Both the position numbers and the translations under genes were made by a program. The notes beneath the pieces are model-generated. The model had not been told where the DNA came from. It made no database searches and was given only the letters and a program-made list of their open reading frames with translations. Below are positions 1 through 64,000 of a stretch of DNA of 64,000 nt, piece by piece. Location of the stretch: NCBI RefSeq assembly GCF_963678975.1, contig NC_089275.1, positions 20,976,467 through 21,040,466 on the forward strand, in the 5' to 3' direction. Every line of letters starts with the position of its first letter. The stretch's first letter is position 1. The stretch is from Dysidea avara (taxonomy: Eukaryota; Porifera; Demospongiae; Dictyoceratida; Dysideidae).

Positions 1-3000
1 CAAAAAGCCAATTGTAATGCTGGTGAAATAAGCTACTTTGCTAATGTACTGAAGGAATTGATGCAACAAACCACAGAAACAGAATTTGATAATTGTTGGG
101 ATGAATTTAAAATGGAAGGTCCTTTTCAATCCAAAGCATTAGTTCGTAACTATTTTGAGAAAAATCTGCTGCCCATTTTCAAAGAGACTTCGTCAATATG
201 GGTACTAAAATCTGCTGGTGTAGTGAACCCACACAATGGAATTACCAATAATGCATCAGAATCCATGAATGCTGTGCTGCACAGACTTCAGAACTGGAAG
301 CAAGTGCCACTTGATATTATTTGTTACTCATTATTTCAAATGTGCTGTTATTATCACCGGGAAATTGTGCAAGGTTCAGTGGTTCGTGGCAACTGAAAGA
401 CGAGTTTTTGTTTTGTCAACAAGATCCCTCGTTGATGCCTATTTTACCGAAAGTGGTTAACCCAGATGAGATTGAGGCTAGAGCTAAGGGTGACATTTAT
501 TGTCAATTGAATAATGGCAATGAAACCAGTTCTACAGAGACCGGATATGAGAATAGAAATGCTGCTGATGTGACAACTAACAGACCACCAAATAGCCAAC
601 TTGGACTAGCTTATCAAGCTATACAGAATAAGCAAGTTTCATTAGTAAATTCTGGCTGTTGGATGGTTATGGGCACAGATGGTACTACACCATATGCAGT
701 CAGACTTTATCCAAAAGAGAGTTGCTCTTGTCCAGCTTCAGGTGTCTGCTATCATATTCTTGCTTGCAAAATAATGATTGGGCAGAATGTTGATGCTTTC
801 TCAAACCCAAACATGACCTTGCTACAGCAAAAAATCAGAAGAAAAAACAAAGAGCGACCATCTGGAAGGAAACCACCCAGAGTAAAGGACTGTTGTCCAA
901 CAGAGGAAATAAAACAAGGTAAAGCTATAGAAGCATATTAATTTAATAATGTAGCAATTGGAACTTTAATGTGCTTATTTGCTATGAATTCAATTTTTAA
1001 GTATCTGTGATTTTACAGAAGAACCAGAAGACTTAGAAGAAAAAGCTGTTGAAGGAGTTGCTGATGACCAAGATTTTGTTAGCATCAAGGAAGAACGTAC
1101 GTATATAGTTGATACTATTTTATGTTGCTGTATTTAGTGACTTTTCTATTTATAGGCACAGAAAACAAATCTCATTCTCGTTCCCAGAAACGGAAGCATC
1201 CTAACAGTAAGTGTACTTGTTTATGTGCACAAAACAGTACTTAACAACTACACATGTTATTTATTAATGTTTATACATGCAGGCCAGCTGGATACAGACA
1301 ATAGTTGTTGCAATGGAGAACAGATGTCATGTGCTCCTAAAAAGAAATTGAAGGGTGAGACATGTTAAAAATTTTGTAGCACTTTTACGTTAAATTTTGT
1401 ACATGCAAATTTTATTAGGTGCCACAACCCTTGTACATCAGACAGATTCAAGTCCACCTCAAGAGACCTGTGTACCAAATCATCCACTAACTCAGTTTCT
1501 GCTAGAATTAAAGGAAAAGGCCAGCAGTAGTGCTAAAATAAGGAGATGTGAAAGAAGAGTCAAGTTTTTAAATGAAGAATTTTGTTGGGACCGATTCTTA
1601 TCTGAGTTAAATGTTGTCTGTCAAGATATTCTCCTGTACAATTATGTTTTGCAACCAAGCATTGACAAGGTAGGTAATTATATCTTCATTCATATAATAT
1701 GTAGCCTCTGTTAAAATTTATCATTCCTTTAGGAAGTTACTGATCTTGACATTGGAAAGATTGCAGTACTTCAGACGAAAAGGAGTAATCAAATAGCCTT
1801 TTTGAGACGTTTAAACGATAAGGAAGATAAAACACCAAGAGTAGAGGTATTATATAACAATATCCATGCATAGATAGCGTTTACTGCAATATATTTTTGT
1901 AGGTTGTATCAAGTTACAGTGACCCTGATTATGCAGAACTAAACTATCATGCAGGAACTGCCACTCGTTCAAACATTGGAGTTGTGAATACCATTCATGT
2001 TGGAGTGCAAAGCAGTAAACAGAATGCAAAAGCCGAGATTATAACTGCAGTTTTGCTCCTGCACATTTGCAAACAACCGGATACGGATTTGGGAAAACTG
2101 CGCATTGATTTGGTTAAAGGTTTGCCACAGTTATTTTCAGTATTGCAACAAGATGATACTGGAACAGTCAATGGCATTTCACAAGTTAAAAAGGACTATC
2201 GCGGGAAAGCAGAAGAGATGGTTCAGCTGTTTTGCTACTGCCAAACACCATGGGTTGATGGATCAACATCTGCCGCGCTATATGGCAATTCACAGCGAGA
2301 CTTCAACATGTACAACTGTTCAAAGTGTGACAACTGGTTCCATAAGTATTGTTTGAGTGCATGTGACATTACCATACCCAAACGGAATGCCGATTTTTTT
2401 TGCAGTGCATGTACTGTACCAGAATCTCTTCCATGGATGCACAATGAATACACCAACACTTGCACTTCTGATAACTTCCTGACAATATTGTCACTCCACT
2501 GCAAACAGTACAAATCTTTCTTGGATACCTTTGGTGACAGTGAAGCTGAGAACTCTCTCAAAGCAGCAATTGTATTGATGAATAAAGGAAAGCTGGATGA
2601 AGGAAAAACACTATTTTTGCATTTGCTTCAATCAAGATTAAATCTTACAATTTCTCGGGAGAATAATTTGAAATATGATTGTTTTGGTGGTGAGAATAAT
2701 AGGTGTCTTTGCTTGTTCACACATATCTGGAAACTGGTAATTAAACTTAAATGTACCTCTGAGCATTGCCCTAATCATAACACGGAGGTAACAAAATACC
2801 CTTCTACGTTTTCCTTCAGCTCTGGATTAGATAACTTTAATGAAATTTTTCCTATAGCTGGAGATATGGTTGGTTACTGTGGTGCAGAATTTCATTGCCA
2901 ACCACCAAATGAATCTCTCCATGCAGTTACTGACCGATTAAATTTAACTGGCAGAAACAGAGAAACATTTTATGAGTGCCGTGGTGTACCACAGGTAATG

Positions 3001-3285
3001 GCATCGTCATTTCTTAATCGAGTGCCTTGGATGATCCCAATTGATATCCAGTCCTTGACTGGTAGATCAATATTGACAATTCCAAAAGTTTTAACTATAT
3101 ATGGTCATGGATATCAACTAGCTGGCTGCAGTGTTTGTAGTGACAATCATTTTACTGCAGTTTGCTTCTGGTATGGTCAAACATTATATTATGATGGCAT
3201 GAGAAGCCACAGGATTCAACCTTTTAAACTTAATGATTTCCAGAACAAAACTGGGTCATATGCATATTACTTTAGGCAGCTTTGA
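1..3285 (+). CDS. MULE-transposase/SWIM/PHD/protease-like multi-domain protein (3' part, 7 exons)
   Basis: The gene is open from base 1, so it starts outside the window. Exons that join in phase: 1-918, 1019-1096, 1156-1206, 1283-1354, 1419-1669, 1733-1846 and 1903-3285, all with GT-AG introns of 56-100 bp. Exon 1 encodes the end of a MULE-like transposase (motif ITNNASESMNAVL near 241-280) and then a SWIM zinc finger (CSCPASGVCYH, about 722-757). Exon 7 encodes a PHD finger (Cys pairs, WFHKYC, CSAC; about 2236-2425). Its C-terminal segment has a His box (NHFTAV) followed by YYDG, which resembles the His/Asp part of ubiquitin-protease-like peptidases (tentative). Exon 1 shows one apparent frame break near 375: the frame moves from ...REIVQG to ...SGSWQLKDEF. 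This may be a real lesion or a sequence error. A transposon-derived gene or a MULE-class element carrying extra domains are both possible. Confidence 0.75.
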
Positions 3286-4619
3286 TTTTACATACTGTAT
3301 GTTGTAGCTAATTAACACTTTATGATTTATTAATGTGTTTTGTATACTCAGAGAATAATTATGCTTGGTGTACTGTACTTCAGTCTATCCATTGAAAGTC
3401 TGCTGGCAATGATGGGAAGTCTAATCACGTTTAGTTGAATGGATTTTAGATTGGTAGGGTGCATGAACTTTAGTATAGACTGGGGCAGAACCATGTAGCT
3501 AGGACTGGAGGCCTGTTGCTCATCATTCATTATTGTAAGACAATCCAATATGCCAAATAACTGCTGCATGTATTCACTGAAATTACCTTTCAGAAATATT
3601 ATGTCCACTAAAATAGCCACTTTGTGAATTACTGTGCTAAAAACCCACACAATACAATTTTATGCATTCACTGCTAATAACTATAAAGCTCTAATGAAAG
3701 CCTTTAATATACGGCCATCATGCAAACTTTATCTAGCTATAGCTATTTTTCCCCTCAAGCTCATAATTTACTAGTTTATATTAGTTTCTTCGTCACAGCA
3801 CAGCAGGCGCTCTAGCTACGTATGTGTGTTACTTGTGACAGCAAAGATTGACACGTGATCTCCCGATTCCCGGTTCCTGATTTTACCAAGCAATCTCCCG
3901 CTCCCGCTCCCCTCCCGGTTTTACCAATACCGTCCTTTTTGAGGCCTGTGTCTGTGTGCATGTACATGTAAATAATTATAGTTATGCTGCTTGCTTGCTT
4001 TTATGAGTGCCATTTATCTAACACCGAATTTATGCAATACAGAGAATGGTTGCGAATACAAATTCAATTCTATTCATTGCATTCCTCCTGTAAAGTTGAC
4101 TAAGGCCAGTAGTTATACTGATGTACTATCTATACTAGATGACCAGGGTTGAGGCTTAGGCCACTATGTATAACGTACATGTACAATTTTGCCTACCTTT
4201 TGTTTCTTCATACCGTTACTTTAACAGGTGTCGTTTATCCTTAATGATTCACAGCAAGCTGGATTGAATTTAATTATTTATATTTATATGAAGCCTTTTT
4301 GGTGTTGATTGATAATTTGATATGGACTTTTATGGTCCATCACATACATATCAGTGGTATATTCTCACACAGTATAGTAGGGACAATTTTGCATTTCAGC
4401 AATTATATATCCATATACCCTCTAGGGGCGGATCCAGGAGCTGGAAAGGGGAGGGGAACAAACAAGATAAGTTGTAGGTGGTTGGGGAGAGCAGATCTCT
4501 TGTTACTTGCTGTATGTTTTAAGCAGCAATGATCACTCCTTAGTAGGTTGATTTTTGACATTATGACCTTTTCAGATGATTGTGAAGTCCTGAAAGCTGT
4601 TTAAAAAGCTATGAAAGTC
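3286..4619. other. Intergenic, no gene seen
   Basis: AT-rich sequence. The only distinct features are a pyrimidine-rich CCCGCTCC stretch near 3890-3925 and, near 4426-4440, a GGGGCGGATCCAGG box. That box also occurs near 27008 and, inverted, near 35262, so it probably marks the end of a dispersed repeat. No coding segment is convincing. Confidence 0.5.
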
Positions 4620-5420
4620 TTTAAACCAGCAACACGTTTCTATTGTACATAAATGACATAGGCCAGAATATCACATCAAAGATTCAGTTATTTGCTGATG
4701 ATTGTAGAGTTATTAAATCCCCACAAGACAAACAAGCTTTACAAGAAGATCTTGCTAAAGTATCCAGCTGGGCAAACACTTGGCAGATGAAATTCATTGT
4801 CAATAAATGTGTAGTCCTTCACAGTTCCAGATTATTATCACAATCACAACCAACATATTTACTTGAAAGCCAACCATTACAAAACGTTACTGAACATCTT
4901 TTTCTAGGGGTAATGCTTGACAGTAAAATTTGTTTCTCTCCCCACTTTACATCTATACCAAAGCCACCAAAACTTTAACTTTAATTTATCCAAAGAAACC
5001 TACACAAATGCTCTCAATCTACCAAAGCAAAAGCATACAGTTCTATGGTTCATCTTATTCTAGAGTACTGTTCCACAGTGTGGGATCCACATCTACTTGA
5101 AGATATCAATGAATTAGAAAAGGTACAGAGAAGAGCTGCAAGATGGACAACGTCAAATTATAACTGGTCAAACCCTGTCACTTCTATGCTGGAATTATTA
5201 CAATGGCCCACTTTAATCACCTGTAGACAAATGTCAAGACTACACATGTTCTACAAATCTATTTACCACCTTACAGCAGTAAGAATTGATTTTTTAAACA
5301 CCTGGATTTTGTGGTTGTTACAAAGTCACAAACTGTTGTGTGTAAACAACAGACCACAAGGAGACCTAAACTGCCCATCAGCAGTACCTACTTTTCACTG
5401 TCACAGGCATTCTGTTTAGT
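4620..5420 (+). mobile_element. LINE fragment, reverse transcriptase C-terminal half
   Basis: Two reading segments (4643-4978 and 5045-5419) carry non-LTR reverse transcriptase hallmarks. The first has YINDI followed by LFADD and a thumb region ending in LFLGVMLD. The second has LILEYCSTVWDP and LEKVQRRAARWT, the usual C-terminal block of CR1/jockey-type LINEs. The 5' part of the ORF is missing and the two segments lie in different frames, so this is a dead, 5'-truncated copy. The family assignment within the CR1/jockey/L2 group is uncertain. Confidence 0.85.
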
Positions 5421-6828
5421 GTAAATTTCAGAATGCATGCAGTGCAAGTTAAGGTCTGCCACATACAAGTGTTGTTTTATATACTGCTAATCCAGTGATA
5501 GCTTGGTACAGTATGTTTACCTGTTCTACCAATATTGTCCAATATCATGAGAGTATTGATTCGTTTATCAAATAATCTTTAATTCTTTCTTGTTTTGAAC
5601 AATAAGTTCTGTTAGATCTTTTAGCAAAAGGTAAGGACCTTTAAAATTATATTTAGGGCAGTGATCTTCAACCACGGCCTGCATGGTGTTTGACATTCCT
5701 ACATATAACTCATCATCTATCCTAGCTTTGATTATCGATAGCTACCTGTACAAGGAATGATAAGGAAACATGGTAAATACGCATATAAACTTAAAACAGC
5801 TATTACAGTAATTGCAGCAATTCATGGAAATTTTTATCTGCCACAAGTTAGTCACACACTTTTTGTGCATGCATGTGTGTGTCTGTGTATGAGGACAGTA
5901 CTTGTAGGGTGCATTAGATCTGCCAAATCTTTGTTTGAACACATGTATATACTAATATACCACTACATCATATATGCACTACATCACAGTTACTGTTACC
6001 ATTACCACAGGTTATTGCTTGTTTAAAACTAATACTATACAAGTATGTACTTTGTTGTGCTATATTGTAGTAATACTTGAATACACATAGCTAATTGTTC
6101 ACTATATATACACACATACTATCTGCCAATGAATATAACAATAACTAAAAGAGCATGTTATAAAGATAATTATCACAAGTGTTTAATGCTAAAAAGGTAC
6201 TACTGTGATGTTTTCAAGCAGGATGTAGCTAACTTAATCTATTTAAATAAGAGCTTTTTTACAATTATAAAGTGACATCGCGTGCTCCATATTATACTTG
6301 TTCTTTGAAAAAGGATCACGTTGGTAGCTACATGTAGCTGCTACATTCATTGTTGCATGCATAAACTAAACACGGTGGGTTGAAAGTAAGTAACTGCATG
6401 TGCATCAAATTATTGAAGGGTAACATGCACTGACTAATAAACCAGTATTCATACTTACTGCACCTTAATTGTCACATTGTGCATCTTGTATTTTCTAAGT
6501 GCTAATTGTATACCCCATTTTGCCACAACATACAACATAATAATTATTACGCTTTTCAGTTTGCAGCTGTGTGATTTCTAGCACTTAAATACATCATTGC
6601 AAATATAATTCAACTTACATACAGTATTTGCATCTAAACACTAAATCCAAAAATCATGTGAGTACATGTGCAGCAGTGAAATTTTTGGCCAGAAAAGCCC
6701 AAATGTTCATGATCTCTATGGATTGTACTTATAACTGAAGCTAAAATACTTGAAATATATATAGCTAACATCTAAAATATATTGAAAATGGCAACTAAAA
6801 CTTCAACTATAGCTTTTTTTCTATTTAC
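5421..6828. other. Intergenic, no gene seen
   Basis: AT-rich, low-complexity-leaning sequence. Short open frames here have no recognisable domain or biased composition. No RNA gene, terminal repeat or tandem array was found by eye. Confidence 0.5.
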
Positions 6829-7580
6829 CAAGCATGGGGCAAAGTACATTGAAAAGTATTAAGTAAAATACAAGTACTTTTTGAGATTAATTTACTTAAG
6901 TGTAAGTACAAGTTCATAGTTATGATACAATGCAAGTACTTTTGATAACATTTAAAATAATAAGTAGAAGTACACATTTAAAGAGAAATTACGATTAAAC
7001 CACTCTTATCACTTAGTGTTCAAAATATCAAACTCATGATTGTACATGTACATGTGTGTAGTTTCTACAAACATCAACTGTGCAAACCTGGCATGATAAG
7101 TGGTATATTCAAAGAGTGAATGCCATTTTTTTTTGCTATGCAGTAGTGTGAAAAATTGATATCGTGATAATATCACGTTGGCTGTCCATGAAATCCAAAT
7201 ACACAAATTGTCACATTTATGAAAATGAACTTGTTAGACTGCAGTTAGCTGTGCTACCAACTTTCACTGGCTATACTTTCAAATATGGAGTGTTTTTACA
7301 CATTTTGATTTTCTTGGTCAACCAACCCAAAATCAATTGTAGGTATATAGTATCTCAACAGATCTAGAAGTAGAGGGAGTCCTTATTGCACTTTGACCAT
7401 TAATTCCAATGTCAATATGAAAGGACTTCATTGGACTTCATGTACTTCAAAGTACGTATAAGTACCTCAAGTACCTTAAGTGCATTGCTTAGGAAGTTAT
7501 TACATTAAATTTTGTATTTATAAGTATAAGTACTCAAAAAGGTGTAGGTACTAGTACCAATGTACTTTGCCCCAAGCCTG
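6829..7580. mobile_element. hAT-like MITE, GTACTT-repeat body
   Basis: A 752-bp element flanked by an exact 8-bp target duplication CTATTTAC (6821-6828 and 7581-7588). The terminal inverted repeats start CAAGCATGGGGCAAAGTAC on the left and CAGGCTTGGGGCAAAGTAC on the right. Both subterminal regions are crowded with AAGTACTT-type boxes in both orientations. There is no transposase. The 8-bp duplication and CAG-type end point to the hAT superfamily. Confidence 0.9.
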
Positions 7581-7723
7581 CTATTTACAGCTATGACAAA
7601 AACTAAAACCAAAAGTTAAATGCATTACTAAAATAGTGGTATAAAAAACGTATTATATTAAAGTATGCTGTACTTTGCAAGCAATTCGCAACAATCACAG
7701 TTTAATTTTAGCAGAGAAAATAA

Positions 7724-8952
7724 TTACAACATGCTAATCTGAAAGTACACACAATCATCCTTAACTAACTGATGTGTGGGAGTGATCTTGCAGAGCTTCT
7801 TATTGGATATAAACCTACTTCACCCATTGCCTAATCTACTTTCATCAGGAACCCTGTCAGCTATTTTACATGACATATGATCATGATAAGTAAATGAACG
7901 TGTGTGATGTTCAGTGTCCCCGATCTGATTCAGTAGCTTAACTTCAAATTTTCCTCTCATTGGCCAGGACAGCTCATCATCATATTGACCCTTCTCAAGA
8001 AACAGGAACACTGACATGTGAGTGTATTTAGCATTATCATGGCCTTCAGCATCAACTATACCAAATACATCTTGTATCCTCTAGTGTGGCTGTAGAACGA
8101 GTCACTGCACCAGTCATCTCCTTCTTTATATTCTGTGTACTTAGACATTCTTACAATAACAGGACAAGTCATTGACAATGAAGTGATGTGAACAGAACAG
8201 CATGCTGATATAATCATCTTGTCCCTAGATGTTGTATTCTCACCAATCAAGTAATGCACCATTTCTTCTAAACAATCAAGCCTGCTCTCAGCAGAGGCTA
8301 GTGTGTTTTCTGTCTTGCTTAATTTAGCCTTTGTCATTAGTAAATGTTCCTCCATATGTTCTTCCTCATGTTTCCTCTTGTTCTTGCGCATCATCCTCTC
8401 CCCACACCCCATATTGTGGTACTCACACTGGATAACTTCAAGGGTACACTCCTTCCTGTCTGCCTCCATGTCTTCACAAGGGACACTATCCATTTCACAC
8501 TTGTTGGGACACGGTAGAGGAAGCTACAGTTCTCTCTATGGTCTCCTTCTATGAACCAGTGCTCTCCTGTGATTTGGTAATATTGGCAGTACTAGTCTTG
8601 TTGACGACACGGGCATTCGCTTTCGATATGTGTTAAAAAGTATCTAAAAAATTAGCTTTGACAATCACATCTCCTCCCTTGGTTAGTGCATATCACACGG
8701 AGACCCTTTACTTCCCTATCAGCTTGCTTGTTGGGAAAAATAGGAAATGTTTCATCTCGATACATTGGACAGGCACTTGTAATGCTAGTATACTTTTTTA
8801 CATTATCAAGACATGATTTGCAGAAGGTTTGTCCACAACATGCAGTCATGTAAGGGTCTCGACTTGGACAATCGCATCTTTTGCAGACAAGATGATCTGT
8901 AGATGTGTCAACAAATGTGTACTCGTATCCACCAATATCAGACATTTTAATT
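7724..8952 (-). pseudogene. Decayed TRAF-family gene copy
   Basis: Translated in pieces, this matches the intact TRAF gene at 13360-14664 from end to end. The RING part (SDIGGYEYTFVDT..., 8652-8952) is followed by remnants of the zinc fingers, a segment from EDMEADRKECTLEVIQCEY through the coiled coil into MATH (8056-8475), and the MATH end (about 7724-8017). The parts lie in different frames with in-frame stops. About 40 codons of the zinc-finger region are missing near 8630-8650, and one RING residue pair is altered (CPMYRD in place of CPICQS). Same strand and 4.4 kb from the intact gene, so probably a local duplicate that decayed. Confidence 0.88.
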
Positions 8953-10957
8953 AGCTTACTGCAAAGCAATTAATTAATGTGATAAATTATTGCATAACAT
9001 ATGGCACATTACATTTTAAATACTCAAGTACTCTCATTATTGATTATTTATACAATCTCACCAAGTATACACTTAAGATTATTTATACACTACTTTTTAG
9101 TAAAAGAAGAAAATATTAAACAATATTTGTCTAACACAATAAGCATAATGAAGGAATCACTATTTGTTGCCACAGCTATGATTAATAAATAATTAACTGA
9201 ATGAACTCAATATATTGAGCACTTTATTATAACACTATGTATTGTGAATACAGATCCTGTATCCAGATGTATCCTGGCAAACGATCAACTCAGTTATGGC
9301 ACATCCAAATATTTATCAGTATGATGGTAGTAGTCATATGGTGTAGGGTGAATCCAGAGGATGTACAGGCTCTCTCCATCATAAACTAGAGTATAGATTG
9401 ATATACTCTAATAAAACAGCCGAACACGCAAATTTAAACAGCCATTGCATTCAACACTGCATCCAATTACAACCTGGGTATCATTCACACTGTATTGAAG
9501 TACAGAAAGCTAATGGGCAAATAGAAGACAACAGTTATAATGTACTTTATAGTGATAAACTGTACACTGAAAAAATTGAGGCAAGTCAGTTTAAATTGTT
9601 GTGCAAAGATCAAGATACTAGTCACTACTCTAATAGAACAGTCACAATTTTAATGTCATTAATTCAAAATTATAAGAACATCTTTACCATCACACATGCA
9701 GGTTTCATCTCAGATAAAGCTAACAATAAACATGATGTTTATATAGATGCCTTGCAAATCCTACATTTTGTTAAATAGCTTTCAAAAATGGTCCCAAATT
9801 CAGAAACCTAGGAAATATCATCATGTTTTTTTTTTTCTTTAAAAGATATTCAACTAGAGTTTTGGAATGTATATGCCCTTCATTCATCCAGCTATACCAA
9901 CCAAAGTTATACAAATAAATGTTATAACTTGTGTATGCTCTAGTTACATTATTCTCCTCTTAGTGGAATAAACAGCAAAACTTCTTGCCCCCTTACGGTG
10001 TCTCCTAAATCCACCAATATACAGCTAGGAAATTATAACAGTGAGGCTGTGATGGCACAATGGCCTCGACCTCACTGTTCTATTTACATTATCTTCATCA
10101 CTTGCAATGGTGCTGTTTACATGCATGACTGTGGTCATTGTGTTCCTTCATTATACAGTAGATACACACTACTTTATCACAGTCCTCACAATAGTGCTTC
10201 AGCATAACCATGCTCACTACACATAGAAACTCTTTGGCCTGTACTGGATTAACAGGAGTATCTTCTTTTGGTCTCAGTTACATGAATGTTACTAGTGAAT
10301 TATGATCATAAAATTCTTCGCTATACAGTACCTCCAGTGTGATGTCCAGTCTAGTTCATGGAGGATGCATTAATAATGGGTACATTCAAGACAGCAAGTA
10401 TGTCACAATTGGTCTGGTCAATCAGTCCACACCATAAAAATAACTCTCTAGCTATACTTTATAATAAACAGAGGCTATAATGTTTCTATGCTTTTATGAA
10501 GCTTAGAAATGCTGACCTATTATATGTATCCAGACAGAATTTTCAAGCCCTTGGATAAGTGAAGACAATGCACATTAAAATTTTTCTGACAAATATATTT
10601 CACGAAACACACACTTCAGCTAACCACACATCTTTATGGTCACAATAGTGACAATTATAATGTGTACAGCTATGACATTCTTCATGGCATTTATTATCAC
10701 CTTCAATCAGTAGATAAAGGGGTTAATTGAATCAAAGTGCCAAATCAATAATAAGATACAGCAGTGTGCAAAGCACACTCAACATGCAAACTACAATCTC
10801 TCTAGGAGGTTTGGGGGCATGCCGCCACTGTTAGTTTTAGCTTTCTTTGACTTAGGGCAATTTTCTGTACTAACTGATCTATTAGGACAACTGACTGTTC
10901 TATTAGAGTATCTCATCAGAAAATACTTCAGATGTTGGTATCTGTTGGTATCCCTGA
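8953..10957. other. Intergenic with dispersed-motif copies
   Basis: No supported gene. A 126-codon frame at 9398-9778 has no recognised domain and overlaps copies of the dispersed CTCTAATAGAACAGT motif (9626-9645, and a degenerate copy near 9402-9424). Another copy lies at 10891-10917, just before the next MITE. Confidence 0.5.
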
Positions 10958-11403
10958 TAGGGACCCGCCGATTATGCTGGTATAATTATGAGCATAATAG
11001 GTGTCTGAAAGCATTGAGCATAATGCTAGCATAATAGGTAGAATATTTGTGTAATAGTATGAATTCTTGCTTATCAAAATAGCTTTCACAGAAAGATCGA
11101 TATACTCTAATAGAACAGTCAGTAACTCTAATAGAAAAATCATATAGCTGACTGTTCTATTAGAGTATATCGATCTTTTCTGTGATATGCACTTTGACAA
11201 GTAAGTTTGTGCTGCAGCCACTTATTATTTATCCATAAATTGGAAATTATTAGCAGAGCATGAGAACTGAGGCATAAATAATTGGGCATAATTTGAGCAT
11301 AATGGGTAAGTATTGAGCATAAATTTACGCATAATAGGTAAATTTTTTAGCAGTGCAGCATAGCATAATAGTTAAAATTATGAGCATAATCGGCGGGTCC
11401 CTA
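10958..11403. mobile_element. hAT-like MITE, GAGCATAATAGG-repeat body
   Basis: A 446-bp element with near-perfect terminal inverted repeats TAGGGACCCGCCGATTATGC. The flanks match as an 8-bp duplication with one difference (ATCCCTGA before, GTCCCTGA after). At least eight copies of AGCATAATAGG-like boxes run through the interior. The centre (11091-11182) holds an inverted pair of the dispersed CTGTTCTATTAGAG motif. A second copy of the right half lies at 35276-35452, and a relative at 38260-38664. Confidence 0.87.
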
Positions 11404-11642
11404 GTCCCTGATAGTGGGAAAAATTAAACCAGCTGTGCTGTCTGCCTAGTGATGACAAGAATACACTTGGTGTAATGCTCTGTTTTTGTAAATCAATGAC
11501 CACATCAGTAGCCGGTTACAGTAGGCACCGACATCTGAAAGTATACACCATGGAGATAAGTGCTAGTTATTAAATTCTCCTGATTTCCAACTCAATTTAT
11601 CATATGTATATACTACTGTTTGCTAGCCTCAATAGATTATAA

Positions 11643-11969
11643 CAAGAGTTCATAGTATAAAAAGAGAAGAGAGTGTCCTTCAGTATAGCCTGTATAAACA
11701 CCATCTTAAGTAATACAGCGGTAAACTTTTATTACTTTATTATATCATGTCAACACATAACATGTTAAGGAGCATTGACAATATCATCAGTGGACTGCTT
11801 ATTGAAGCCATAACTACAACAGTCATTGAAACTTAATGCTGAGTACATCCCTGACCAACTAGCACATTGAAAGTGACTATAGGTATTGCATCATAACTTT
11901 GAGATTTGTGTTTGTACAAGCTATACTGCAGTAAGACACTCTCCTCTCTTTTTATATTATGAACTCTTG
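11643..11969. mobile_element. MITE with CAAGAGTTCATA ends, 7-bp TSD
   Basis: A 327-bp element with inverted ends of about 48 bp, beginning CAAGAGTTCATAGTATAAAA on the left and CAAGAGTTCATAATATAAAA on the right. Both continue through GAGAGTGTC. It is flanked by an exact ATTATAA duplication (11636-11642 and 11970-11976). No coding capacity. The same family recurs at 20878-20956 and, extremely shortened, at 63126-63160. Confidence 0.85.
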
Positions 11970-12527
11970 ATTATAAGTGTATATATATCTGGATTGTGCA
12001 CAAAAGTATATAATTATCCCATGATTATTTTAACACAACCCATGTCCACTAAACATAAGAAATCCTCTATATACAATGTATCAGCCGGAAAATATTGACA
12101 TAATTAAATTAAGAACTTAATGTTTGTGTGTATGTGTATTGCTGTGTGCAGTGTGTTAGAAGAAGTGTTAGCTATACTATTCCCAATATCCTGTGTAAAA
12201 ACAGCCCAGCTATAAAAAAGGTGAGGTCAAGAATGCACAAGTAACTGTTCATGGAGTGTGACTAAACGACACGATATCAATCTGGCCAAGAAAGTTTACA
12301 GCACAGACATCTTCATGCATTCCAAATTTCCCATGCTTGTAATTCACATCATAATCACATCCAGATTTTGTGTGCTTGCAATACGAACAACACTACTGAG
12401 ATGAATAAACTGCAAGGTTAACACAATTTTATTTAACCACAAAAATTATATAATTGGTTTGCACTTAGCCATCTTTTCAATATGACTAGCTAATAATACA
12501 GTGTAAAGAAGAACAGAAGTGGCTAAG

Positions 12528-12760
12528 CTTGAGTCAAGTATGTTCAAATTTTGCCCGAAATGCTCAGAAATTTCCTGATTTTCAGTATTACCATTATGTT
12601 TCACATTTCTATTCTTATCTTGGAACATTTTAATCAGTGAATGCTCTATTAGAATATTTCTTTCACTACAAAGTGACTATTCTATTAGAGAGTAACAACA
12701 TATTGAGTGCTCTACAGTTTCCACTGACTGTTCTGTTAGGGAGTATTGATCTATTTTCAT
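12528..12760 (+). repeat. Dispersed repeat, copy 1 (pairs with 37688-37950)
   Basis: Diverged direct copy of 37688-37950. The shared anchors are GAGTCAA(G/A)TATG, ATTATG...ATTTCTATT and TTGGAACATTTTAATCAGT, followed by three CTATTAG-type motif copies in the same order (12638, 12673 and 12724). The identity of the parent element is not clear. Confidence 0.65.
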
Positions 12761-13359
12761 GGAATTAAGCACCAGTTGTGCTGAACAACTCCAACTTTTA
12801 ATTGTTTTGAATGTTTTCACAAACAAGTAATTACATGACAAAGTAATAACTGCTATACCCTTACTAGCTATACAAATGCAAATTCAACCTACCCCTTTAA
12901 ATTCACTCCTGACTTTTTGATACACAAAAGTAAAAGTACTGCTGTTACATATACAGTGGAGGAATGTGTCTGTCGATTTTAAGTTTCAATAATACATGCT
13001 ATAGTATGTCTTTACATTCGGCAGCTATAAAACAGTTGTTTTTTTTAACACTTAGGTTGAGAATTTGTAAAGTTGGGCCTTTTCTGTAGGCAACTATTAC
13101 AGAATCCATATGCATACACCAACTGCAGCTTCATAAGTAAATTCCTCTAAGCCATGCAACTCAAAAGTATATGTCTTGTATTGTCACAGAAATACATTAG
13201 CAATGTTATTAAGAAGGCAATACACTACTGTACACTATCATATGAAATGGATAAACAAGACTGGGTACACATAAGTGTTATATACTAGCACATAATGTCA
13301 CATATGCATAAATATTCTATTGTTGAATGTGGTCATGAGGGTAATCATGCATAAAGTGT
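12761..13359. other. Intergenic downstream of the TRAF gene
   Basis: No gene, terminal repeat or array seen. This is the 3' side of the minus-strand TRAF gene and presumably holds its 3' UTR. Confidence 0.4.
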
Positions 13360-14664
13360 TTAGACCATGCTAATCTGAAGAAAGACGGCATCGTCTTTTA
13401 TAAACTGACGTGTAGGAGTAACTTCATATAAGCTCTTATTGGAAATGAACCTACAACGGCCATTGCCAGAGTTCCTTCCATCACTGATGACTCTACCAGC
13501 TATTCTATCTGCTGCATTATCACCATAAGTAAATATACGTGTTTGATGCTCATAGTCACTCATCTGGTTAAGCAATTTTACTTCGAATCTTCCCCTCAGT
13601 GGCCAGGACAGCTCAGCATCATACTGACCCTTCTTAAGACACAGGTATACAGACATGTGGGTATCTTTGCCAGTGTCATACCCACCAGCAACAACCAGCA
13701 TAGACATTTGGTAACCTTTGTAGTGGCTGTAAAAAGGGTCGCTGTACCAGTCATCGCCATCTTCTTTATATCTCGTGTACTTTGACATCCTTACTGTAAC
13801 AGGGCAAGTCATCAACATATCAGAAAGATGAATAGAAGACTGTGCTGATACAATCATTCTGTTCCCAGATAATCCTCCATTTTGACTGATGAAATAGTGC
13901 AACATCCCTTCTAAAGCGTCAACCCTGCTATTAGTGCATGCCAATATCTCTTCCGTTTGGCTGTACTTGGTTTTTGTCAGAAGCAAGTGTTCTTGCATGT
14001 GCTTTTTATCATGCATCTTTTTATTCTTGCGTATCATCCTCTCCTCGCATCCCATATTGTGGTACTCACACTGAATAACTTCAAGGGGACACTCCTTTCT
14101 GTGTGCCTCCATGTCCTCACGGAGAACACAGCCAACCCTACAATTGTTGGGGCAGGGTATAGAAATCTTAGGACAGTTGCCTTGATGATGTCCTTCTATG
14201 AAGCAATATTCTGCAGTTACCTTGCAGTATTGGCACTCATGGTCACGATAGGGACATTCACTCATGTGAGCTGACATGTGTTGTCGTTGTAGTGTTTCTC
14301 CACATTCATTAGAGCACTCCACCTCCTCAAAGTTGCAGCTACTCTCAAGATGATCAGTGATGTAATTCACTTTTCCCTGCCACTCACATCCTCTCTCCTG
14401 GTTTGTGCACTTCACGCTAAGATCTTTAACCTCCCTATCAGCCTGCTTGTTGGGAAATGCTTTAAATTTTTTGCTTTGACATATTGGACAGGTAGTCTTG
14501 CGGATATTGTCAAGACAAGATTTACAGAAGTTGTGTCCACAGCACACAGTCATGTAAGGCTCTCGGCTTGGATAATGGCAAATATTGCAGACAAGACGAT
14601 CTGTTGGAGTGTCAATAAAGGTGTACTCATAGCCACCGATATCACTGGTTGTAGCCATTGTCAT
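13360..14664 (-). CDS. TRAF-family RING / zinc-finger / MATH adaptor
   Basis: Encodes 434 aa if read from the ATG at 14664 (MTMATTSDIGG). The frame stays open to 14694, but a TTTTTTTGCAG acceptor-like tract just upstream of the ATG suggests that extension is intron or 5' UTR, and the decayed copy also conserves sequence from SDIGG. Domains in order: RING at residues 26-62 (C26, C29, C42, H44, C47, C50, C59, C62); TRAF-type zinc fingers at about 86-215; a short coiled coil at about 220-260; a MATH/TRAF-C domain at about 275-434. TRAFs are cytoplasmic adaptors and ubiquitin ligases downstream of TNF- and Toll-type receptors. The coding part has no intron. The substrate and receptor are unknown. 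Confidence 0.93.
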   Translation of the reverse strand: MTMATTSDIGGYEYTFIDTPTDRLVCNICHYPSREPYMTVCCGHNFCKSCLDNIRKTTCPICQSKKFKAFPNKQADREVKDLSVKCTNQERGCEWQGKVNYITDHLESSCNFEEVECSNECGETLQRQHMSAHMSECPYRDHECQYCKVTAEYCFIEGHHQGNCPKISIPCPNNCRVGCVLREDMEAHRKECPLEVIQCEYHNMGCEERMIRKNKKMHDKKHMQEHLLLTKTKYSQTEEILACTNSRVDALEGMLHYFISQNGGLSGNRMIVSAQSSIHLSDMLMTCPVTVRMSKYTRYKEDGDDWYSDPFYSHYKGYQMSMLVVAGGYDTGKDTHMSVYLCLKKGQYDAELSWPLRGRFEVKLLNQMSDYEHQTRIFTYGDNAADRIAGRVISDGRNSGNGRCRFISNKSLYEVTPTRQFIKDDAVFLQISMV

Positions 14665-15404
14665 CAACTGCAAAAAAACTGTAAGAGAATTCATTTAACA
14701 ATTGTGCACATTTATACCTTTGGCCAGAGGAGGTTGGAACTACCGTAAGTACTACTTTAAAATATTTTGTATATTAATAAATAGTTTTGTTAGGAATTTA
14801 CATGCTCACAGAGCCTCAGCAGTCGCAATACAATCCTAGCAAATTAGTGCTTTATGTAAACAATACAATAAAGTAATGTATTTTTTAGCAAAATCCCTAG
14901 ATTTCAAGGCTAAATATCCATACTCCCTATTTGACATGTATATTTCTAGCACTAACTAGTTATGTACGTTCTTTAATAATGACACACTTTTGTTACGTCA
15001 TCCACAAATTTCATTTCATCTCAAAAAACTGACTTCTGATCTACTTAATAATTTCGATCCTCCTCTGATCTTACATTTAGTTTTCATAACCTTCCACATT
15101 GCTACATACAATTTATTAAGCTTATCTAGTTAATAAAATAACTACCTGTTTGGCATTGGTATTTTGAGTAGATGAGATTAATGATTAAGTTTATTCTTAT
15201 TTAGTTGTGGTTCAACAACCAAAGGTGGTGGCCAAGAAATAGATGCAATGGTCCTACAGTAGACAAGGTTGTCAACTAAGGACGTTGTTGGATTATCAAG
15301 TCACCTCTGTACTCCGACACTGTACAATATCTAAAATTATGTCAGATTGTGCAGGTAAAATGGATTGCATGACGTTTTAAAATTAATTTTACAATTTGCA
15401 CATA
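14665..15404. other. Upstream region of the TRAF gene
   Basis: Holds the presumed 5' UTR and promoter of the TRAF gene. Reading the minus strand, TTACAG and TTTGCAG acceptor-like tracts lie 5-20 bp upstream of the ATG, which suggests a 5' UTR intron. Nothing else is recognised. Confidence 0.4.
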
Positions 15405-15653
15405 TGTGACCAGGCCTGCGAAAATAGGGCATGTGGGCACAAACTATACCCCACCACATAGCATCTCATATCTCAGTACTGAATTAGAATATTTTCATTT
15501 TGTAACTTGTATTTTAAAGCCAACTAAATGCTTAATAAGTGCTGAAAGTTTCATGGCAAAACAACAATGGAATACAAAGTTATGACACATCAAATTTTGA
15601 AAAGTAGGCAATTTTATGTGCCCACATGCCCTATTTTCGCAGGGTCAGTCACA
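15405..15653. mobile_element. TA-flanked MITE with CCTGCGAAAATAGGGC ends
   Basis: A 249-bp element between TA dinucleotides (15403-15404 and 15654-15655). Its inverted ends share CCTGCGAAAATAGGGCATGT and continue to GGGCACA, preceded by TGTGAC(C/T). TA flanks and short non-coding size fit a Tc1/mariner-type MITE. Confidence 0.82.
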
Positions 15654-16215
15654 TATTATGCTTTTTTCTGTTATTGTGAACCAATTAAATGCTTTGGTTG
15701 CTTAAAAATTATTTTCTGTGATTGTTTTTTATGCTGCTGTTATTCTCTGTGTTGGATTACAAAGGTTGGAAACAATGTATTCCAAGTCTAGGAAATCAAA
15801 TTTTGTGTTGGATTACGGAATACAGAGGTGTCAGATTACAGAGGTTGCTTTCTATACAGAAGTGTTGATAAATAACATTTTGGTCAGTTTAGAGAGGGTT
15901 CTGGATTACACAGATGTTGGATAGAGACTCAGCTGTACTATTATCCTACCCATTACACTAGACCACTAACATTCTTGAAGATTGAAGGAAAGGCAAATCT
16001 AGTAATGTGCACGTGTGAACTCACTTGCACGCATGCACGCATGCACGCACACACAGGGCAAAAACACACAAATAGATTTACAATTGTATGATGTCACTTT
16101 TAATCAGTGTGTGACATGAATGAAGGGCTGGACACAATCCAACACCTTTTGACCTATGCTATACACATATCAAGCTATTCAGAAATATTTCAAGGCTTCG
16201 TAGTATAAATTGTTA
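15654..16215. other. Repeat-like intergenic sequence
   Basis: Contains several spaced GGATTACAGAGGTTG-like boxes (about 15754-15920), which suggest a decayed motif-repeat element, and an ACGCATGC run near 16028-16050. No gene. Confidence 0.4.
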
Positions 16216-16420
16216 ATTTTAAATGGAAGTAGGGATCCAAGTAATAAAAGGTAGTGAAACAAGAGATGAATGATGGTATAACAACATAGTTCAGAGGGAA
16301 AATCCCTACAATGGCATGCATTTTTGTTCAATGCCAAAGTGGGGATTTACCTTCAGAGCTATGCTGATTCATCTCTTGTTTCACTACTTTATCGCTTAGA
16401 TCCCTACTTCATTTTGAAAT
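16216..16420. mobile_element. TA-flanked hairpin MITE (AAGTAGGGATC ends)
   Basis: A 205-bp near-palindrome. The left arm ATTTTAAATGGAAGTAGGGA pairs with the right end, which reads ATTTCAAAATGAAGTAGGGA on the other strand. The arms continue through GTAGTGAAACAAGAGATGAA. TA lies on both sides. The GTAGTGAAACAAG block is shared with the hairpin at 52744-52908, so the two belong to related families. Confidence 0.78.
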
Positions 16421-17000
16421 TAATATATTAGTTTGTTTGGTTTTTGTTATAGCATAGAGCTATACACGTGTGACTGTTCTATTAGGATGATTGCTATATA
16501 GAGCTTCTCTAGTTAGCTGGGATGTGTGACACTACTTTATAATTTTGTTGTGCTAGCATTATGATGAATACAGCTCAATAATAACGGGGTGTATCATGGT
16601 AATAGATTGTTAAGAGATGTGGTCTCAGTGCTTGATCGTTATTGATCAACAAAGATCACATTAATTAATAGGTGTGGCATCAAACCTATCATGAAGCTAC
16701 AGGTATCTACCAAGTGTAATCGCTTAATAAGTCAGTGGTGTCTAAATATGTTGCTCAAGGAAAGTGTTGATAGGGAAAATTGACACCTTGATACGGCTTC
16801 ATTGTAACAAGCAATCAGCCCATTTAGCACAGAGGGCACAAACTTGTTGGAACCCCACAAGGCACATCCCACTGGTGAGTTTGTTATTGTAACTTATAGA
16901 GCTTTGCATGGGCGAGATCAAAGGGAAAAGTGTAATTTCATAAAGTACACTCTCAGCCAGTCAATAGCTTCATTGACCACAAAGAGTACTTTATTGCACT

Positions 17001-17036
17001 GCAAAGAGTGCTTTATTCGTTCAATAAAGCACTCTT
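17001..17036. repeat. Short perfect hairpin
   Basis: AAAGAGTGCTTTATT and its reverse complement around a 5-base loop, with further partial copies (GAGTACTTTATTGC, GCAATAAAGCAC) on both sides. It resembles the CACTCGGCTTTGCC-type hairpin element at 17530-17679 in using AAAGCACTC boxes. Confidence 0.6.
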
Positions 17037-17529
17037 TGTGGGCAATAAAGCACAGTTGCCCACGTGCTCTAGTGCAGGCTAATAGCCTGCGGGGCTCATG
17101 CCAATACAACTAATCACCTAAGCCGGTGAAGGCTGATAGCCTTGCCGCACTGATTGATCAATCACCCCAGCCAATACAATTTCTACCACTGGATTGCTTT
17201 TATAGACATACCTAAATGCTTCGATGATGGGTGGGAGAAGGTAACATTGCTGTTACGATTGTTAATGTAAACGGACAAGTCCTGGAGATATCACAGAAAT
17301 ATTTCATCATGTGACTTGCAATAAAATCGATTGTGGGTTGCAAGCAAAACCTGCCAAAATATGCAATGAATGTCTACCATGCTAAACTATGGTAACATAC
17401 GCATGAGTTACTTTGTTAAACTAGTTTGTGCGTGTTAAAGCTGCTAATAATTCGTGCAACGTGTGTTAATTACAAGTCCTAAAGTGTATGGTGAAGCTAC
17501 ACAACTAGAAAGTTCCATAAATCATTTAA

Positions 17530-17679
17530 AGCATAGCCTCACTCGTGCTATATGAAAAATAAAGTACTCGGGACTTGGCCTCGATGCTAATAAAGCACTC
17601 GGCTTTGCCTCGTGCTTTATTAGCATCTCGGCCGCGTGCCTAGTACTTTATTTTTATATATGGCACCCGTGGCTATGCT
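17530..17679. mobile_element. TTAA-flanked hairpin MITE
   Basis: A 150-bp palindromic element between TTAA tetranucleotides (17526-17529 and 17680-17683). The ends AGCATAGCC and GGCTATGCT are inverted, and the centre pairs TAATAAAGCACTCGG with CTCGTGCTTTATTAGCA. A TTAA target duplication fits piggyBac- or Kolobok-type mobilisation. Non-coding. Confidence 0.75.
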
Positions 17680-18180
17680 TTAACATATATGTAAAATGGT
17701 GCCCATGCACTGCTTTGGCCTCCAGCCTTGCGACTGTGGTTGGTCAGGCAGGTGGTACTTAAACATACTGGATTGTGTTGGAGGCTGCAATGAATCTTTA
17801 TAAACTTTTGACAGTGCTCTTTAAAACAGTCCATTTTGGCATGACAAAAATATGCACCAATAGAAATAATTTCTCACATATGACATCATTTGTGCATGTA
17901 ATCTAGAAAGCACAAAAGACAATGGCTAGAAAAGTAAGGAACCCTACCAGAAACAATAGTACAAAGAAAACATCAATTTCAACAATTCAAGTATAAGACT
18001 TGATGGTTAGATTACTACCACATGTGAAAACGGTTTATTTAGATGATGAAGCAATATACTGCTTGCTAATGGCTACAAGGCCAGAAATCATTTTAAAACT
18101 TCACCACAAAGTGCCTACCTCACAAAAGAGCTCTCATTTTAGCTGTTTTAACTCTTCAAGACAACTGGTGCACAAATGAT

Positions 18181-18841
18181 TAGAGGTGTACCGATATAAG
18201 AAAACTAAACCAATCCGATATGAGATTTCTCATTTTGAAACTGATCCGATATACCGATATAACTAAATGTAGCTATTTATATTTGAGGAACCACATATTA
18301 ATGTCATGTTCAACTTTATTTTAACTACTGAAGATAGTCTCAAGATTATTGGATATGCTTGGTTACCCATGGTGGTGTGGCCTCTATTGACAGCTCAGAC
18401 TATAAGGCACCCACAAATATTTTAAATACATGCCCCTGACAAGATTAGTTAGATTACTCCATATTTTAATGGCTTGCAAGGATGGCTGGTTGTTTTATGC
18501 TGTGCTCTTGGTTCATCTTATTGCTGTTCCGCCAGGCTCACCACTATGAGTGTTTGTTGTATGATTGGTAACCTTTGTGACAACAAAACAGTGACTATAC
18601 ATGCACTTAGATGGCTTTGGGTAGCATACTGCTTTTGGACAAGGAAGATAATTACTGTTTCCCATCCTTGTATTAGGGTTTATAATGTGGCTTGATCATT
18701 GGACAGTGTCCTCAAGATAGTTCAGTTGTATATCGGTGTATCATATCAGTTTTTAGCAGCAATATCGCCTCCCACCAATATAGTAGAATATTCTATATCG
18801 GCCACCGATACAATATGTATCAGTATATCAGTACACCTCTA
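18181..18841. mobile_element. hAT-like MITE, CCGATATA-repeat body
   Basis: A 661-bp element with an exact 8-bp duplication CAAATGAT (18173-18180 and 18842-18849). The ends are TAGAGGTGTACCGATATA on the left and TAGAGGTGTACTGATATA on the right strand. CCGATATA boxes are repeated just inside both ends (18191, 18212, 18246, 18254; and inverted at 18727-18825). No transposase. Confidence 0.9.
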
Positions 18842-19819
18842 CAAATGATGTTATAATTGACAGGTCATCAATATCGCTGCATATTAACTTCATTAGAGGT
18901 CACAGCGCTATTCAATTAATAGAGTGGTTCCAGAAGCTTCTGAAAATCCATATCACTAATTTCTACACCAAAGTATAGAGATCAACAGCTAATCAAAAGT
19001 GATGTCAAAATAGATTGGAGGCTATGGAAAACCATTCAAGAAGCCAAAAAGTGCCACTACATACTTTAGCATTGTTGAAAATGGGCAGCTAGCTGCAAAG
19101 GAAGTACTGGCTTGCAATCACATCACCTCCCTTGGTGTTTATTACTGTGTTAAAGACTAATTGTCCACAAGAGGCTAATTGCATTACTGTAAGTCTCATT
19201 GTGGATGTAAACAAGTGTCCTAGATATTTTAACCAATAAGACACCTGTCATCAGGTCTCATCAAAGTAAACGCTGCATACATTGTCTAATTATGAATGGT
19301 GACTGGTTTTTAGCATTGTATATTCTTCATCTAGTCTGCTTGATTTGCCGCATTGAATAGGACCGATCATTTTCCTTAGGGATTTGCATGCTCAAGTTTA
19401 TTTTCACATAGAATTTATGTTTGACATTTCTTTAAACCATACTATGTATCATTTTATAGTGTAACATCTAACATTTTGGGACCCAGAATTTTTGGCCTTT
19501 TCTTAAATAAAGAGGCTTTCCTCTTTCAGAGGTAGAAAATGTATCAGCCAGACCTGTTGGGACCAAAATTTTTGTCCGGAAGTTTTTCTATTGTGTCCTT
19601 AATTTGGGGAGTTTGTTAAGAGAGGTTCCTCTGTAATATTCCTTAGCACTTCAAAATGTGAACTGTGTAGTCATACTGTATGTAGGAAATTAAGTTAAAT
19701 GCTTAAGTGTAACAGCTGATATATCAGTTTTTCTAGCTTTAGGAGTTAAGGATAGACCTTTCCACAACTTCTTTGACAAATTTTACTGATGAACATGGGT
19801 AACATGCATACACGTATTA
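18842..19819. other. Intergenic with decayed repeat
   Basis: No gene. Around 19476-19640, GGGACC..AATTTTTGG and AGAGG(T/C)TT.CTCT boxes are arranged as in the CAGTGAAACCTC element at 50418-50593, so a decayed relative is likely. Confidence 0.4.
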
Positions 19820-20215
19820 CTGTATAGTGGGTTTTTACCACGATGACTTTATTTTCACAAACAGTAGCTAGCCACGGTAATTATATTTGTGTTTATTTTA
19901 TCTAGTGTTTTCAACTTTTTGAGTCTTCTTGTCCTGTAACTTGATACATATTGTTGTGCACCACGAAATGAAAACAAACTGCATATCCTAGAGAGGGCAC
20001 ATCGTCACGCAGCGACACACATCCCCACAAGTAAGATCTTTATAAACATGATAGTCATGTACATAACTGCTTAACAACGCTTCCAATGCGTTTCTAGTAA
20101 TTGAAATAGTAAAATCAGCAGATTTTATTTTCGCAGATAGCTGTGTTCGCGGAAATTTGTGTCGCATTTTTAAGATTCATGATAAATTATAGTCGCAGTA
20201 AAACCCGCTATACGG
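19820..20215. mobile_element. TA-flanked MITE, CCGTATAGCGGG ends
   Basis: A 396-bp element. The left end is CTGTATAGTGGGTTTTTAC and the right end, read on the other strand, is CCGTATAGCGGGTTTTAC, each next to TA (19818-19819 and 20216-20217). The interior carries ATTTTCGC/ATTTTCAC boxes (19850, 20132, 20165). Same end type as 53267-53904 and 58604-59511. Confidence 0.8.
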
Positions 20216-20701
20216 TATCTCCATGACTCTTAACAGTAGTGCTATCCAACAGTATGGTAGGTAGGGATCCCCAATAAAATGATGCATGCCGCCTAAAATG
20301 CTACCTTTAAAATCATCCTAGAAACATCTTAGGTGATGAAAATCACCTTTATGGAATAATAGTCTATCTAACATCAAATAAAACATAAAAAAAAAGAAAA
20401 CTCTTACAGGCGGCCAGATATAGAATTTTAAAAGAAAATTCTGAAACTCTAATTTTCATCTAACTGCCTGCCTGTGCACAGAAAGAGAAGCTGGAAAACA
20501 TGGTTTTGCATTTAAAAGGAGGCCATCCCACAGAAGCCACAAACTTAATTGCATACCTTGGTTACTTAGGAATTAAACCATAGTAGCAGATGCTGAATCT
20601 AGCCACTATTTCAGTCTGTGGCCTTCACCATAATATACATTTCGTACACCTAGATATCCATGCAGGCATTAGATATTCACATTCACTGCCATTACTACAT
20701 C

Positions 20702-21293
20702 CAGGCTTGGGGTTAAATACTTTGAAAAGTATTTAAATACAATACTCTGAAAGTATGAAATACAAAAATAACTTTTACCCAGGATGTATTTGAAATACAA
20801 ATACTTTACAATTGGAGTATATAGACTTCTTGCTATTCTTAGATGATATTATTGAACTAAGGTTTGAATACTCGTACCAAGAGTTCATAATACACAGTAG
20901 AGAGGGAGGGAGAGTGTCCAATGCTGTATCTCCCCTCTCTATATTATGACCTCTTGCTAGTACTTATATACTATTCAACTTCAAAGAAAAGTAAGTTCTT
21001 CATAACTCTTCCCATTTAAAGAAATTGAAAGAAAATAATTAGGATTTGATATATTTTACAGACTAAGGTGTCAATAAGTGAAAGAGATCATCTTCCAACC
21101 AAACAATTTTACAGATTAGGTCATACAGATTCTTTTCCAAGCAAAAGTATTTGAGGTATTTGCAGAAAGTATTTAAGTTTTTACATGAAGTATTTAAGTA
21201 CAAATACAAATACATGTTGTTTCAATACAAATACTCAAAAATAGTATTAAATACAGCTAAATACAAATACTCGTGTATTTGACCCCAAGCCTG
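20702..21293. mobile_element. hAT-like MITE, AAATAC-repeat body
   Basis: A 592-bp element with an exact 8-bp duplication ACTACATC (20694-20701 and 21294-21301). The left end is CAGGCTTGGGGTTAAATAC and the right end, read on the other strand, is CAGGCTTGGGGTCAAATAC. Many AAATAC/GTATTT boxes lie inside. It shares CAGGCTTGGGG with the element at 6829-7580 but uses a different body motif. A 79-bp element is nested at 20878-20956. Confidence 0.92.
20878..20956. mobile_element. 79-bp CAAGAGTT-family MITE, nested
   Basis: The ends CAAGAGTTCATAATA and its inverted partner (CAAGAGGTCATAATATAGAG on the other strand) lie between CTCGTAC and CTAGTAC, a 7-bp duplication with one difference. It sits inside the hAT-like MITE 20702-21293 and so inserted after it. 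Confidence 0.8.
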
Positions 21294-22486
21294 ACTACAT
21301 CTCTAAAGCCTCAAGTAGAACTTAATAAAACATCACAGTGACATGACATCTGCTCATTACATCCTTCCTAGTACCACTGGGTTACCATTCCAGTTGCCAT
21401 ATCATGTACCACGGTAGTGGTACATAATAGGGATCAGGCAGAAATTTTTCAAAACACTCTAATAGAACGCACGCCAAAAGCAGCCTTCCGGGCTTTAGAT
21501 TTTATTTCTAAAACATTCTAGACCTTTCTTTTGTGTTTACAACACTAGCCAACAAGTATTAAAAGTAAGGGAAATGGTTTTAGGTGTTTTTTAAAATTTT
21601 GAAAATGGTTAGATTCTCCATCTTCTTCTTTCTTTCTTCTTTCTTCTTTCTTTCTTGTTTCGCGCGCCTACAGCTCGTAGGAAGTAGATATCAGCCCTAA
21701 AAACGTATGGCGTATTTAAAAAACATTCGTACCCAGGTCTGTGTGGTATTAAAATCTTCCCTCTCTAATGCGATTGCGAGATATAGAGCAAGAATCACTC
21801 TTCGAGACGCCATTCGATCGAGAAGCCATACAGATGATAATATAGAATTGTTTAAAATTCCATTGCTTTAGCTCACAGGACTAAAATGCATCAAGTTGTA
21901 TCACACTAAACATTAAACATAACTATTGCTCACTGAAACTCGGGTTTTAGACTTCCTTCATTACGAGACAGTGAAGGGGGTGTGGCCCGCACCTCGTCAC
22001 TTAAACTATTACTGTACGCCTTTCGTGTATACTTTCTATTATATTCTTCAGCTGTTTACCAGCTAAGAGTCGACATAACAAGGCTTGTAAGTTATTGGAA
22101 CACACTGGTAAATTTCGAATTGAAAAGGGGTGTGTCCCTTCCGTACGCGATTGAAAAATAAAAAGCGGGATGCTCCGTATACTCAGCACTTTAAGTGGAG
22201 TCGACCACGTTTTGTCAAGCATGTGTTTTACTCGTGTTGAGATTTCGCACCCCTTCGTTGCAGTAAACGGTCACACTAGTGGATTTATCTACTCGTCAAA
22301 GGAAAGTGGTATTGTTTACTGTATTGTTAACTGTATTGTTAACTAATTGTTTATTAAACTTATTTATGTAATTGTTTATTGCCAGTTGATATTACAATGG
22401 GTTTCTTTATTAAACAATCATGTACTGTTGAACGTATATTTAAGAAGTAGTCCATGTGCATGGACATGAAAAAAATCATGAAACTA
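21294..22486. other. Intergenic with CT-rich tract
   Basis: No gene. A TTTCTTC-rich pyrimidine tract lies at 21618-21660 and one dispersed-motif copy (CACTCTAATAGAAC) near 21456. Confidence 0.5.
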
Positions 22487-22863
22487 GTGGGGCAAAAAAA
22501 TTATTAATTTTCAACAAGTAGAATAGGGATCAAAGATTTGATTTTGAAAAAAACTGCGTAAACAAGAAGTAATAGGGATGATAATTCACAAAATTCTATG
22601 CATCATCAGTTCAAAGCAAGTTATTTGTATAGTGTACACTCAATTTGCGATTCCTATTTCAACTTGTGGTTAAATTTTGTTAAAATGTTGAAATAGGAAA
22701 CGCAAATTGAGTGTACACTATACAAATAACTTGCTTTGAACTGATGATGCATAGAATTTTGTGAATTATCATCCCTATTACTTCTTGTTTACGCAGTTTT
22801 TTTCAAAATCAAATCTTTGATCCCTATTCTACTTGTTGAAAATTAATAATTTTTTTGCCCCAC
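22487..22863. mobile_element. Near-perfect palindromic element with TA flanks
   Basis: A 377-bp inverted repeat. GTGGGGCAAAAAAATTATTA begins the left arm, and the right arm is its mirror through about 175 bp with almost no differences. The loop is about 30 bp near 22655-22690. TA lies on each side (22485-22486 and 22864-22865). Non-coding. The high arm identity implies a recent origin or arm correction. Confidence 0.82.
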
Positions 22864-23640
22864 TAGTATATATATATATATATCCACTTCTTCTACCTAT
22901 CCACAAGAAAAAGTGATTGACTTGAAACCACTCCAAGAAAATTCATTGTTTCTTCCCGCTCACATGCAAATTCTCTTCCACATGCATGGTTTTATTCATT
23001 AGGCCCCTATTTGGTGATTATTAATTTCATCCAGCCTTTCTAATTATTATGATGCGGGCGGGAGGGTATTACCATTAGGCCATTATTTTATAATATTAAC
23101 ACACTGATGTATAGACTTTGTCTAAATTGTTTTTCTTTCTTACTACAAACATTTCCTTCACCAGCTGATTCTACTCTTCGTGATCGCAAACTGTTTTTCG
23201 ACAGTCAACTGAAAGCCCACTGCTTTGATAAAGTCAATAGAACATGATTGCAACAAGGTGGATCCACTGCAGCAATTTGATAAGGAAAGCAACAGTTCTC
23301 CTGGCGATACATACTGCATTGTAGCATTCATCAACAAAAAAATATAACAATTTGGTATCATGTGTACTTCTAAGCATGCACAGAGTAAATAATGGCTTAC
23401 CATGCGGTAGCCTCAGAAGGATGTGGGCGGTGGATGAGAAACTAATAATCACCAAAATAGGTAGTGTCTAATCACTGGACTGGCATTTTTTTGGTTTTAC
23501 ATGTTTTTAAGGGTGGGATTACTGTACATTTGGGTGGCTTGTACAACATTTCAGCACTGAGTGGTATTTTAATCTTACAAAGTAGCTGTGATAAGCCAAT
23601 TAAATGCATTTATATTCACTGCTACTCTACTGTATGGTAG

Positions 23641-24302
23641 GGGTAGTACTAAAAGCCGGAACGGAACGGGAGGAGCGCCAAGTTAATGAATCGTTTTTGC
23701 AGATTGTACACCGTTTCTTACCATTACGTAGTGACTCTAATTGTGCTGAAGTTAGTTTTCTTCTACTTGTAGGCATGCTAGAAATCGCTTGCTCGAGGTT
23801 TCTATTTAATGCCCACTGCACGAAAGCGTTTTGTAATCACATACGCTGAAAAACTATCATTTAACCTGCTACACTATTTTGTAAGCACTGTAAGCATATG
23901 ATTCACAGCCACTAACATGCACCGTGGTTAACTCTCGTAAATTATTTCCCATGCTGGCAGACTTCAGAAAACCATCCTCGCTGTTACTAAAGAGTTGGAC
24001 ACGACTATAACATGAACATACTACAGTAGTTTACCTTTTACAATGATAAGGAAGCAATTCTACATCAAGATTAAATAGAATTTGATGGATTGGTAAGAGC
24101 ACAACATGCCACGTGGCGGGCATTAAATAGAAACTTCGAGAGCGCGATTTCTAGCTTGCATATAAGTAGCAGGAAATGAACTCTAGCACAATTCTAGTCA
24201 CTGTGTGGCAGTTGGAAACGATGCAAAATTTGTCTCAAACGATTTTTCTATTTGGCGCGCACCCTAATTGGTTCCGTTCCATTCCGGCTTTTAGCACTAC
24301 CC
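23641..24302. mobile_element. Foldback element, GGGTAGTRCTAAAAGCCGGA ends
   Basis: A 662-bp element with inverted arms of about 185 bp. The left GGGTAGTACTAAAAGCCGGA matches the right strand's GGGTAGTGCTAAAAGCCGGA. Further in, GCTAGAAATCGC and TTTCTATTTAATGCCC pair. The flanks GTATGGTAG and ATATGGCAG look like a 9-bp duplication with two differences. A GGAA(C/T)GGAACGG box links it to the element at 24522-26203. The 9-bp duplication with long inverted ends suggests a MULE/foldback type. Confidence 0.75.
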
Positions 24303-24521
24303 ATATGGCAGTTATGTATACCCAAAAATGTTTCTCTCACTACATGGTTATTGCATGTGATACAACTTTCTATAACATACATGGTGTAGTGTGTGTGTGT
24401 GTGTGTAGTGTGGTGTGAAGGGGGGGGGTGAACACACAAACTAGATCCCATTGCATAACTGGTTATTACTAGAATGAAATGTCTGCGTTCTGCAAATTGT
24501 GCTACAATACCACCAAAATAG

Positions 24522-26203
24522 GGGTGTCTGGATTCAGTGGAATGGTGGACTGGAATGGTGGAATGGAACGGTACTTTGGTAATTTCAATTGGTGGTCACC
24601 TCTTTATAAAGACCACCTTCTAACAAAGACCACCTTTTTATAAAGACCGTTTTAACTTTAATGTTGAAGATGCTGCTATCTTGTTGTTTTAGAGTGTATC
24701 CCCATAGAATGGTCTTATTGATCAGTTGTGCACCACATGCCTAGAAAAATCAGAGTGATATCTGATTTGTAATACAGCAATATACCCCATGCAAAAACAG
24801 TTTGGCTGTATAAAGTGACATCCCCATCAAACTAAAAGTAACTGACAACTAAAGGAGCTATTATTAGGGTGAGGCCAAGAAATACTGACAAATAACTTGC
24901 TATAATTTGTAAAAACGTGGACCATCATCATTCACTCATACAGTCTTGCTGCATTCCTAATTAATTCCCTGTAACTCTAATTGGCTAGTAATTTATTATT
25001 AGCACTTTACAGTGACCAGCACTGAAGGTCTGACAGCAACATGTGCTGCAGCCTTACGATTACCTAACCTAATTCAAAGACTTAGAACTAGTTGCCTTTT
25101 TTCTCCTCTACAACACCGGACTATTGAGAAAAGTACCAATTTACTAGCCAATTAGATTTACAGGGAATTAATACAGTCAGACTGCACAAGTCACCAAGAT
25201 TATTGTAAACTATACTTAGTTGCCAGAATATATTGACATTCATTTCTAGATAATAGCTCCTTTAGTTGCCAGTTGCTTTTAGTTTCGTGGACACATATTT
25301 TTTTTGTATAGCCAAGCTGTTTTTTGTATGGGGTATATAGCTATTACTGTATTGTATCATAAATCAGATATCACTGGCTTTTCTAGGGGACATAACATGT
25401 GGCATACAATTCATCAATAAGACTGTCTTATAGGGCTCTAAAAACAACAATTCAGATATTAAGGGTGCTCTGTACAGTCCGCTTATATGGCTTCCCATGA
25501 AATTTAATTTGTTCTATAACTTACAAATGGTTTTAGCAAATGTTCTGTACTTTTTTACTGGATATAAGCTAACACTAGTACACAGTTTAGTCCAAACCCA
25601 ACTGTTCAATTTGCTTTAGAACATGAGTTACAGTTTTTCCCTTTATACTAAAACTAGTCCTACAGTTTACGCACAAGAGCCTTGATACTTTTATGATACA
25701 CTATGCTAAACACCACAAACCATTGTGCGTTTTTATTTTTGTCTTTTAGCTTCTCATTCATCACATATTTATCTTTCGGGTTGACACTCCCAGAAATCCT
25801 TTTCTTTACTTCCATGTTATTCATCATCTGAACTTGCTATTTAAAAATGGCAAACACTCTTCTTTGGCAAAATTACTAAAGTAACTTGTGTGAAAATTTC
25901 ATGTCCATTGGATTAAAAATGATGGAGTAGTTCTAATTTAAGTGAGAGGGTGTAGAATAGCAAGATGCGTGCACTTGTTGCTATGGGATACCTAATTTAT
26001 GGGTACTAAAATGTGTCAACATGTCACAGACTAATTAAGTGACCATAATGTTTTTTTTTAGTGCAAAACAGACTATGTCTTGGGAAGCCTTGTACGAACT
26101 GTATAAAATGGTCTTTGTAAAGAGGTGGTCTTTTAAAAGAGGTGACCACTAATTGAAATTACCTAAGTACTATTCCATTCCATTCCACTGAATCCAGACA
26201 CCC
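24522..26203. mobile_element. Foldback element, GGGTGTCTGGATTCAGTGGA ends
   Basis: A 1682-bp element with inverted ends GGGTGTCTGGATTCAGTGGA and a 9-bp duplication CCAAAATAG (24513-24521 and 26204-26212). The ends continue into TGGAATGG repeats and a GGTGGTC(A/T)..CTCTTTA block on both sides. An inner foldback pairs 24690-25060 with 25070-25430. About 650 bp (25440-26090) has no partner and may be an insertion. The terminal motif ATTCAGTGGA(A/C)TGG is shared with 55715-56589. Confidence 0.8.
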
Positions 26204-26440
26204 CCAAAATAGGGGCCTCATGCAGTAAACTGAATATTTTATTCACTATTTATCACGTGAATGTGTAGCAGTTGTACATAGGAACTATTTCTAGCAATAA
26301 CTCAGTCACAACCCATGGAGCTTTTACTGTATGATTTCATGCCCTTCATAAGTTTATGAACTGCCGGCCGCACGCATTCAGTTTTGAGATTTATGACATA
26401 TGGGAAACAATGAATTCTCTTGGAGTGGCCTAACTAAGGT

Positions 26441-27149
26441 ACGTTGTCTCGACCCATTTAGCCTTTTGGAACACGATGAAAAAAAATCTTTGGATGCCCG
26501 AGACTAGCATTCGGCATCTTTGCACAGAAATTACAAAAGGGAAAAAAAAAAGAAAACTATTAAAATCATTCTCACAAATGTATCCTTGGACTTGATGAGT
26601 AGACTAGTTGAACACTGGCAAAGATAAGTCTGCTGGAGCTCGTCTATAGTCGCGCCTCCGATTCCACCACCTGGCTCGCCACCTGGTCTTCCACGTGAAC
26701 AGCTGCATGGTCTACTTGAAGGGGCGGGCGCGCTTAGTAACCCTCCCTTTTTGATTAGTTTGGCGGCACTCGCTTTTAATTCCTGCGGTTGTGACCAGAC
26801 CCTTTTACAGTGAGCGCCGCCCAACCAATCAAAAAGCGAGCGGCGTAAAACAGGATCGGCAACGCCAGACTAAGCACAAGTCCGCCTGAGACAGGCTGTT
26901 TTACATGTAAAAGCAGCCAGAATACCAATTAATCCCTTACGAAAATCCGATTAATTTAAAGTTATAACAGCGTTGTTTTTTTGATAATTAAACTTTATAG
27001 CTAGCATGCGTAGGCAGGGACGGATCCAGGGGGCTTTGGGAACTGAAGCCCCCCTCCCCCCTTCACTTTTAGGCTTTACTCGATCAATATGCTGAGTATT
27101 ATAATGAAATTGTCTTAGCGTAATTATAATCTTCCATCAATGCATTTAG
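26441..27149. other. Intergenic, GC-rich patch and repeat box
   Basis: No gene. The 26640-26870 stretch is GC-rich, with GACCAGACCCTTTTACA, GCGCCGCCC and GCCAGACTA boxes like those of the element at 33735-34014, so a decayed relative is likely. A GGGACGGATCCAGGGGGC box starts near 27016. Confidence 0.45.
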
Positions 27150-27560
27150 ATATTCCGCCTTCTACGTGAACACACCATTTGTTTGGAACTCAATCCCATA
27201 TGAAATTTAGTGACCCTTTTTTTGTCTAAGTTTACACCATACTACTACTTATTATCTAACTATATACTTATTACTACATATGAAATCAGTTTTGTCCTTA
27301 CCATCACGCTTTAGATCACGGCTCCAATGTTACTTGTTTGGCTAACTGATGTCTCTCACTTATAGCTAGTATTACTTTTTGTATAGTTGTTTTTGTTTGC
27401 TTGTTTGTTTGCTTGTAGATAGTAATTTTTTTTTAGTCAGTGTTTCTGCATGTATTGCTTTTTGTACTGTGTATGTGTTTTGGGGACCACCTTGTACAGG
27501 CTATAAGCCTTTTGTGTACCCTTTCTTTAGATAAAATTGATAATAATAATAACAGCCAAG
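27150..27560 (+). mobile_element. LINE 3' end
   Basis: 27160-27230 translates to a FYVNTPFVWNSIPYEI-like block, the end of a CR1/jockey-type reverse transcriptase ORF. A 3' UTR follows, ending GGGGACCACCTTGTACAGG ... TTTGTGTACCCTTTCTTTAG, and a (ATA)n-like tail lies at 27535-27552. The same 3' end occurs at 36010-36325 and in reduced form near 31330-31390. Strongly 5'-truncated. Confidence 0.72.
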
Positions 27561-28098
27561 CTTTAAGGTAGAAGCATACCCTGAAAACACATAAAAATTT
27601 TTAGCCTTTCATGTAATTATATTATCAAGTTCTAGGGAAATTACATTATTGAGGTTGGAAAACGGTGGGCGTGGCTCAGTTTTTGCTCTATAGACACAAA
27701 TATAGCTTGAAAATTGCACCATTATAGCTCTTTTTATGTATCTTACCTTTCATCAAACTGCTTCAGTCTTTTTTGCTGTCTATATTGAAGCAAGCTTAAC
27801 TAGACTACGCATAAATATTAATAATTTTTGTCTTTGTTTGTGAGCGGTGCATGGACAAACACAGTAACCTCGATCCCACGGTGTTAAACATTGTAAACAT
27901 TATCGCAATACTTAAATTATGCGCTACATTGCTGTTTGTCATGTAAACATTAGTGCTGAAATCTCATTGGTTTGTTATCATTTCCTGTTTACCCAAAATT
28001 TCGGGAGACGACGCGATTTATTTTCCCATCACGTGATACTCGCCGATGTGATGATTCGCTCTGTTTTTCGGGCTGTTTGTCGACCGTTCTGAGTAGCA

Positions 28099-30711
28099 AT
28101 GGATAGGGGTGAAGTGTCGAACAGTCGCAAAATATACTTTAGCAAAAAATCACAACGTTTTAGAGACTTGGCTCACAGTCGCTGGTCGATGCGCTTGCGC
28201 AGCCACGTGGTGAGTGATGTGAGCCCTGAGCATCCAGACACTGAGGGTGAAAATAATACTAATTTGGACGATAATAACCCTAGAACAAGGTTAGAAACAC
28301 AGAGTGTGGTGATGGAGGATGGAAATGGTGTTAATTTGACCTATAACACTCCTAGAATAAGTTCAGAAACACAGAGGGTAGTGATGGAGGATGGAAATGA
28401 TGGTAATATCCCTGGGACAAGCTCAGAAACACAGATGGAGGATGGAAATGATGTTAGTTTGACCTGTAACACTACTAGAATAAGTTCAGAAACACAGAGG
28501 GTAGTGATGGAGGATGGAAATGATGATAATATCCCTGGAACAAGCCCAGAAACACAAAACATAGTGATGGATGATGGAACAAGTTCAGAAGGACAGATTT
28601 TGATGAATGCCTACAACGGTGGAGTGCCACAAAGGAGTGTGAGTGTTACTGAACTATATGACATGACAAGCACTGAAAGTGACAGTACACTGTCAACAAG
28701 CGAAACTGACACTGTTGATAGTAGTTCAGAATATTGCCCCACCCCTTTGAAAAAGGCTCGTGCAAGTCCAGTTGAACTTGGTAATAGTGTGTTCTTATGC
28801 CAAGCTACACAACTCCAAGAATTTATTGACCAAATAAATGCCACTACAGTGTGTTACACGCCAGAATGTACTGGAAAACTCATCCCTATAAACGTTAAAT
28901 TTTTAGGACTTGGTGGGTGTGCAATGGTAAAATTTAAATGTAGTGGTTGTGCTGAAAGAATGATTAATTTAACAAGTTCTGTTAATGTTGCATTTTCCAA
29001 CCGCATGGCTTGCAGTTTGGCTATGCAAGTTGCATTTATAGCCAGTGGCTTGATGCATTCACAATACAATAAGGTTCTGAAGCAAGGCCTGGGCATGTCA
29101 GCGGTTAGTACTAAAAGCTTTTATGAAACAATTAAACTTCTACATCCTATTGTGAACACTATGATTAATGAGATGTGTGAAATGGCTAAAGGTGACATGA
29201 AATCACTTGATCCATCGGCTGTTGGCAGTTGGCAGCGGGCGATCACTACTTCAGATGGAGCATGGTTGACAAGAGGTAGGTACAGCCAAAACTGTACATT
29301 CACAATAAGAAACTATGTCACCAATTCATTGCTTTATTTTGTGCATTTGTGTATGAGAGGAAAAGGTGTGGATCAGGATCAACTGTATCGTGGCACTGCA
29401 AAAGGTGCAGAAGGGCATGCAGCTGATATTGCTTTTGGCCATGCTAAAGAAGAAGGCATGATGATAGAAGTGCAGTGGCAAGATGGGGACTCATCTTCTG
29501 CAAAAGCCTTTAGGATGCATTATACTGATGCACAAAAATCAAAGGTAATGCTTTGTGGTGGTCACGTTGCACGCTCACACACTAAACATCTTGGAGAAAT
29601 AGCAAAGCAAAAATCTTTCTCTGAAACAATGCAAGACGTACTTAAAGAAAAATTTCCTGAAGTTACAACAGTAAAATGTCACTGTCCAAAGCGTCACAAG
29701 AAGAACTGTGGCTGCCTCTCAAAATCTTTTCTGCGTGGTGCTCGAACCAACTTCTTTTACTGTTTATTGCAAGCAGAAACTGATCCACAATTTTTTGCAG
29801 CTCGTATTCTTGCTTTAGGGAAGTATCATGCTCGTGATATTCATATTTGGGAAGGGGGCCATTGTGATTTTCACAGTATGAAGGTTTGCTCCTGTGGTAA
29901 TTGCGAAGGTGACACAATAGCATGTGAAGGTGAGGATTACCACTCAAAGAACCCTCTGGCATGTCCATTCCATGCGCTTGCTTATGAGGTTGAATGTTCT
30001 AATCGTGCATCACAGGCCCCACAAATTATTCATACCGAATTGGGGCGAGGGCATTCAAATTACCCGGAGGCTAGTCACAATGTTCTCATAAGGTATCGGT
30101 CAAAGGACAAATACCTCCACAGTATTCACTACATGCTAAGCACCAACATGGGCTTAATGCAAGCCAACATGACCTGGCTTAACAAGAAATATGGGATGTC
30201 TTATCATTGGCTGCTGGAATTGTTTCGCCGATTAAGGTTGCCTTTATTTGATGGAATGGCAGCAGCATTACAGAGAGGGAATGAAGTCCGTGCTAACAAT
30301 CTTGAAAGAAAAAAAACAGAAGAGGCTAAAGAGAACCGTACTAACTGGAAGAAAGCTCGTGTTCAAGAGCAAGAAGAAAGGAAGCAGTGGATTCGCAGAC
30401 AGAGGATTCAGCACACATATGGCTCAGATGATGAGGATGACGGTGATGACGATGACTTGAGTGACAACTGTGATGTGGCTAACAATGAACTATGTGCTAC
30501 CTCTTCAAGAAAGCAGGGGAAGTGTAAGTGTGGATCGGCCACCCACAGAATAACTAGCCATCGTGATTGTCCATTGAATAAGAACCATCAAGTTCGTTTT
30601 GAAGATGAGAGTACTGCCTCTGAAACAGAGATAATCTGTACATGTGGGTCAGAAAGAGGAACCCACAACAGGAGCTGTCCACTGAATCCCCGAAACCTCA
30701 CTAGATTGTAA
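28099..30711 (+). CDS. DDE transposase (Mutator-like/Kolobok-type), 870 aa
   Basis: Single exon, ATG to TAA, no breaks. The N-terminal 170 residues are acidic and contain an imperfect repeat (SETQ..VMEDGND). A low-complexity Ser/Thr/Asp stretch follows to about 210. The core has a Cys-rich module (CYTPEC ... CSGC, about 254-294), then TTSDGAWLTRG (D386), WQDGDSSS (D462 and D464), a Cys/His cluster at about 535-635 and PEASHN (E657). These are candidate catalytic DDE residues by inference. The C-terminus has two related CxCG...H..(C)PLN zinc-knuckle-like units (from residues 809 and 847), after a basic coiled-coil and an acidic tract. The overall pattern resembles metazoan proteins annotated as 'Mutator-like transposase'. 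The TTAA flanks favour Kolobok. It would cut and paste its own element. Confidence 0.82.
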   Translation: MDRGEVSNSRKIYFSKKSQRFRDLAHSRWSMRLRSHVVSDVSPEHPDTEGENNTNLDDNNPRTRLETQSVVMEDGNGVNLTYNTPRISSETQRVVMEDGNDGNIPGTSSETQMEDGNDVSLTCNTTRISSETQRVVMEDGNDDNIPGTSPETQNIVMDDGTSSEGQILMNAYNGGVPQRSVSVTELYDMTSTESDSTLSTSETDTVDSSSEYCPTPLKKARASPVELGNSVFLCQATQLQEFIDQINATTVCYTPECTGKLIPINVKFLGLGGCAMVKFKCSGCAERMINLTSSVNVAFSNRMACSLAMQVAFIASGLMHSQYNKVLKQGLGMSAVSTKSFYETIKLLHPIVNTMINEMCEMAKGDMKSLDPSAVGSWQRAITTSDGAWLTRGRYSQNCTFTIRNYVTNSLLYFVHLCMRGKGVDQDQLYRGTAKGAEGHAADIAFGHAKEEGMMIEVQWQDGDSSSAKAFRMHYTDAQKSKVMLCGGHVARSHTKHLGEIAKQKSFSETMQDVLKEKFPEVTTVKCHCPKRHKKNCGCLSKSFLRGARTNFFYCLLQAETDPQFFAARILALGKYHARDIHIWEGGHCDFHSMKVCSCGNCEGDTIACEGEDYHSKNPLACPFHALAYEVECSNRASQAPQIIHTELGRGHSNYPEASHNVLIRYRSKDKYLHSIHYMLSTNMGLMQANMTWLNKKYGMSYHWLLELFRRLRLPLFDGMAAALQRGNEVRANNLERKKTEEAKENRTNWKKARVQEQEERKQWIRRQRIQHTYGSDDEDDGDDDDLSDNCDVANNELCATSSRKQGKCKCGSATHRITSHRDCPLNKNHQVRFEDESTASETEIICTCGSERGTHNRSCPLNPRNLTRL

Positions 30712-31228
30712 CTCGACTTTACTTTTTACCGAACTGAACCGTGAACTTGACCTTGCTATTTGCTTGAATTGTTTTCCTTTGCAAGGATTACAATCTTTGA
30801 TCTTTTTATGTATGCTTTTGATTTTATTTCCAATAAGTGGAATGTTTTTAGCTATGTTGACATGTATGCTTTTTGATTTCCTTTCCAAGGAATGTAACCT
30901 TTTTTCCTTGTAAACATTTTTGGTTTCTGCTCAAATAAATGTAGTCTTTGTACACTTTTGATGAGACTGATATTACCAGTATACATTCACTTGTAGTGTT
31001 TCAGTTGTACATTTATGATATTCATGTACTATTGTGTCAATAATAATGTAATACATACATGGAGTAGTATGCGACAATCCAACATGTGCATGCTGTTTGT
31101 GTGTTATCAGTAAGTAGCTCCAGTGCTGGTAATTCCAACTTGATATCCTGGCTTGATCTTATACTTGGGCTATCAGGTTGTTGTCTGCACATGACACAAA
31201 ATACAGGTAATTGTAGCTAGTATAGATA

Positions 31229-31277
31229 CAGCGGATCCTTACTAATAGCGAGCATTTGGATTAGTGAGGATCCACTG
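31229..31277. mobile_element. 49-bp TA-flanked mini-hairpin
   Basis: CAGCGGATCCTTACTAAT is inverted at the other end as CAGTGGATCCTCACTAATCC, with TA on each side (31227-31228 and 31278-31279). It resembles a drastically shortened mariner-type MITE and is nested in the 27567-31714 transposon. Confidence 0.65.
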
Positions 31278-31715
31278 TACAGTGCATTTAGATGTGATTG
31301 AATACATGAACATGGTGTTTGTATATATTGTTTTGTGTCTTGGGAAGCACCTTTGTACAGGGTATGCATTTTGGTGCCACCCTGTTTTTTGACAACAGGT
31401 TTCTAATATATTTGCGCAGCAAAAACAACCCACTGCAAAGCAGAGCTGCTAAACCAAGCACGAGTTAAAATAACACAATACAACGTTGTCCTCACCTAAT
31501 ACTTCACAAGCACGTTACGTTTGGCCAGCTATCTAATCTGTTCTCACACGCACGAGGTAGATCACGTGATCACGAACATCGCTTGCGGCGCAAACTTAAA
31601 ATCAGCCTCGGTACCTGTCTAATACTAGCGTTTTAGTTTGCAATGAATTGATAAACAAAATAAGTAAGTAACAGTTTGTTTTTAAAGATATGGATTTCAG
31701 GGTACTCTTCTACCT

Positions 31716-32005
31716 TAAAAAAAAGTGTGGCCCTGAGAAAGGCCATGGTGAAAAAAGAGGTGAAATCCAAGGTGGAGGCCAAGAAATGGCTGTGATGGTA
31801 GGTTAATGGTAAAAATTTTAATAACAACAATTCAGGTGAATTTGGTGCCGCTTGGTCTTGGCACAAAATTCACCTGAATTGTCGTTATTAAAATTTTTAC
31901 CACTAACCTACCATCACAGCCATTTCTTGGCCGCCACCTTGGATTTCACCTCTTTTTTCACCATAGCCTTTCTCAGGGCCGCACTCTTTTTTTACAGCTT
32001 GGCTG
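31716..32005. mobile_element. Foldback element (AGTGTGGCCCTGAG arms)
   Basis: Arms of about 135 bp pair AAAAGTGTGGCCCTGAGAAA (left) with the right arm ending GGGCCGCACTCTTTTTTTAC. The loop lies near 31850-31862 (GCCGCTTGG). The right end runs on into ACAGCTTGGCTGTA...GATTTCACTTCTTTTTG, which is also the right end of the palindrome at 47065-47691, so the two are relatives. No clear target duplication. Confidence 0.72.
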
Positions 32006-32129
32006 TATTGGATTAGATTTCACTTCTTTTTGTATTTGTATACCCCAAAGCCGGCCATAGGCCGGCTTTAGGGCTTTTTAACCTATCATTTTTTCCTTTA
32101 CCACAGGAAGAAGAAAAGATGAAGCAGGG

Positions 32130-32745
32130 TGGTTTCTTTGTAGCTGAACTGTCTACAAGGTGATCCTTCTAGCTGATCTCTCTACCAGATGACTTGTTTG
32201 TAGCTGAACTCTCTACAGGGTGGTTTGTTTGTAGCTGAACTCTCTACAAGGTAATTTCTTCTAACTGATCTTTCTACAGGGTGATTTGTTTGTAGCTGAA
32301 TTCTCTACAGGGCGATTTGTTTGCAGCTGAACTCTCTACATGGTAGTTTCTTTGTAGCTGAACTCTCTACAATGTACTGAACTTTTTCTATAGCTGATCT
32401 CTCTACAGGGTGATTTGTTTCTAGCTGAACTCTCTACAGGGTGACTTGTTTCTAGCTGAACTCTCTACAGGTGATTTGTTTGCAGCTGAACTTTCTTACA
32501 TGATGGTTTCTTTGTAGCTGAACTCTCCACAAGGTGACTTCTTCTAGCTGATCTCTCTACAGGATGACTTGTTTCTAACTGAACTCTCTACAGGGTGATC
32601 TGTTCATAGTGGAACTTACTACTGGGTGATTTGTTTGCAGCTGAACTCTCTACATGATGGTTTCTTTGTAGCTGAACTCTCTATTAGGTACCTTCTTCTA
32701 GCTGATCTAACTACAGGGTGACTTGTTTGTAGCTGAATTCCCTAC
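32130..32745. repeat. Minisatellite, about 31-bp unit, roughly 20 copies
   Basis: Tandem units of the form GTAGCTGAACTCTCTACA followed by (G/A)GGTGATTTGTTT. Some units vary as TTCTTCTAGCTGATCTCTC, giving two interleaved unit types. The frames are not coding. A dispersed-motif copy follows at 32809. Confidence 0.85.
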
Positions 32746-33734
32746 AGAATAACTTGAAATGTAATATAATTAAGTAAATTATAAACGCAGCTGAATGCTT
32801 TATTTGGGTGACTGTTCTATTAGAGTATCTCGATCTCGCATTTGCTACACGTAGTTGCCTTTCGAATCATAACTCAGTGATTTGTGATCCGATTCTTCTA
32901 TACTACTGCAAGGACTTTCTATGATGATTATTCCAGCTACATACTGATTTTCAGCTCGTTTCTCTAAGCGGTTTGCCTGGTAGATACGAAAACTAATAGT
33001 TTTTATTCATAAATATCGATCGAGTAATTTTGACACAGGTTGGGTTTTGTGTCATATCTCCATGGTCTTTATCCCAATTCCTTTCAAACCACAAAAAGGC
33101 ACTCCTACGATGGTTGCTCCATCAATTTTCAACTGATTCCTCCAAGGGGTTTACCCTGTAGGCGTGACAGACCTTCGACCTGCCATTTCCGAGATAAATT
33201 TCGTTTTAATTTCTTCTTCTTCATTTCGCACACTTCGCAAAATTCGCCATAAAACACGAATGCGTGCTCGGATTGGGCGGATCTTTGTACCAACTTTGGT
33301 AGGAATCCGATGAACATTCACGAAGTTATGACCGATTATTTGCGTAAAATATGGAGCGATTTTCTTCAAATTATGGTATGTAGACTCCCCTAACTGGGCG
33401 GCACGTCTCTAGCAAATTTGATTCCAATCGGATTAGGGATCACAGAGCTACATATAGGTGTGAAAATTGCGTTTTCTTTCTTCCTGTTAATATACTCACG
33501 GTGTGGCGCGCCGACTTCTTGGGCCGCACGATACACTGACTACCGTGTGTCTTGATCACTAATAATACAAATACTCCTAAATCCATACACCTTATAAACA
33601 TTTTTCCAAGGTATTGATTTATGTTAGAGGTTATGCAACAAGGACCCGGATAAATATGGAAGTTTTACAAGATCGAGATACTTTAATAGAGCAGTCACCT
33701 AACTACTCTAATAGAACATTCAGTGGAAGCATTA
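32746..33734. repeat. Repeat-like region with motif copies
   Basis: No supported gene. The 33040-33540 stretch is richer in GC and ends TTGGGCCGCACGATACACTG...ACCGTGTGTCTTGATC. A similar end occurs near 52480-52512 (GGCCGCGCGACTCACTACCG), so it is likely the 3' end of a dispersed element. Copies of the CTATTAGAG motif lie at 32809-32836, 33671-33698 and 33704-33720. Confidence 0.5.
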
Positions 33735-34014
33735 GTCTGGCGCCGCCCGCCCCTTCGCATAAAGTAAGGGTCTGGTGAAATACAGATACTAAATCATTTC
33801 TAGCGCCCAGATTCGGCGCTAGCCAATTAGTGCATGCCAATGACGTTCACACAGAAATCGCCTTGGCAACACAATGCTTTTGTTCGAATTGAAGTGCAAT
33901 TATCTGACGTAACAAGCATTACGTGCGCTGTCTAATTGAATTCCTTTTGAAATGATTAGGTATTTGTATTTCACCAGACCCTTACTTTTTGCGAAGGGGC
34001 GGGCGGCGCCAGAC
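33735..34014. mobile_element. TA-flanked MITE, GTCTGGCGCCGCCCGCCCCT ends
   Basis: A 280-bp element with about 50-bp inverted ends: GTCTGGCGCCGCCCGCCCCT, then TTCGCA and TAAGGGTCTGGTGAAATACA. TA lies on both sides (33733-33734 and 34015-34016). The GC-rich ends stand out from the AT-rich surroundings. A decayed relative appears at 26700-26870. Confidence 0.82.
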
Positions 34015-34016
34015 TA

Positions 34017-35275
34017 TGGAACCATAAGTTGGTTCTGTTATGGAATTTTTCCAAATCTACTGTACCTATAGCTACATACAATGAAATGCTTTGGTCTGTT
34101 TAAAAGGCTTGATTCATCTACTTGTGTAGTTATTATGGATGACAGTACTTAATTCAGGTACACAATTTCTATCGAAAATGCTCTCAGATTCAATCTCGTA
34201 TCATTCAAATTTCAAAACTTTCCAGTTTCAGCATTATTATTTTAACATTTTTAATTTTTTTTAAATTTTAAGTGCTTTTTAATGCAGGTTAAGTCTGCAT
34301 TAATGACCTGTGGGCAACATGTACCCGCAGCCAGGAAAAATATGCATGCACACAAATTATTACAATATGTACTTATTACAATTACATACTACTTACACAC
34401 TATTACAGCTATAATATACAGTTGATTGAAATTAGTGCATGGGGATTAGTTCCCTAGAGCAACGATAACAAGGACATAGAAAATGGTACGTACAGGCTCT
34501 CTCAGAATTAAAGTTGTCATTAAAATGAGTCCAGAAGTTAGTTATGCATGTGATGCTTGATTATGCTAGTAGATAATGATAGGTCTAAGATTGGTAAACA
34601 GTTATAAGTCTCGTGATTCTGTTGAAGCAAAAATGGTGTTGAGTTGCTGTTGATGTCCTTGGATGAACTAACTTTTGGTGGGTTCCAGACTTTATAACAC
34701 TGATAGCAAAAGTGATGTGATGATTGATATTAAAATTATCTGCTAGTGATTTAAAGATTTTATAAAGAACATTAGGTCATTAAGTTCGAAGATATACATA
34801 AGTGGCAGTAGATTAAATTGTTGCAGTCTAGATTTATATGATAAATTATAGTCATTTAAGATGTATTTAGTAGTTCTACGTTGTATGTGTTCTAACATGG
34901 TGAACGCATACAATGTAGAGCTACTAATTGTTGTGCAATTGTAAGAGGGTTAGGTGCATCATGTGCTTGGTTGTCTGAACCTAGCTACACAAACCTTTCC
35001 ATTAACAAATGCTGCAGAGAACCATACCTATAATTTAAAGGCAGTATATACAGTATATCAAATATTTACAGGCAGAAATATGTATTTTATGTGGAAATGT
35101 CTCCAAATTGCAGCATTTTAGCATCTATTTTTCATTTTTTTCCTGGGGGGGGCATTCCTCCAGACCCCCTAGTTCCAGCATGCTTTGCATGCTGGGAAAA
35201 AGCACACCTCCACTCAAGAGATTAGTACCTTCAGTTAGACCTCCCTTCATAAATCCTAGATCCGCCCCTGCATAT
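34017..35275. other. Intergenic, ends in a dispersed repeat
   Basis: No supported gene across 34017-35130. 35140-35275 carries a GGGGGGGCATTCCTCCAGACC block with a 3' CCTAGATCCGCCCCTGC box, the inverse of boxes at 4426 and 27016. It is probably one end of an unclassified high-copy repeat. Confidence 0.45.
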
Positions 35276-35452
35276 ACTTATCCATAAACTGGAAATTATT
35301 AGCAGAGCATGAGAACTGAGGCATAAATATTTGGGCATAATTTGAGCATAATAGGTAAGTATTGAGCATAAATTTAAGCATAATAGGTAAATTTTTGAGC
35401 AGTGCAGCATAGCATAATAGGTAAAATTACGAGCATAATCGGCGGGTCCCTA
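35276..35452. mobile_element. Partial copy of the AGCATAATAGG hAT-like MITE
   Basis: Right half only, matching 11230-11403 closely, from TTATCCATAAACTGG to the end GGCGGGTCCCTA. The left half and left terminal repeat are absent. The junction is with the CCGCCCCTGC repeat. Confidence 0.85.
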
Positions 35453-36004
35453 CTGCAAATGTACTCCCTTACAGAGATATATACATATAAGTATACTATT
35501 AGTAAGTTAATTACAGCAGCTGGCACTAGTTGCCAGCTGACCCTCAGATCTTGTAGTTTTTTTTTCACCCTTGATTTCTCCGATGTTTTGTATATGTGTT
35601 AATTTGATCTGTAAAGTATTAAAATAAATATACAGGTACAAGTACAAAAGCAACCATAATACACTTACAACAGTACATGACACACAAAATATGTATACAA
35701 GAACAAGACAAAAATAAATGAAGTCGGTTAGTTAAAAAGGAAATGACGAAGGACTAACCGGAAAGGGGTTGGTTATTTGCAAAACGTTTGCAGGTACTGA
35801 GTTCCTAAGGAATGGAGAATTTTATAAAGAAATGAATAGCAATATGTATTGATGTTGGAAGATGATGTGACAAGTGACAATGAATGAGATCTAGTACAAT
35901 TGTTAGAGAACCAGCTTAAAATGTGAATAAAATGCGATGGAGACCCTGTTATGTAGAATCTCATGTACTTTCCATCTAAATACCAACTTAACATGGTCTT
36001 ACCC

Positions 36005-36325
36005 AATGATCATGACTTTGCGACTTGATCTTCTTCCATCAATGCTATTCGTTTTATGTGAACGCACCATTTCTACGGAATTCAATACCATAGGAAATTT
36101 ATCGACACAATCAAACTCGTTATTTAGATAATGGCTCTGCTATCATCTGTTCAATAATGCACCTTTTATCACTGTTTAGTCTTGTATATTGTTTTTGTGT
36201 ATTTGTTTGTTTTGTATCTAACTATATAATGTGTATTTTGTGTTGTTTTTGTATTGTATGTTTGGGGGACCATGCATCTTGTTCAGGCTCTAGCTTTTTG
36301 TGCACCCTTTCTGTAGACAAGAGGT
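36005..36325 (+). mobile_element. LINE 3' end (same family as 27150-27560)
   Basis: A CTTCTTCCATCAATGC...TTTTATGTGAACGCACCATT segment translates to the FYV(N)APF..NSIP reverse-transcriptase end. The 3' UTR ends GGGGGACCATGCATCTTGTT ... TTTGTGCACCCTTTCTGTAG. Short and broken. Confidence 0.65.
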
Positions 36326-36411
36326 GGAAGATTTGGACCAGTTATGGGTATGAGGATTTCATCTGCTACCACACACCCAGCGTGCAGCAGTTGAGCAGTG
36401 TCTCTGGCAGA

Positions 36412-37030
36412 CTATAAATACCATACAGGTGCAGCATGTTCTAATAAGGGCCTACAAGGCAATTGTATAGGCAGCAGCTTTGGACTTACAAAAAGAGTGT
36501 GTCTCAAATGGTTGAGAGAACAGAAGGCTTTTGCTGATATGTGTTTAACATGAGCACTCCATTTCAAATGAGAATTTCCGTAAATCTCCAAGTACAGAAC
36601 TATTAATTTAGATGGAATTGGTTGGTCATTAAGATGGTATTTGCAAGTTGATGGGAATTGCTTAAAAAATATACAAATGCTTTCACATTTTTGCAGATTC
36701 AATTTGAGTTGCCACAACTATGACCATTGATCAAGTCTTCTTGAAGTAAGGCTTCATCACGAGTTATAATAATTTGCTAGTATAAGGCAATGTCATCAGC
36801 AAATAACTTGACAGTACTATCAAAAATAATATGATGGATTTCGTCAATATATATAGTAAAGTTAAAAGGGGCACCTTGAGGGACATCTGAATGAACAGGA
36901 AGCCATTCTAAGAAAGATGGATAAAGGTTGTTGTCAAATCCAATTAATAAATCACCACCATGCACAAGGCATTCTTGCAGCATGCAATTGAAATTGGCAT
37001 TTTCTAACTCCTCCATCACCAAACTGCAAG
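36412..37030 (-). mobile_element. LINE reverse transcriptase fragment
   Basis: On the minus strand, 36777-37022 encodes PVHSDVPQGAPFNFTIYIDEI and then VKLFADDIALY, which are reverse transcriptase motifs. 36412-36717 encodes the following LNLQKCESICIFF ... HLKWSAHVKHISAKA ... LLEHAAPVWYL block. The two parts lie in different frames, so the copy is dead. It faces the LINE end at 36005-36325 and so is a separate insertion. Confidence 0.85.
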
Positions 37031-37280
37031 CTACAATTGAAAAGCCTGCTTTTAGCTAAGTCCATCTTTCTCATTTCATCATAGAGTATTTGTTTCAGTA
37101 ACATGTGCCAGATTGTCAATCCTATGAATGAAACACTTAATCATAATTTAGTTATGTCCTTGCTAATGTTTACTGATGTGTTGTTGATTGGTTTTAATGT
37201 TTAGTGTTGGCTTTGTATATGTCACGTTTTGGTTTATTTTTGTATGTAGCTACTTTCCTTGTCATGTTTGTACTGTAAAA

Positions 37281-37462
37281 TGTGCACAGACAGCTAGTCA
37301 CATGTGCACACACAGCTAGTCACATGTGCACACATAGCTAGTCACATGTGCACACATAGCTAGTCACATGTGCACACACAGCTAGTCACATGTGCACACA
37401 TAGCTAGTCACATGTGCACACATAGCTAGTCACATGTGCACACATAGCTAGTCACATGTGTC
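37281..37462. repeat. Minisatellite, 22-bp unit, about 8 copies
   Basis: Head-to-tail CACATGTGCACACATAGCTAGT units differing only at one or two positions (ACACAC or ACACAT). The high identity implies recent expansion. No coding frame. Confidence 0.9.
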
Positions 37463-37687
37463 CAAGGTATGATTTGTGTGCATGTGTTTTGAACATCCTA
37501 ATCATAATTTTTCTCTCTCTATAATTTAGTAGGTCACCTGGTGGGTTAGAAATCCATCTTCACAGGCATTGATTTAAATAACTTAATCAGATGGAAATAA
37601 TGACTCTTCAAGTCCTGAATTATTACTCAAATATCTCTATGTCAATCTCATGTAGATCATGCAGGATAGGTTAGAGAGGATCATTTT

Positions 37688-37950
37688 GGGTAGACCTGAG
37701 TCAAATATGCCCAAAATATTTTCAGGAATTTCCTAAAATTTTCACCTATAATACTCTTCAGCTAGCATTCCCATTATGATCCATATTTCTATTATTATTA
37801 TCTTGGAACATTTTAATCAGTTAATGCTCTATTGGGGTATTTTTGTCACAAAATTTCACTAAAGTGACTGTTCTATTAGAGAGTATTGATGTAAAGAGCT
37901 ATAATTATGCAGTTTGCACTGATTGCTCTATTAGGGAGTATCAATAAGAA
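37688..37950 (+). repeat. Dispersed repeat, copy 2
   Basis: Second copy of 12528-12760, with the same order of anchors and three CTATTAG-type motif copies (37824, 37864 and 37916). An extra CACCTATAATACTC stretch distinguishes it. Confidence 0.65.
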
Positions 37951-38259
37951 GATCCCAGCACAGATTCCACTATTTGAATGTTCTTTTAACCACATTCCAG
38001 CCTTGTTGAATTCTGATGAAGAAATTATTAATGCTACGTACACACTGAAATAGGTCATGGATGATTTACATGCACACTTTACATCATTATGGTCATTCAA
38101 AAAAAAACTGCTTCACTCAGTCACATTTATACATTCATTTCCCCCCCACACTATAGTATGTATGTGTTGGACTGGATTCTGAGTTGGTGAGAAGCCACAC
38201 AAGATCAAAGGCTTTAAACATGATGTTAATGACGCATTTATTTATAAAGTTCATGTTAC

Positions 38260-38664
38260 TAGGCACCAGCCTATTATACTGGCACAATTTTTGGCATAAT
38301 AGGTACGTGAAAGCATCAAGAAGCATAATGCTAGCATAATAGGCAGAATAGTCATATTGTAAGCAAAAATGCATGTCACAGAAAAAGGTTGACATACACA
38401 ATAGAACAATTGATGCCACTGATATGGCATTAAGTAGTTATCTGACACCACTGTTATTATAGTTTACAATGTAGCCAAATTCTTAATGCACGAGTACGTT
38501 TTACATTTAACCAGTTGTTCATAAGCCAAAGTCCATAGAAAGTAACAAAACATTGGAACTGTGGCAAACGTTTTGAGCATAATTATGAGCATAATAGGCA
38601 AAATTTTTGAGCACTGCAGCATAGCATAATAGGCAAAATTAAAAGCATAATAGGCTGGTGCCAA
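38260..38664. mobile_element. hAT-like MITE, AGCATAATAGG-repeat body, second family
   Basis: A 405-bp element with an exact 8-bp duplication CATGTTAC (38252-38259 and 38665-38672). The ends are TAGGCACCAGCCTATTATAC on the left and TTGGCACCAGCCTATTATGC on the right strand. The interior AGCATAATAGG boxes are the same as at 10958-11403, but the outermost bases differ. Confidence 0.9.
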
Positions 38665-41247
38665 CATGTTACGGATATGTACTTACTGTTGAGAATATGG
38701 TGTCCAAAACAGCATCAGCGAGTGCAGAGCGATACCCTCCTATATACATACGTATCATGCTCTGAAACCCATATCATACCGGAAAAATTAGCTTTCTAGC
38801 AAGATAAACTTAAAAGGAAACATGATTTTATTTAATTGCACATGTAATTTTGCACACACTTGATTTGCTCCATGCAGCCACAGTATTGTAGCTATATACA
38901 GCCTTGGCTGTAAGTGGATAAGGTATATAGGTCCTACAGTCTGGGAAAGAAATTGGTGTTTTCAAATATAACATTCTTCAAGTAAATATGAAAATCACGT
39001 AAACACTTATGAATATGCTATGAATGATATTACATTAAATAATGTTTCATAATATTATTATATATTAAGGTATAATGCTAGACCATATAAACTGTCTGTC
39101 TTGGCACCCTCATATTAACAGTATGTCATAAAGCCAATCACACACCGGGATTTTAAAATACCATGTGTGGTTTGTTTGGAGACCATGCAGCACAATATAA
39201 ACTATAAAGTTGATCTCTTAACTGTATCCTAATAAAACACATTGGGGTTCCTTACTGTTTTCTGATATTGCTTGTAAATTATTCACATGACCTAACTGCA
39301 TACTGTAAATATACACATAATTCTTAGAGTCTTTCCAACCCAGTAGCTGCTATTATAAATCCTGGCATCGAGATCCACCAATGTAGCATGATTTGATATA
39401 ACACAAAATTGTGCAAAATATAAGTTGCACTCTCAAGACCCTGGATGAATCAAATATTTTAAGACAGCCTCTGTCAGTATAGTTGTTTTAGGCAGTTTAA
39501 AAATAGTGAAGGACCAATGTTTGTTATAGGTTTTGTAAAGAACAACTATTTAAAGGAAGGTCAATAAGTTAGTCGCCAAGAAGTTGTAAGACAAAATGCA
39601 TGATATATGGATATAAAGTGCTTAACAATATAATTATCTGTTCATTGGTTGGTGTTTTTTGAGATGCTAATAGAAAGTCCAATGGTTTATACGTCAAAAG
39701 GTCCATGTTATACATCCAGTGTTCCATAAAACATTGTAGCTATAAATAACATGACACAATACTTTATACTGATACATATTTAAGGAGACCATTCTACCAC
39801 TTGGTTGTGAGTATAGGGTGCTGAACATGATGTGAGATATAAATTACACCATACATACATGCATGTGTCACTGCTGTTGAATGGGGTACTCCAATAGAAC
39901 AGTCATTGAATCGCATACAGACATTACACAAATTTTATGGTCAGGGTCTTGGTTGATGTGACTTGAAACCCAATCCCTGTAACACAGAGATAAAGATTTG
40001 AAGCACGGCATTGCCTTCAGCTTTAAAAATCAGCAGCATACAATGATAACTGGCCATAGGGAACAAGGTTATTGCCTGCATGGTGACAAATTCAAAAATT
40101 TACCCTGGGAACGAACTATTCTAGACAACAAAGAAAAGTTTCAATGTCAAAAAACTGATCCCTTGAATGAAGTGACTGCTGACTGCTCTATTAGAGTATT
40201 TTACTGTTATTAGAGTAGGCATAAAATAAAAAATACCTGGTAGTGAAAGCATACTATAAATACTATGCAGATACTTGGCTCACACTAGCACAGTCATTAG
40301 AAGAGGGCTCCAGAAAACCTCCTTGAAAAACTAAAACATTCAAATTATGGAAGTACGACCAATATGCAGTGTAGTTTGTTGTAACTAACATGACCTTGAA
40401 TGGGAAAAAAGAAAAAAATTGCATAGATCGAGATACACACTGTAACAAATTCTTTGTCCATGCTCGAAATATATACTCAACCAAAAAGTGGTCCCTTTAA
40501 AAAATTGGTAGCTATTATGGAGTGACCATGTTTACAACGGCTGTTAGTCATATAGATACAAGTCTTGTGTACACTACAGTATATGATCATGGGCTTTGCC
40601 CACAACAGGTTGTAGGACTATGCTACACCATTGGAGTACTTTAATGTTCTATTAGAGCACAATGTAAATGCTGCAGTATAATCATATAAGCATCTGGTTG
40701 TCGCCTTAGGAAGGGAGAGAGGTTGATTTCCTGGTCAACTAGTTGTACAAACTAACTGAGCTATGTTACAACAGAATCACGGCATTATAAAGTAGACACT
40801 TACATAACAAAGTCCTAAACTGAAGTTCCGATGTCTATTGAATTGATCTGGGAAAATCAGGACAAACTAGTCTATATACGTACTTATACACAGATTCACA
40901 ATGAGAAAGGATTGAGGTTAACATGTCAGTCTTTAGTGTCATGTGTTAGGCTGCAAGATAATGGTTATTGTATGGAATTTTTAATCCCTAGTAAGCCATA
41001 GTCAAAAGTCAAGTGCAAGGTCTAGAGAATCATATATACACTAACATTACCGGCAACAGAATTGACTGTGTTTAACTATTAGTAAAATTACTTGGATAAT
41101 ACCTTTTCTATTGCGTATTATACTACAATGCTATGTGACAAAATATACAAGTGACGTACTAATGTATGGCATATGAGTACTTTATACCTGCAGTTGTACA
41201 TAACAGGTCTGGTTGCTGGTGGCTTCATGTTATTTATACATCATTGG
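38665..41247. other. Intergenic, no gene seen
   Basis: AT-rich. Dispersed-motif copies lie at 39885-39908, 40179-40200 and near 40638. I looked here for ARID or JmjC exons that could continue the JARID2-like gene on the minus strand and found none by eye. Confidence 0.5.
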
Positions 41248-42231
41248 TTATAGGTCATTCTCTTTGTAGACCATGAGTTTCTTCACTGTCGATGCTTGTT
41301 TTCTGGTACATCTACGCTTTCTACTGTTTTTTGAACCTCTTGTAGTACCCTTTGTTTTGGTCACAGTGAAGCTTTGTGACAATCCAGGAAACTCTTCATT
41401 CTCCCGTCTCATGCAGAGAAATGATAAAAAGTCTTCTGTCTTTGGAACACTTCCTTGTTCCTCCACACGAAATCTGCACACTTGATTAGATTGTTGATTA
41501 GATTGTTGATTAGATTGTGTAGGAGCTTCACTTTGTGTTGAAGTTGCTGGTTTGTCACCAAACAAATCTCTGCTACATCTATCAAGAGGACTGGCCACAT
41601 CATTTGGAGTTGTTGAGTCTGACTGCGATAGCAGCAACTGAAAATCTAATGACTCATTTTCTTCATAACTAGACAAGTCACTTTCCAAATTAGATGCTAA
41701 AATACCACCTTGGTTGTAGGAAAGTAGTTCACTTTTTGGAATAGTCCAGCTTTCAAATTCCTCTGAAAAATTACTCTCAGAATCAAGATTATCTGACATC
41801 TCTCCTGGGAAACCATCTGATTCATCATCGTCACTAATGGCAGGTTCGTCAAAAGGAGATGCTGAACTGAACTGTGGTTCGTCTTGTATTCCACGTCGAG
41901 GTCTTAGGCGTGGTGGTTCACGTTCTTCAAGGTTTAATGTACGTCTAATCCTCATCGCCCTACGAGCCCCAGGACCGTGTGACCCACGAGGGCGACCGAC
42001 GCCTCGGCCTCTTCTGCCTCCCCTCCTACCTCCTCTAGACCTCCTTGACCTAGTCACTGCTTGAGACCTCAGTTTTGACGATGCCTCCGCTAACGGACTC
42101 TTGTTGGCAACTTTCTCCGGCTGCATCGAAGCCAACAAGGCCCTCCTAAGAGCAACTTCCTCTTCAGGTAGTAAGCCTATCATTTCTGTAGAGTCAGACT
42201 TCTTGGGTGTTGTTCTACGAGGTCGTTCCAT
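41248..42231 (-). CDS. JARID2 N-terminus-like chromatin protein, 327 aa
   Basis: One open exon, ATG to TAA. PKTEDFLSFLCMR (about residues 267-279) matches PKTEDFLTFLCLR, a motif I recall from the N-terminal region of animal JARID2, a PRC2 cofactor. Near the start, LPEEEVALRRALLASM resembles the ubiquitin-interacting-motif-like helix at the JARID2 N-terminus. Between them are an Arg/Gly-rich block with an AT-hook-like GRPRG (about 60-95), an acidic Ser-rich region (about 125-205) and a QSNQ repeat. ARID, JmjC and zinc-finger parts are absent and the frame ends at a stop with no obvious splice donor. It may be a short stand-alone protein or a gene whose later exons I could not see. Probably nuclear. 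Confidence 0.6.
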   Translation of the reverse strand: MERPRRTTPKKSDSTEMIGLLPEEEVALRRALLASMQPEKVANKSPLAEASSKLRSQAVTRSRRSRGGRRGGRRGRGVGRPRGSHGPGARRAMRIRRTLNLEEREPPRLRPRRGIQDEPQFSSASPFDEPAISDDDESDGFPGEMSDNLDSESNFSEEFESWTIPKSELLSYNQGGILASNLESDLSSYEENESLDFQLLLSQSDSTTPNDVASPLDRCSRDLFGDKPATSTQSEAPTQSNQQSNQQSNQVCRFRVEEQGSVPKTEDFLSFLCMRRENEEFPGLSQSFTVTKTKGTTRGSKNSRKRRCTRKQASTVKKLMVYKENDL

Positions 42232-44432
42232 CCCTGCCCTAACAAGTTAGAATACCGGCTAATATTAATTTTAACTAATACTGCCCACGTGATTTTATAT
42301 TCACACCCTTGCCATGCCCACGCAGATTCTTCCTTAGAACCATACATGTGGTCGCATGTGACCGAGGACTATCATACTTTCTGTAATTTATGTAGCTACA
42401 TTCATCATTTCATAATTGATGGTTTTCTCTCTCTAATTAATTGTAATTATGGTTACTGTATATATACAAATATAAATCTAGAATATCTGATAATCTAACA
42501 ATGATTTAAAATTACTTATACAATTACAATAGCTACATCTATAAAAAATAGTTAATAGTCTAGAGTGATGTTTAAACAGTTTAATGTGGCCCCTAATTGT
42601 AAGTAGATGAGATAAATGATGAGTAGGTGTATAGGTCAGTAAAATCAGAGTCAAAACTATATAGGACTTTGTATAGTAAGATTAAGATCTCTTCTTAAAT
42701 GTCAGCGACTGTGAAGGCAATGCCAGCGTAGACCTCGACGTAGACAATCTCTCGGAATATATGAAATTTAAGATGTTCATAGTTGTAGTAGTGTCACTGA
42801 ATTTTTTGCATCCTTTATGTACAGTGTAGTAGAATCCATGAACTGGAGTATAGGTGTGTAGATGTTTACACCGGCATTAAATCTCAGCTGCCAAGTGACT
42901 GACAATTTATAAAGTGAGATTAAAGGACTTTATAGTCATCACTACTGCCGTTGGCAAACATGAATACAGGACTTGAAACAATTGATGATATAATCATTGA
43001 CAAACATTGTGAAGAGCTCAGGACCCAATACTGATCCTTATAATCAGTAGAAAGGTATAGTAGTAATATTTATCTGATTTGTCAAAAGACAGGGTGGCAC
43101 CAAAAGGCAAAGCCTTTACGAGGGTGCTTGGCAGTTGCAGCTACAAAAACAAACTACAATTACTGAGCAAATTACAATTACTATACTGCATGAAGCAATG
43201 ACAAAACAATGACAAAACAATGGATATACAGGGCAGAGCAAAATTTCAGAGGACTGAGCGTCAAAACAGAAGCCGAAACAGTTTTCACAAGAATACTGTG
43301 TTCACAAAAATAATCTGCTATGTATATGCTTCCTATGTGCTACATCTACGTACCACGTACACATATATGCATGACTACATCAAATTGATGAAAATGTGGG
43401 ATGTAGCTTTACTATAGTTTGATAGCTTTAACTAATATCATAATACATGCAGTGAAGTGTACATAATGATCAATTTAGCTAGCAACAGTACTGCTCCGAG
43501 AGTGAATGTAGCTAATTAACATGATTATGCTGACAAATTTCTTACATGCATTATTGCACACATGCTGCATGAGTAGCTATTGGCCACAGAAGATCATGTT
43601 TCTACATAATAATTACGTCTTTTTCCCCTATACATATGTATACAGATGATTTGTTAGTGCTTGTGTCTATACTTACTATATTGTTTGGATTCTGATAAAG
43701 CCTAAGAAACTGAGCAGAGAGTTTACAGCTACAAATAGCTACACTACTAATCATTAAATTCATACGTGGCTGTATCCGATATGCATGTATGTGAACGTAA
43801 GTTGATTTCTACCTTTAATTCCTTTTACTTGCTACCACGTGCACCTGATGCATGCACGTACATGAGATAATTATTGCATGTACTTATCATCAGTCATTGT
43901 ATTTCAAATAAAATCTTGAAGTTCTACATAGAACTATCCTGAGAAAGCTAGTATAGCTACATAATGCAGATAGATATTGCTACTATACATTTCAAATGTG
44001 CTTGCTTTTTGCCATTGTGTGTGTGTATGCACTGTACAATAATGTTAATGTTGAGAATGTACATAATTCTTTAATGATCTATGTCAAGTTAATTGTCACT
44101 CAGCAGTGGGTTTTACTACAATTAATTTTGTTTTATACGTGTATAGATTCACACATGCATGTTCTGATGAGACGGCCAGGACTGACAAACTTCACTTAAG
44201 TGTTGCCAACTGCTGGATACTGAGTACAAACGGGTACTTAAATACATTTGCTCATGATCATGATCAGTGGTGAATGCAATGATTATTCATATACTTTATT
44301 GCATACCATCATACCTGCAGATATTTAAACAGGTCTAGTGATTTAATTTTTATGCTTTGCCTAATTTTACAATGTATAATAGAGAGACAATTAAACTTCA
44401 ATAATAATTATTTACCAAAAGTGCACTATAAT
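42232..44432. other. Intergenic with LINE remnant
   Basis: No supported gene. Minus-strand 42940-43050 shows a decayed LGPELFTMFVND-like reverse transcriptase block. 43085-43125 is the inverse of the LINE 3' end (AGGGTGGCACCAAAAGGC). The rest is AT-rich and unassigned. Confidence 0.45.
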
Positions 44433-44938
44433 TAGTGTTGGGAGTAGCGCGTTACATAATATTATTACTTTTGTGGTAACTAAGTAATATAACGAAATAC
44501 ACTATAAAAACAGGTGATATAACTCAAGTTACTTCACTTACAAATGTAACACATTACTTAAGTAATATAGTTACTGTAACGAATCTAATATTATGTAATA
44601 TTATTACTACAAGTAATGAAGTTACTAATCTCGTTAGTTATCCTCTGAGTAACGCCTAGCCACAACAAAGTAACGAAGCCTACTGAATGAAGCTTATTCA
44701 CCAGCTTCTTACTGATAACCAATATTTGCACATTGTCCAACAACGCAATCATGTCACTTGATAAAGTGGTAGTTTCACACGTGACAGCTTAGGCTGTGGA
44801 CACAAAGTAATATAATATGTAATATTATTATAGTTACTTTATTTTATGGGTAATATGTAACTGTAACTAAATAGTTCTGTTGCAAGTAATATGTAATATG
44901 TAACTAGTTACTTTTACAAAGTAACTTGCCCAAAACTG
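44433..44938. mobile_element. hAT-like MITE, GTTAC/GTAATATTAC-repeat body
   Basis: A 506-bp element. The left end is TAGTGTTGGGAGTAGCGCGT, then TAC; the right end on the other strand is CAGTTTTGGGCAAGTTAC. The flanks ACTATAAT and AGTATAAT form an 8-bp duplication with one difference. TTAC/GTAA boxes occur throughout both halves. No transposase. Confidence 0.87.
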
Positions 44939-45367
44939 AGTATAATACATTCAACTTGTCCAAAGCAATGAAAGCCAGCAGCTGTCATTGTTATCATCAA
45001 CAAGTCATCAAAGTTTAGTGCGTGCTTATACTATTACATCTCCTTCAAATTTTGTCGATTGTGAAAATGTGTGGCTCAGTGCTAGTATACCCTTCACTAT
45101 TTAACTGGGAAAAAAAGCACAAAAGTTAGAACTTTGCATGCTTTCTCCTTGTAGTAGTATATTATGCATTCTTGCTCAGGCATGTACCTATACATACAGG
45201 GTGGTCTTGGTAGAACAATTCGTTAAAAGCATGTTATTTTTATGCAGCTGTTAATAAAATTGTCAACCAACCATACAATGTAGATCTATATGCAAAAAAC
45301 TGCATGCAATTACGTATTTAATAACAATAACAAGCACCTTACATAATATAGTCTACGTATGTGTATG

Positions 45368-48300
45368 TCACGCTTTTATCACTTGGAGACGGTCGTTTCC
45401 ACTCTCAGTAACAAAAACAGTTCCCACGCTGTTGACTGCAATACCTTGTATGCCATTGAACTGTCCTATTCCTTCTCCTTTAGAACCCACCATGTAACTG
45501 CTTCCAGCCTTTAGTACAACAAGTTTGTGGTCATCTCTGTTGTCAATTAGTATATGCTCTGCAGGAGTGAGAGCAATAGCCAATGGCCTAGTACTGCATA
45601 GTATTGAATCAATGAAGTCACCATTTTCAAAATATATGTTGATACAACTATTTGTGGGACTCCAGTCAGTAACAAAAACTCGGCCATGCCCACTAATGGC
45701 AACATCAGTTGGGCGAAACAACTTCCCTAGATCTTCACATCCAAACATATGGGAAAACTCATTTCTTTCATTAAATACTTGAATACGATGGTTACCACTG
45801 TCTGCAACAAAAAGAAAACCTCTCGAGTTAAAGCACAATCCTTGAGGCAGTTGAAACTGGCCTTCTTTAAAGCCATGGCTTCCAACCTTAGATAGGTAAT
45901 CACCTTGCAAGGAAAATAACTTTACTTCATGATCTCTCCATTCACTCACTGCTATAGTATTGTGGCCTACAGCTACACCTAAAGGATAGTTCAGTTTACT
46001 ATCTCCACTGCCATGACCAAATGAAGTCACAAAAGTCAGGCTTTTGTCAAATATAACTCCCACGTGGTTTTTCTCATCAATCATGACCACCTCATCGTTG
46101 GTACCAATGGAAATACCACATGGACGCTTCAATGATTTCCCACCGTATTCTGTGATCGTTTGACAATTTGCTTCTTTCAACTTGGAAAGGTCTTTCAGGG
46201 TTGCAGATACACTATGGAATAATTATAATTATGCATAATGCCTGCATATAGCTACATGAATACATACACACATTATGCTGCAAAATCCTAAGTATATAAA
46301 CACATATACCATTTAAACAAATTTGCTGCTGACTTCTGTACCATGGATCTGAAAACAGACAAATTTCTGACAAATTGCTCATTTCCAAACTCTATTGAAA
46401 GGATTTGATGGGCCATCATGTTGTTTAGGCTTGCAAGATTGTATGTACGGAGCTTCTCCTAGCAGTTAGTAGAATAAACTTTAATGCACAGCTCAAGCAG
46501 TAGTAGGGTTTCCCTTACACTTTGAAGCTACACAATATATCAATGCCAACCCCTCTGCTGTACTGAAGCACCCCATAAAATTAACTATGACATGACAAAA
46601 CACCTATGCAATATGGCTGTGACAAGCAACACTCAGGTTATTCAGCACAACAGGTGCGCGATCGCGAAGTTCAGTACATTTTTTCTATATGGTATATTGG
46701 TGTGTCCAGTCAACTACATGTTTGTCCAACCAATTGCAAGGTTGTCAGACACTTATATAAACAAAGCCATCCTATTATACATCACCTAGGGTTGCACTGT
46801 TTTAGTTACTATTCTAGTTATATAGCAGCACTGCATTTCTATATCAAGATACAGTTACTATAATTATAGAGTTCACATACTGTTATTATACAGTAACAGA
46901 TACAATAGGATCTTGAACCCTGAACAGTATATGTGACTGTTTTATTAGAGTATTTTGCTCAGGTTTTCAAAATTTGCTGATGTATATGTCACCATTTTAA
47001 AAGTATTTCATTTGATATTATTGTGATTGACGCAAACTGTACAGATGGTAATTTGTATGATTTACCCATCCAAAAACAGCTTATAGCTGTAAAAAAAGTG
47101 CGCGTCCAGGTAAAGCAGAGTTAACTGCAACAAAAAGTAATGATATCATAATGCGGCCATGTGCGAGGTGTGCAAGTTGTAAAATTAATATTAGCTAATC
47201 AGATAGTACAATGTTATTGTTAACGTGTTAATGAGAACTATGTGATGCTGCTAGTTTTTAAGTGTGTGAGCATCTTCATAAATGCCACATAAATTTAATT
47301 CTCAATAAAGCAATGTGTATAGATTCTCTGATAGTAATAAATAGTTTGAGTTTGGCCACCTTTCCTTTGTTCGTAGCATTGCTGTATACAGGAAAGGCGG
47401 CCAAACTCAAACTATTTATTACTATCAGAGAATCTATACACATTGCTTTATTGAGAATTAAATTTATGTGGCATTTATGAAGATGCTCACACACTTAAAA
47501 ACTAGCAGCATCACATAGTTCTCATTAACACTTTAACAATAACATTGTACTATCTGATTAGCTAATATTAATTTTACAACTTGCACACCTCGCACATGGC
47601 CGCATTATGATATCATTACTTTTTGTCGCAGTTAACTCTGCTTTACTTGGAAGCGCACTTTTTTTACAGCTATAAGCTGTTTTTGGATGGGATTTCAATA
47701 CTTTTTGTTAGAATAAGCAATGCACTGTTGATAACAGTAGGTGAGTTTCCATGGTTTTGACAGAAACTGCAGATTACAGTGACAGAATATTAAAATATAT
47801 CTGTAATTTTAGTGGCCAGGGCCTCCCACATTGGGGGTAACTGGGGTATTTTGCCCCCTACCACAGCCCGAAAGGGGCCACCTGAATACCTGTTTAAAGA
47901 AAGATTGATATACTCTAATAGAGCAGTCAGGATCTAGACCCTTCCTTGCCCCTGGGCCCCTCTTTAACTCTTTTCCCTGGGCCCTCTAATTTCTCTGGAC
48001 GGCCCTGTTAGTGGCATGCAACTGCAGTCAACTAACACCCATTTTAACTAGTAAACCCTTAACAACACTTTGCCTTTCATCTTGTACTGCATTGAAACAA
48101 TCAAGATACTCTATTAGAGCAGTCACAAAACAGCTGTAACACAGCAATCAATATTTAGCATAGTTACAACTTCTGCTTAGCATCGGATTGTATAGTTTAA
48201 ATTACTAGCTACTTACAGACTTTACAATATAAAAATATGGCACTTGTAGAAATGTGACTGTTCTATTAGAGTATCTCGATCTACTTCAAGCATTTACTAA

Positions 48301-51300
48301 TTCAAGTGAAGAAGCTACGCCCCTGCCAAGAGATCTTGTGAAATGAAAGGAGAATAGTAAAGAAAAGGCAAGTATGTACAGAGACAATAGAGGGGCGCGT
48401 AATTATGTCCTGTTGTAAATAAACGCCTTTAAAATTTATTTTACTACTAAATAAACGCACCAGAATAGGCTTGTGTGGCTGTTGTCTCCAAGGTTGTCTC
48501 ATTACTTGTCTTTTTGTGTTGAAGTGATTTAGTCGCAATTGGTGAGTTTAACTATACATGTATTTGTGTTGTAAAACTTAATTGTAAAAAGGCGATTAGC
48601 ACATATCATGATAAACATGTATTTGTCACAGTAGAGTCTCTCACGAAGTCACGATTATTACGAGACATTGGACCAGGGTAAAAATTTTACTGCTATATTT
48701 AGAGGTTGTAGCGTTTGTATATCTTAGTATCTTAATAAATAATCCCCCATGATCACTAATCACTAATAGTCAGAGCTCTCAACCTGTCAGTTACCTTAGA
48801 GTGATGACTGAGTTTAAAATGAGTGAGAAATAAGTATGTAGGAGTGAGGCATGCTGGTGAACATCCGACAGTGTACAAAACATACTTAGCTAAGGGGTCT
48901 GGTGGCCATGTACCCTGGGAAAATTTTGAAAAATAGCTAGACTATACAGATTTGTGAGCATCTTAAAATATTATTATTAATGTAAGTGATAAAGCAGTAA
49001 AAACAACTCACTTGCATGGTACAACTATACTATATATTTAGCTACATTATGTAACATAGTCTATAGAGTTATTGTTTGCTACTGTGAGCTTTATTGTATT
49101 CAACACACAAAGAAAACACCATAGCAGTGCACAAAGGCCACTGTGAAAGGGGAGTAACTTGTACTGAGCTAACCAGATATTACAAGTAAACAACCACTGT
49201 GAATAATATTGGTGCTATTCACTATAGGAAGCCTTACAGATAAAAATTAAATTTGCTGCTCCATATGAGCAGCATCACAGTGCAGCTGCACGTGTATTTG
49301 CATGTGATACAAGCGAGCCGGCGCCGTTGACTACGAAATCTCAAGTACGAAAGTATACGGCTCGTTGTCGCGGGGGTACAAAGATTGTAACAGGCTCGGA
49401 TTATAAGTTAATAGAGACTATATTATAAAGCTAGACAGTCTATTTCTGAAAAATGCGTGAGATTTTTGCAAAACTATGCGTGAGTTGCAAAATCAAGAGT
49501 GAGATTGGAGTCAAGTTCGTGTGTCTCACGCGCAATGCGTGAGAGTTGAGAGCTCTGAATAGTACAGTGAAAACTGGTCATTATTCAGGCCGTAGGGACA
49601 AAATTTTCTAACCTTGCCTTATAAAGAGGTGGCTGCATTATGCGGCCTTAAAAAAAGGTAAGAAGCATGCTGTTCTATATAGAGATGGATTTAGTGTATG
49701 ACAGCGTATGAGACAGTGAGTGCTGGCAGCAAGGGGGCAGCCAATCTGTTAGAGCACCAAAAGCACTGCTTCAGACATAGGCAGTTGACTGTCAGCCCCA
49801 AGTGTAAAAAGTTTCACTATTGGTCCTTATAAGCTCCTGATGAAGAAAGTGATGAAGTCATTATCCATAGGATATATTTTTCAGAGTATCCATTTCAGTT
49901 CTACAATATAGTAGCCAAGCATAAGATGAATATAACACAGCATTCCAGTAGTTTAGTGGTGACCACAACACTGCCTGAGTTAAACTGTGGTGAGATTTGA
50001 GACTACCAGAAGCCCTGGAATGTCTTCAACACATGAAATACCAAATATCTAATGCCTGGCTTTCATCCACAGTGGACCTGTCTTGGTGGCCACTTGTACA
50101 GAAGGGAAACAGCTGCCACACAGTCTTGCGAGCGAAACAGCTAGTTGCCACACCCCTTAATTATCAATTTGTAAAATCTTTAGCAAAATTGTGTGTGCGA
50201 GCAAGTGCGATGTGGCAGTGCCGTGTATATGGTTGCTGCCTAGCAGTGACACATCACGAGTATTGAAGTCACAATGCGTTACTGTATCATCCATCTAAAT
50301 ACAATCTCTGAATGTGTCATTTTGTGTAGAGAGCAATCTTCCACAAGAAGTGACCTGCAGGTTTCAGTGTATATTGTTAACCATTAATATTGTTCACAAT
50401 ATTGTGAACTATATGTACAGTGAAACCTCACTTAGTGGCTACCTCTTTAATAAGACCACCTCATTATATTGGCTACCTCTAGTAGGTCCCAAATATAGCT
50501 AAGCATTACTTATGACCTCATTAATAAGGCCACCTTGTTATTCAGGCCAAATTTTTTGGTCCCACAGCCTGCCATATTAATGAGGTTTCATTGTACTTAT
50601 GTGAATTTTTATTTTTCGTAACTTTTCTTCAGGTTTACTGATGGGCACTATGAAGCATTGTTGACTGGTACGTGTATAATGTGGTGACTTGAAATGCTAA
50701 AACAGTACGTAGCATGTCTTGTATGTACATGTAATGTGTTGTAATGTGTCCACACATCTTAGAAATAAATATAATTGTATTCTCTATAAATAGTCAGTTC
50801 CATTGTGCCACTGGGTCATAAGTTGGTTGAGTATGGATCATCCAGGGCACTTGAGTCACATTTTGTCCTGGCCAAGTGGATCTCATCCACTGACAGAATA
50901 TACAGGATCAGATCACGTGTATAAATTACGGTGGAACTTGTTTATCGCCACCTTCACTCATTCAGCAGGTAACAGTGTATAAATTCTCAATTGGAATTGG
51001 CTTTTCAAGAGTGGTTGTCTTTCTATACTAGTGGCCATTAAGACAGGTTGTACTGATAGAGTGTACATACTAGAGATGCAACAATATTCTCCACTTAGTG
51101 TCGTTTGATAGTGATGCAATGGAGACTATGTATTATTGCATTTAAATACTATACTATTATATTGCAACTCTAGCACGTATTTATAACAGGAATGTTTGTT
51201 AACTGTTTAGACATACTGGAGCCACACCCACTCATCTGGATTCTACAAATGGAGTCATACCAACTTGTTGTCATCATACTTACTCGTTACTCCCATTGTG

Positions 51301-54300
51301 TTTGGATGAATCAGTATACATGCCGTCATGTGAGACTTGCTACCATGGCGGGCCACTGGAAAACATTTGCATAGCAGTTATATTACAGTCATTATTGTAC
51401 AATTCTTACATTATTGTTGTGAAAAGTGTTTGGTATTCATGTGTCTCCTCTGTATGTTGTAATTACATGTGTAATTTTGTGTGGGGGTGCTATAAAATGC
51501 AATAATGCATGGTGACAATTGTATTAGGCGATTTTGCACACTTCCTTTTAAGCTAGCTACATGTGCTAATTACTCACAGCTTGTGTCAACAACTGGTAAC
51601 CGCAGTTGTACTCTTGTGTCATTCTTTAAGCCGCGCCCTTAGAGGACAAATTACGTGGGGGCGACTAATTTCAAAACGAAGGATGGTATGCAGCACCATA
51701 GATTACATCTACGGACTATAATCTATGGCAGCACACTTCTTGGTGGCTATATGTACTGATTAACTACATAGAGCGCCAGTTCATCAATACCCAGTGACCG
51801 TAGTTGTGCTCTGCGTCATTCTTTAAATTCCGAGTAAAATTCTTAGAGAGCAAATGACGTGGGGGCGACTAAATTCAAATTTCAAACTAGCCATTCTCGA
51901 AAACAAATGTTTCAATCTGAACGAAACTTTCAGAACAGTTTAAAGACACATTGCCCTACATGCCAAGCGAGTATTGCGGAAAAAAACAATCTGGGATTTG
52001 TATTTGGCCTCTAGGTCGACTGAGGACGACTGAAACTTCGTTTGGTGCTGAAATCACGACTGTAGGGTAATTATGTATGGTGAAATCGATGATGTGAATC
52101 TTGAGGTGATTGAGTGAATACTGAAGCGATAGCAGGGCAATCAATGTTCGGAATGCACAAAGGAACGCAAGGCATACACCTGCGGTTGCGTCTAACCGCA
52201 TGCGATAAAAAAATAATAATAATAATAAAAAAATTAAAAAAAAAAGAAACTTCCCCATTGATGTCGGCAACCTCGATCACGAAACAATCGGCATGGATTT
52301 GCTTCACTGCTTGTGTGGTAGTTACTAGTGACACAATGAGTCCAACTCCAGAGTTTCAGAGGGATAGCGTAAGTGACGGGTGGATTACAGGAAGGCCGAA
52401 TTTGACAACGTTCGTTCTTGTAAAATCCTCACGTAGTGGTCGCGTCATTTATTGTCTGCGGCGCGCGTTTCTGCTTTACTGGCCGCGCGACTCACTACCG
52501 TGAGTCTTGATTAATTGCTGGAAGATTATAAATTTATAAAACACAAGACATCAACATACACATTCTGTGTCATGCAGATGATGCAGCCAAAGTGTGCATG
52601 TATTAAACATAAAGTTCACTAAAACTGAATACAGACCATTTTTATCTGTGGAGAATGTCCAACAAAATATGAGCTCAATTCACTCTGCTACCTCCAAGAT
52701 ATACATTTGCTATATATGCACACACAAGTAGAAGGAATAATTAGGAATTTTCTAAGGATTATAGTCATAAAACAAGGGAGGTCACCAACACCTGCAGATA
52801 TACATTTAATCCCTAAATCCCAAGACTGAATTAGGGATTAAATCTGCAGGTATAGGTGATCTTCCTTGTTTCACTACTTTTTATAGTCATGATCCTTAGA
52901 AAATTCCCTATTTTTTCTTCTTTGCTGGTACACAGCATTAACACTACATGAAGGTCCTCTGCATTCAACCTAGTCATAATAGGAAACCTGGATGATCCCA
53001 TTATGTAGAGAAGCTATCACACTGCCTTACCACAGATTGACACCTTTCACTGTCAGCAATTTAGTCAGTAGAAATATCTACTAAATAAAAATTCTGTATC
53101 AACTTATAGGAGCATTTTCGCTGCTGTATAGACACTTTTGAGCTTGCTTATACCTCATCAATACTGCCAAGGCACTATGAAGTTATTGTGAGACAGGTTT
53201 CGGGGTGATAGTTTTGGCCAAAAAGTTCATGACCCCTAATATACAGTATGATATGTACATTTAGTACTGTATAGTAAAAAACTTTGGCAGTAAAAAACTT
53301 TGACGAATTTGGCGAATAGCATTCAATTTGCCAAAGTTTCTTTTGCCAATTATTTTAGATTATCACATGAGCACATTGAGTAACTAGAACTTGATATGAA
53401 GGCCAGCTTGTACCACCACGTAATAAAGATCGAGCTGACTTTGGAGGAATTTGTCCCACTGTTCAGTGTAAGCACTCTTTGGGATAGAATTTCCGACCGG
53501 CTTCCCATTTGCACGTCAGCTAGTTCATCATCTCGCAATGGATTTGGCCAAATACTTTGATATATGTGATAACCTCTGCTACTGGAGTTCACTGGAAAAG
53601 TAAATACGGTCGCTCTCTGCATCGCAGGAGATAGCGAAGCATGCGCCTTTGCTACCACATCGTTAGATCGGTAGCTACAAAAGTACTGCTACAACAATGC
53701 TAGCTACCTAATTATAACTTACTACACTACTTAACTGATGAGTTGACACCTTGTCATTTAATATCCTTACGTACTGTACAGTAAAAATTTTGGCGGTAGA
53801 AACTTTTGGCGAATGTTATTTCAATCGCCAAAGTTTTTTCCGCCTATTTTTCAACAGAGGGGCTTCGTCACACTTTTTTACTGCCAAAGTTTTTTACTAT
53901 ACGGTATTGCATATGCCACCTCAATTATGGCTGGTATCAAATGTCTGGTCCCATTTAGTTGTCGGGGGCATACAGCATCATAATGAATGCCAGGTTTTGA
54001 ATAAATGCGGGGTCTCAAATGAATATCTAATGTAGTTATAATTTTTAACAATTTTTGCAGTGTTTACAGGATGAAGTGAAGAAGTGAAGTGATTCAAGAT
54101 GAAGTGAGGAACGTTATATAGAGTTCCTTTTAAGCTTGAATCATGAAAATATATATGCGTAGGAAAACATCAGGAGAGTACAACACCAGCTAGGGAATGA
54201 AGTTGATTCATGAATACTGGCCATGTAAATAAATGTTGGTCTCATATAGTCACTGGTCTTGTTTATTGTAGTAGCCAGGGAAAAAGTTGCTTGAAAGAAA

Positions 54301-57300
54301 TAAACACTCAGGCCATAACTCAAGACAACATGGTAATCTTATCACAGTGTCATATTTCACATATGGATTAAAGTATACTATACCGATCAATTGTATGTTT
54401 TTATACGTATATATTATAGTGCAAAACTGAACATAGCTAACAAGCACACACGATTAATTGAAATACTCAAACAGCCTGAGAGTAATCACACATATCTAAA
54501 GGAAGACCTACAGTAGTTCCATAACACTAATGCTTTGTGATATTTAGGTAAATGAAAGATACTGGCACACAAAGCATGTTAATCTAAGGTGTCTGAAGGC
54601 ACATGGTTGTGATTTTAGGTTAGTATCACGATTGATACTAAGCCAACTATTCACAATGCAGAATATAGCACAATACTTACACATATTACAATAATTTCTG
54701 GTGCTACATTTTGCATAGCTCAGCATTCCTGCAGGAAGTCTTTCTAGGTGGCACCAAAATAGCCACTATCATCCTTGTAACAGTAAGCTAACACAACAAT
54801 ATTGCTCAGCCCTAACGTATAAATCAGACCTCAGAATTTGAATCTGAGAGAGATTTCAGCAGTTAACAAATTAGAATGTTATAAAGACACATGGCAGTGT
54901 GTCATGCGACCAAGAAATCTGGTACACCACGTCACACTGTAGATATATTGCAGGAAGAAAGAAAATGCGTGCATAACTCCATGGTTCCCACTCTAAAGCA
55001 CACATGCCATTTTTACATTATAGCTGTCCACCAGGCCTTACACCAACTTTGATTGAGATCACTCAAGCCATTCCTCAAGCCATTTGTGAGATACAGTATG
55101 GGCAGAAAAATTGTGACCAGATTTTACAAAACTGATCCTACTAAAAATCTAGTCATGATCTATTTCATTGGTTTACCACTGAAAATTCTTATGCACATTG
55201 TATTTAGAAGTCCTCAAAATGTGTGTTCATTACAAAACTAAACCAAGTACAACTACAACTTCCATTTTGAGCGCTATGAAATATATTGGTAAAATCAAGT
55301 TCAAAAGTCAGCACTTTATAAAATTAACTATCAATCAATGTACAAAAAAGATGTGGCCATAAAGTAACTTGGTTAAGAGTACTAGCCAAGATCTGGCTGT
55401 AATGATGTTAAACTTTTGACCACTACCAATGTTTCTTAAGTCAGGTGTTTTCAAAGCTGAGCATGCATGAACTCTTTTCCGTGCCAGTTTTGCATGGATT
55501 AACCTTAGTGCAACTGATGATGGTTCTATTAGGGTATCTCAATCTTCTTGTTTACAGTAGTGCAATATTGATGCCTCCATGGGCCTGGACCACAATTGAA
55601 CAGTACTGGATACACCACTGAGCAAATGCTGCAGTACATAACATTTACAAAGAAACACATGTGCTTTATGTGACCTATTGGAGCTCAAAAATTTAGTTAA
55701 ATAAACTGTTAAAGGGGGGTTACTATTCAGTGGACTGGACTACTGGACTGGAACACTGGACTGGACTACTGGACTGACATATTTTTTGGTTTTTGCACGT
55801 TCTATATGGTTGGATTTATGGAGTCTTGCTAGTAAGCACCCTTAGGGCACCTGCAGCCCACTTCTAAATGCTGAAGATGAACAGTGGAATACGCGAAAAC
55901 TGTCTCTTAATATTTTCGCTGCTGTTTATTATGCCACTATACAACACTTATTCCTTACCCTGGTGTGTAGTAATTGAATGTGACAGCAATAGTTAACCAG
56001 CAATCATCTAGCCAGTAGACAATATCTTTCAAGATATCCTTAGAGCAAGCTTGAGGAGCAAGCTAGTCTCGCCAGTATGGCCAGACCTCTACTCTAGACT
56101 TGTCTCTAGTTCAGTGCAGGGGCTTACCAATTAGAGATTTTTCAGTATGGGCACTTATAATCTTTAACTGATAAGCCCCTGCACTGAGACAGAAGTCTGG
56201 CAGCGAGACTAGCTTGCTTGCTCCTCAAGCTTGCTCTAAGGATATAACTCAAAGGATACCGTCTACTGGCTAGTTGATTGCTGATTAACTATTGCTGTCA
56301 CAATCAATTCCCTGCACTGCCTGCAGCATTACTATACACCAGGGTAAGAAATAAGTGTTGTATAGTGGCATAATGAACAGTAGCAAAATTATCAAGATAA
56401 GAGACAGTTTTCGCATATTCCATTGTTCGTCTTCAGCATTTAGAAGTGGGCTGCAGGTGCCTTAAGGGTGCTTACTGGAAAGACTCCATAAATCCAACCA
56501 TAGAATGTGCAAAAATCAAAAATATGTCAGTCCAGTAGTCCAGTCCAGTGTTCCAGTCCAGTAGTCCAGTCCACTGAATAGTAACCCCCCTGTTAAAGCT
56601 ACTGGCATGAGTAGGAAGATAATTTATTTAACTGTATAATAATTATATGAATCCACACAAGGAATCTGGGATTCTAATTAGCTGTGTATATTGATGGGAG
56701 CTTGCATCTACATATTGATGACCAGGGGGTTCTATAGAATTTTATGGAACTCTCTCCCTTTTTTCAGAAGAGCCTTATCACATTTTGGTTGAGGCATTAA
56801 TTTGGTGAATTGTATAACATTTATTATTAGATTATTAAATTTCAATTCATAACAGTCTCGTGGGCCTCACCACAATTACGCACAACAAATTCATCTAATT
56901 GCAAAAATAATCATTGCTTTGTTGATGTATTACTACATGTTCCTCTCTATTATTAACTCTTGGTAACAGTTACAGTACATAAACAAACAAGGCTAAGGGT
57001 CCAAAGTTGAGTAGTGATGATTACTTACTATTACGCACCATACCACCATTCCTCAGAGTGGAAGCCACAATTTAATCCACCCTTAGGTTTGCCTGATGTA
57101 TGGTATAAACACATACATACATAGATACTTACTAAAAAGGGCTACCAAGTAGAGGTACTCCTCCTGCTTGTACTGAGACTGTGTGATCACCTCCTATTTT
57201 GGGAGTATAGGACACTTCATAGCAACCATCTCTGAGTTCTTTTACTTCATCTGTAGTGGTGGTTGACCGAGCCATATTGTAATACTGGATTTTGACATGT

Positions 57301-58526
57301 AGCTGATCGGAAATGCCACTAAGTGCTCGTTCATTGGTATCCTTTAGCAGAACTGAAAATGTACTGGGCGTATTCACTGGAATCTTTTGCTTTAAATTTC
57401 TTACAGCACAATTGATTGGACTAACAAATGTTCCTAATTGCAGTAGAGAATTTTTTATATCTGCCAAGCTGTAAAAATTAATTTCTGTTTGTTGTTCAGC
57501 ACTTGGTTTGACTATTACTTTACTCTTCTCTGCTTTCAAATGAGCACCCCTCTCCAGTATAGTAGCTCTCATAGACACGATATCCTCTTTCACACCTTGT
57601 TGAAGTTTGTCGTCGGTAAAGTCATTGCACCTTCTCAACTGATGCAACAAAGAGATCAACTTATTTCTTTGGTCCTGCAAACTTTTATCCCGTTGATTAG
57701 CATCATAAGAGATATTATTTTGTAATTGCTTTTTACGCTGGTTGAGAGTAGTTTGAATGCTATCAAACATTTCATCCAGTTTGCGAAGATTTTCAGCTTT
57801 AGCTTTGTTTACATTTACACTTTCCCTTTCAACCTCATCAGCAGCTGTTTCAAGTTCTTTGATCTGTTGCTGAACACCTGGTAGCATATTCTCCAGGATT
57901 TTCTTTTCATTGCTCACAAAAGTGTCGTCTATCTTCACATATTGGTGACTTGTGTGTTTACTGGAAATACATTGTTCGCAGGCTAGCTCGGTCTTTTGCT
58001 GACAGTAAAGGTCAAGTGATTTCGTGGAATGGGTGGGGCACATTTTGAAGCTGTCTGGAACAATCGGTAAATCTCCTGTGAAAGTTCGCATATCTTCCAG
58101 CAGTAACACTTTGGCATGATTCTTCGTAGATATAGCACGACCGTGTGCACTTAAACACTCTTTACAAAGCAGCGTGCGACATTGTAGGCACAAAGCGTGG
58201 GCAACGACTGTCGCGCAAATCTGACATCTCGGTTCAGCTTTTTTATTGAGCATTTCCACCAAGTGCACAGTAGACATATCTGTTATAAGATCCTCTACTT
58301 TTAGTGGTATAGAAACTATTTCTTTGCAAACTGGACATTGCAGCCTTTTCCGGTCGTTGTTCAGGCTACTTCCTGCCGCCTCCCCGGAACTGCTAGTAGA
58401 AAGCTCCTCTTGCAAACATTCCGCGCAAACTAGATGGAGACAGGGCAACAGTTTAGGATTAATGAAGAACTTGCTGCACTTCACACAATGTAGCTTTTGT
58501 AGAAAATCTTTCCAAATTGATGACAT
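45368..58526 (-). CDS. TRIM-NHL protein A (exon 1 57133-58526; exon 2 45368-46211)
   Basis: Two exons encode about 745 aa. Exon 1 ends ...GSPF plus two bases before GTAAGT; exon 2 begins after CATAG with one base, then VSATLKDLSKL. The phase and the residues rebuilt (GSPFYVS) match the paralogue at 59647-63067. Domains: RING (C14, C17, C29, H31, C34, C37, C64, C67), two B-boxes (about 100-145 and 160-200), coiled coil (about 205-330), filamin repeat (about 365-468) and NHL propeller repeats (about 490-745, with GVAVGHN, VADSGNHRIQVF and VTESGNDRLQV). This is the TRIM2/3/71 layout: ubiquitin ligase with a propeller that can bind RNA or protein. The 10.9-kb intron is repeat-filled. The exon pairing is inferred, with no transcript. 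Confidence 0.85.
47065..47691. mobile_element. 627-bp near-perfect palindromic element
   Basis: The arms (about 47065-47365 and 47391-47691, near 300 bp each) are inverse copies with only a handful of differences. The centre is near 47378. The ends are CCCATCCAAAAACAGCTTAT and its mirror, continuing to GCTGTAAAAAAAGTGCGC. The sequence following the right end (GATTTCAATACTTTTTGTT) resembles that after the foldback at 31716-32005, so the true element end may lie further out. Two identical 72-aa reading frames on opposite strands are by-products of the symmetry. Confidence 0.83.
50418..50593. mobile_element. TA-flanked MITE, CAGTGAAACCTC ends
   Basis: A 176-bp element flanked by TA (50416-50417 and 50594-50595). 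The left end is CAGTGAAACCTCACTTAGTG and the right end, inverted, is CAATGAAACCTCATTAATAT. The interior repeats AATAAG(A/G)CCACCT. Mariner-type MITE. Confidence 0.8.
51537..51877 (+). repeat. Two-copy direct repeat with central hairpin
   Basis: 51537-51684 and 51731-51877 are diverged direct copies sharing GCACACTTC, ACCG(C/T)AGTTGT, GTCATTCTTTAA and ACGTGGGGGCGACTAA. Between them CCATAGATTA...TAATCTATGG forms a hairpin (51701-51728). No coding evidence. Confidence 0.65.
52744..52908. mobile_element. TA-flanked hairpin MITE (GGAATTTTCTAAGG ends)
   Basis: A 165-bp inverted repeat. GGAATTTTCTAAGGATTATA on the left pairs with the right end (GGGAATTTTCTAAGGATCAT on the other strand). The arms continue through ACAAGG(A/G)AG(A/G)TCACC and CACCTGCAGAT to a loop near 52825. 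TA lies on both sides. It shares GTAGTGAAACAAG with 16216-16420. Confidence 0.78.
53267..53904. mobile_element. TA-flanked MITE, AACTTTGGC-repeat body, with a captured-looking insert
   Basis: A 638-bp element between TA (53265-53266 and 53905-53906). The ends are CTGTATAGTAAAAAACTTTG on the left and CCGTATAGTAAAAAACTTTG on the right strand. AACTTTGGC/GCCAAAGTTT boxes fill both subterminal parts. The middle (about 53350-53660, minus strand) reads as protein-like sequence (SSRGYHIYQSIWPNPL). Confidence 0.83.
53350..53658 (-). pseudogene. Possible HIRAN-like gene fragment inside a MITE
   Basis: The minus-strand frame contains VFTFPVNSSSRGYHIYQSIW, similar to the RGYHVY..W opening of HIRAN-type domains in invertebrate proteins. 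A second frame just downstream reads GKPVGNSIPKS, where such domains have a GxVxGxxP segment. Short, frame-shifted and enclosed by the MITE ends, so at best a captured, dead fragment. The family match is from memory and weak. Confidence 0.3.
55715..56589. mobile_element. 875-bp foldback element, GGGGGTTACTATTCAGTGGA ends
   Basis: An exact 9-bp duplication CTGTTAAAG (55706-55714 and 56590-56598). Inverted arms of about 400 bp begin GGGGGTTACTATTCAGTGGA and continue through CTGGACTGGACTACTGGACT repeats. The centre has an inner hairpin with CTAGTCTCGC...GCGAGACTAG (about 56063-56213). It shares ATTCAGTGGA and (TGGACTGGA)n with 24522-26203. Non-coding. Confidence 0.88.
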
Positions 58527-58603
58527 CTTTATCCGTGAAGCTAGTCACGTGAATGAAGATTACGGACGTATAACAATATCGTATATTTGTTGCGAACAAC
58601 ATA

Positions 58604-59511
58604 CCGTATACCCAGATATTTTCGCGGTATGTATATTTCACGGTTGTGTACTTTGTCAGGATTTTTGCGCTTTTAATTTTCACGGGTACCTCTTAGCCCA
58701 GGATTTTTCGCGTTTTAAATTTCACGGATCCGCTGTTCTCAACCACAGAGCTACGAAGGATCTGGATTGATTTTTACTCCAAGGATTGATTATGCAAATT
58801 GCTATGAGCATTTGAATAAAGCAACACAGTGGTGTTGGCTTCTGCGAGGCATGGTTTATGCACCTATCAATGTATTGCCCCACTGCCCCCCCCCCCCCCC
58901 CTCCCCCCCTCGGGCATAGACCTCTATGTGGGGATTTGACACAGCCGAATGTCACATGCCCTCTCATATACGGTTTAGCACTGCAGTATAAAGTATAATG
59001 TATAAGCCAGTTTCCTTCGTGAGCCACGCCCACTTTGTTATCGAGAATGCGTGATACTGTTTAAGCATATGTAATACAGATATATAATTCCTCCAACTAG
59101 AACACTTGCTTACCAACAGAGTTACTTTCCAGGGACTATCAAGCAATGGAATAACCTCCCTAATCACATCATCGATACAGAGTCACTAGAACAGTTTAAT
59201 AATTGTATTTTTGGACTAGATTTGTTGTAATTAACCCCCTTTTTGTTTTGAGGGTCCCCCCCCCTCCTGGATGTAACCAGCACTGAGTGCTGTCTTTCCA
59301 GTATCTAATCATAATCATAATCATAATCATAATCATATGTGGACTCTACATGTGTCTACATATCGCGCGCCAGGAACCCAAACACATAATTGTAATATCT
59401 AAAATTTGTGGGACGCGCATACTACATATTCACGGAATAAAATTTCTTGGTAGCTTTACTAACCTCGAAAACCGTGAAAATTACGTACCGCTAAAATTTC
59501 GGGGTATACGG
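58604..59511. mobile_element. TA-flanked element, CCGTATACCC ends, beside the TRIM-NHL A start
   Basis: A 908-bp interval with inverted ends CCGTATACCCAGATATTTTC and (other strand) CCGTATACCCCGAAATTTTA, each next to TA (58602-58603 and 59512-59513). TTTCGCGG, TTTCACGG and TTTTCGCG boxes recur inside. It begins 78 bp upstream of the TRIM-NHL A start codon. A LINE 3' end (59040-59335) and a poly-C run (58880-58915) lie within. Confidence 0.78.
59040..59335 (+). mobile_element. LINE 3' end with (ATAATC)n tail
   Basis: Translates to RTLAYQQSYFPGTIKQWNNL, then PNHIIDTESLEQFNN, the C-terminal end of a LINE reverse transcriptase ORF. A short 3' UTR and an ATAATC microsatellite tail (59307-59336) follow. 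Strongly 5'-truncated and nested in 58604-59511. Confidence 0.78.
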
Positions 59512-59646
59512 TAACGGTTCACGACGCATTATTTTATTGTGCATTGTTACAGCGTACTGCATGTCTATTAAAAGATGAAAAAAACAACTAAATCATGCAA
59601 ACACAGAACAAGTATAAGTAGTCATAGCCACACTCAATATTTGTAT

Positions 59647-62600
59647 TCAAGGACGAATGACTTGCAGGCGATCATTTCCACTCTCAGTGACATAAATAGT
59701 TCCATTACTGCTTACAGCTATACCCTGTATATAACAAAATTCTCCAACTTTGTTTCCTATTTCCCCAAACATGAAAGTCTTTCGTGGATTGAATGTATGG
59801 ACGACCACTTTGTTCTCAGCATCATCACTTACTATTATACAGTCATCAGGGGTGATAGCGATAGCCAATGGCTTACCAGTGCAGTTAATTTTAGAAATAA
59901 ATCGGCCATTTTCATAGTACATTTTGATACAACTCTCAGAACTCCAATCGGTCACAAATACATGGTCACGTTTGCTTATGGAAATATCACAGGGATTGTG
60001 CACATATCCTGGACCTTCATTGCCAAATTTGTAGGAAAATTCATCTTGCTCATCAAAGACTTGTATACGGTGATTATCACGATCTGCAACAAAAAGCAAA
60101 CCTTTTGAACTAAAGCATAATCCCTGAGGTCTGATGAATTGGCCATCTTCTGAACCAGCTGAACCAAGCTTGGATAGGTAGTCTCCTTCTAGAGAGAATT
60201 TCTTTACCACATGTTCCTCGTCTTCGCTGACTGCTATGGCATTGTGACTTACAGCCACACCTACAGGATTGTTCAGTTTATCATCTCCATGTCCTTGACC
60301 AAATGTGTGAATAAGAGACAGATTTTGGTCTAGTATAATTCCTTCACGGTTAAGTGCATCAACTATTACAACTTCATCATTGAGACCAACACAAATACCA
60401 ACTGGACGTTCAAACTTCTTCCCACCATAATGTGTAACTAGTTGGCAATTCCTTTTATGCAATTTTGATACATCTCTTAGAAGGGCTACCGACACACTGT
60501 AAAGGACAAATTGTACTAAATACATACACATGTGCATGGTCCTGGAAGCAGTAAAGAAGCATGAAACATGTGTTTGATTAGAAAAAAGTAATGAAAAAGG
60601 AGGTTATCTATATCTACAAGGACAGTAACCCAATAGGCAACTTTTCATATCATTTTGATTTTCAAAAACTTAAAATTCCTAATTTTTCCTTTTTGCTTGT
60701 TTGTTTAATTTTTGGTAACAAAGTGGCCATCCTGCTTTGTTTTCAGCTATGTTCAGCCTGTTACACAACATGTTCAGCCTGTTACACAACATGTTCAGCC
60801 TGTTACACAACACGTTCACCCTGTTACACAACATGTTCACATGGTTACACAACATGTTCACCCTGTTACACCAGTGTTGAAACCGGGTCGGGTCATCCGG
60901 GTCACATTTTCTCCGGGTCATCCGGGTCTGACCCGGTTTACAATTTATCCGGGTCTGACCCGGATTGGATCACGTGAGAAACGAAATTGTTCGTTTGACG
61001 ATGTGGAAACTTTCAACACGAATCGAACGCTCAAAATGTAGACTCGTTCGCTCGCTCGAGACTAGCCGAAACACGTCTCGGCTTTAATTAATCCGGGTCA
61101 CATCCGGGTCAGTAGGTCATCCGGGTCAGCAGTAGTGACCCAGTTTCAACATTGTGTTATACAACATGTTCAGCCTGTTACATAGCATTATACAAACAAA
61201 GAACAGCACGAGAAGCGTCTCTGCAATCAGTTCAGTCACTGTGGAAGTGTGGATGATAAACGTGGTAGCTATAAGGCACTAGCCATCATGAACACACCTT
61301 GTACTGTCAGTGAAAAGAAATGGGACAAAACTAAGTCCATGATGTGTGCATTGTATGTACTGCATGTGGTATGCCAAAGGCACCTGTCAGTTGAAGCAAT
61401 GTCTAGCAGTACAAAATCAAGCCTGTATATAGCCTTTGAGTTACACTTGAATGTCTGAAGGCATTAGTAAGTTATTCAGTTAGGCAGCAGAAAATTCCAC
61501 TTAATAAAATAAAAATTAGCAACTTACTGGTAACATTTTAGTCACACTGGTCTGGAAGGCATTGACTATACCTAAACAATACTTCCAAGGTACCATGAAG
61601 GTTGGTTTCTGGTTAATGCTATTTAGTGAGAATATGCAAACCTAATATACAGTAGTTGCACGATAATAAAACTTACTGGAAAGGGCTACCCAATATGGGT
61701 ACTCCTCCTGCATGTACTGAGACTGTGTGATCACCTCCAATTTTGGGAGTATAGGACACCTCATAGCAACCATCTGAGAGCTCTTGTACTTTAGCACTTG
61801 TGGTCAGTCGGTTCATGTTGTAATACTGTACCTGAACATCTAGCTGACTGGAAATTCCAGTGAGTGCATTGTTACCAGCATCTTTTAACACAACTGAAAA
61901 TGTATTGGTTGCATTTAGTGGAATTCTTTGCTTTACACTTTTCATTATGCAGTTTTCTGGGCTTACAAATGTTCCTAAAAGCTTAATAAATTTCAATATT
62001 TTCTCTTGACCGTAAAAATTGAGTTCTGGTTGTTCTTTAGTAATTGGTCTAAGTGTTTCCCTATTCTTTTCGGCCTTCAATTGAGAACATCTCTCCTGCA
62101 TAGTGGCTTTCATAGACAATATATCTTGCTTAGTACCTTCATGAAGTTTTTTCTTTGTAAAATTATTGCAACTTTGTAATTTGTAAGACAAACTAAGAAG
62201 CTCACTTTTTTGTGTTTGTAAATACTTTTCACGTCGCTCTCCATCTTCATTGATATCATCTTGTAGCTGTTTTCTTCGCTGACTTAGAGTAGTTTGAATA
62301 CTATCAAAAGTTTCATTCAATTTGTGGAGGTTTTCTTCCTTAGAGCTCTTCACTTTCAAACACTTTCTTTCAATAGAATCAATGGCTGCCGTAAGTTCTT
62401 CAACCTGTTGTTCAATGCCTGAAAGAATGTTCTCCAAGGTCCTCTTCTCATTGTAGATCAAAGCATCGTCAATCTGTATACAGTTATGACCTGCATGTCT
62501 ATCAGTGGTACATTCTTCACAGACTAGTTTACCGTCCCATTTGCAGTATAAACTAAGTGGTTTTGTGGGATGGGCGGTGCACATTTCATCAAGCTCTGGA

Positions 62601-63067
62601 ACAACAGTTGGTATATCACCTGCACAGTTTCTCATGTCCTCTAGTAGTGATATGTTGTGTTCTTTGGTGACAACAGCACGTCTGTGTGCACTTAAACACT
62701 CCTTACAAAGTAGCTTACGACATTCAATACAAAAGGCGTGGGCGGCGCCTTCTGCGCAAACATGGCATGTTGGTTTGGCGTCCTTACTCAACATTTCAAC
62801 CATTCTCACAGTAGATACATCTGTAATAAGATCTTCCACTTTAGATGGCACGGCTACTATTTCTTTACAATCCTGACATTGAAACTTCTTGCTGTTGCTA
62901 TTATAAATGGCCGAAGTGAAACTCCGGGAGTCTAGCTCCTGCCGCAGACATTCGGCGCAAATTAGATGGAGACAAGTAAGTATTTTCGGGTTGGTAAACA
63001 GTTTTGCGCACTTTTTACAGGTCAGTTTTTGAACCAAATCATCCCAAAGCGACTCGGAACTTGACAT
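59647..63067 (-). CDS. TRIM-NHL protein B (exon 1 61677-63067; exon 2 59647-60496)
   Basis: Encodes about 746 aa. Exon 1 ends ...LGSPF plus two bases before GTAAGT; exon 2 begins after TTTACAG with one base, giving GSPFHVSVALLRDVSKL, a proper filamin-repeat ending. Domains: RING (CKKC ... CLHLICAEC ... CQDC, so the last pair lacks the usual Pro), B-box 1 (CHVCAEGAAHAFC), B-box 2 (CTAHPTKPLSLYC), coiled coil, filamin repeat and NHL repeats (VADRDNHRIQVF and VTESGNDRLQV). A close paralogue of A on the same strand, about 1.1 kb from its upstream element, so a tandem duplication. The 1.2-kb intron holds a minisatellite and a hAT-like MITE. Likely a ubiquitin ligase or post-transcriptional regulator, by family. 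Confidence 0.92.
60750..60871. repeat. Minisatellite, 21-bp unit, interrupted by a MITE
   Basis: Units CATGTTCAGCCTGTTACACAA are repeated about six times, with C/A changes (TTCACC, TTCACATGG). After the element at 60872-61154, one more unit and a partial follow (61155-61190), showing that the array existed before the insertion. It lies in the intron of TRIM-NHL B. Confidence 0.85.
60872..61154. mobile_element. hAT-like MITE, CCGGGTC-repeat body
   Basis: A 283-bp element. The left end is CAGTGTTGAAACCGGGTC and the right end on the other strand is CAATGTTGAAACTGGGTC. The flanks TGTTACAC and TGTTATAC form an 8-bp duplication with one difference. At least eight TCCGGGTC/GACCCGG boxes lie inside, GC-rich against an AT-rich background. 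Confidence 0.88.
61155..61676 (-). other. Rest of the TRIM-NHL B intron
   Basis: Intronic sequence, apart from the last minisatellite units at its start. No gene or terminal repeat seen. Confidence 0.4.
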
Positions 63068-63125
63068 TTTTGCTGCCTGGCAAAATCATGTGACCAAAGC
63101 CGGATTACGGATAATACCGGTATAT

Positions 63126-63160
63126 CAAGAGTTATAATAACCCTCCCCTATTAACTCTTG
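63126..63160. mobile_element. 35-bp CAAGAGTT-family mini-element
   Basis: Begins CAAGAGTTATAATA and ends TATTAACTCTTG, the inverted ends with only a CCCTCCCC-type core between them. It is flanked by an exact 7-bp duplication GGTATAT (63119-63125 and 63161-63167). Same end type and duplication length as 11643-11969 and 20878-20956. It lies 59 bp upstream of the TRIM-NHL B start codon. Confidence 0.75.
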
Positions 63161-63229
63161 GGTATATTTCGGCCATAAAAAGCTGCGAACAAAGCTAGCT
63201 TGTTGTATGAATTGCAGAATGGGAATTCC

Positions 63230-63915
63230 AATTGCAAGCAGCAGTATAATTGGCCTCATACCTAGACTGCATGCTTCAGTATACATCCAACCAGCACAAC
63301 CTGTCAGGGACCGGGTTATGATTGATCAAGATCTTAAGTTTCAAAAGAACACTTCACTTGTAACCAACAAAGCAAATCACATACTTGGGTTGATTAAAAG
63401 AAGTTTTTCTTATTTAGACTGACGTGTTGGTTTGTCTATCTATGGTATGTCCAGGGAGTATGGTAATGTAACCCCACTATATACCTATTAGGCCAAAAGA
63501 AAGTTGGAACAATTCAATGTAAAGCAACCAAATTGATGACTATATGGCACAAGACTCACAGAATTAACTGTTTCCTTCACTTAGCTGGCTAATTATTGTC
63601 GTCAGCATGGTGACATGATACTTCTATATCAGATTTTAGTGGATATCAATGTAGCTAAATGATTTTTTTGCTCAGTCACCAGGAAATACCAGAGGACATC
63701 ATTTAGAAATTTACAAGTGCCATTCTTGATTGCTAATATGTAACTTTTTTTTCTCATCGTGTAGTGAATTCTTGGAACAGTTTACCGCAGCATATATTAT
63801 CGAGGCATGCTCATTGAACAACTTCAAGTCAGTGCTGGATATGCATTGGACTAATATTTCTATCATGATTTGGTGTACAGGCTATTTTAGCCTCTTTGCC
63901 AAAAATAAATAAAAT
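63230..63915 (+). mobile_element. LINE reverse transcriptase C-terminal fragment
   Basis: 63315-63420 encodes VMIDQDLKFQKNTSLVTNKA, then NHILGLIKRSFSYLD, a typical late reverse-transcriptase block. Downstream, other frames give LTELTVSFT-like and VVNSWNSLPQHIIEACSLNN-like segments with in-frame stops between. Several frame changes, so a dead 5'-truncated copy. It is followed by AAAATAAATAAAATT near 63901. Confidence 0.8.
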
Positions 63916-64000
63916 TATACTGCTGGAGGGACCACCCGATCAAGGGGGATTTAGAGGGATGCTTGGGGGCTGAAGTACCCCTCCAAAATTTTACTGTGTC
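63916..64000. other. Start of another dispersed repeat
   Basis: A G-rich GAGGGACCACCCGATCAAGG...GCTTGGGGGCTGAAGTACCC stretch resembles the GGATCCAGGGGGCTTTGGG...GAAGCCCCC stretch near 27016-27060. It is cut by the window end. Confidence 0.4.

Follow-up and report, generated by a model that had tools for sequence, protein, structure and literature searches.

Seven putative hAT-type MITEs with motif clusters near their ends in a 64-kb window

Seven short elements of the window (the whole 64-kb stretch of DNA analysed) are very probably non-autonomous hAT-type transposons (MITEs) with subterminal motif clusters; since E2 and E5 are relatives (80–83% identity across some 90 bp at each end), they fall into six motif classes (Table 1). 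All seven are present where the original prediction placed them. With sizes of 283–752 bp and a longest stop-free run of 88 codons (computed over E1–E6), the elements are short and non-coding, as MITEs are. The 8-bp duplications, the short tips of the CAG/TAG type, and the arrays present at either end support the hAT-type identity read from the sequence. A second copy within the window, truncated, is seen for the E2 family alone.

Table 1. Putative hAT-type MITEs, their subterminal arrays, and related features (window coordinates; no strand assigned).
Feature	Position	Details
E1, putative hAT-type MITE, 752 bp	6829–7580	tips CAAGCATGGGGC / CAGGCTTGGGGC; 8-bp duplication CTATTTAC, exact
E1 left subterminal array	6842–6973	core AAGTAC, 7 copies
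E1 right subterminal array	7442–7567	core AAGTAC, 6 copies
E2, putative hAT-type MITE, 446 bp	10958–11403	tips TAGGGACCCGCCGATTATGC at both ends; duplication ATCCCTGA/GTCCCTGA (7/8)
E2 left array	10972–11034	core TTATGC, consensus about CC.ATTATGCT, 4 copies
E2 right array	11272–11389	7 copies, all same strand
Second E2-family copy	35275–35452	left end absent; 96% over 178 bp; right tip intact
E3, putative hAT-type MITE, 661 bp	18181–18841	tips TAGAGGTGTAC[C/T]GATATA; duplication CAAATGAT, exact
E3 left array	18192–18260	core CGATAT, 4 copies
E3 right array	18730–18800	core CGATAT, 3 copies
E4, putative hAT-type MITE, 592 bp	20702–21293	tips CAGGCTTGGGGT; duplication ACTACATC, exact
E4 left array	20715–20804	core AAATAC, 7 copies
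E4 right array	21147–21280	core AAATAC, 11 copies
E5, putative hAT-type MITE, 405 bp, E2 relative	38260–38664	tips TAGGCACCAGCCTATTAT / TTGGCACCAGCCTATTAT; duplication CATGTTAC, exact
E5 left array	38294–38339	core TTATGC, 3 copies
E5 right array	38577–38650	core TTATGC, 4 copies
E6, putative hAT-type MITE, 506 bp	44433–44938	tips TAGTGTTGGG / CAGTTTTGGG, weakest terminal repeat; duplication ACTATAAT/AGTATAAT (7/8)
E6 left array	44476–44625	core AGTTAC, 4 copies; shorter GTTAC extends to middle third
E6 right array	44832–44926	core AGTTAC, 6 copies
E7, putative hAT-type MITE, 283 bp	60872–61154	tips CAGTGTTGAAAC / CAATGTTGAAAC; duplication TGTTACAC/TGTTATAC (7/8); within 21-bp tandem array
E7 left array	60883–60963	core CCGGGTC, 7 copies
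E7 right array	61093–61127	core CCGGGTC, 3 copies
E8, candidate, 191 bp, absent from the original prediction	47817–48007	tips CAGGGCCTCCCA / CAGGGCCGTCCA; exact duplication TTAGTGGC

The elements were predicted to be hAT-like MITEs with 8-bp flanking duplications and short terminal repeats. All seven have 8-bp target-site duplications as in hAT elements, exact in E1, E3, E4, and E5, while those of E2, E6, and E7 match at 7/8 positions. The terminal inverted repeats, short and of the CAG/TAG type, as in hAT elements, extend over 14–21 bp with few mismatches in E1–E5 and E7, and over about 10 bp in E6; departures from CAG/TAG are seen at the right tip of E5 (TTG), the left tip of E1 (CAA), and the right tip of E7 (CAA). 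Scripted ranking of boundaries put those of Table 1 on top for E2, E3, E4, E5, and E7, and tied that of E1 with an alternative lying 8 bp more internally; that of E6 was set by eye, the script placing other boundaries above it. The register of the tandem array around E7 is preserved if the 8 bp are counted as a duplication.

A blind scan for exact 8-bp duplications with 14-bp terminal repeats yielded ten matches vs. 0, 0, 0, 0, and 1 in five shuffles; these are E1, E3, E4, E5, and six matches within large palindromes at 47 and 56 kb. Since other duplication lengths also exceed the shuffles (at 6 bp, 22 matches vs. 0 in all five), the 8-bp length shows no unique excess here. When the search was tuned to hAT-like tips, seven matches came up at 8 bp vs. 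0, 0, 0, 1, and 0 in shuffled sequence (E1, E2, E3, E4, E7, one palindrome artefact, and the new candidate E8), two at 7 bp (shuffled, 0, 1, 1, 0, and 1), and one at 9 bp. E5 and E6 escaped this tuned scan, and E6 escaped the blind scan as well. In a window search for solitary tips, the sole exact match, cross-matches among the elements aside, is the E2 copy at 35437; the remaining matches carry 2–3 mismatches, and no element was seen at the two of them that were inspected (19070 and 34221).

Motifs were counted as originally predicted, with AGCATAATAGG shortened to GCATAATAGG and the outer 22 bp left out. Each element carries 3 to 16 copies vs. shuffle means of 0.00–2.36, and its count was reached in 0 of 1000 shuffles for all seven, which bears out a motif density above that of shuffled sequence. 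Same-length windows elsewhere never reached the count for six of the seven elements; that of E2 was reached in 6 of 1144, due to the truncated second copy. The motifs are class-specific, each being densest in its own element(s). In a motif-free test, the most over-represented interior 6-mer recurs in the outer 30 bp of all seven elements (counted without a null); 6-mer scores above 6.7, the 95th percentile of 564 background windows, are reached by E3, E4, E6, and E7 only, those of E1 (6.6), E2 (6.3), and E5 (4.9) being lower, while three palindromic control elements score 7.4–11.1. For candidate E8, GGGCC occurs in five copies vs. a shuffle mean of 1.38 (10 of 1000 shuffles reach five) and no enriched 6-mer was found in its sequence; its subterminal array is doubtful.

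It had also been proposed that the families share an end framework and differ by a swapped motif. This is weakly seen for E1 and E4 only, whereas E2 and E5 have both framework and motif in common, and the letters common to E6 and E7 (CAGTGTTG) are too few to show descent. E1 and E4 have a common 11-bp tip, CAGGCTTGGGG (44 bp at 79.5%, E = 5.7e-5), yet opposite ratios of AAGTAC to AAATAC, 13:3 in E1 vs. 2:18 in E4 (Fisher's test, 2.2e-5), and AGTACT to AATACT is 6:1 vs. 2:11 (p = 0.0044); both comparisons use one copy of each element, and the p-values are overstated, because sites inside one array are not independent. Such a pair makes it possible, if only tentatively, that the recognition code was switched, the tips being kept and the motif replaced array-wide in step with the BED domain of the transposase; the single copies and the post hoc choice of motifs weaken this, as does the similarity of the arrays past the tips, no better than in shuffles. 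There the E1/E4 alignment scores 37 on the left and 28 on the right, below shuffle maxima of 44 and 33, hence, site-by-site homology of the arrays was rejected and site-by-site replacement is unsupported. The fuller scenario, in which E1 and E4 would be sister hAT families with retained tips that changed the whole array from AAGTAC to AAATAC and lost cross-mobilisation because of this one-base core switch and a matching change of the BED domain, is rather unlikely. If the difference holds at the family level, the two would form a natural pair for studying changes in BED zinc finger specificity, and would bear on how families of the same genome avoid mobilising each other's copies. Such questions of specificity are usually addressed by comparison of distant elements.

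Contrary to the proposal that the element bodies are built from the motif, which would fill much of each element, the middle thirds hold only 3 of the 69 copies, each of these in E6 (3/15; 0 in the other six). Core motifs, chosen after inspection of the data, are no more than 150 bp from a tip in 75 of 76 cases, with densities of 44.3, 40.0, 23.4, 1.7, and 0.0 per kb at distances of 0–50, 50–100, 100–150, 150–200, and >200 bp, respectively, and their copies occupy at most about 6–25% of an element (copy count times core length). Subterminal repeats, called a defining feature of hAT elements in PMC4890040, are thus present at both ends of each of E1–E7. Inner core copies are all on the same strand at both ends of E2 (9/9, p = 0.0039) and E5 (6/6, p = 0.031), two biases that are not independent, the elements being related; the bias is not significant in E1 (8:3), E4 (10:6), and E7 (7:2), and is absent from E3 (3:3) and E6 (5:4). 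Strand asymmetry of the Hermes type, significant in this related pair alone, was therefore rejected as a general trait. Helical phasing of the cores, with a pooled statistic reached in 149 of 5000 randomisations (weak and uncorrected), was set aside.

It is very improbable that the arrays arose as by-products, with no binding role, of slippage or local tandem duplication in the end regions. Short tandem units do occur in E2, E4, and the second E2 copy (period 21–32 bp, about 2–3 copies), and background windows with tandem repeats match the elements on the motif-free score; however, repeat finding detected such arrays inside E2 and E4 only among the elements, the core copies are in both orientations in six of the seven elements (tip copies included) and irregularly spaced, the arrays occur at both ends and cease about 150 bp inward, and the bases flanking the core are mostly unconserved between copies, the exceptions being CC.A and T at the E2/E5 core, AT at the E7 core, and C at the E3 core. 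Since conservation drops beside the core and few tandem arrays were found, the copies look like separate sites. That these sites serve host proteins, e.g., transcription or chromatin factors, rather than a transposase is very unlikely and has nothing specific in its favour, as in every element the motif adjoins or enters the terminal repeat, and it differs by class, which fits element-specific proteins over shared host factors. What is seen directly comprises the duplications and tips, the enrichment of the motifs and their restriction to the end regions, and the conservation of the short core alone between copies.

Under the preferred reading, binding by transposase, each MITE would keep what a hAT transposase needs in cis, i.e., a short terminal repeat, with cleavage there, and, over the outermost 100–150 bp at either end, clustered short sites, oriented both ways, which the N-terminal BED zinc finger would recognise. 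The transposase, supplied from another place in the genome, would bind the cluster cooperatively and, once bound, pair the ends and insert the element with an 8-bp duplication. By analogy with other hAT elements, the cores are probably BED-domain sites, and separate transposases may mobilise the classes. As no transposase was found (neither hAT nor BED domains in the 38 of 45 window ORFs scanned, ORFs of at least 95 aa), we infer mobilisation by hAT from structure alone. Exact-pattern searches gave zero matches for the tips of E1/E4, E6, E7, E2, and E3 in viral_contigs and for those of E2 and E6 in genome_contigs, and an 870-aa window protein and a 28-mer repeat gave no relatives in viral_contigs; these zeros say little, since exact patterns miss diverged copies and the collections cover viruses, bacteria, and archaea. 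Among the matches listed from one open-access library, none dealt with these families or with a motif switch of the E1/E4 type.

Among the known systems, Hermes has subterminal repeats bound by BED domains, antisense at the left end and sense at the right, with AAG(T/C) as the BED site (PMC10368747). Many copies of a short core near the tips, in both orientations, and the single-strand bias of inner copies in E2/E5 resemble this arrangement; unlike Hermes, the elements are non-autonomous, the core differs in most classes, and the strand bias is not general. The AAGTACTT of E1 is the palindrome just inside the Tol2 tip, and the 150–200 bp required at Tol2 ends match the fall-off of core density seen here (PMC10368747); Tgf2 has 17 and 18 copies per end vs. 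3–11 here (PMC4890040), and elements other than E1 differ from Tol2/Tgf2 in tip sequence and motif class (PMC10368747, PMC4890040). Coral CMITEs, with TTAA duplications and a piggyBac-like look (PMC2872659), were rejected as a comparison, and the Mar paper (PMC3517528) contributes only a cited title that concerns the subterminal motifs of a pogo-type MITE. Herves, a hAT element, offers a further likeness, as one short, transposon-specific motif present at its two ends suffices for binding by the transposase (PMC3143072); there, the motif is CG/AATTCAT and the element is autonomous. A precedent for hAT MITEs is given by the Buster1 MITEs of a flatworm and insects (366–449 bp), which, according to PMC4298943, are hAT-derived and non-autonomous and carry a repeated short subterminal motif, such repeats serving to distinguish hAT transposons; their motif, TGGGTCGCG, is described as tandem and their tips are CAGGGCTTCTTAAAC. 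On present evidence, the seven elements are one more hAT-type MITE set with an already known end architecture.

All seven hAT-type MITEs (E1–E7) are located in the window where originally predicted (Table). Each carries one short subterminal motif, the core (picked post hoc, one per class), with 75 of 76 copies lying at most 150 bp from a tip and the remaining one, the deepest, 187 bp in; over the outermost 50 bp the density is 44.3 per kb, dropping to 0 past 200 bp. The motif had been described as filling much of each element, but only 3 of 69 exact copies of the predicted motifs are in a middle third, all within E6; short elements such as E7 appear filled because both end zones almost meet. 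Since the bases adjacent to the cores are mostly unconserved between copies, and tandem-repeat finding yields only 2–3-copy units, within E2 and E4, the copies resemble individual short sites, not duplicated blocks.

The predicted motifs were compared with shuffled sequence, and none of 1000 shuffles reaches the observed count in any of the seven elements. From E1 to E7, there are 11, 3, 4, 16, 4, 13, and 9 copies (outer 22 bp excluded; E2 and E5 counted in the shortened form GCATAATAGG) vs shuffle means of 0.85, 0.00, 0.02, 0.83, 0.00, 2.36, and 0.08. In a motif-free test, the top 6-mer recurs in the outer 30 bp of all seven elements; judged against 564 background windows, the score lies above the 95th percentile in E3, E4, E6, and E7 only, not in E1, E2, and E5, and three palindromic control elements score 7.4, 8.8, and 11.1. 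Hence the shuffle counts show the stated motifs to be clearly enriched, but by the motif-free scores the enrichment stands out less once all 6-mers are in competition.

The 8-bp flanking duplications are exact in E1, E3, E4, and E5; in E2, E6, and E7, only 7 of 8 bases agree. The boundary script tied E1 with an alternative and scored other boundaries of E6 above the correct one; the E6 duplication boundary was taken by eye from the sequence. E7 lies within a 21-bp tandem array, whose register is preserved across its flanks provided that 8 bp were duplicated. A blind scan of the window for an 8-bp duplication with a 14-bp terminal repeat gave 10 matches (0, 0, 0, 0, and 1 in shuffles), namely four elements and six matches internal to palindromes; other duplication lengths are likewise in excess, e.g., 6 bp (22 matches vs 0 shuffled). 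Scanning for hAT-like tips yielded 7 matches at 8 bp (0, 0, 0, 1, and 0 in shuffles) and found five of the seven elements, missing E5, whose right tip is TTG, and E6. It also revealed an eighth candidate. Here, GGGCC occurs in 5 copies vs 1.38 expected (10/1000 shuffles) and GGGGC in 4 vs 1.26 (13/1000); AGGGCC is not enriched (360/1000), and the 6-mer test shows no signal. The candidate may belong to the hAT-type MITEs yet lack a clear array of core copies near its ends; if so, such tips are not always accompanied by arrays.

A shared end framework with a swapped motif, as if a recognition code had been switched, was also predicted, with the motifs proposed to have diversified in step with cognate transposases. 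This fails for E2 and E5, which have the motif as well as the framework in common (80–83% over ~90 bp at each end). The sole hint of a switched code inside the window comes from E1 and E4, which share a tip plus 44 bp at 79.5%, and whose arrays are one core base apart, the AAGTAC:AAATAC ratio being 13:3 in E1 and 2:18 in E4. However, both are single copies, the comparison was made post hoc, sites inside each array are non-independent, and the end alignments beyond the first 11 bp do not exceed shuffles (37 vs a maximum of 44; 28 vs a maximum of 33). No relatives turned up in the sequence collections scanned, which are unlikely to contain them.

The evidence is drawn from the 64-kb window and the literature. 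The window is eukaryotic, judged from its gene content, with proteins of RING/B-box/filamin, NHL, and TRAF/MATH type identified by domain search; both duplicated gene pairs show 72–87% identity, in pieces. The 872-aa frame, with no Pfam match at E 0.001 (best 0.08) and no relative in viral_contigs, could, by eye, encode a transposase-like protein. Two further elements with exact terminal repeats are possibly Mutator-like. The near-perfect palindromes have arms 98, 99, and 95% complementary and loops of 10–23 nt. A dispersed short repeat, TGACTGTTCTATTAGAGTAT, is seen at 18 places in the window at ≤3 mismatches (100 shuffles average 0), often followed by CTCGATCT; the outer flanks of its copies show no visible homology. 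It forms a palindrome within E2, has one copy inside the eighth candidate, and gives 0 matches in viral_contigs.

Table. Features of the window, with coordinates counted from its start
Feature	Position	Strand	Details	Source
MITE E1	6829-7580		core AAGTAC	
MITE E2	10958-11403		core TTATGC	
MITE E3	18181-18841		core CGATAT	
MITE E4	20702-21293		core AAATAC	
MITE E5	38260-38664		core TTATGC	
MITE E6	44433-44938		core AGTTAC	
MITE E7	60872-61154		core CCGGGTC	
Eighth candidate	47817-48007		exact 8-bp duplication, CAGGGCC tips	hAT-like-tip scan
Further element	24521-26204		exact 14-bp terminal repeats, 7-9 bp flanking duplications (CCAAAATAG)	blind scan
Further element	55714-56590		exact 14-bp terminal repeats, 7-9 bp flanking duplications (CTGTTAAAG)	blind scan
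Near-perfect palindrome	47065-47691		arms 302 nt	
Near-perfect palindrome	22483-22867		arms 181 nt	
Near-perfect palindrome	31717-31992		arms 133 nt	
TGACTGTTCTATTAGAGTAT repeat, example copies	9625-9644, 10892-10911, 11102-11168, 32809-32828, 48255-48274			
Tandem array	32125-32747		31-bp unit, ~20 copies	tandem-repeat finding
Tandem array	37280-37460		22-bp unit, ~8 copies	tandem-repeat finding
872-aa open frame	28093-30711	+	internal 123-nt repeats	
Reverse transcriptase-like fragment	4625-4975	+	PF00078, E 1.6e-6, slightly below curated cut-off	
Tandemly duplicated gene pair	7851-8773, 13490-14492		TRAF/RING/MATH type	
Tandemly duplicated gene pair	57127-58361, 61671-62902		RING/B-box/filamin type	

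Of the 45 window ORFs of ≥95 aa, 38 were scanned, and none gave a hAT or BED domain (threshold E 0.001 in part, E 0.1 for the rest); the other seven run antisense to longer ORFs, and exons <95 aa lay outside the scan. We infer that the cores are bound, and E1–E7 mobilised, by a hAT transposase. In the cited papers, subterminal repeats are called a defining feature of the hAT superfamily, with 17 and 18 copies in Tgf2 (PMC4890040); Tol2 requires 200 and 150 bp at its ends and has AAGTACTT directly inside the tip (PMC10368747); the motif bound in Herves is a different one, and differing motif sequences are said to secure specificity (PMC3143072); Buster1 hAT MITEs have a repeated motif in the subterminal regions (PMC4298943). 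The architecture of E1–E7 closely matches the end organisation of Tol2, Tgf2, Herves, and Buster1. The elements are real and their basic identification as hAT-type MITEs was correct, but the account of their bodies went too far; the architecture is a known one, to which E1–E7 add further members.
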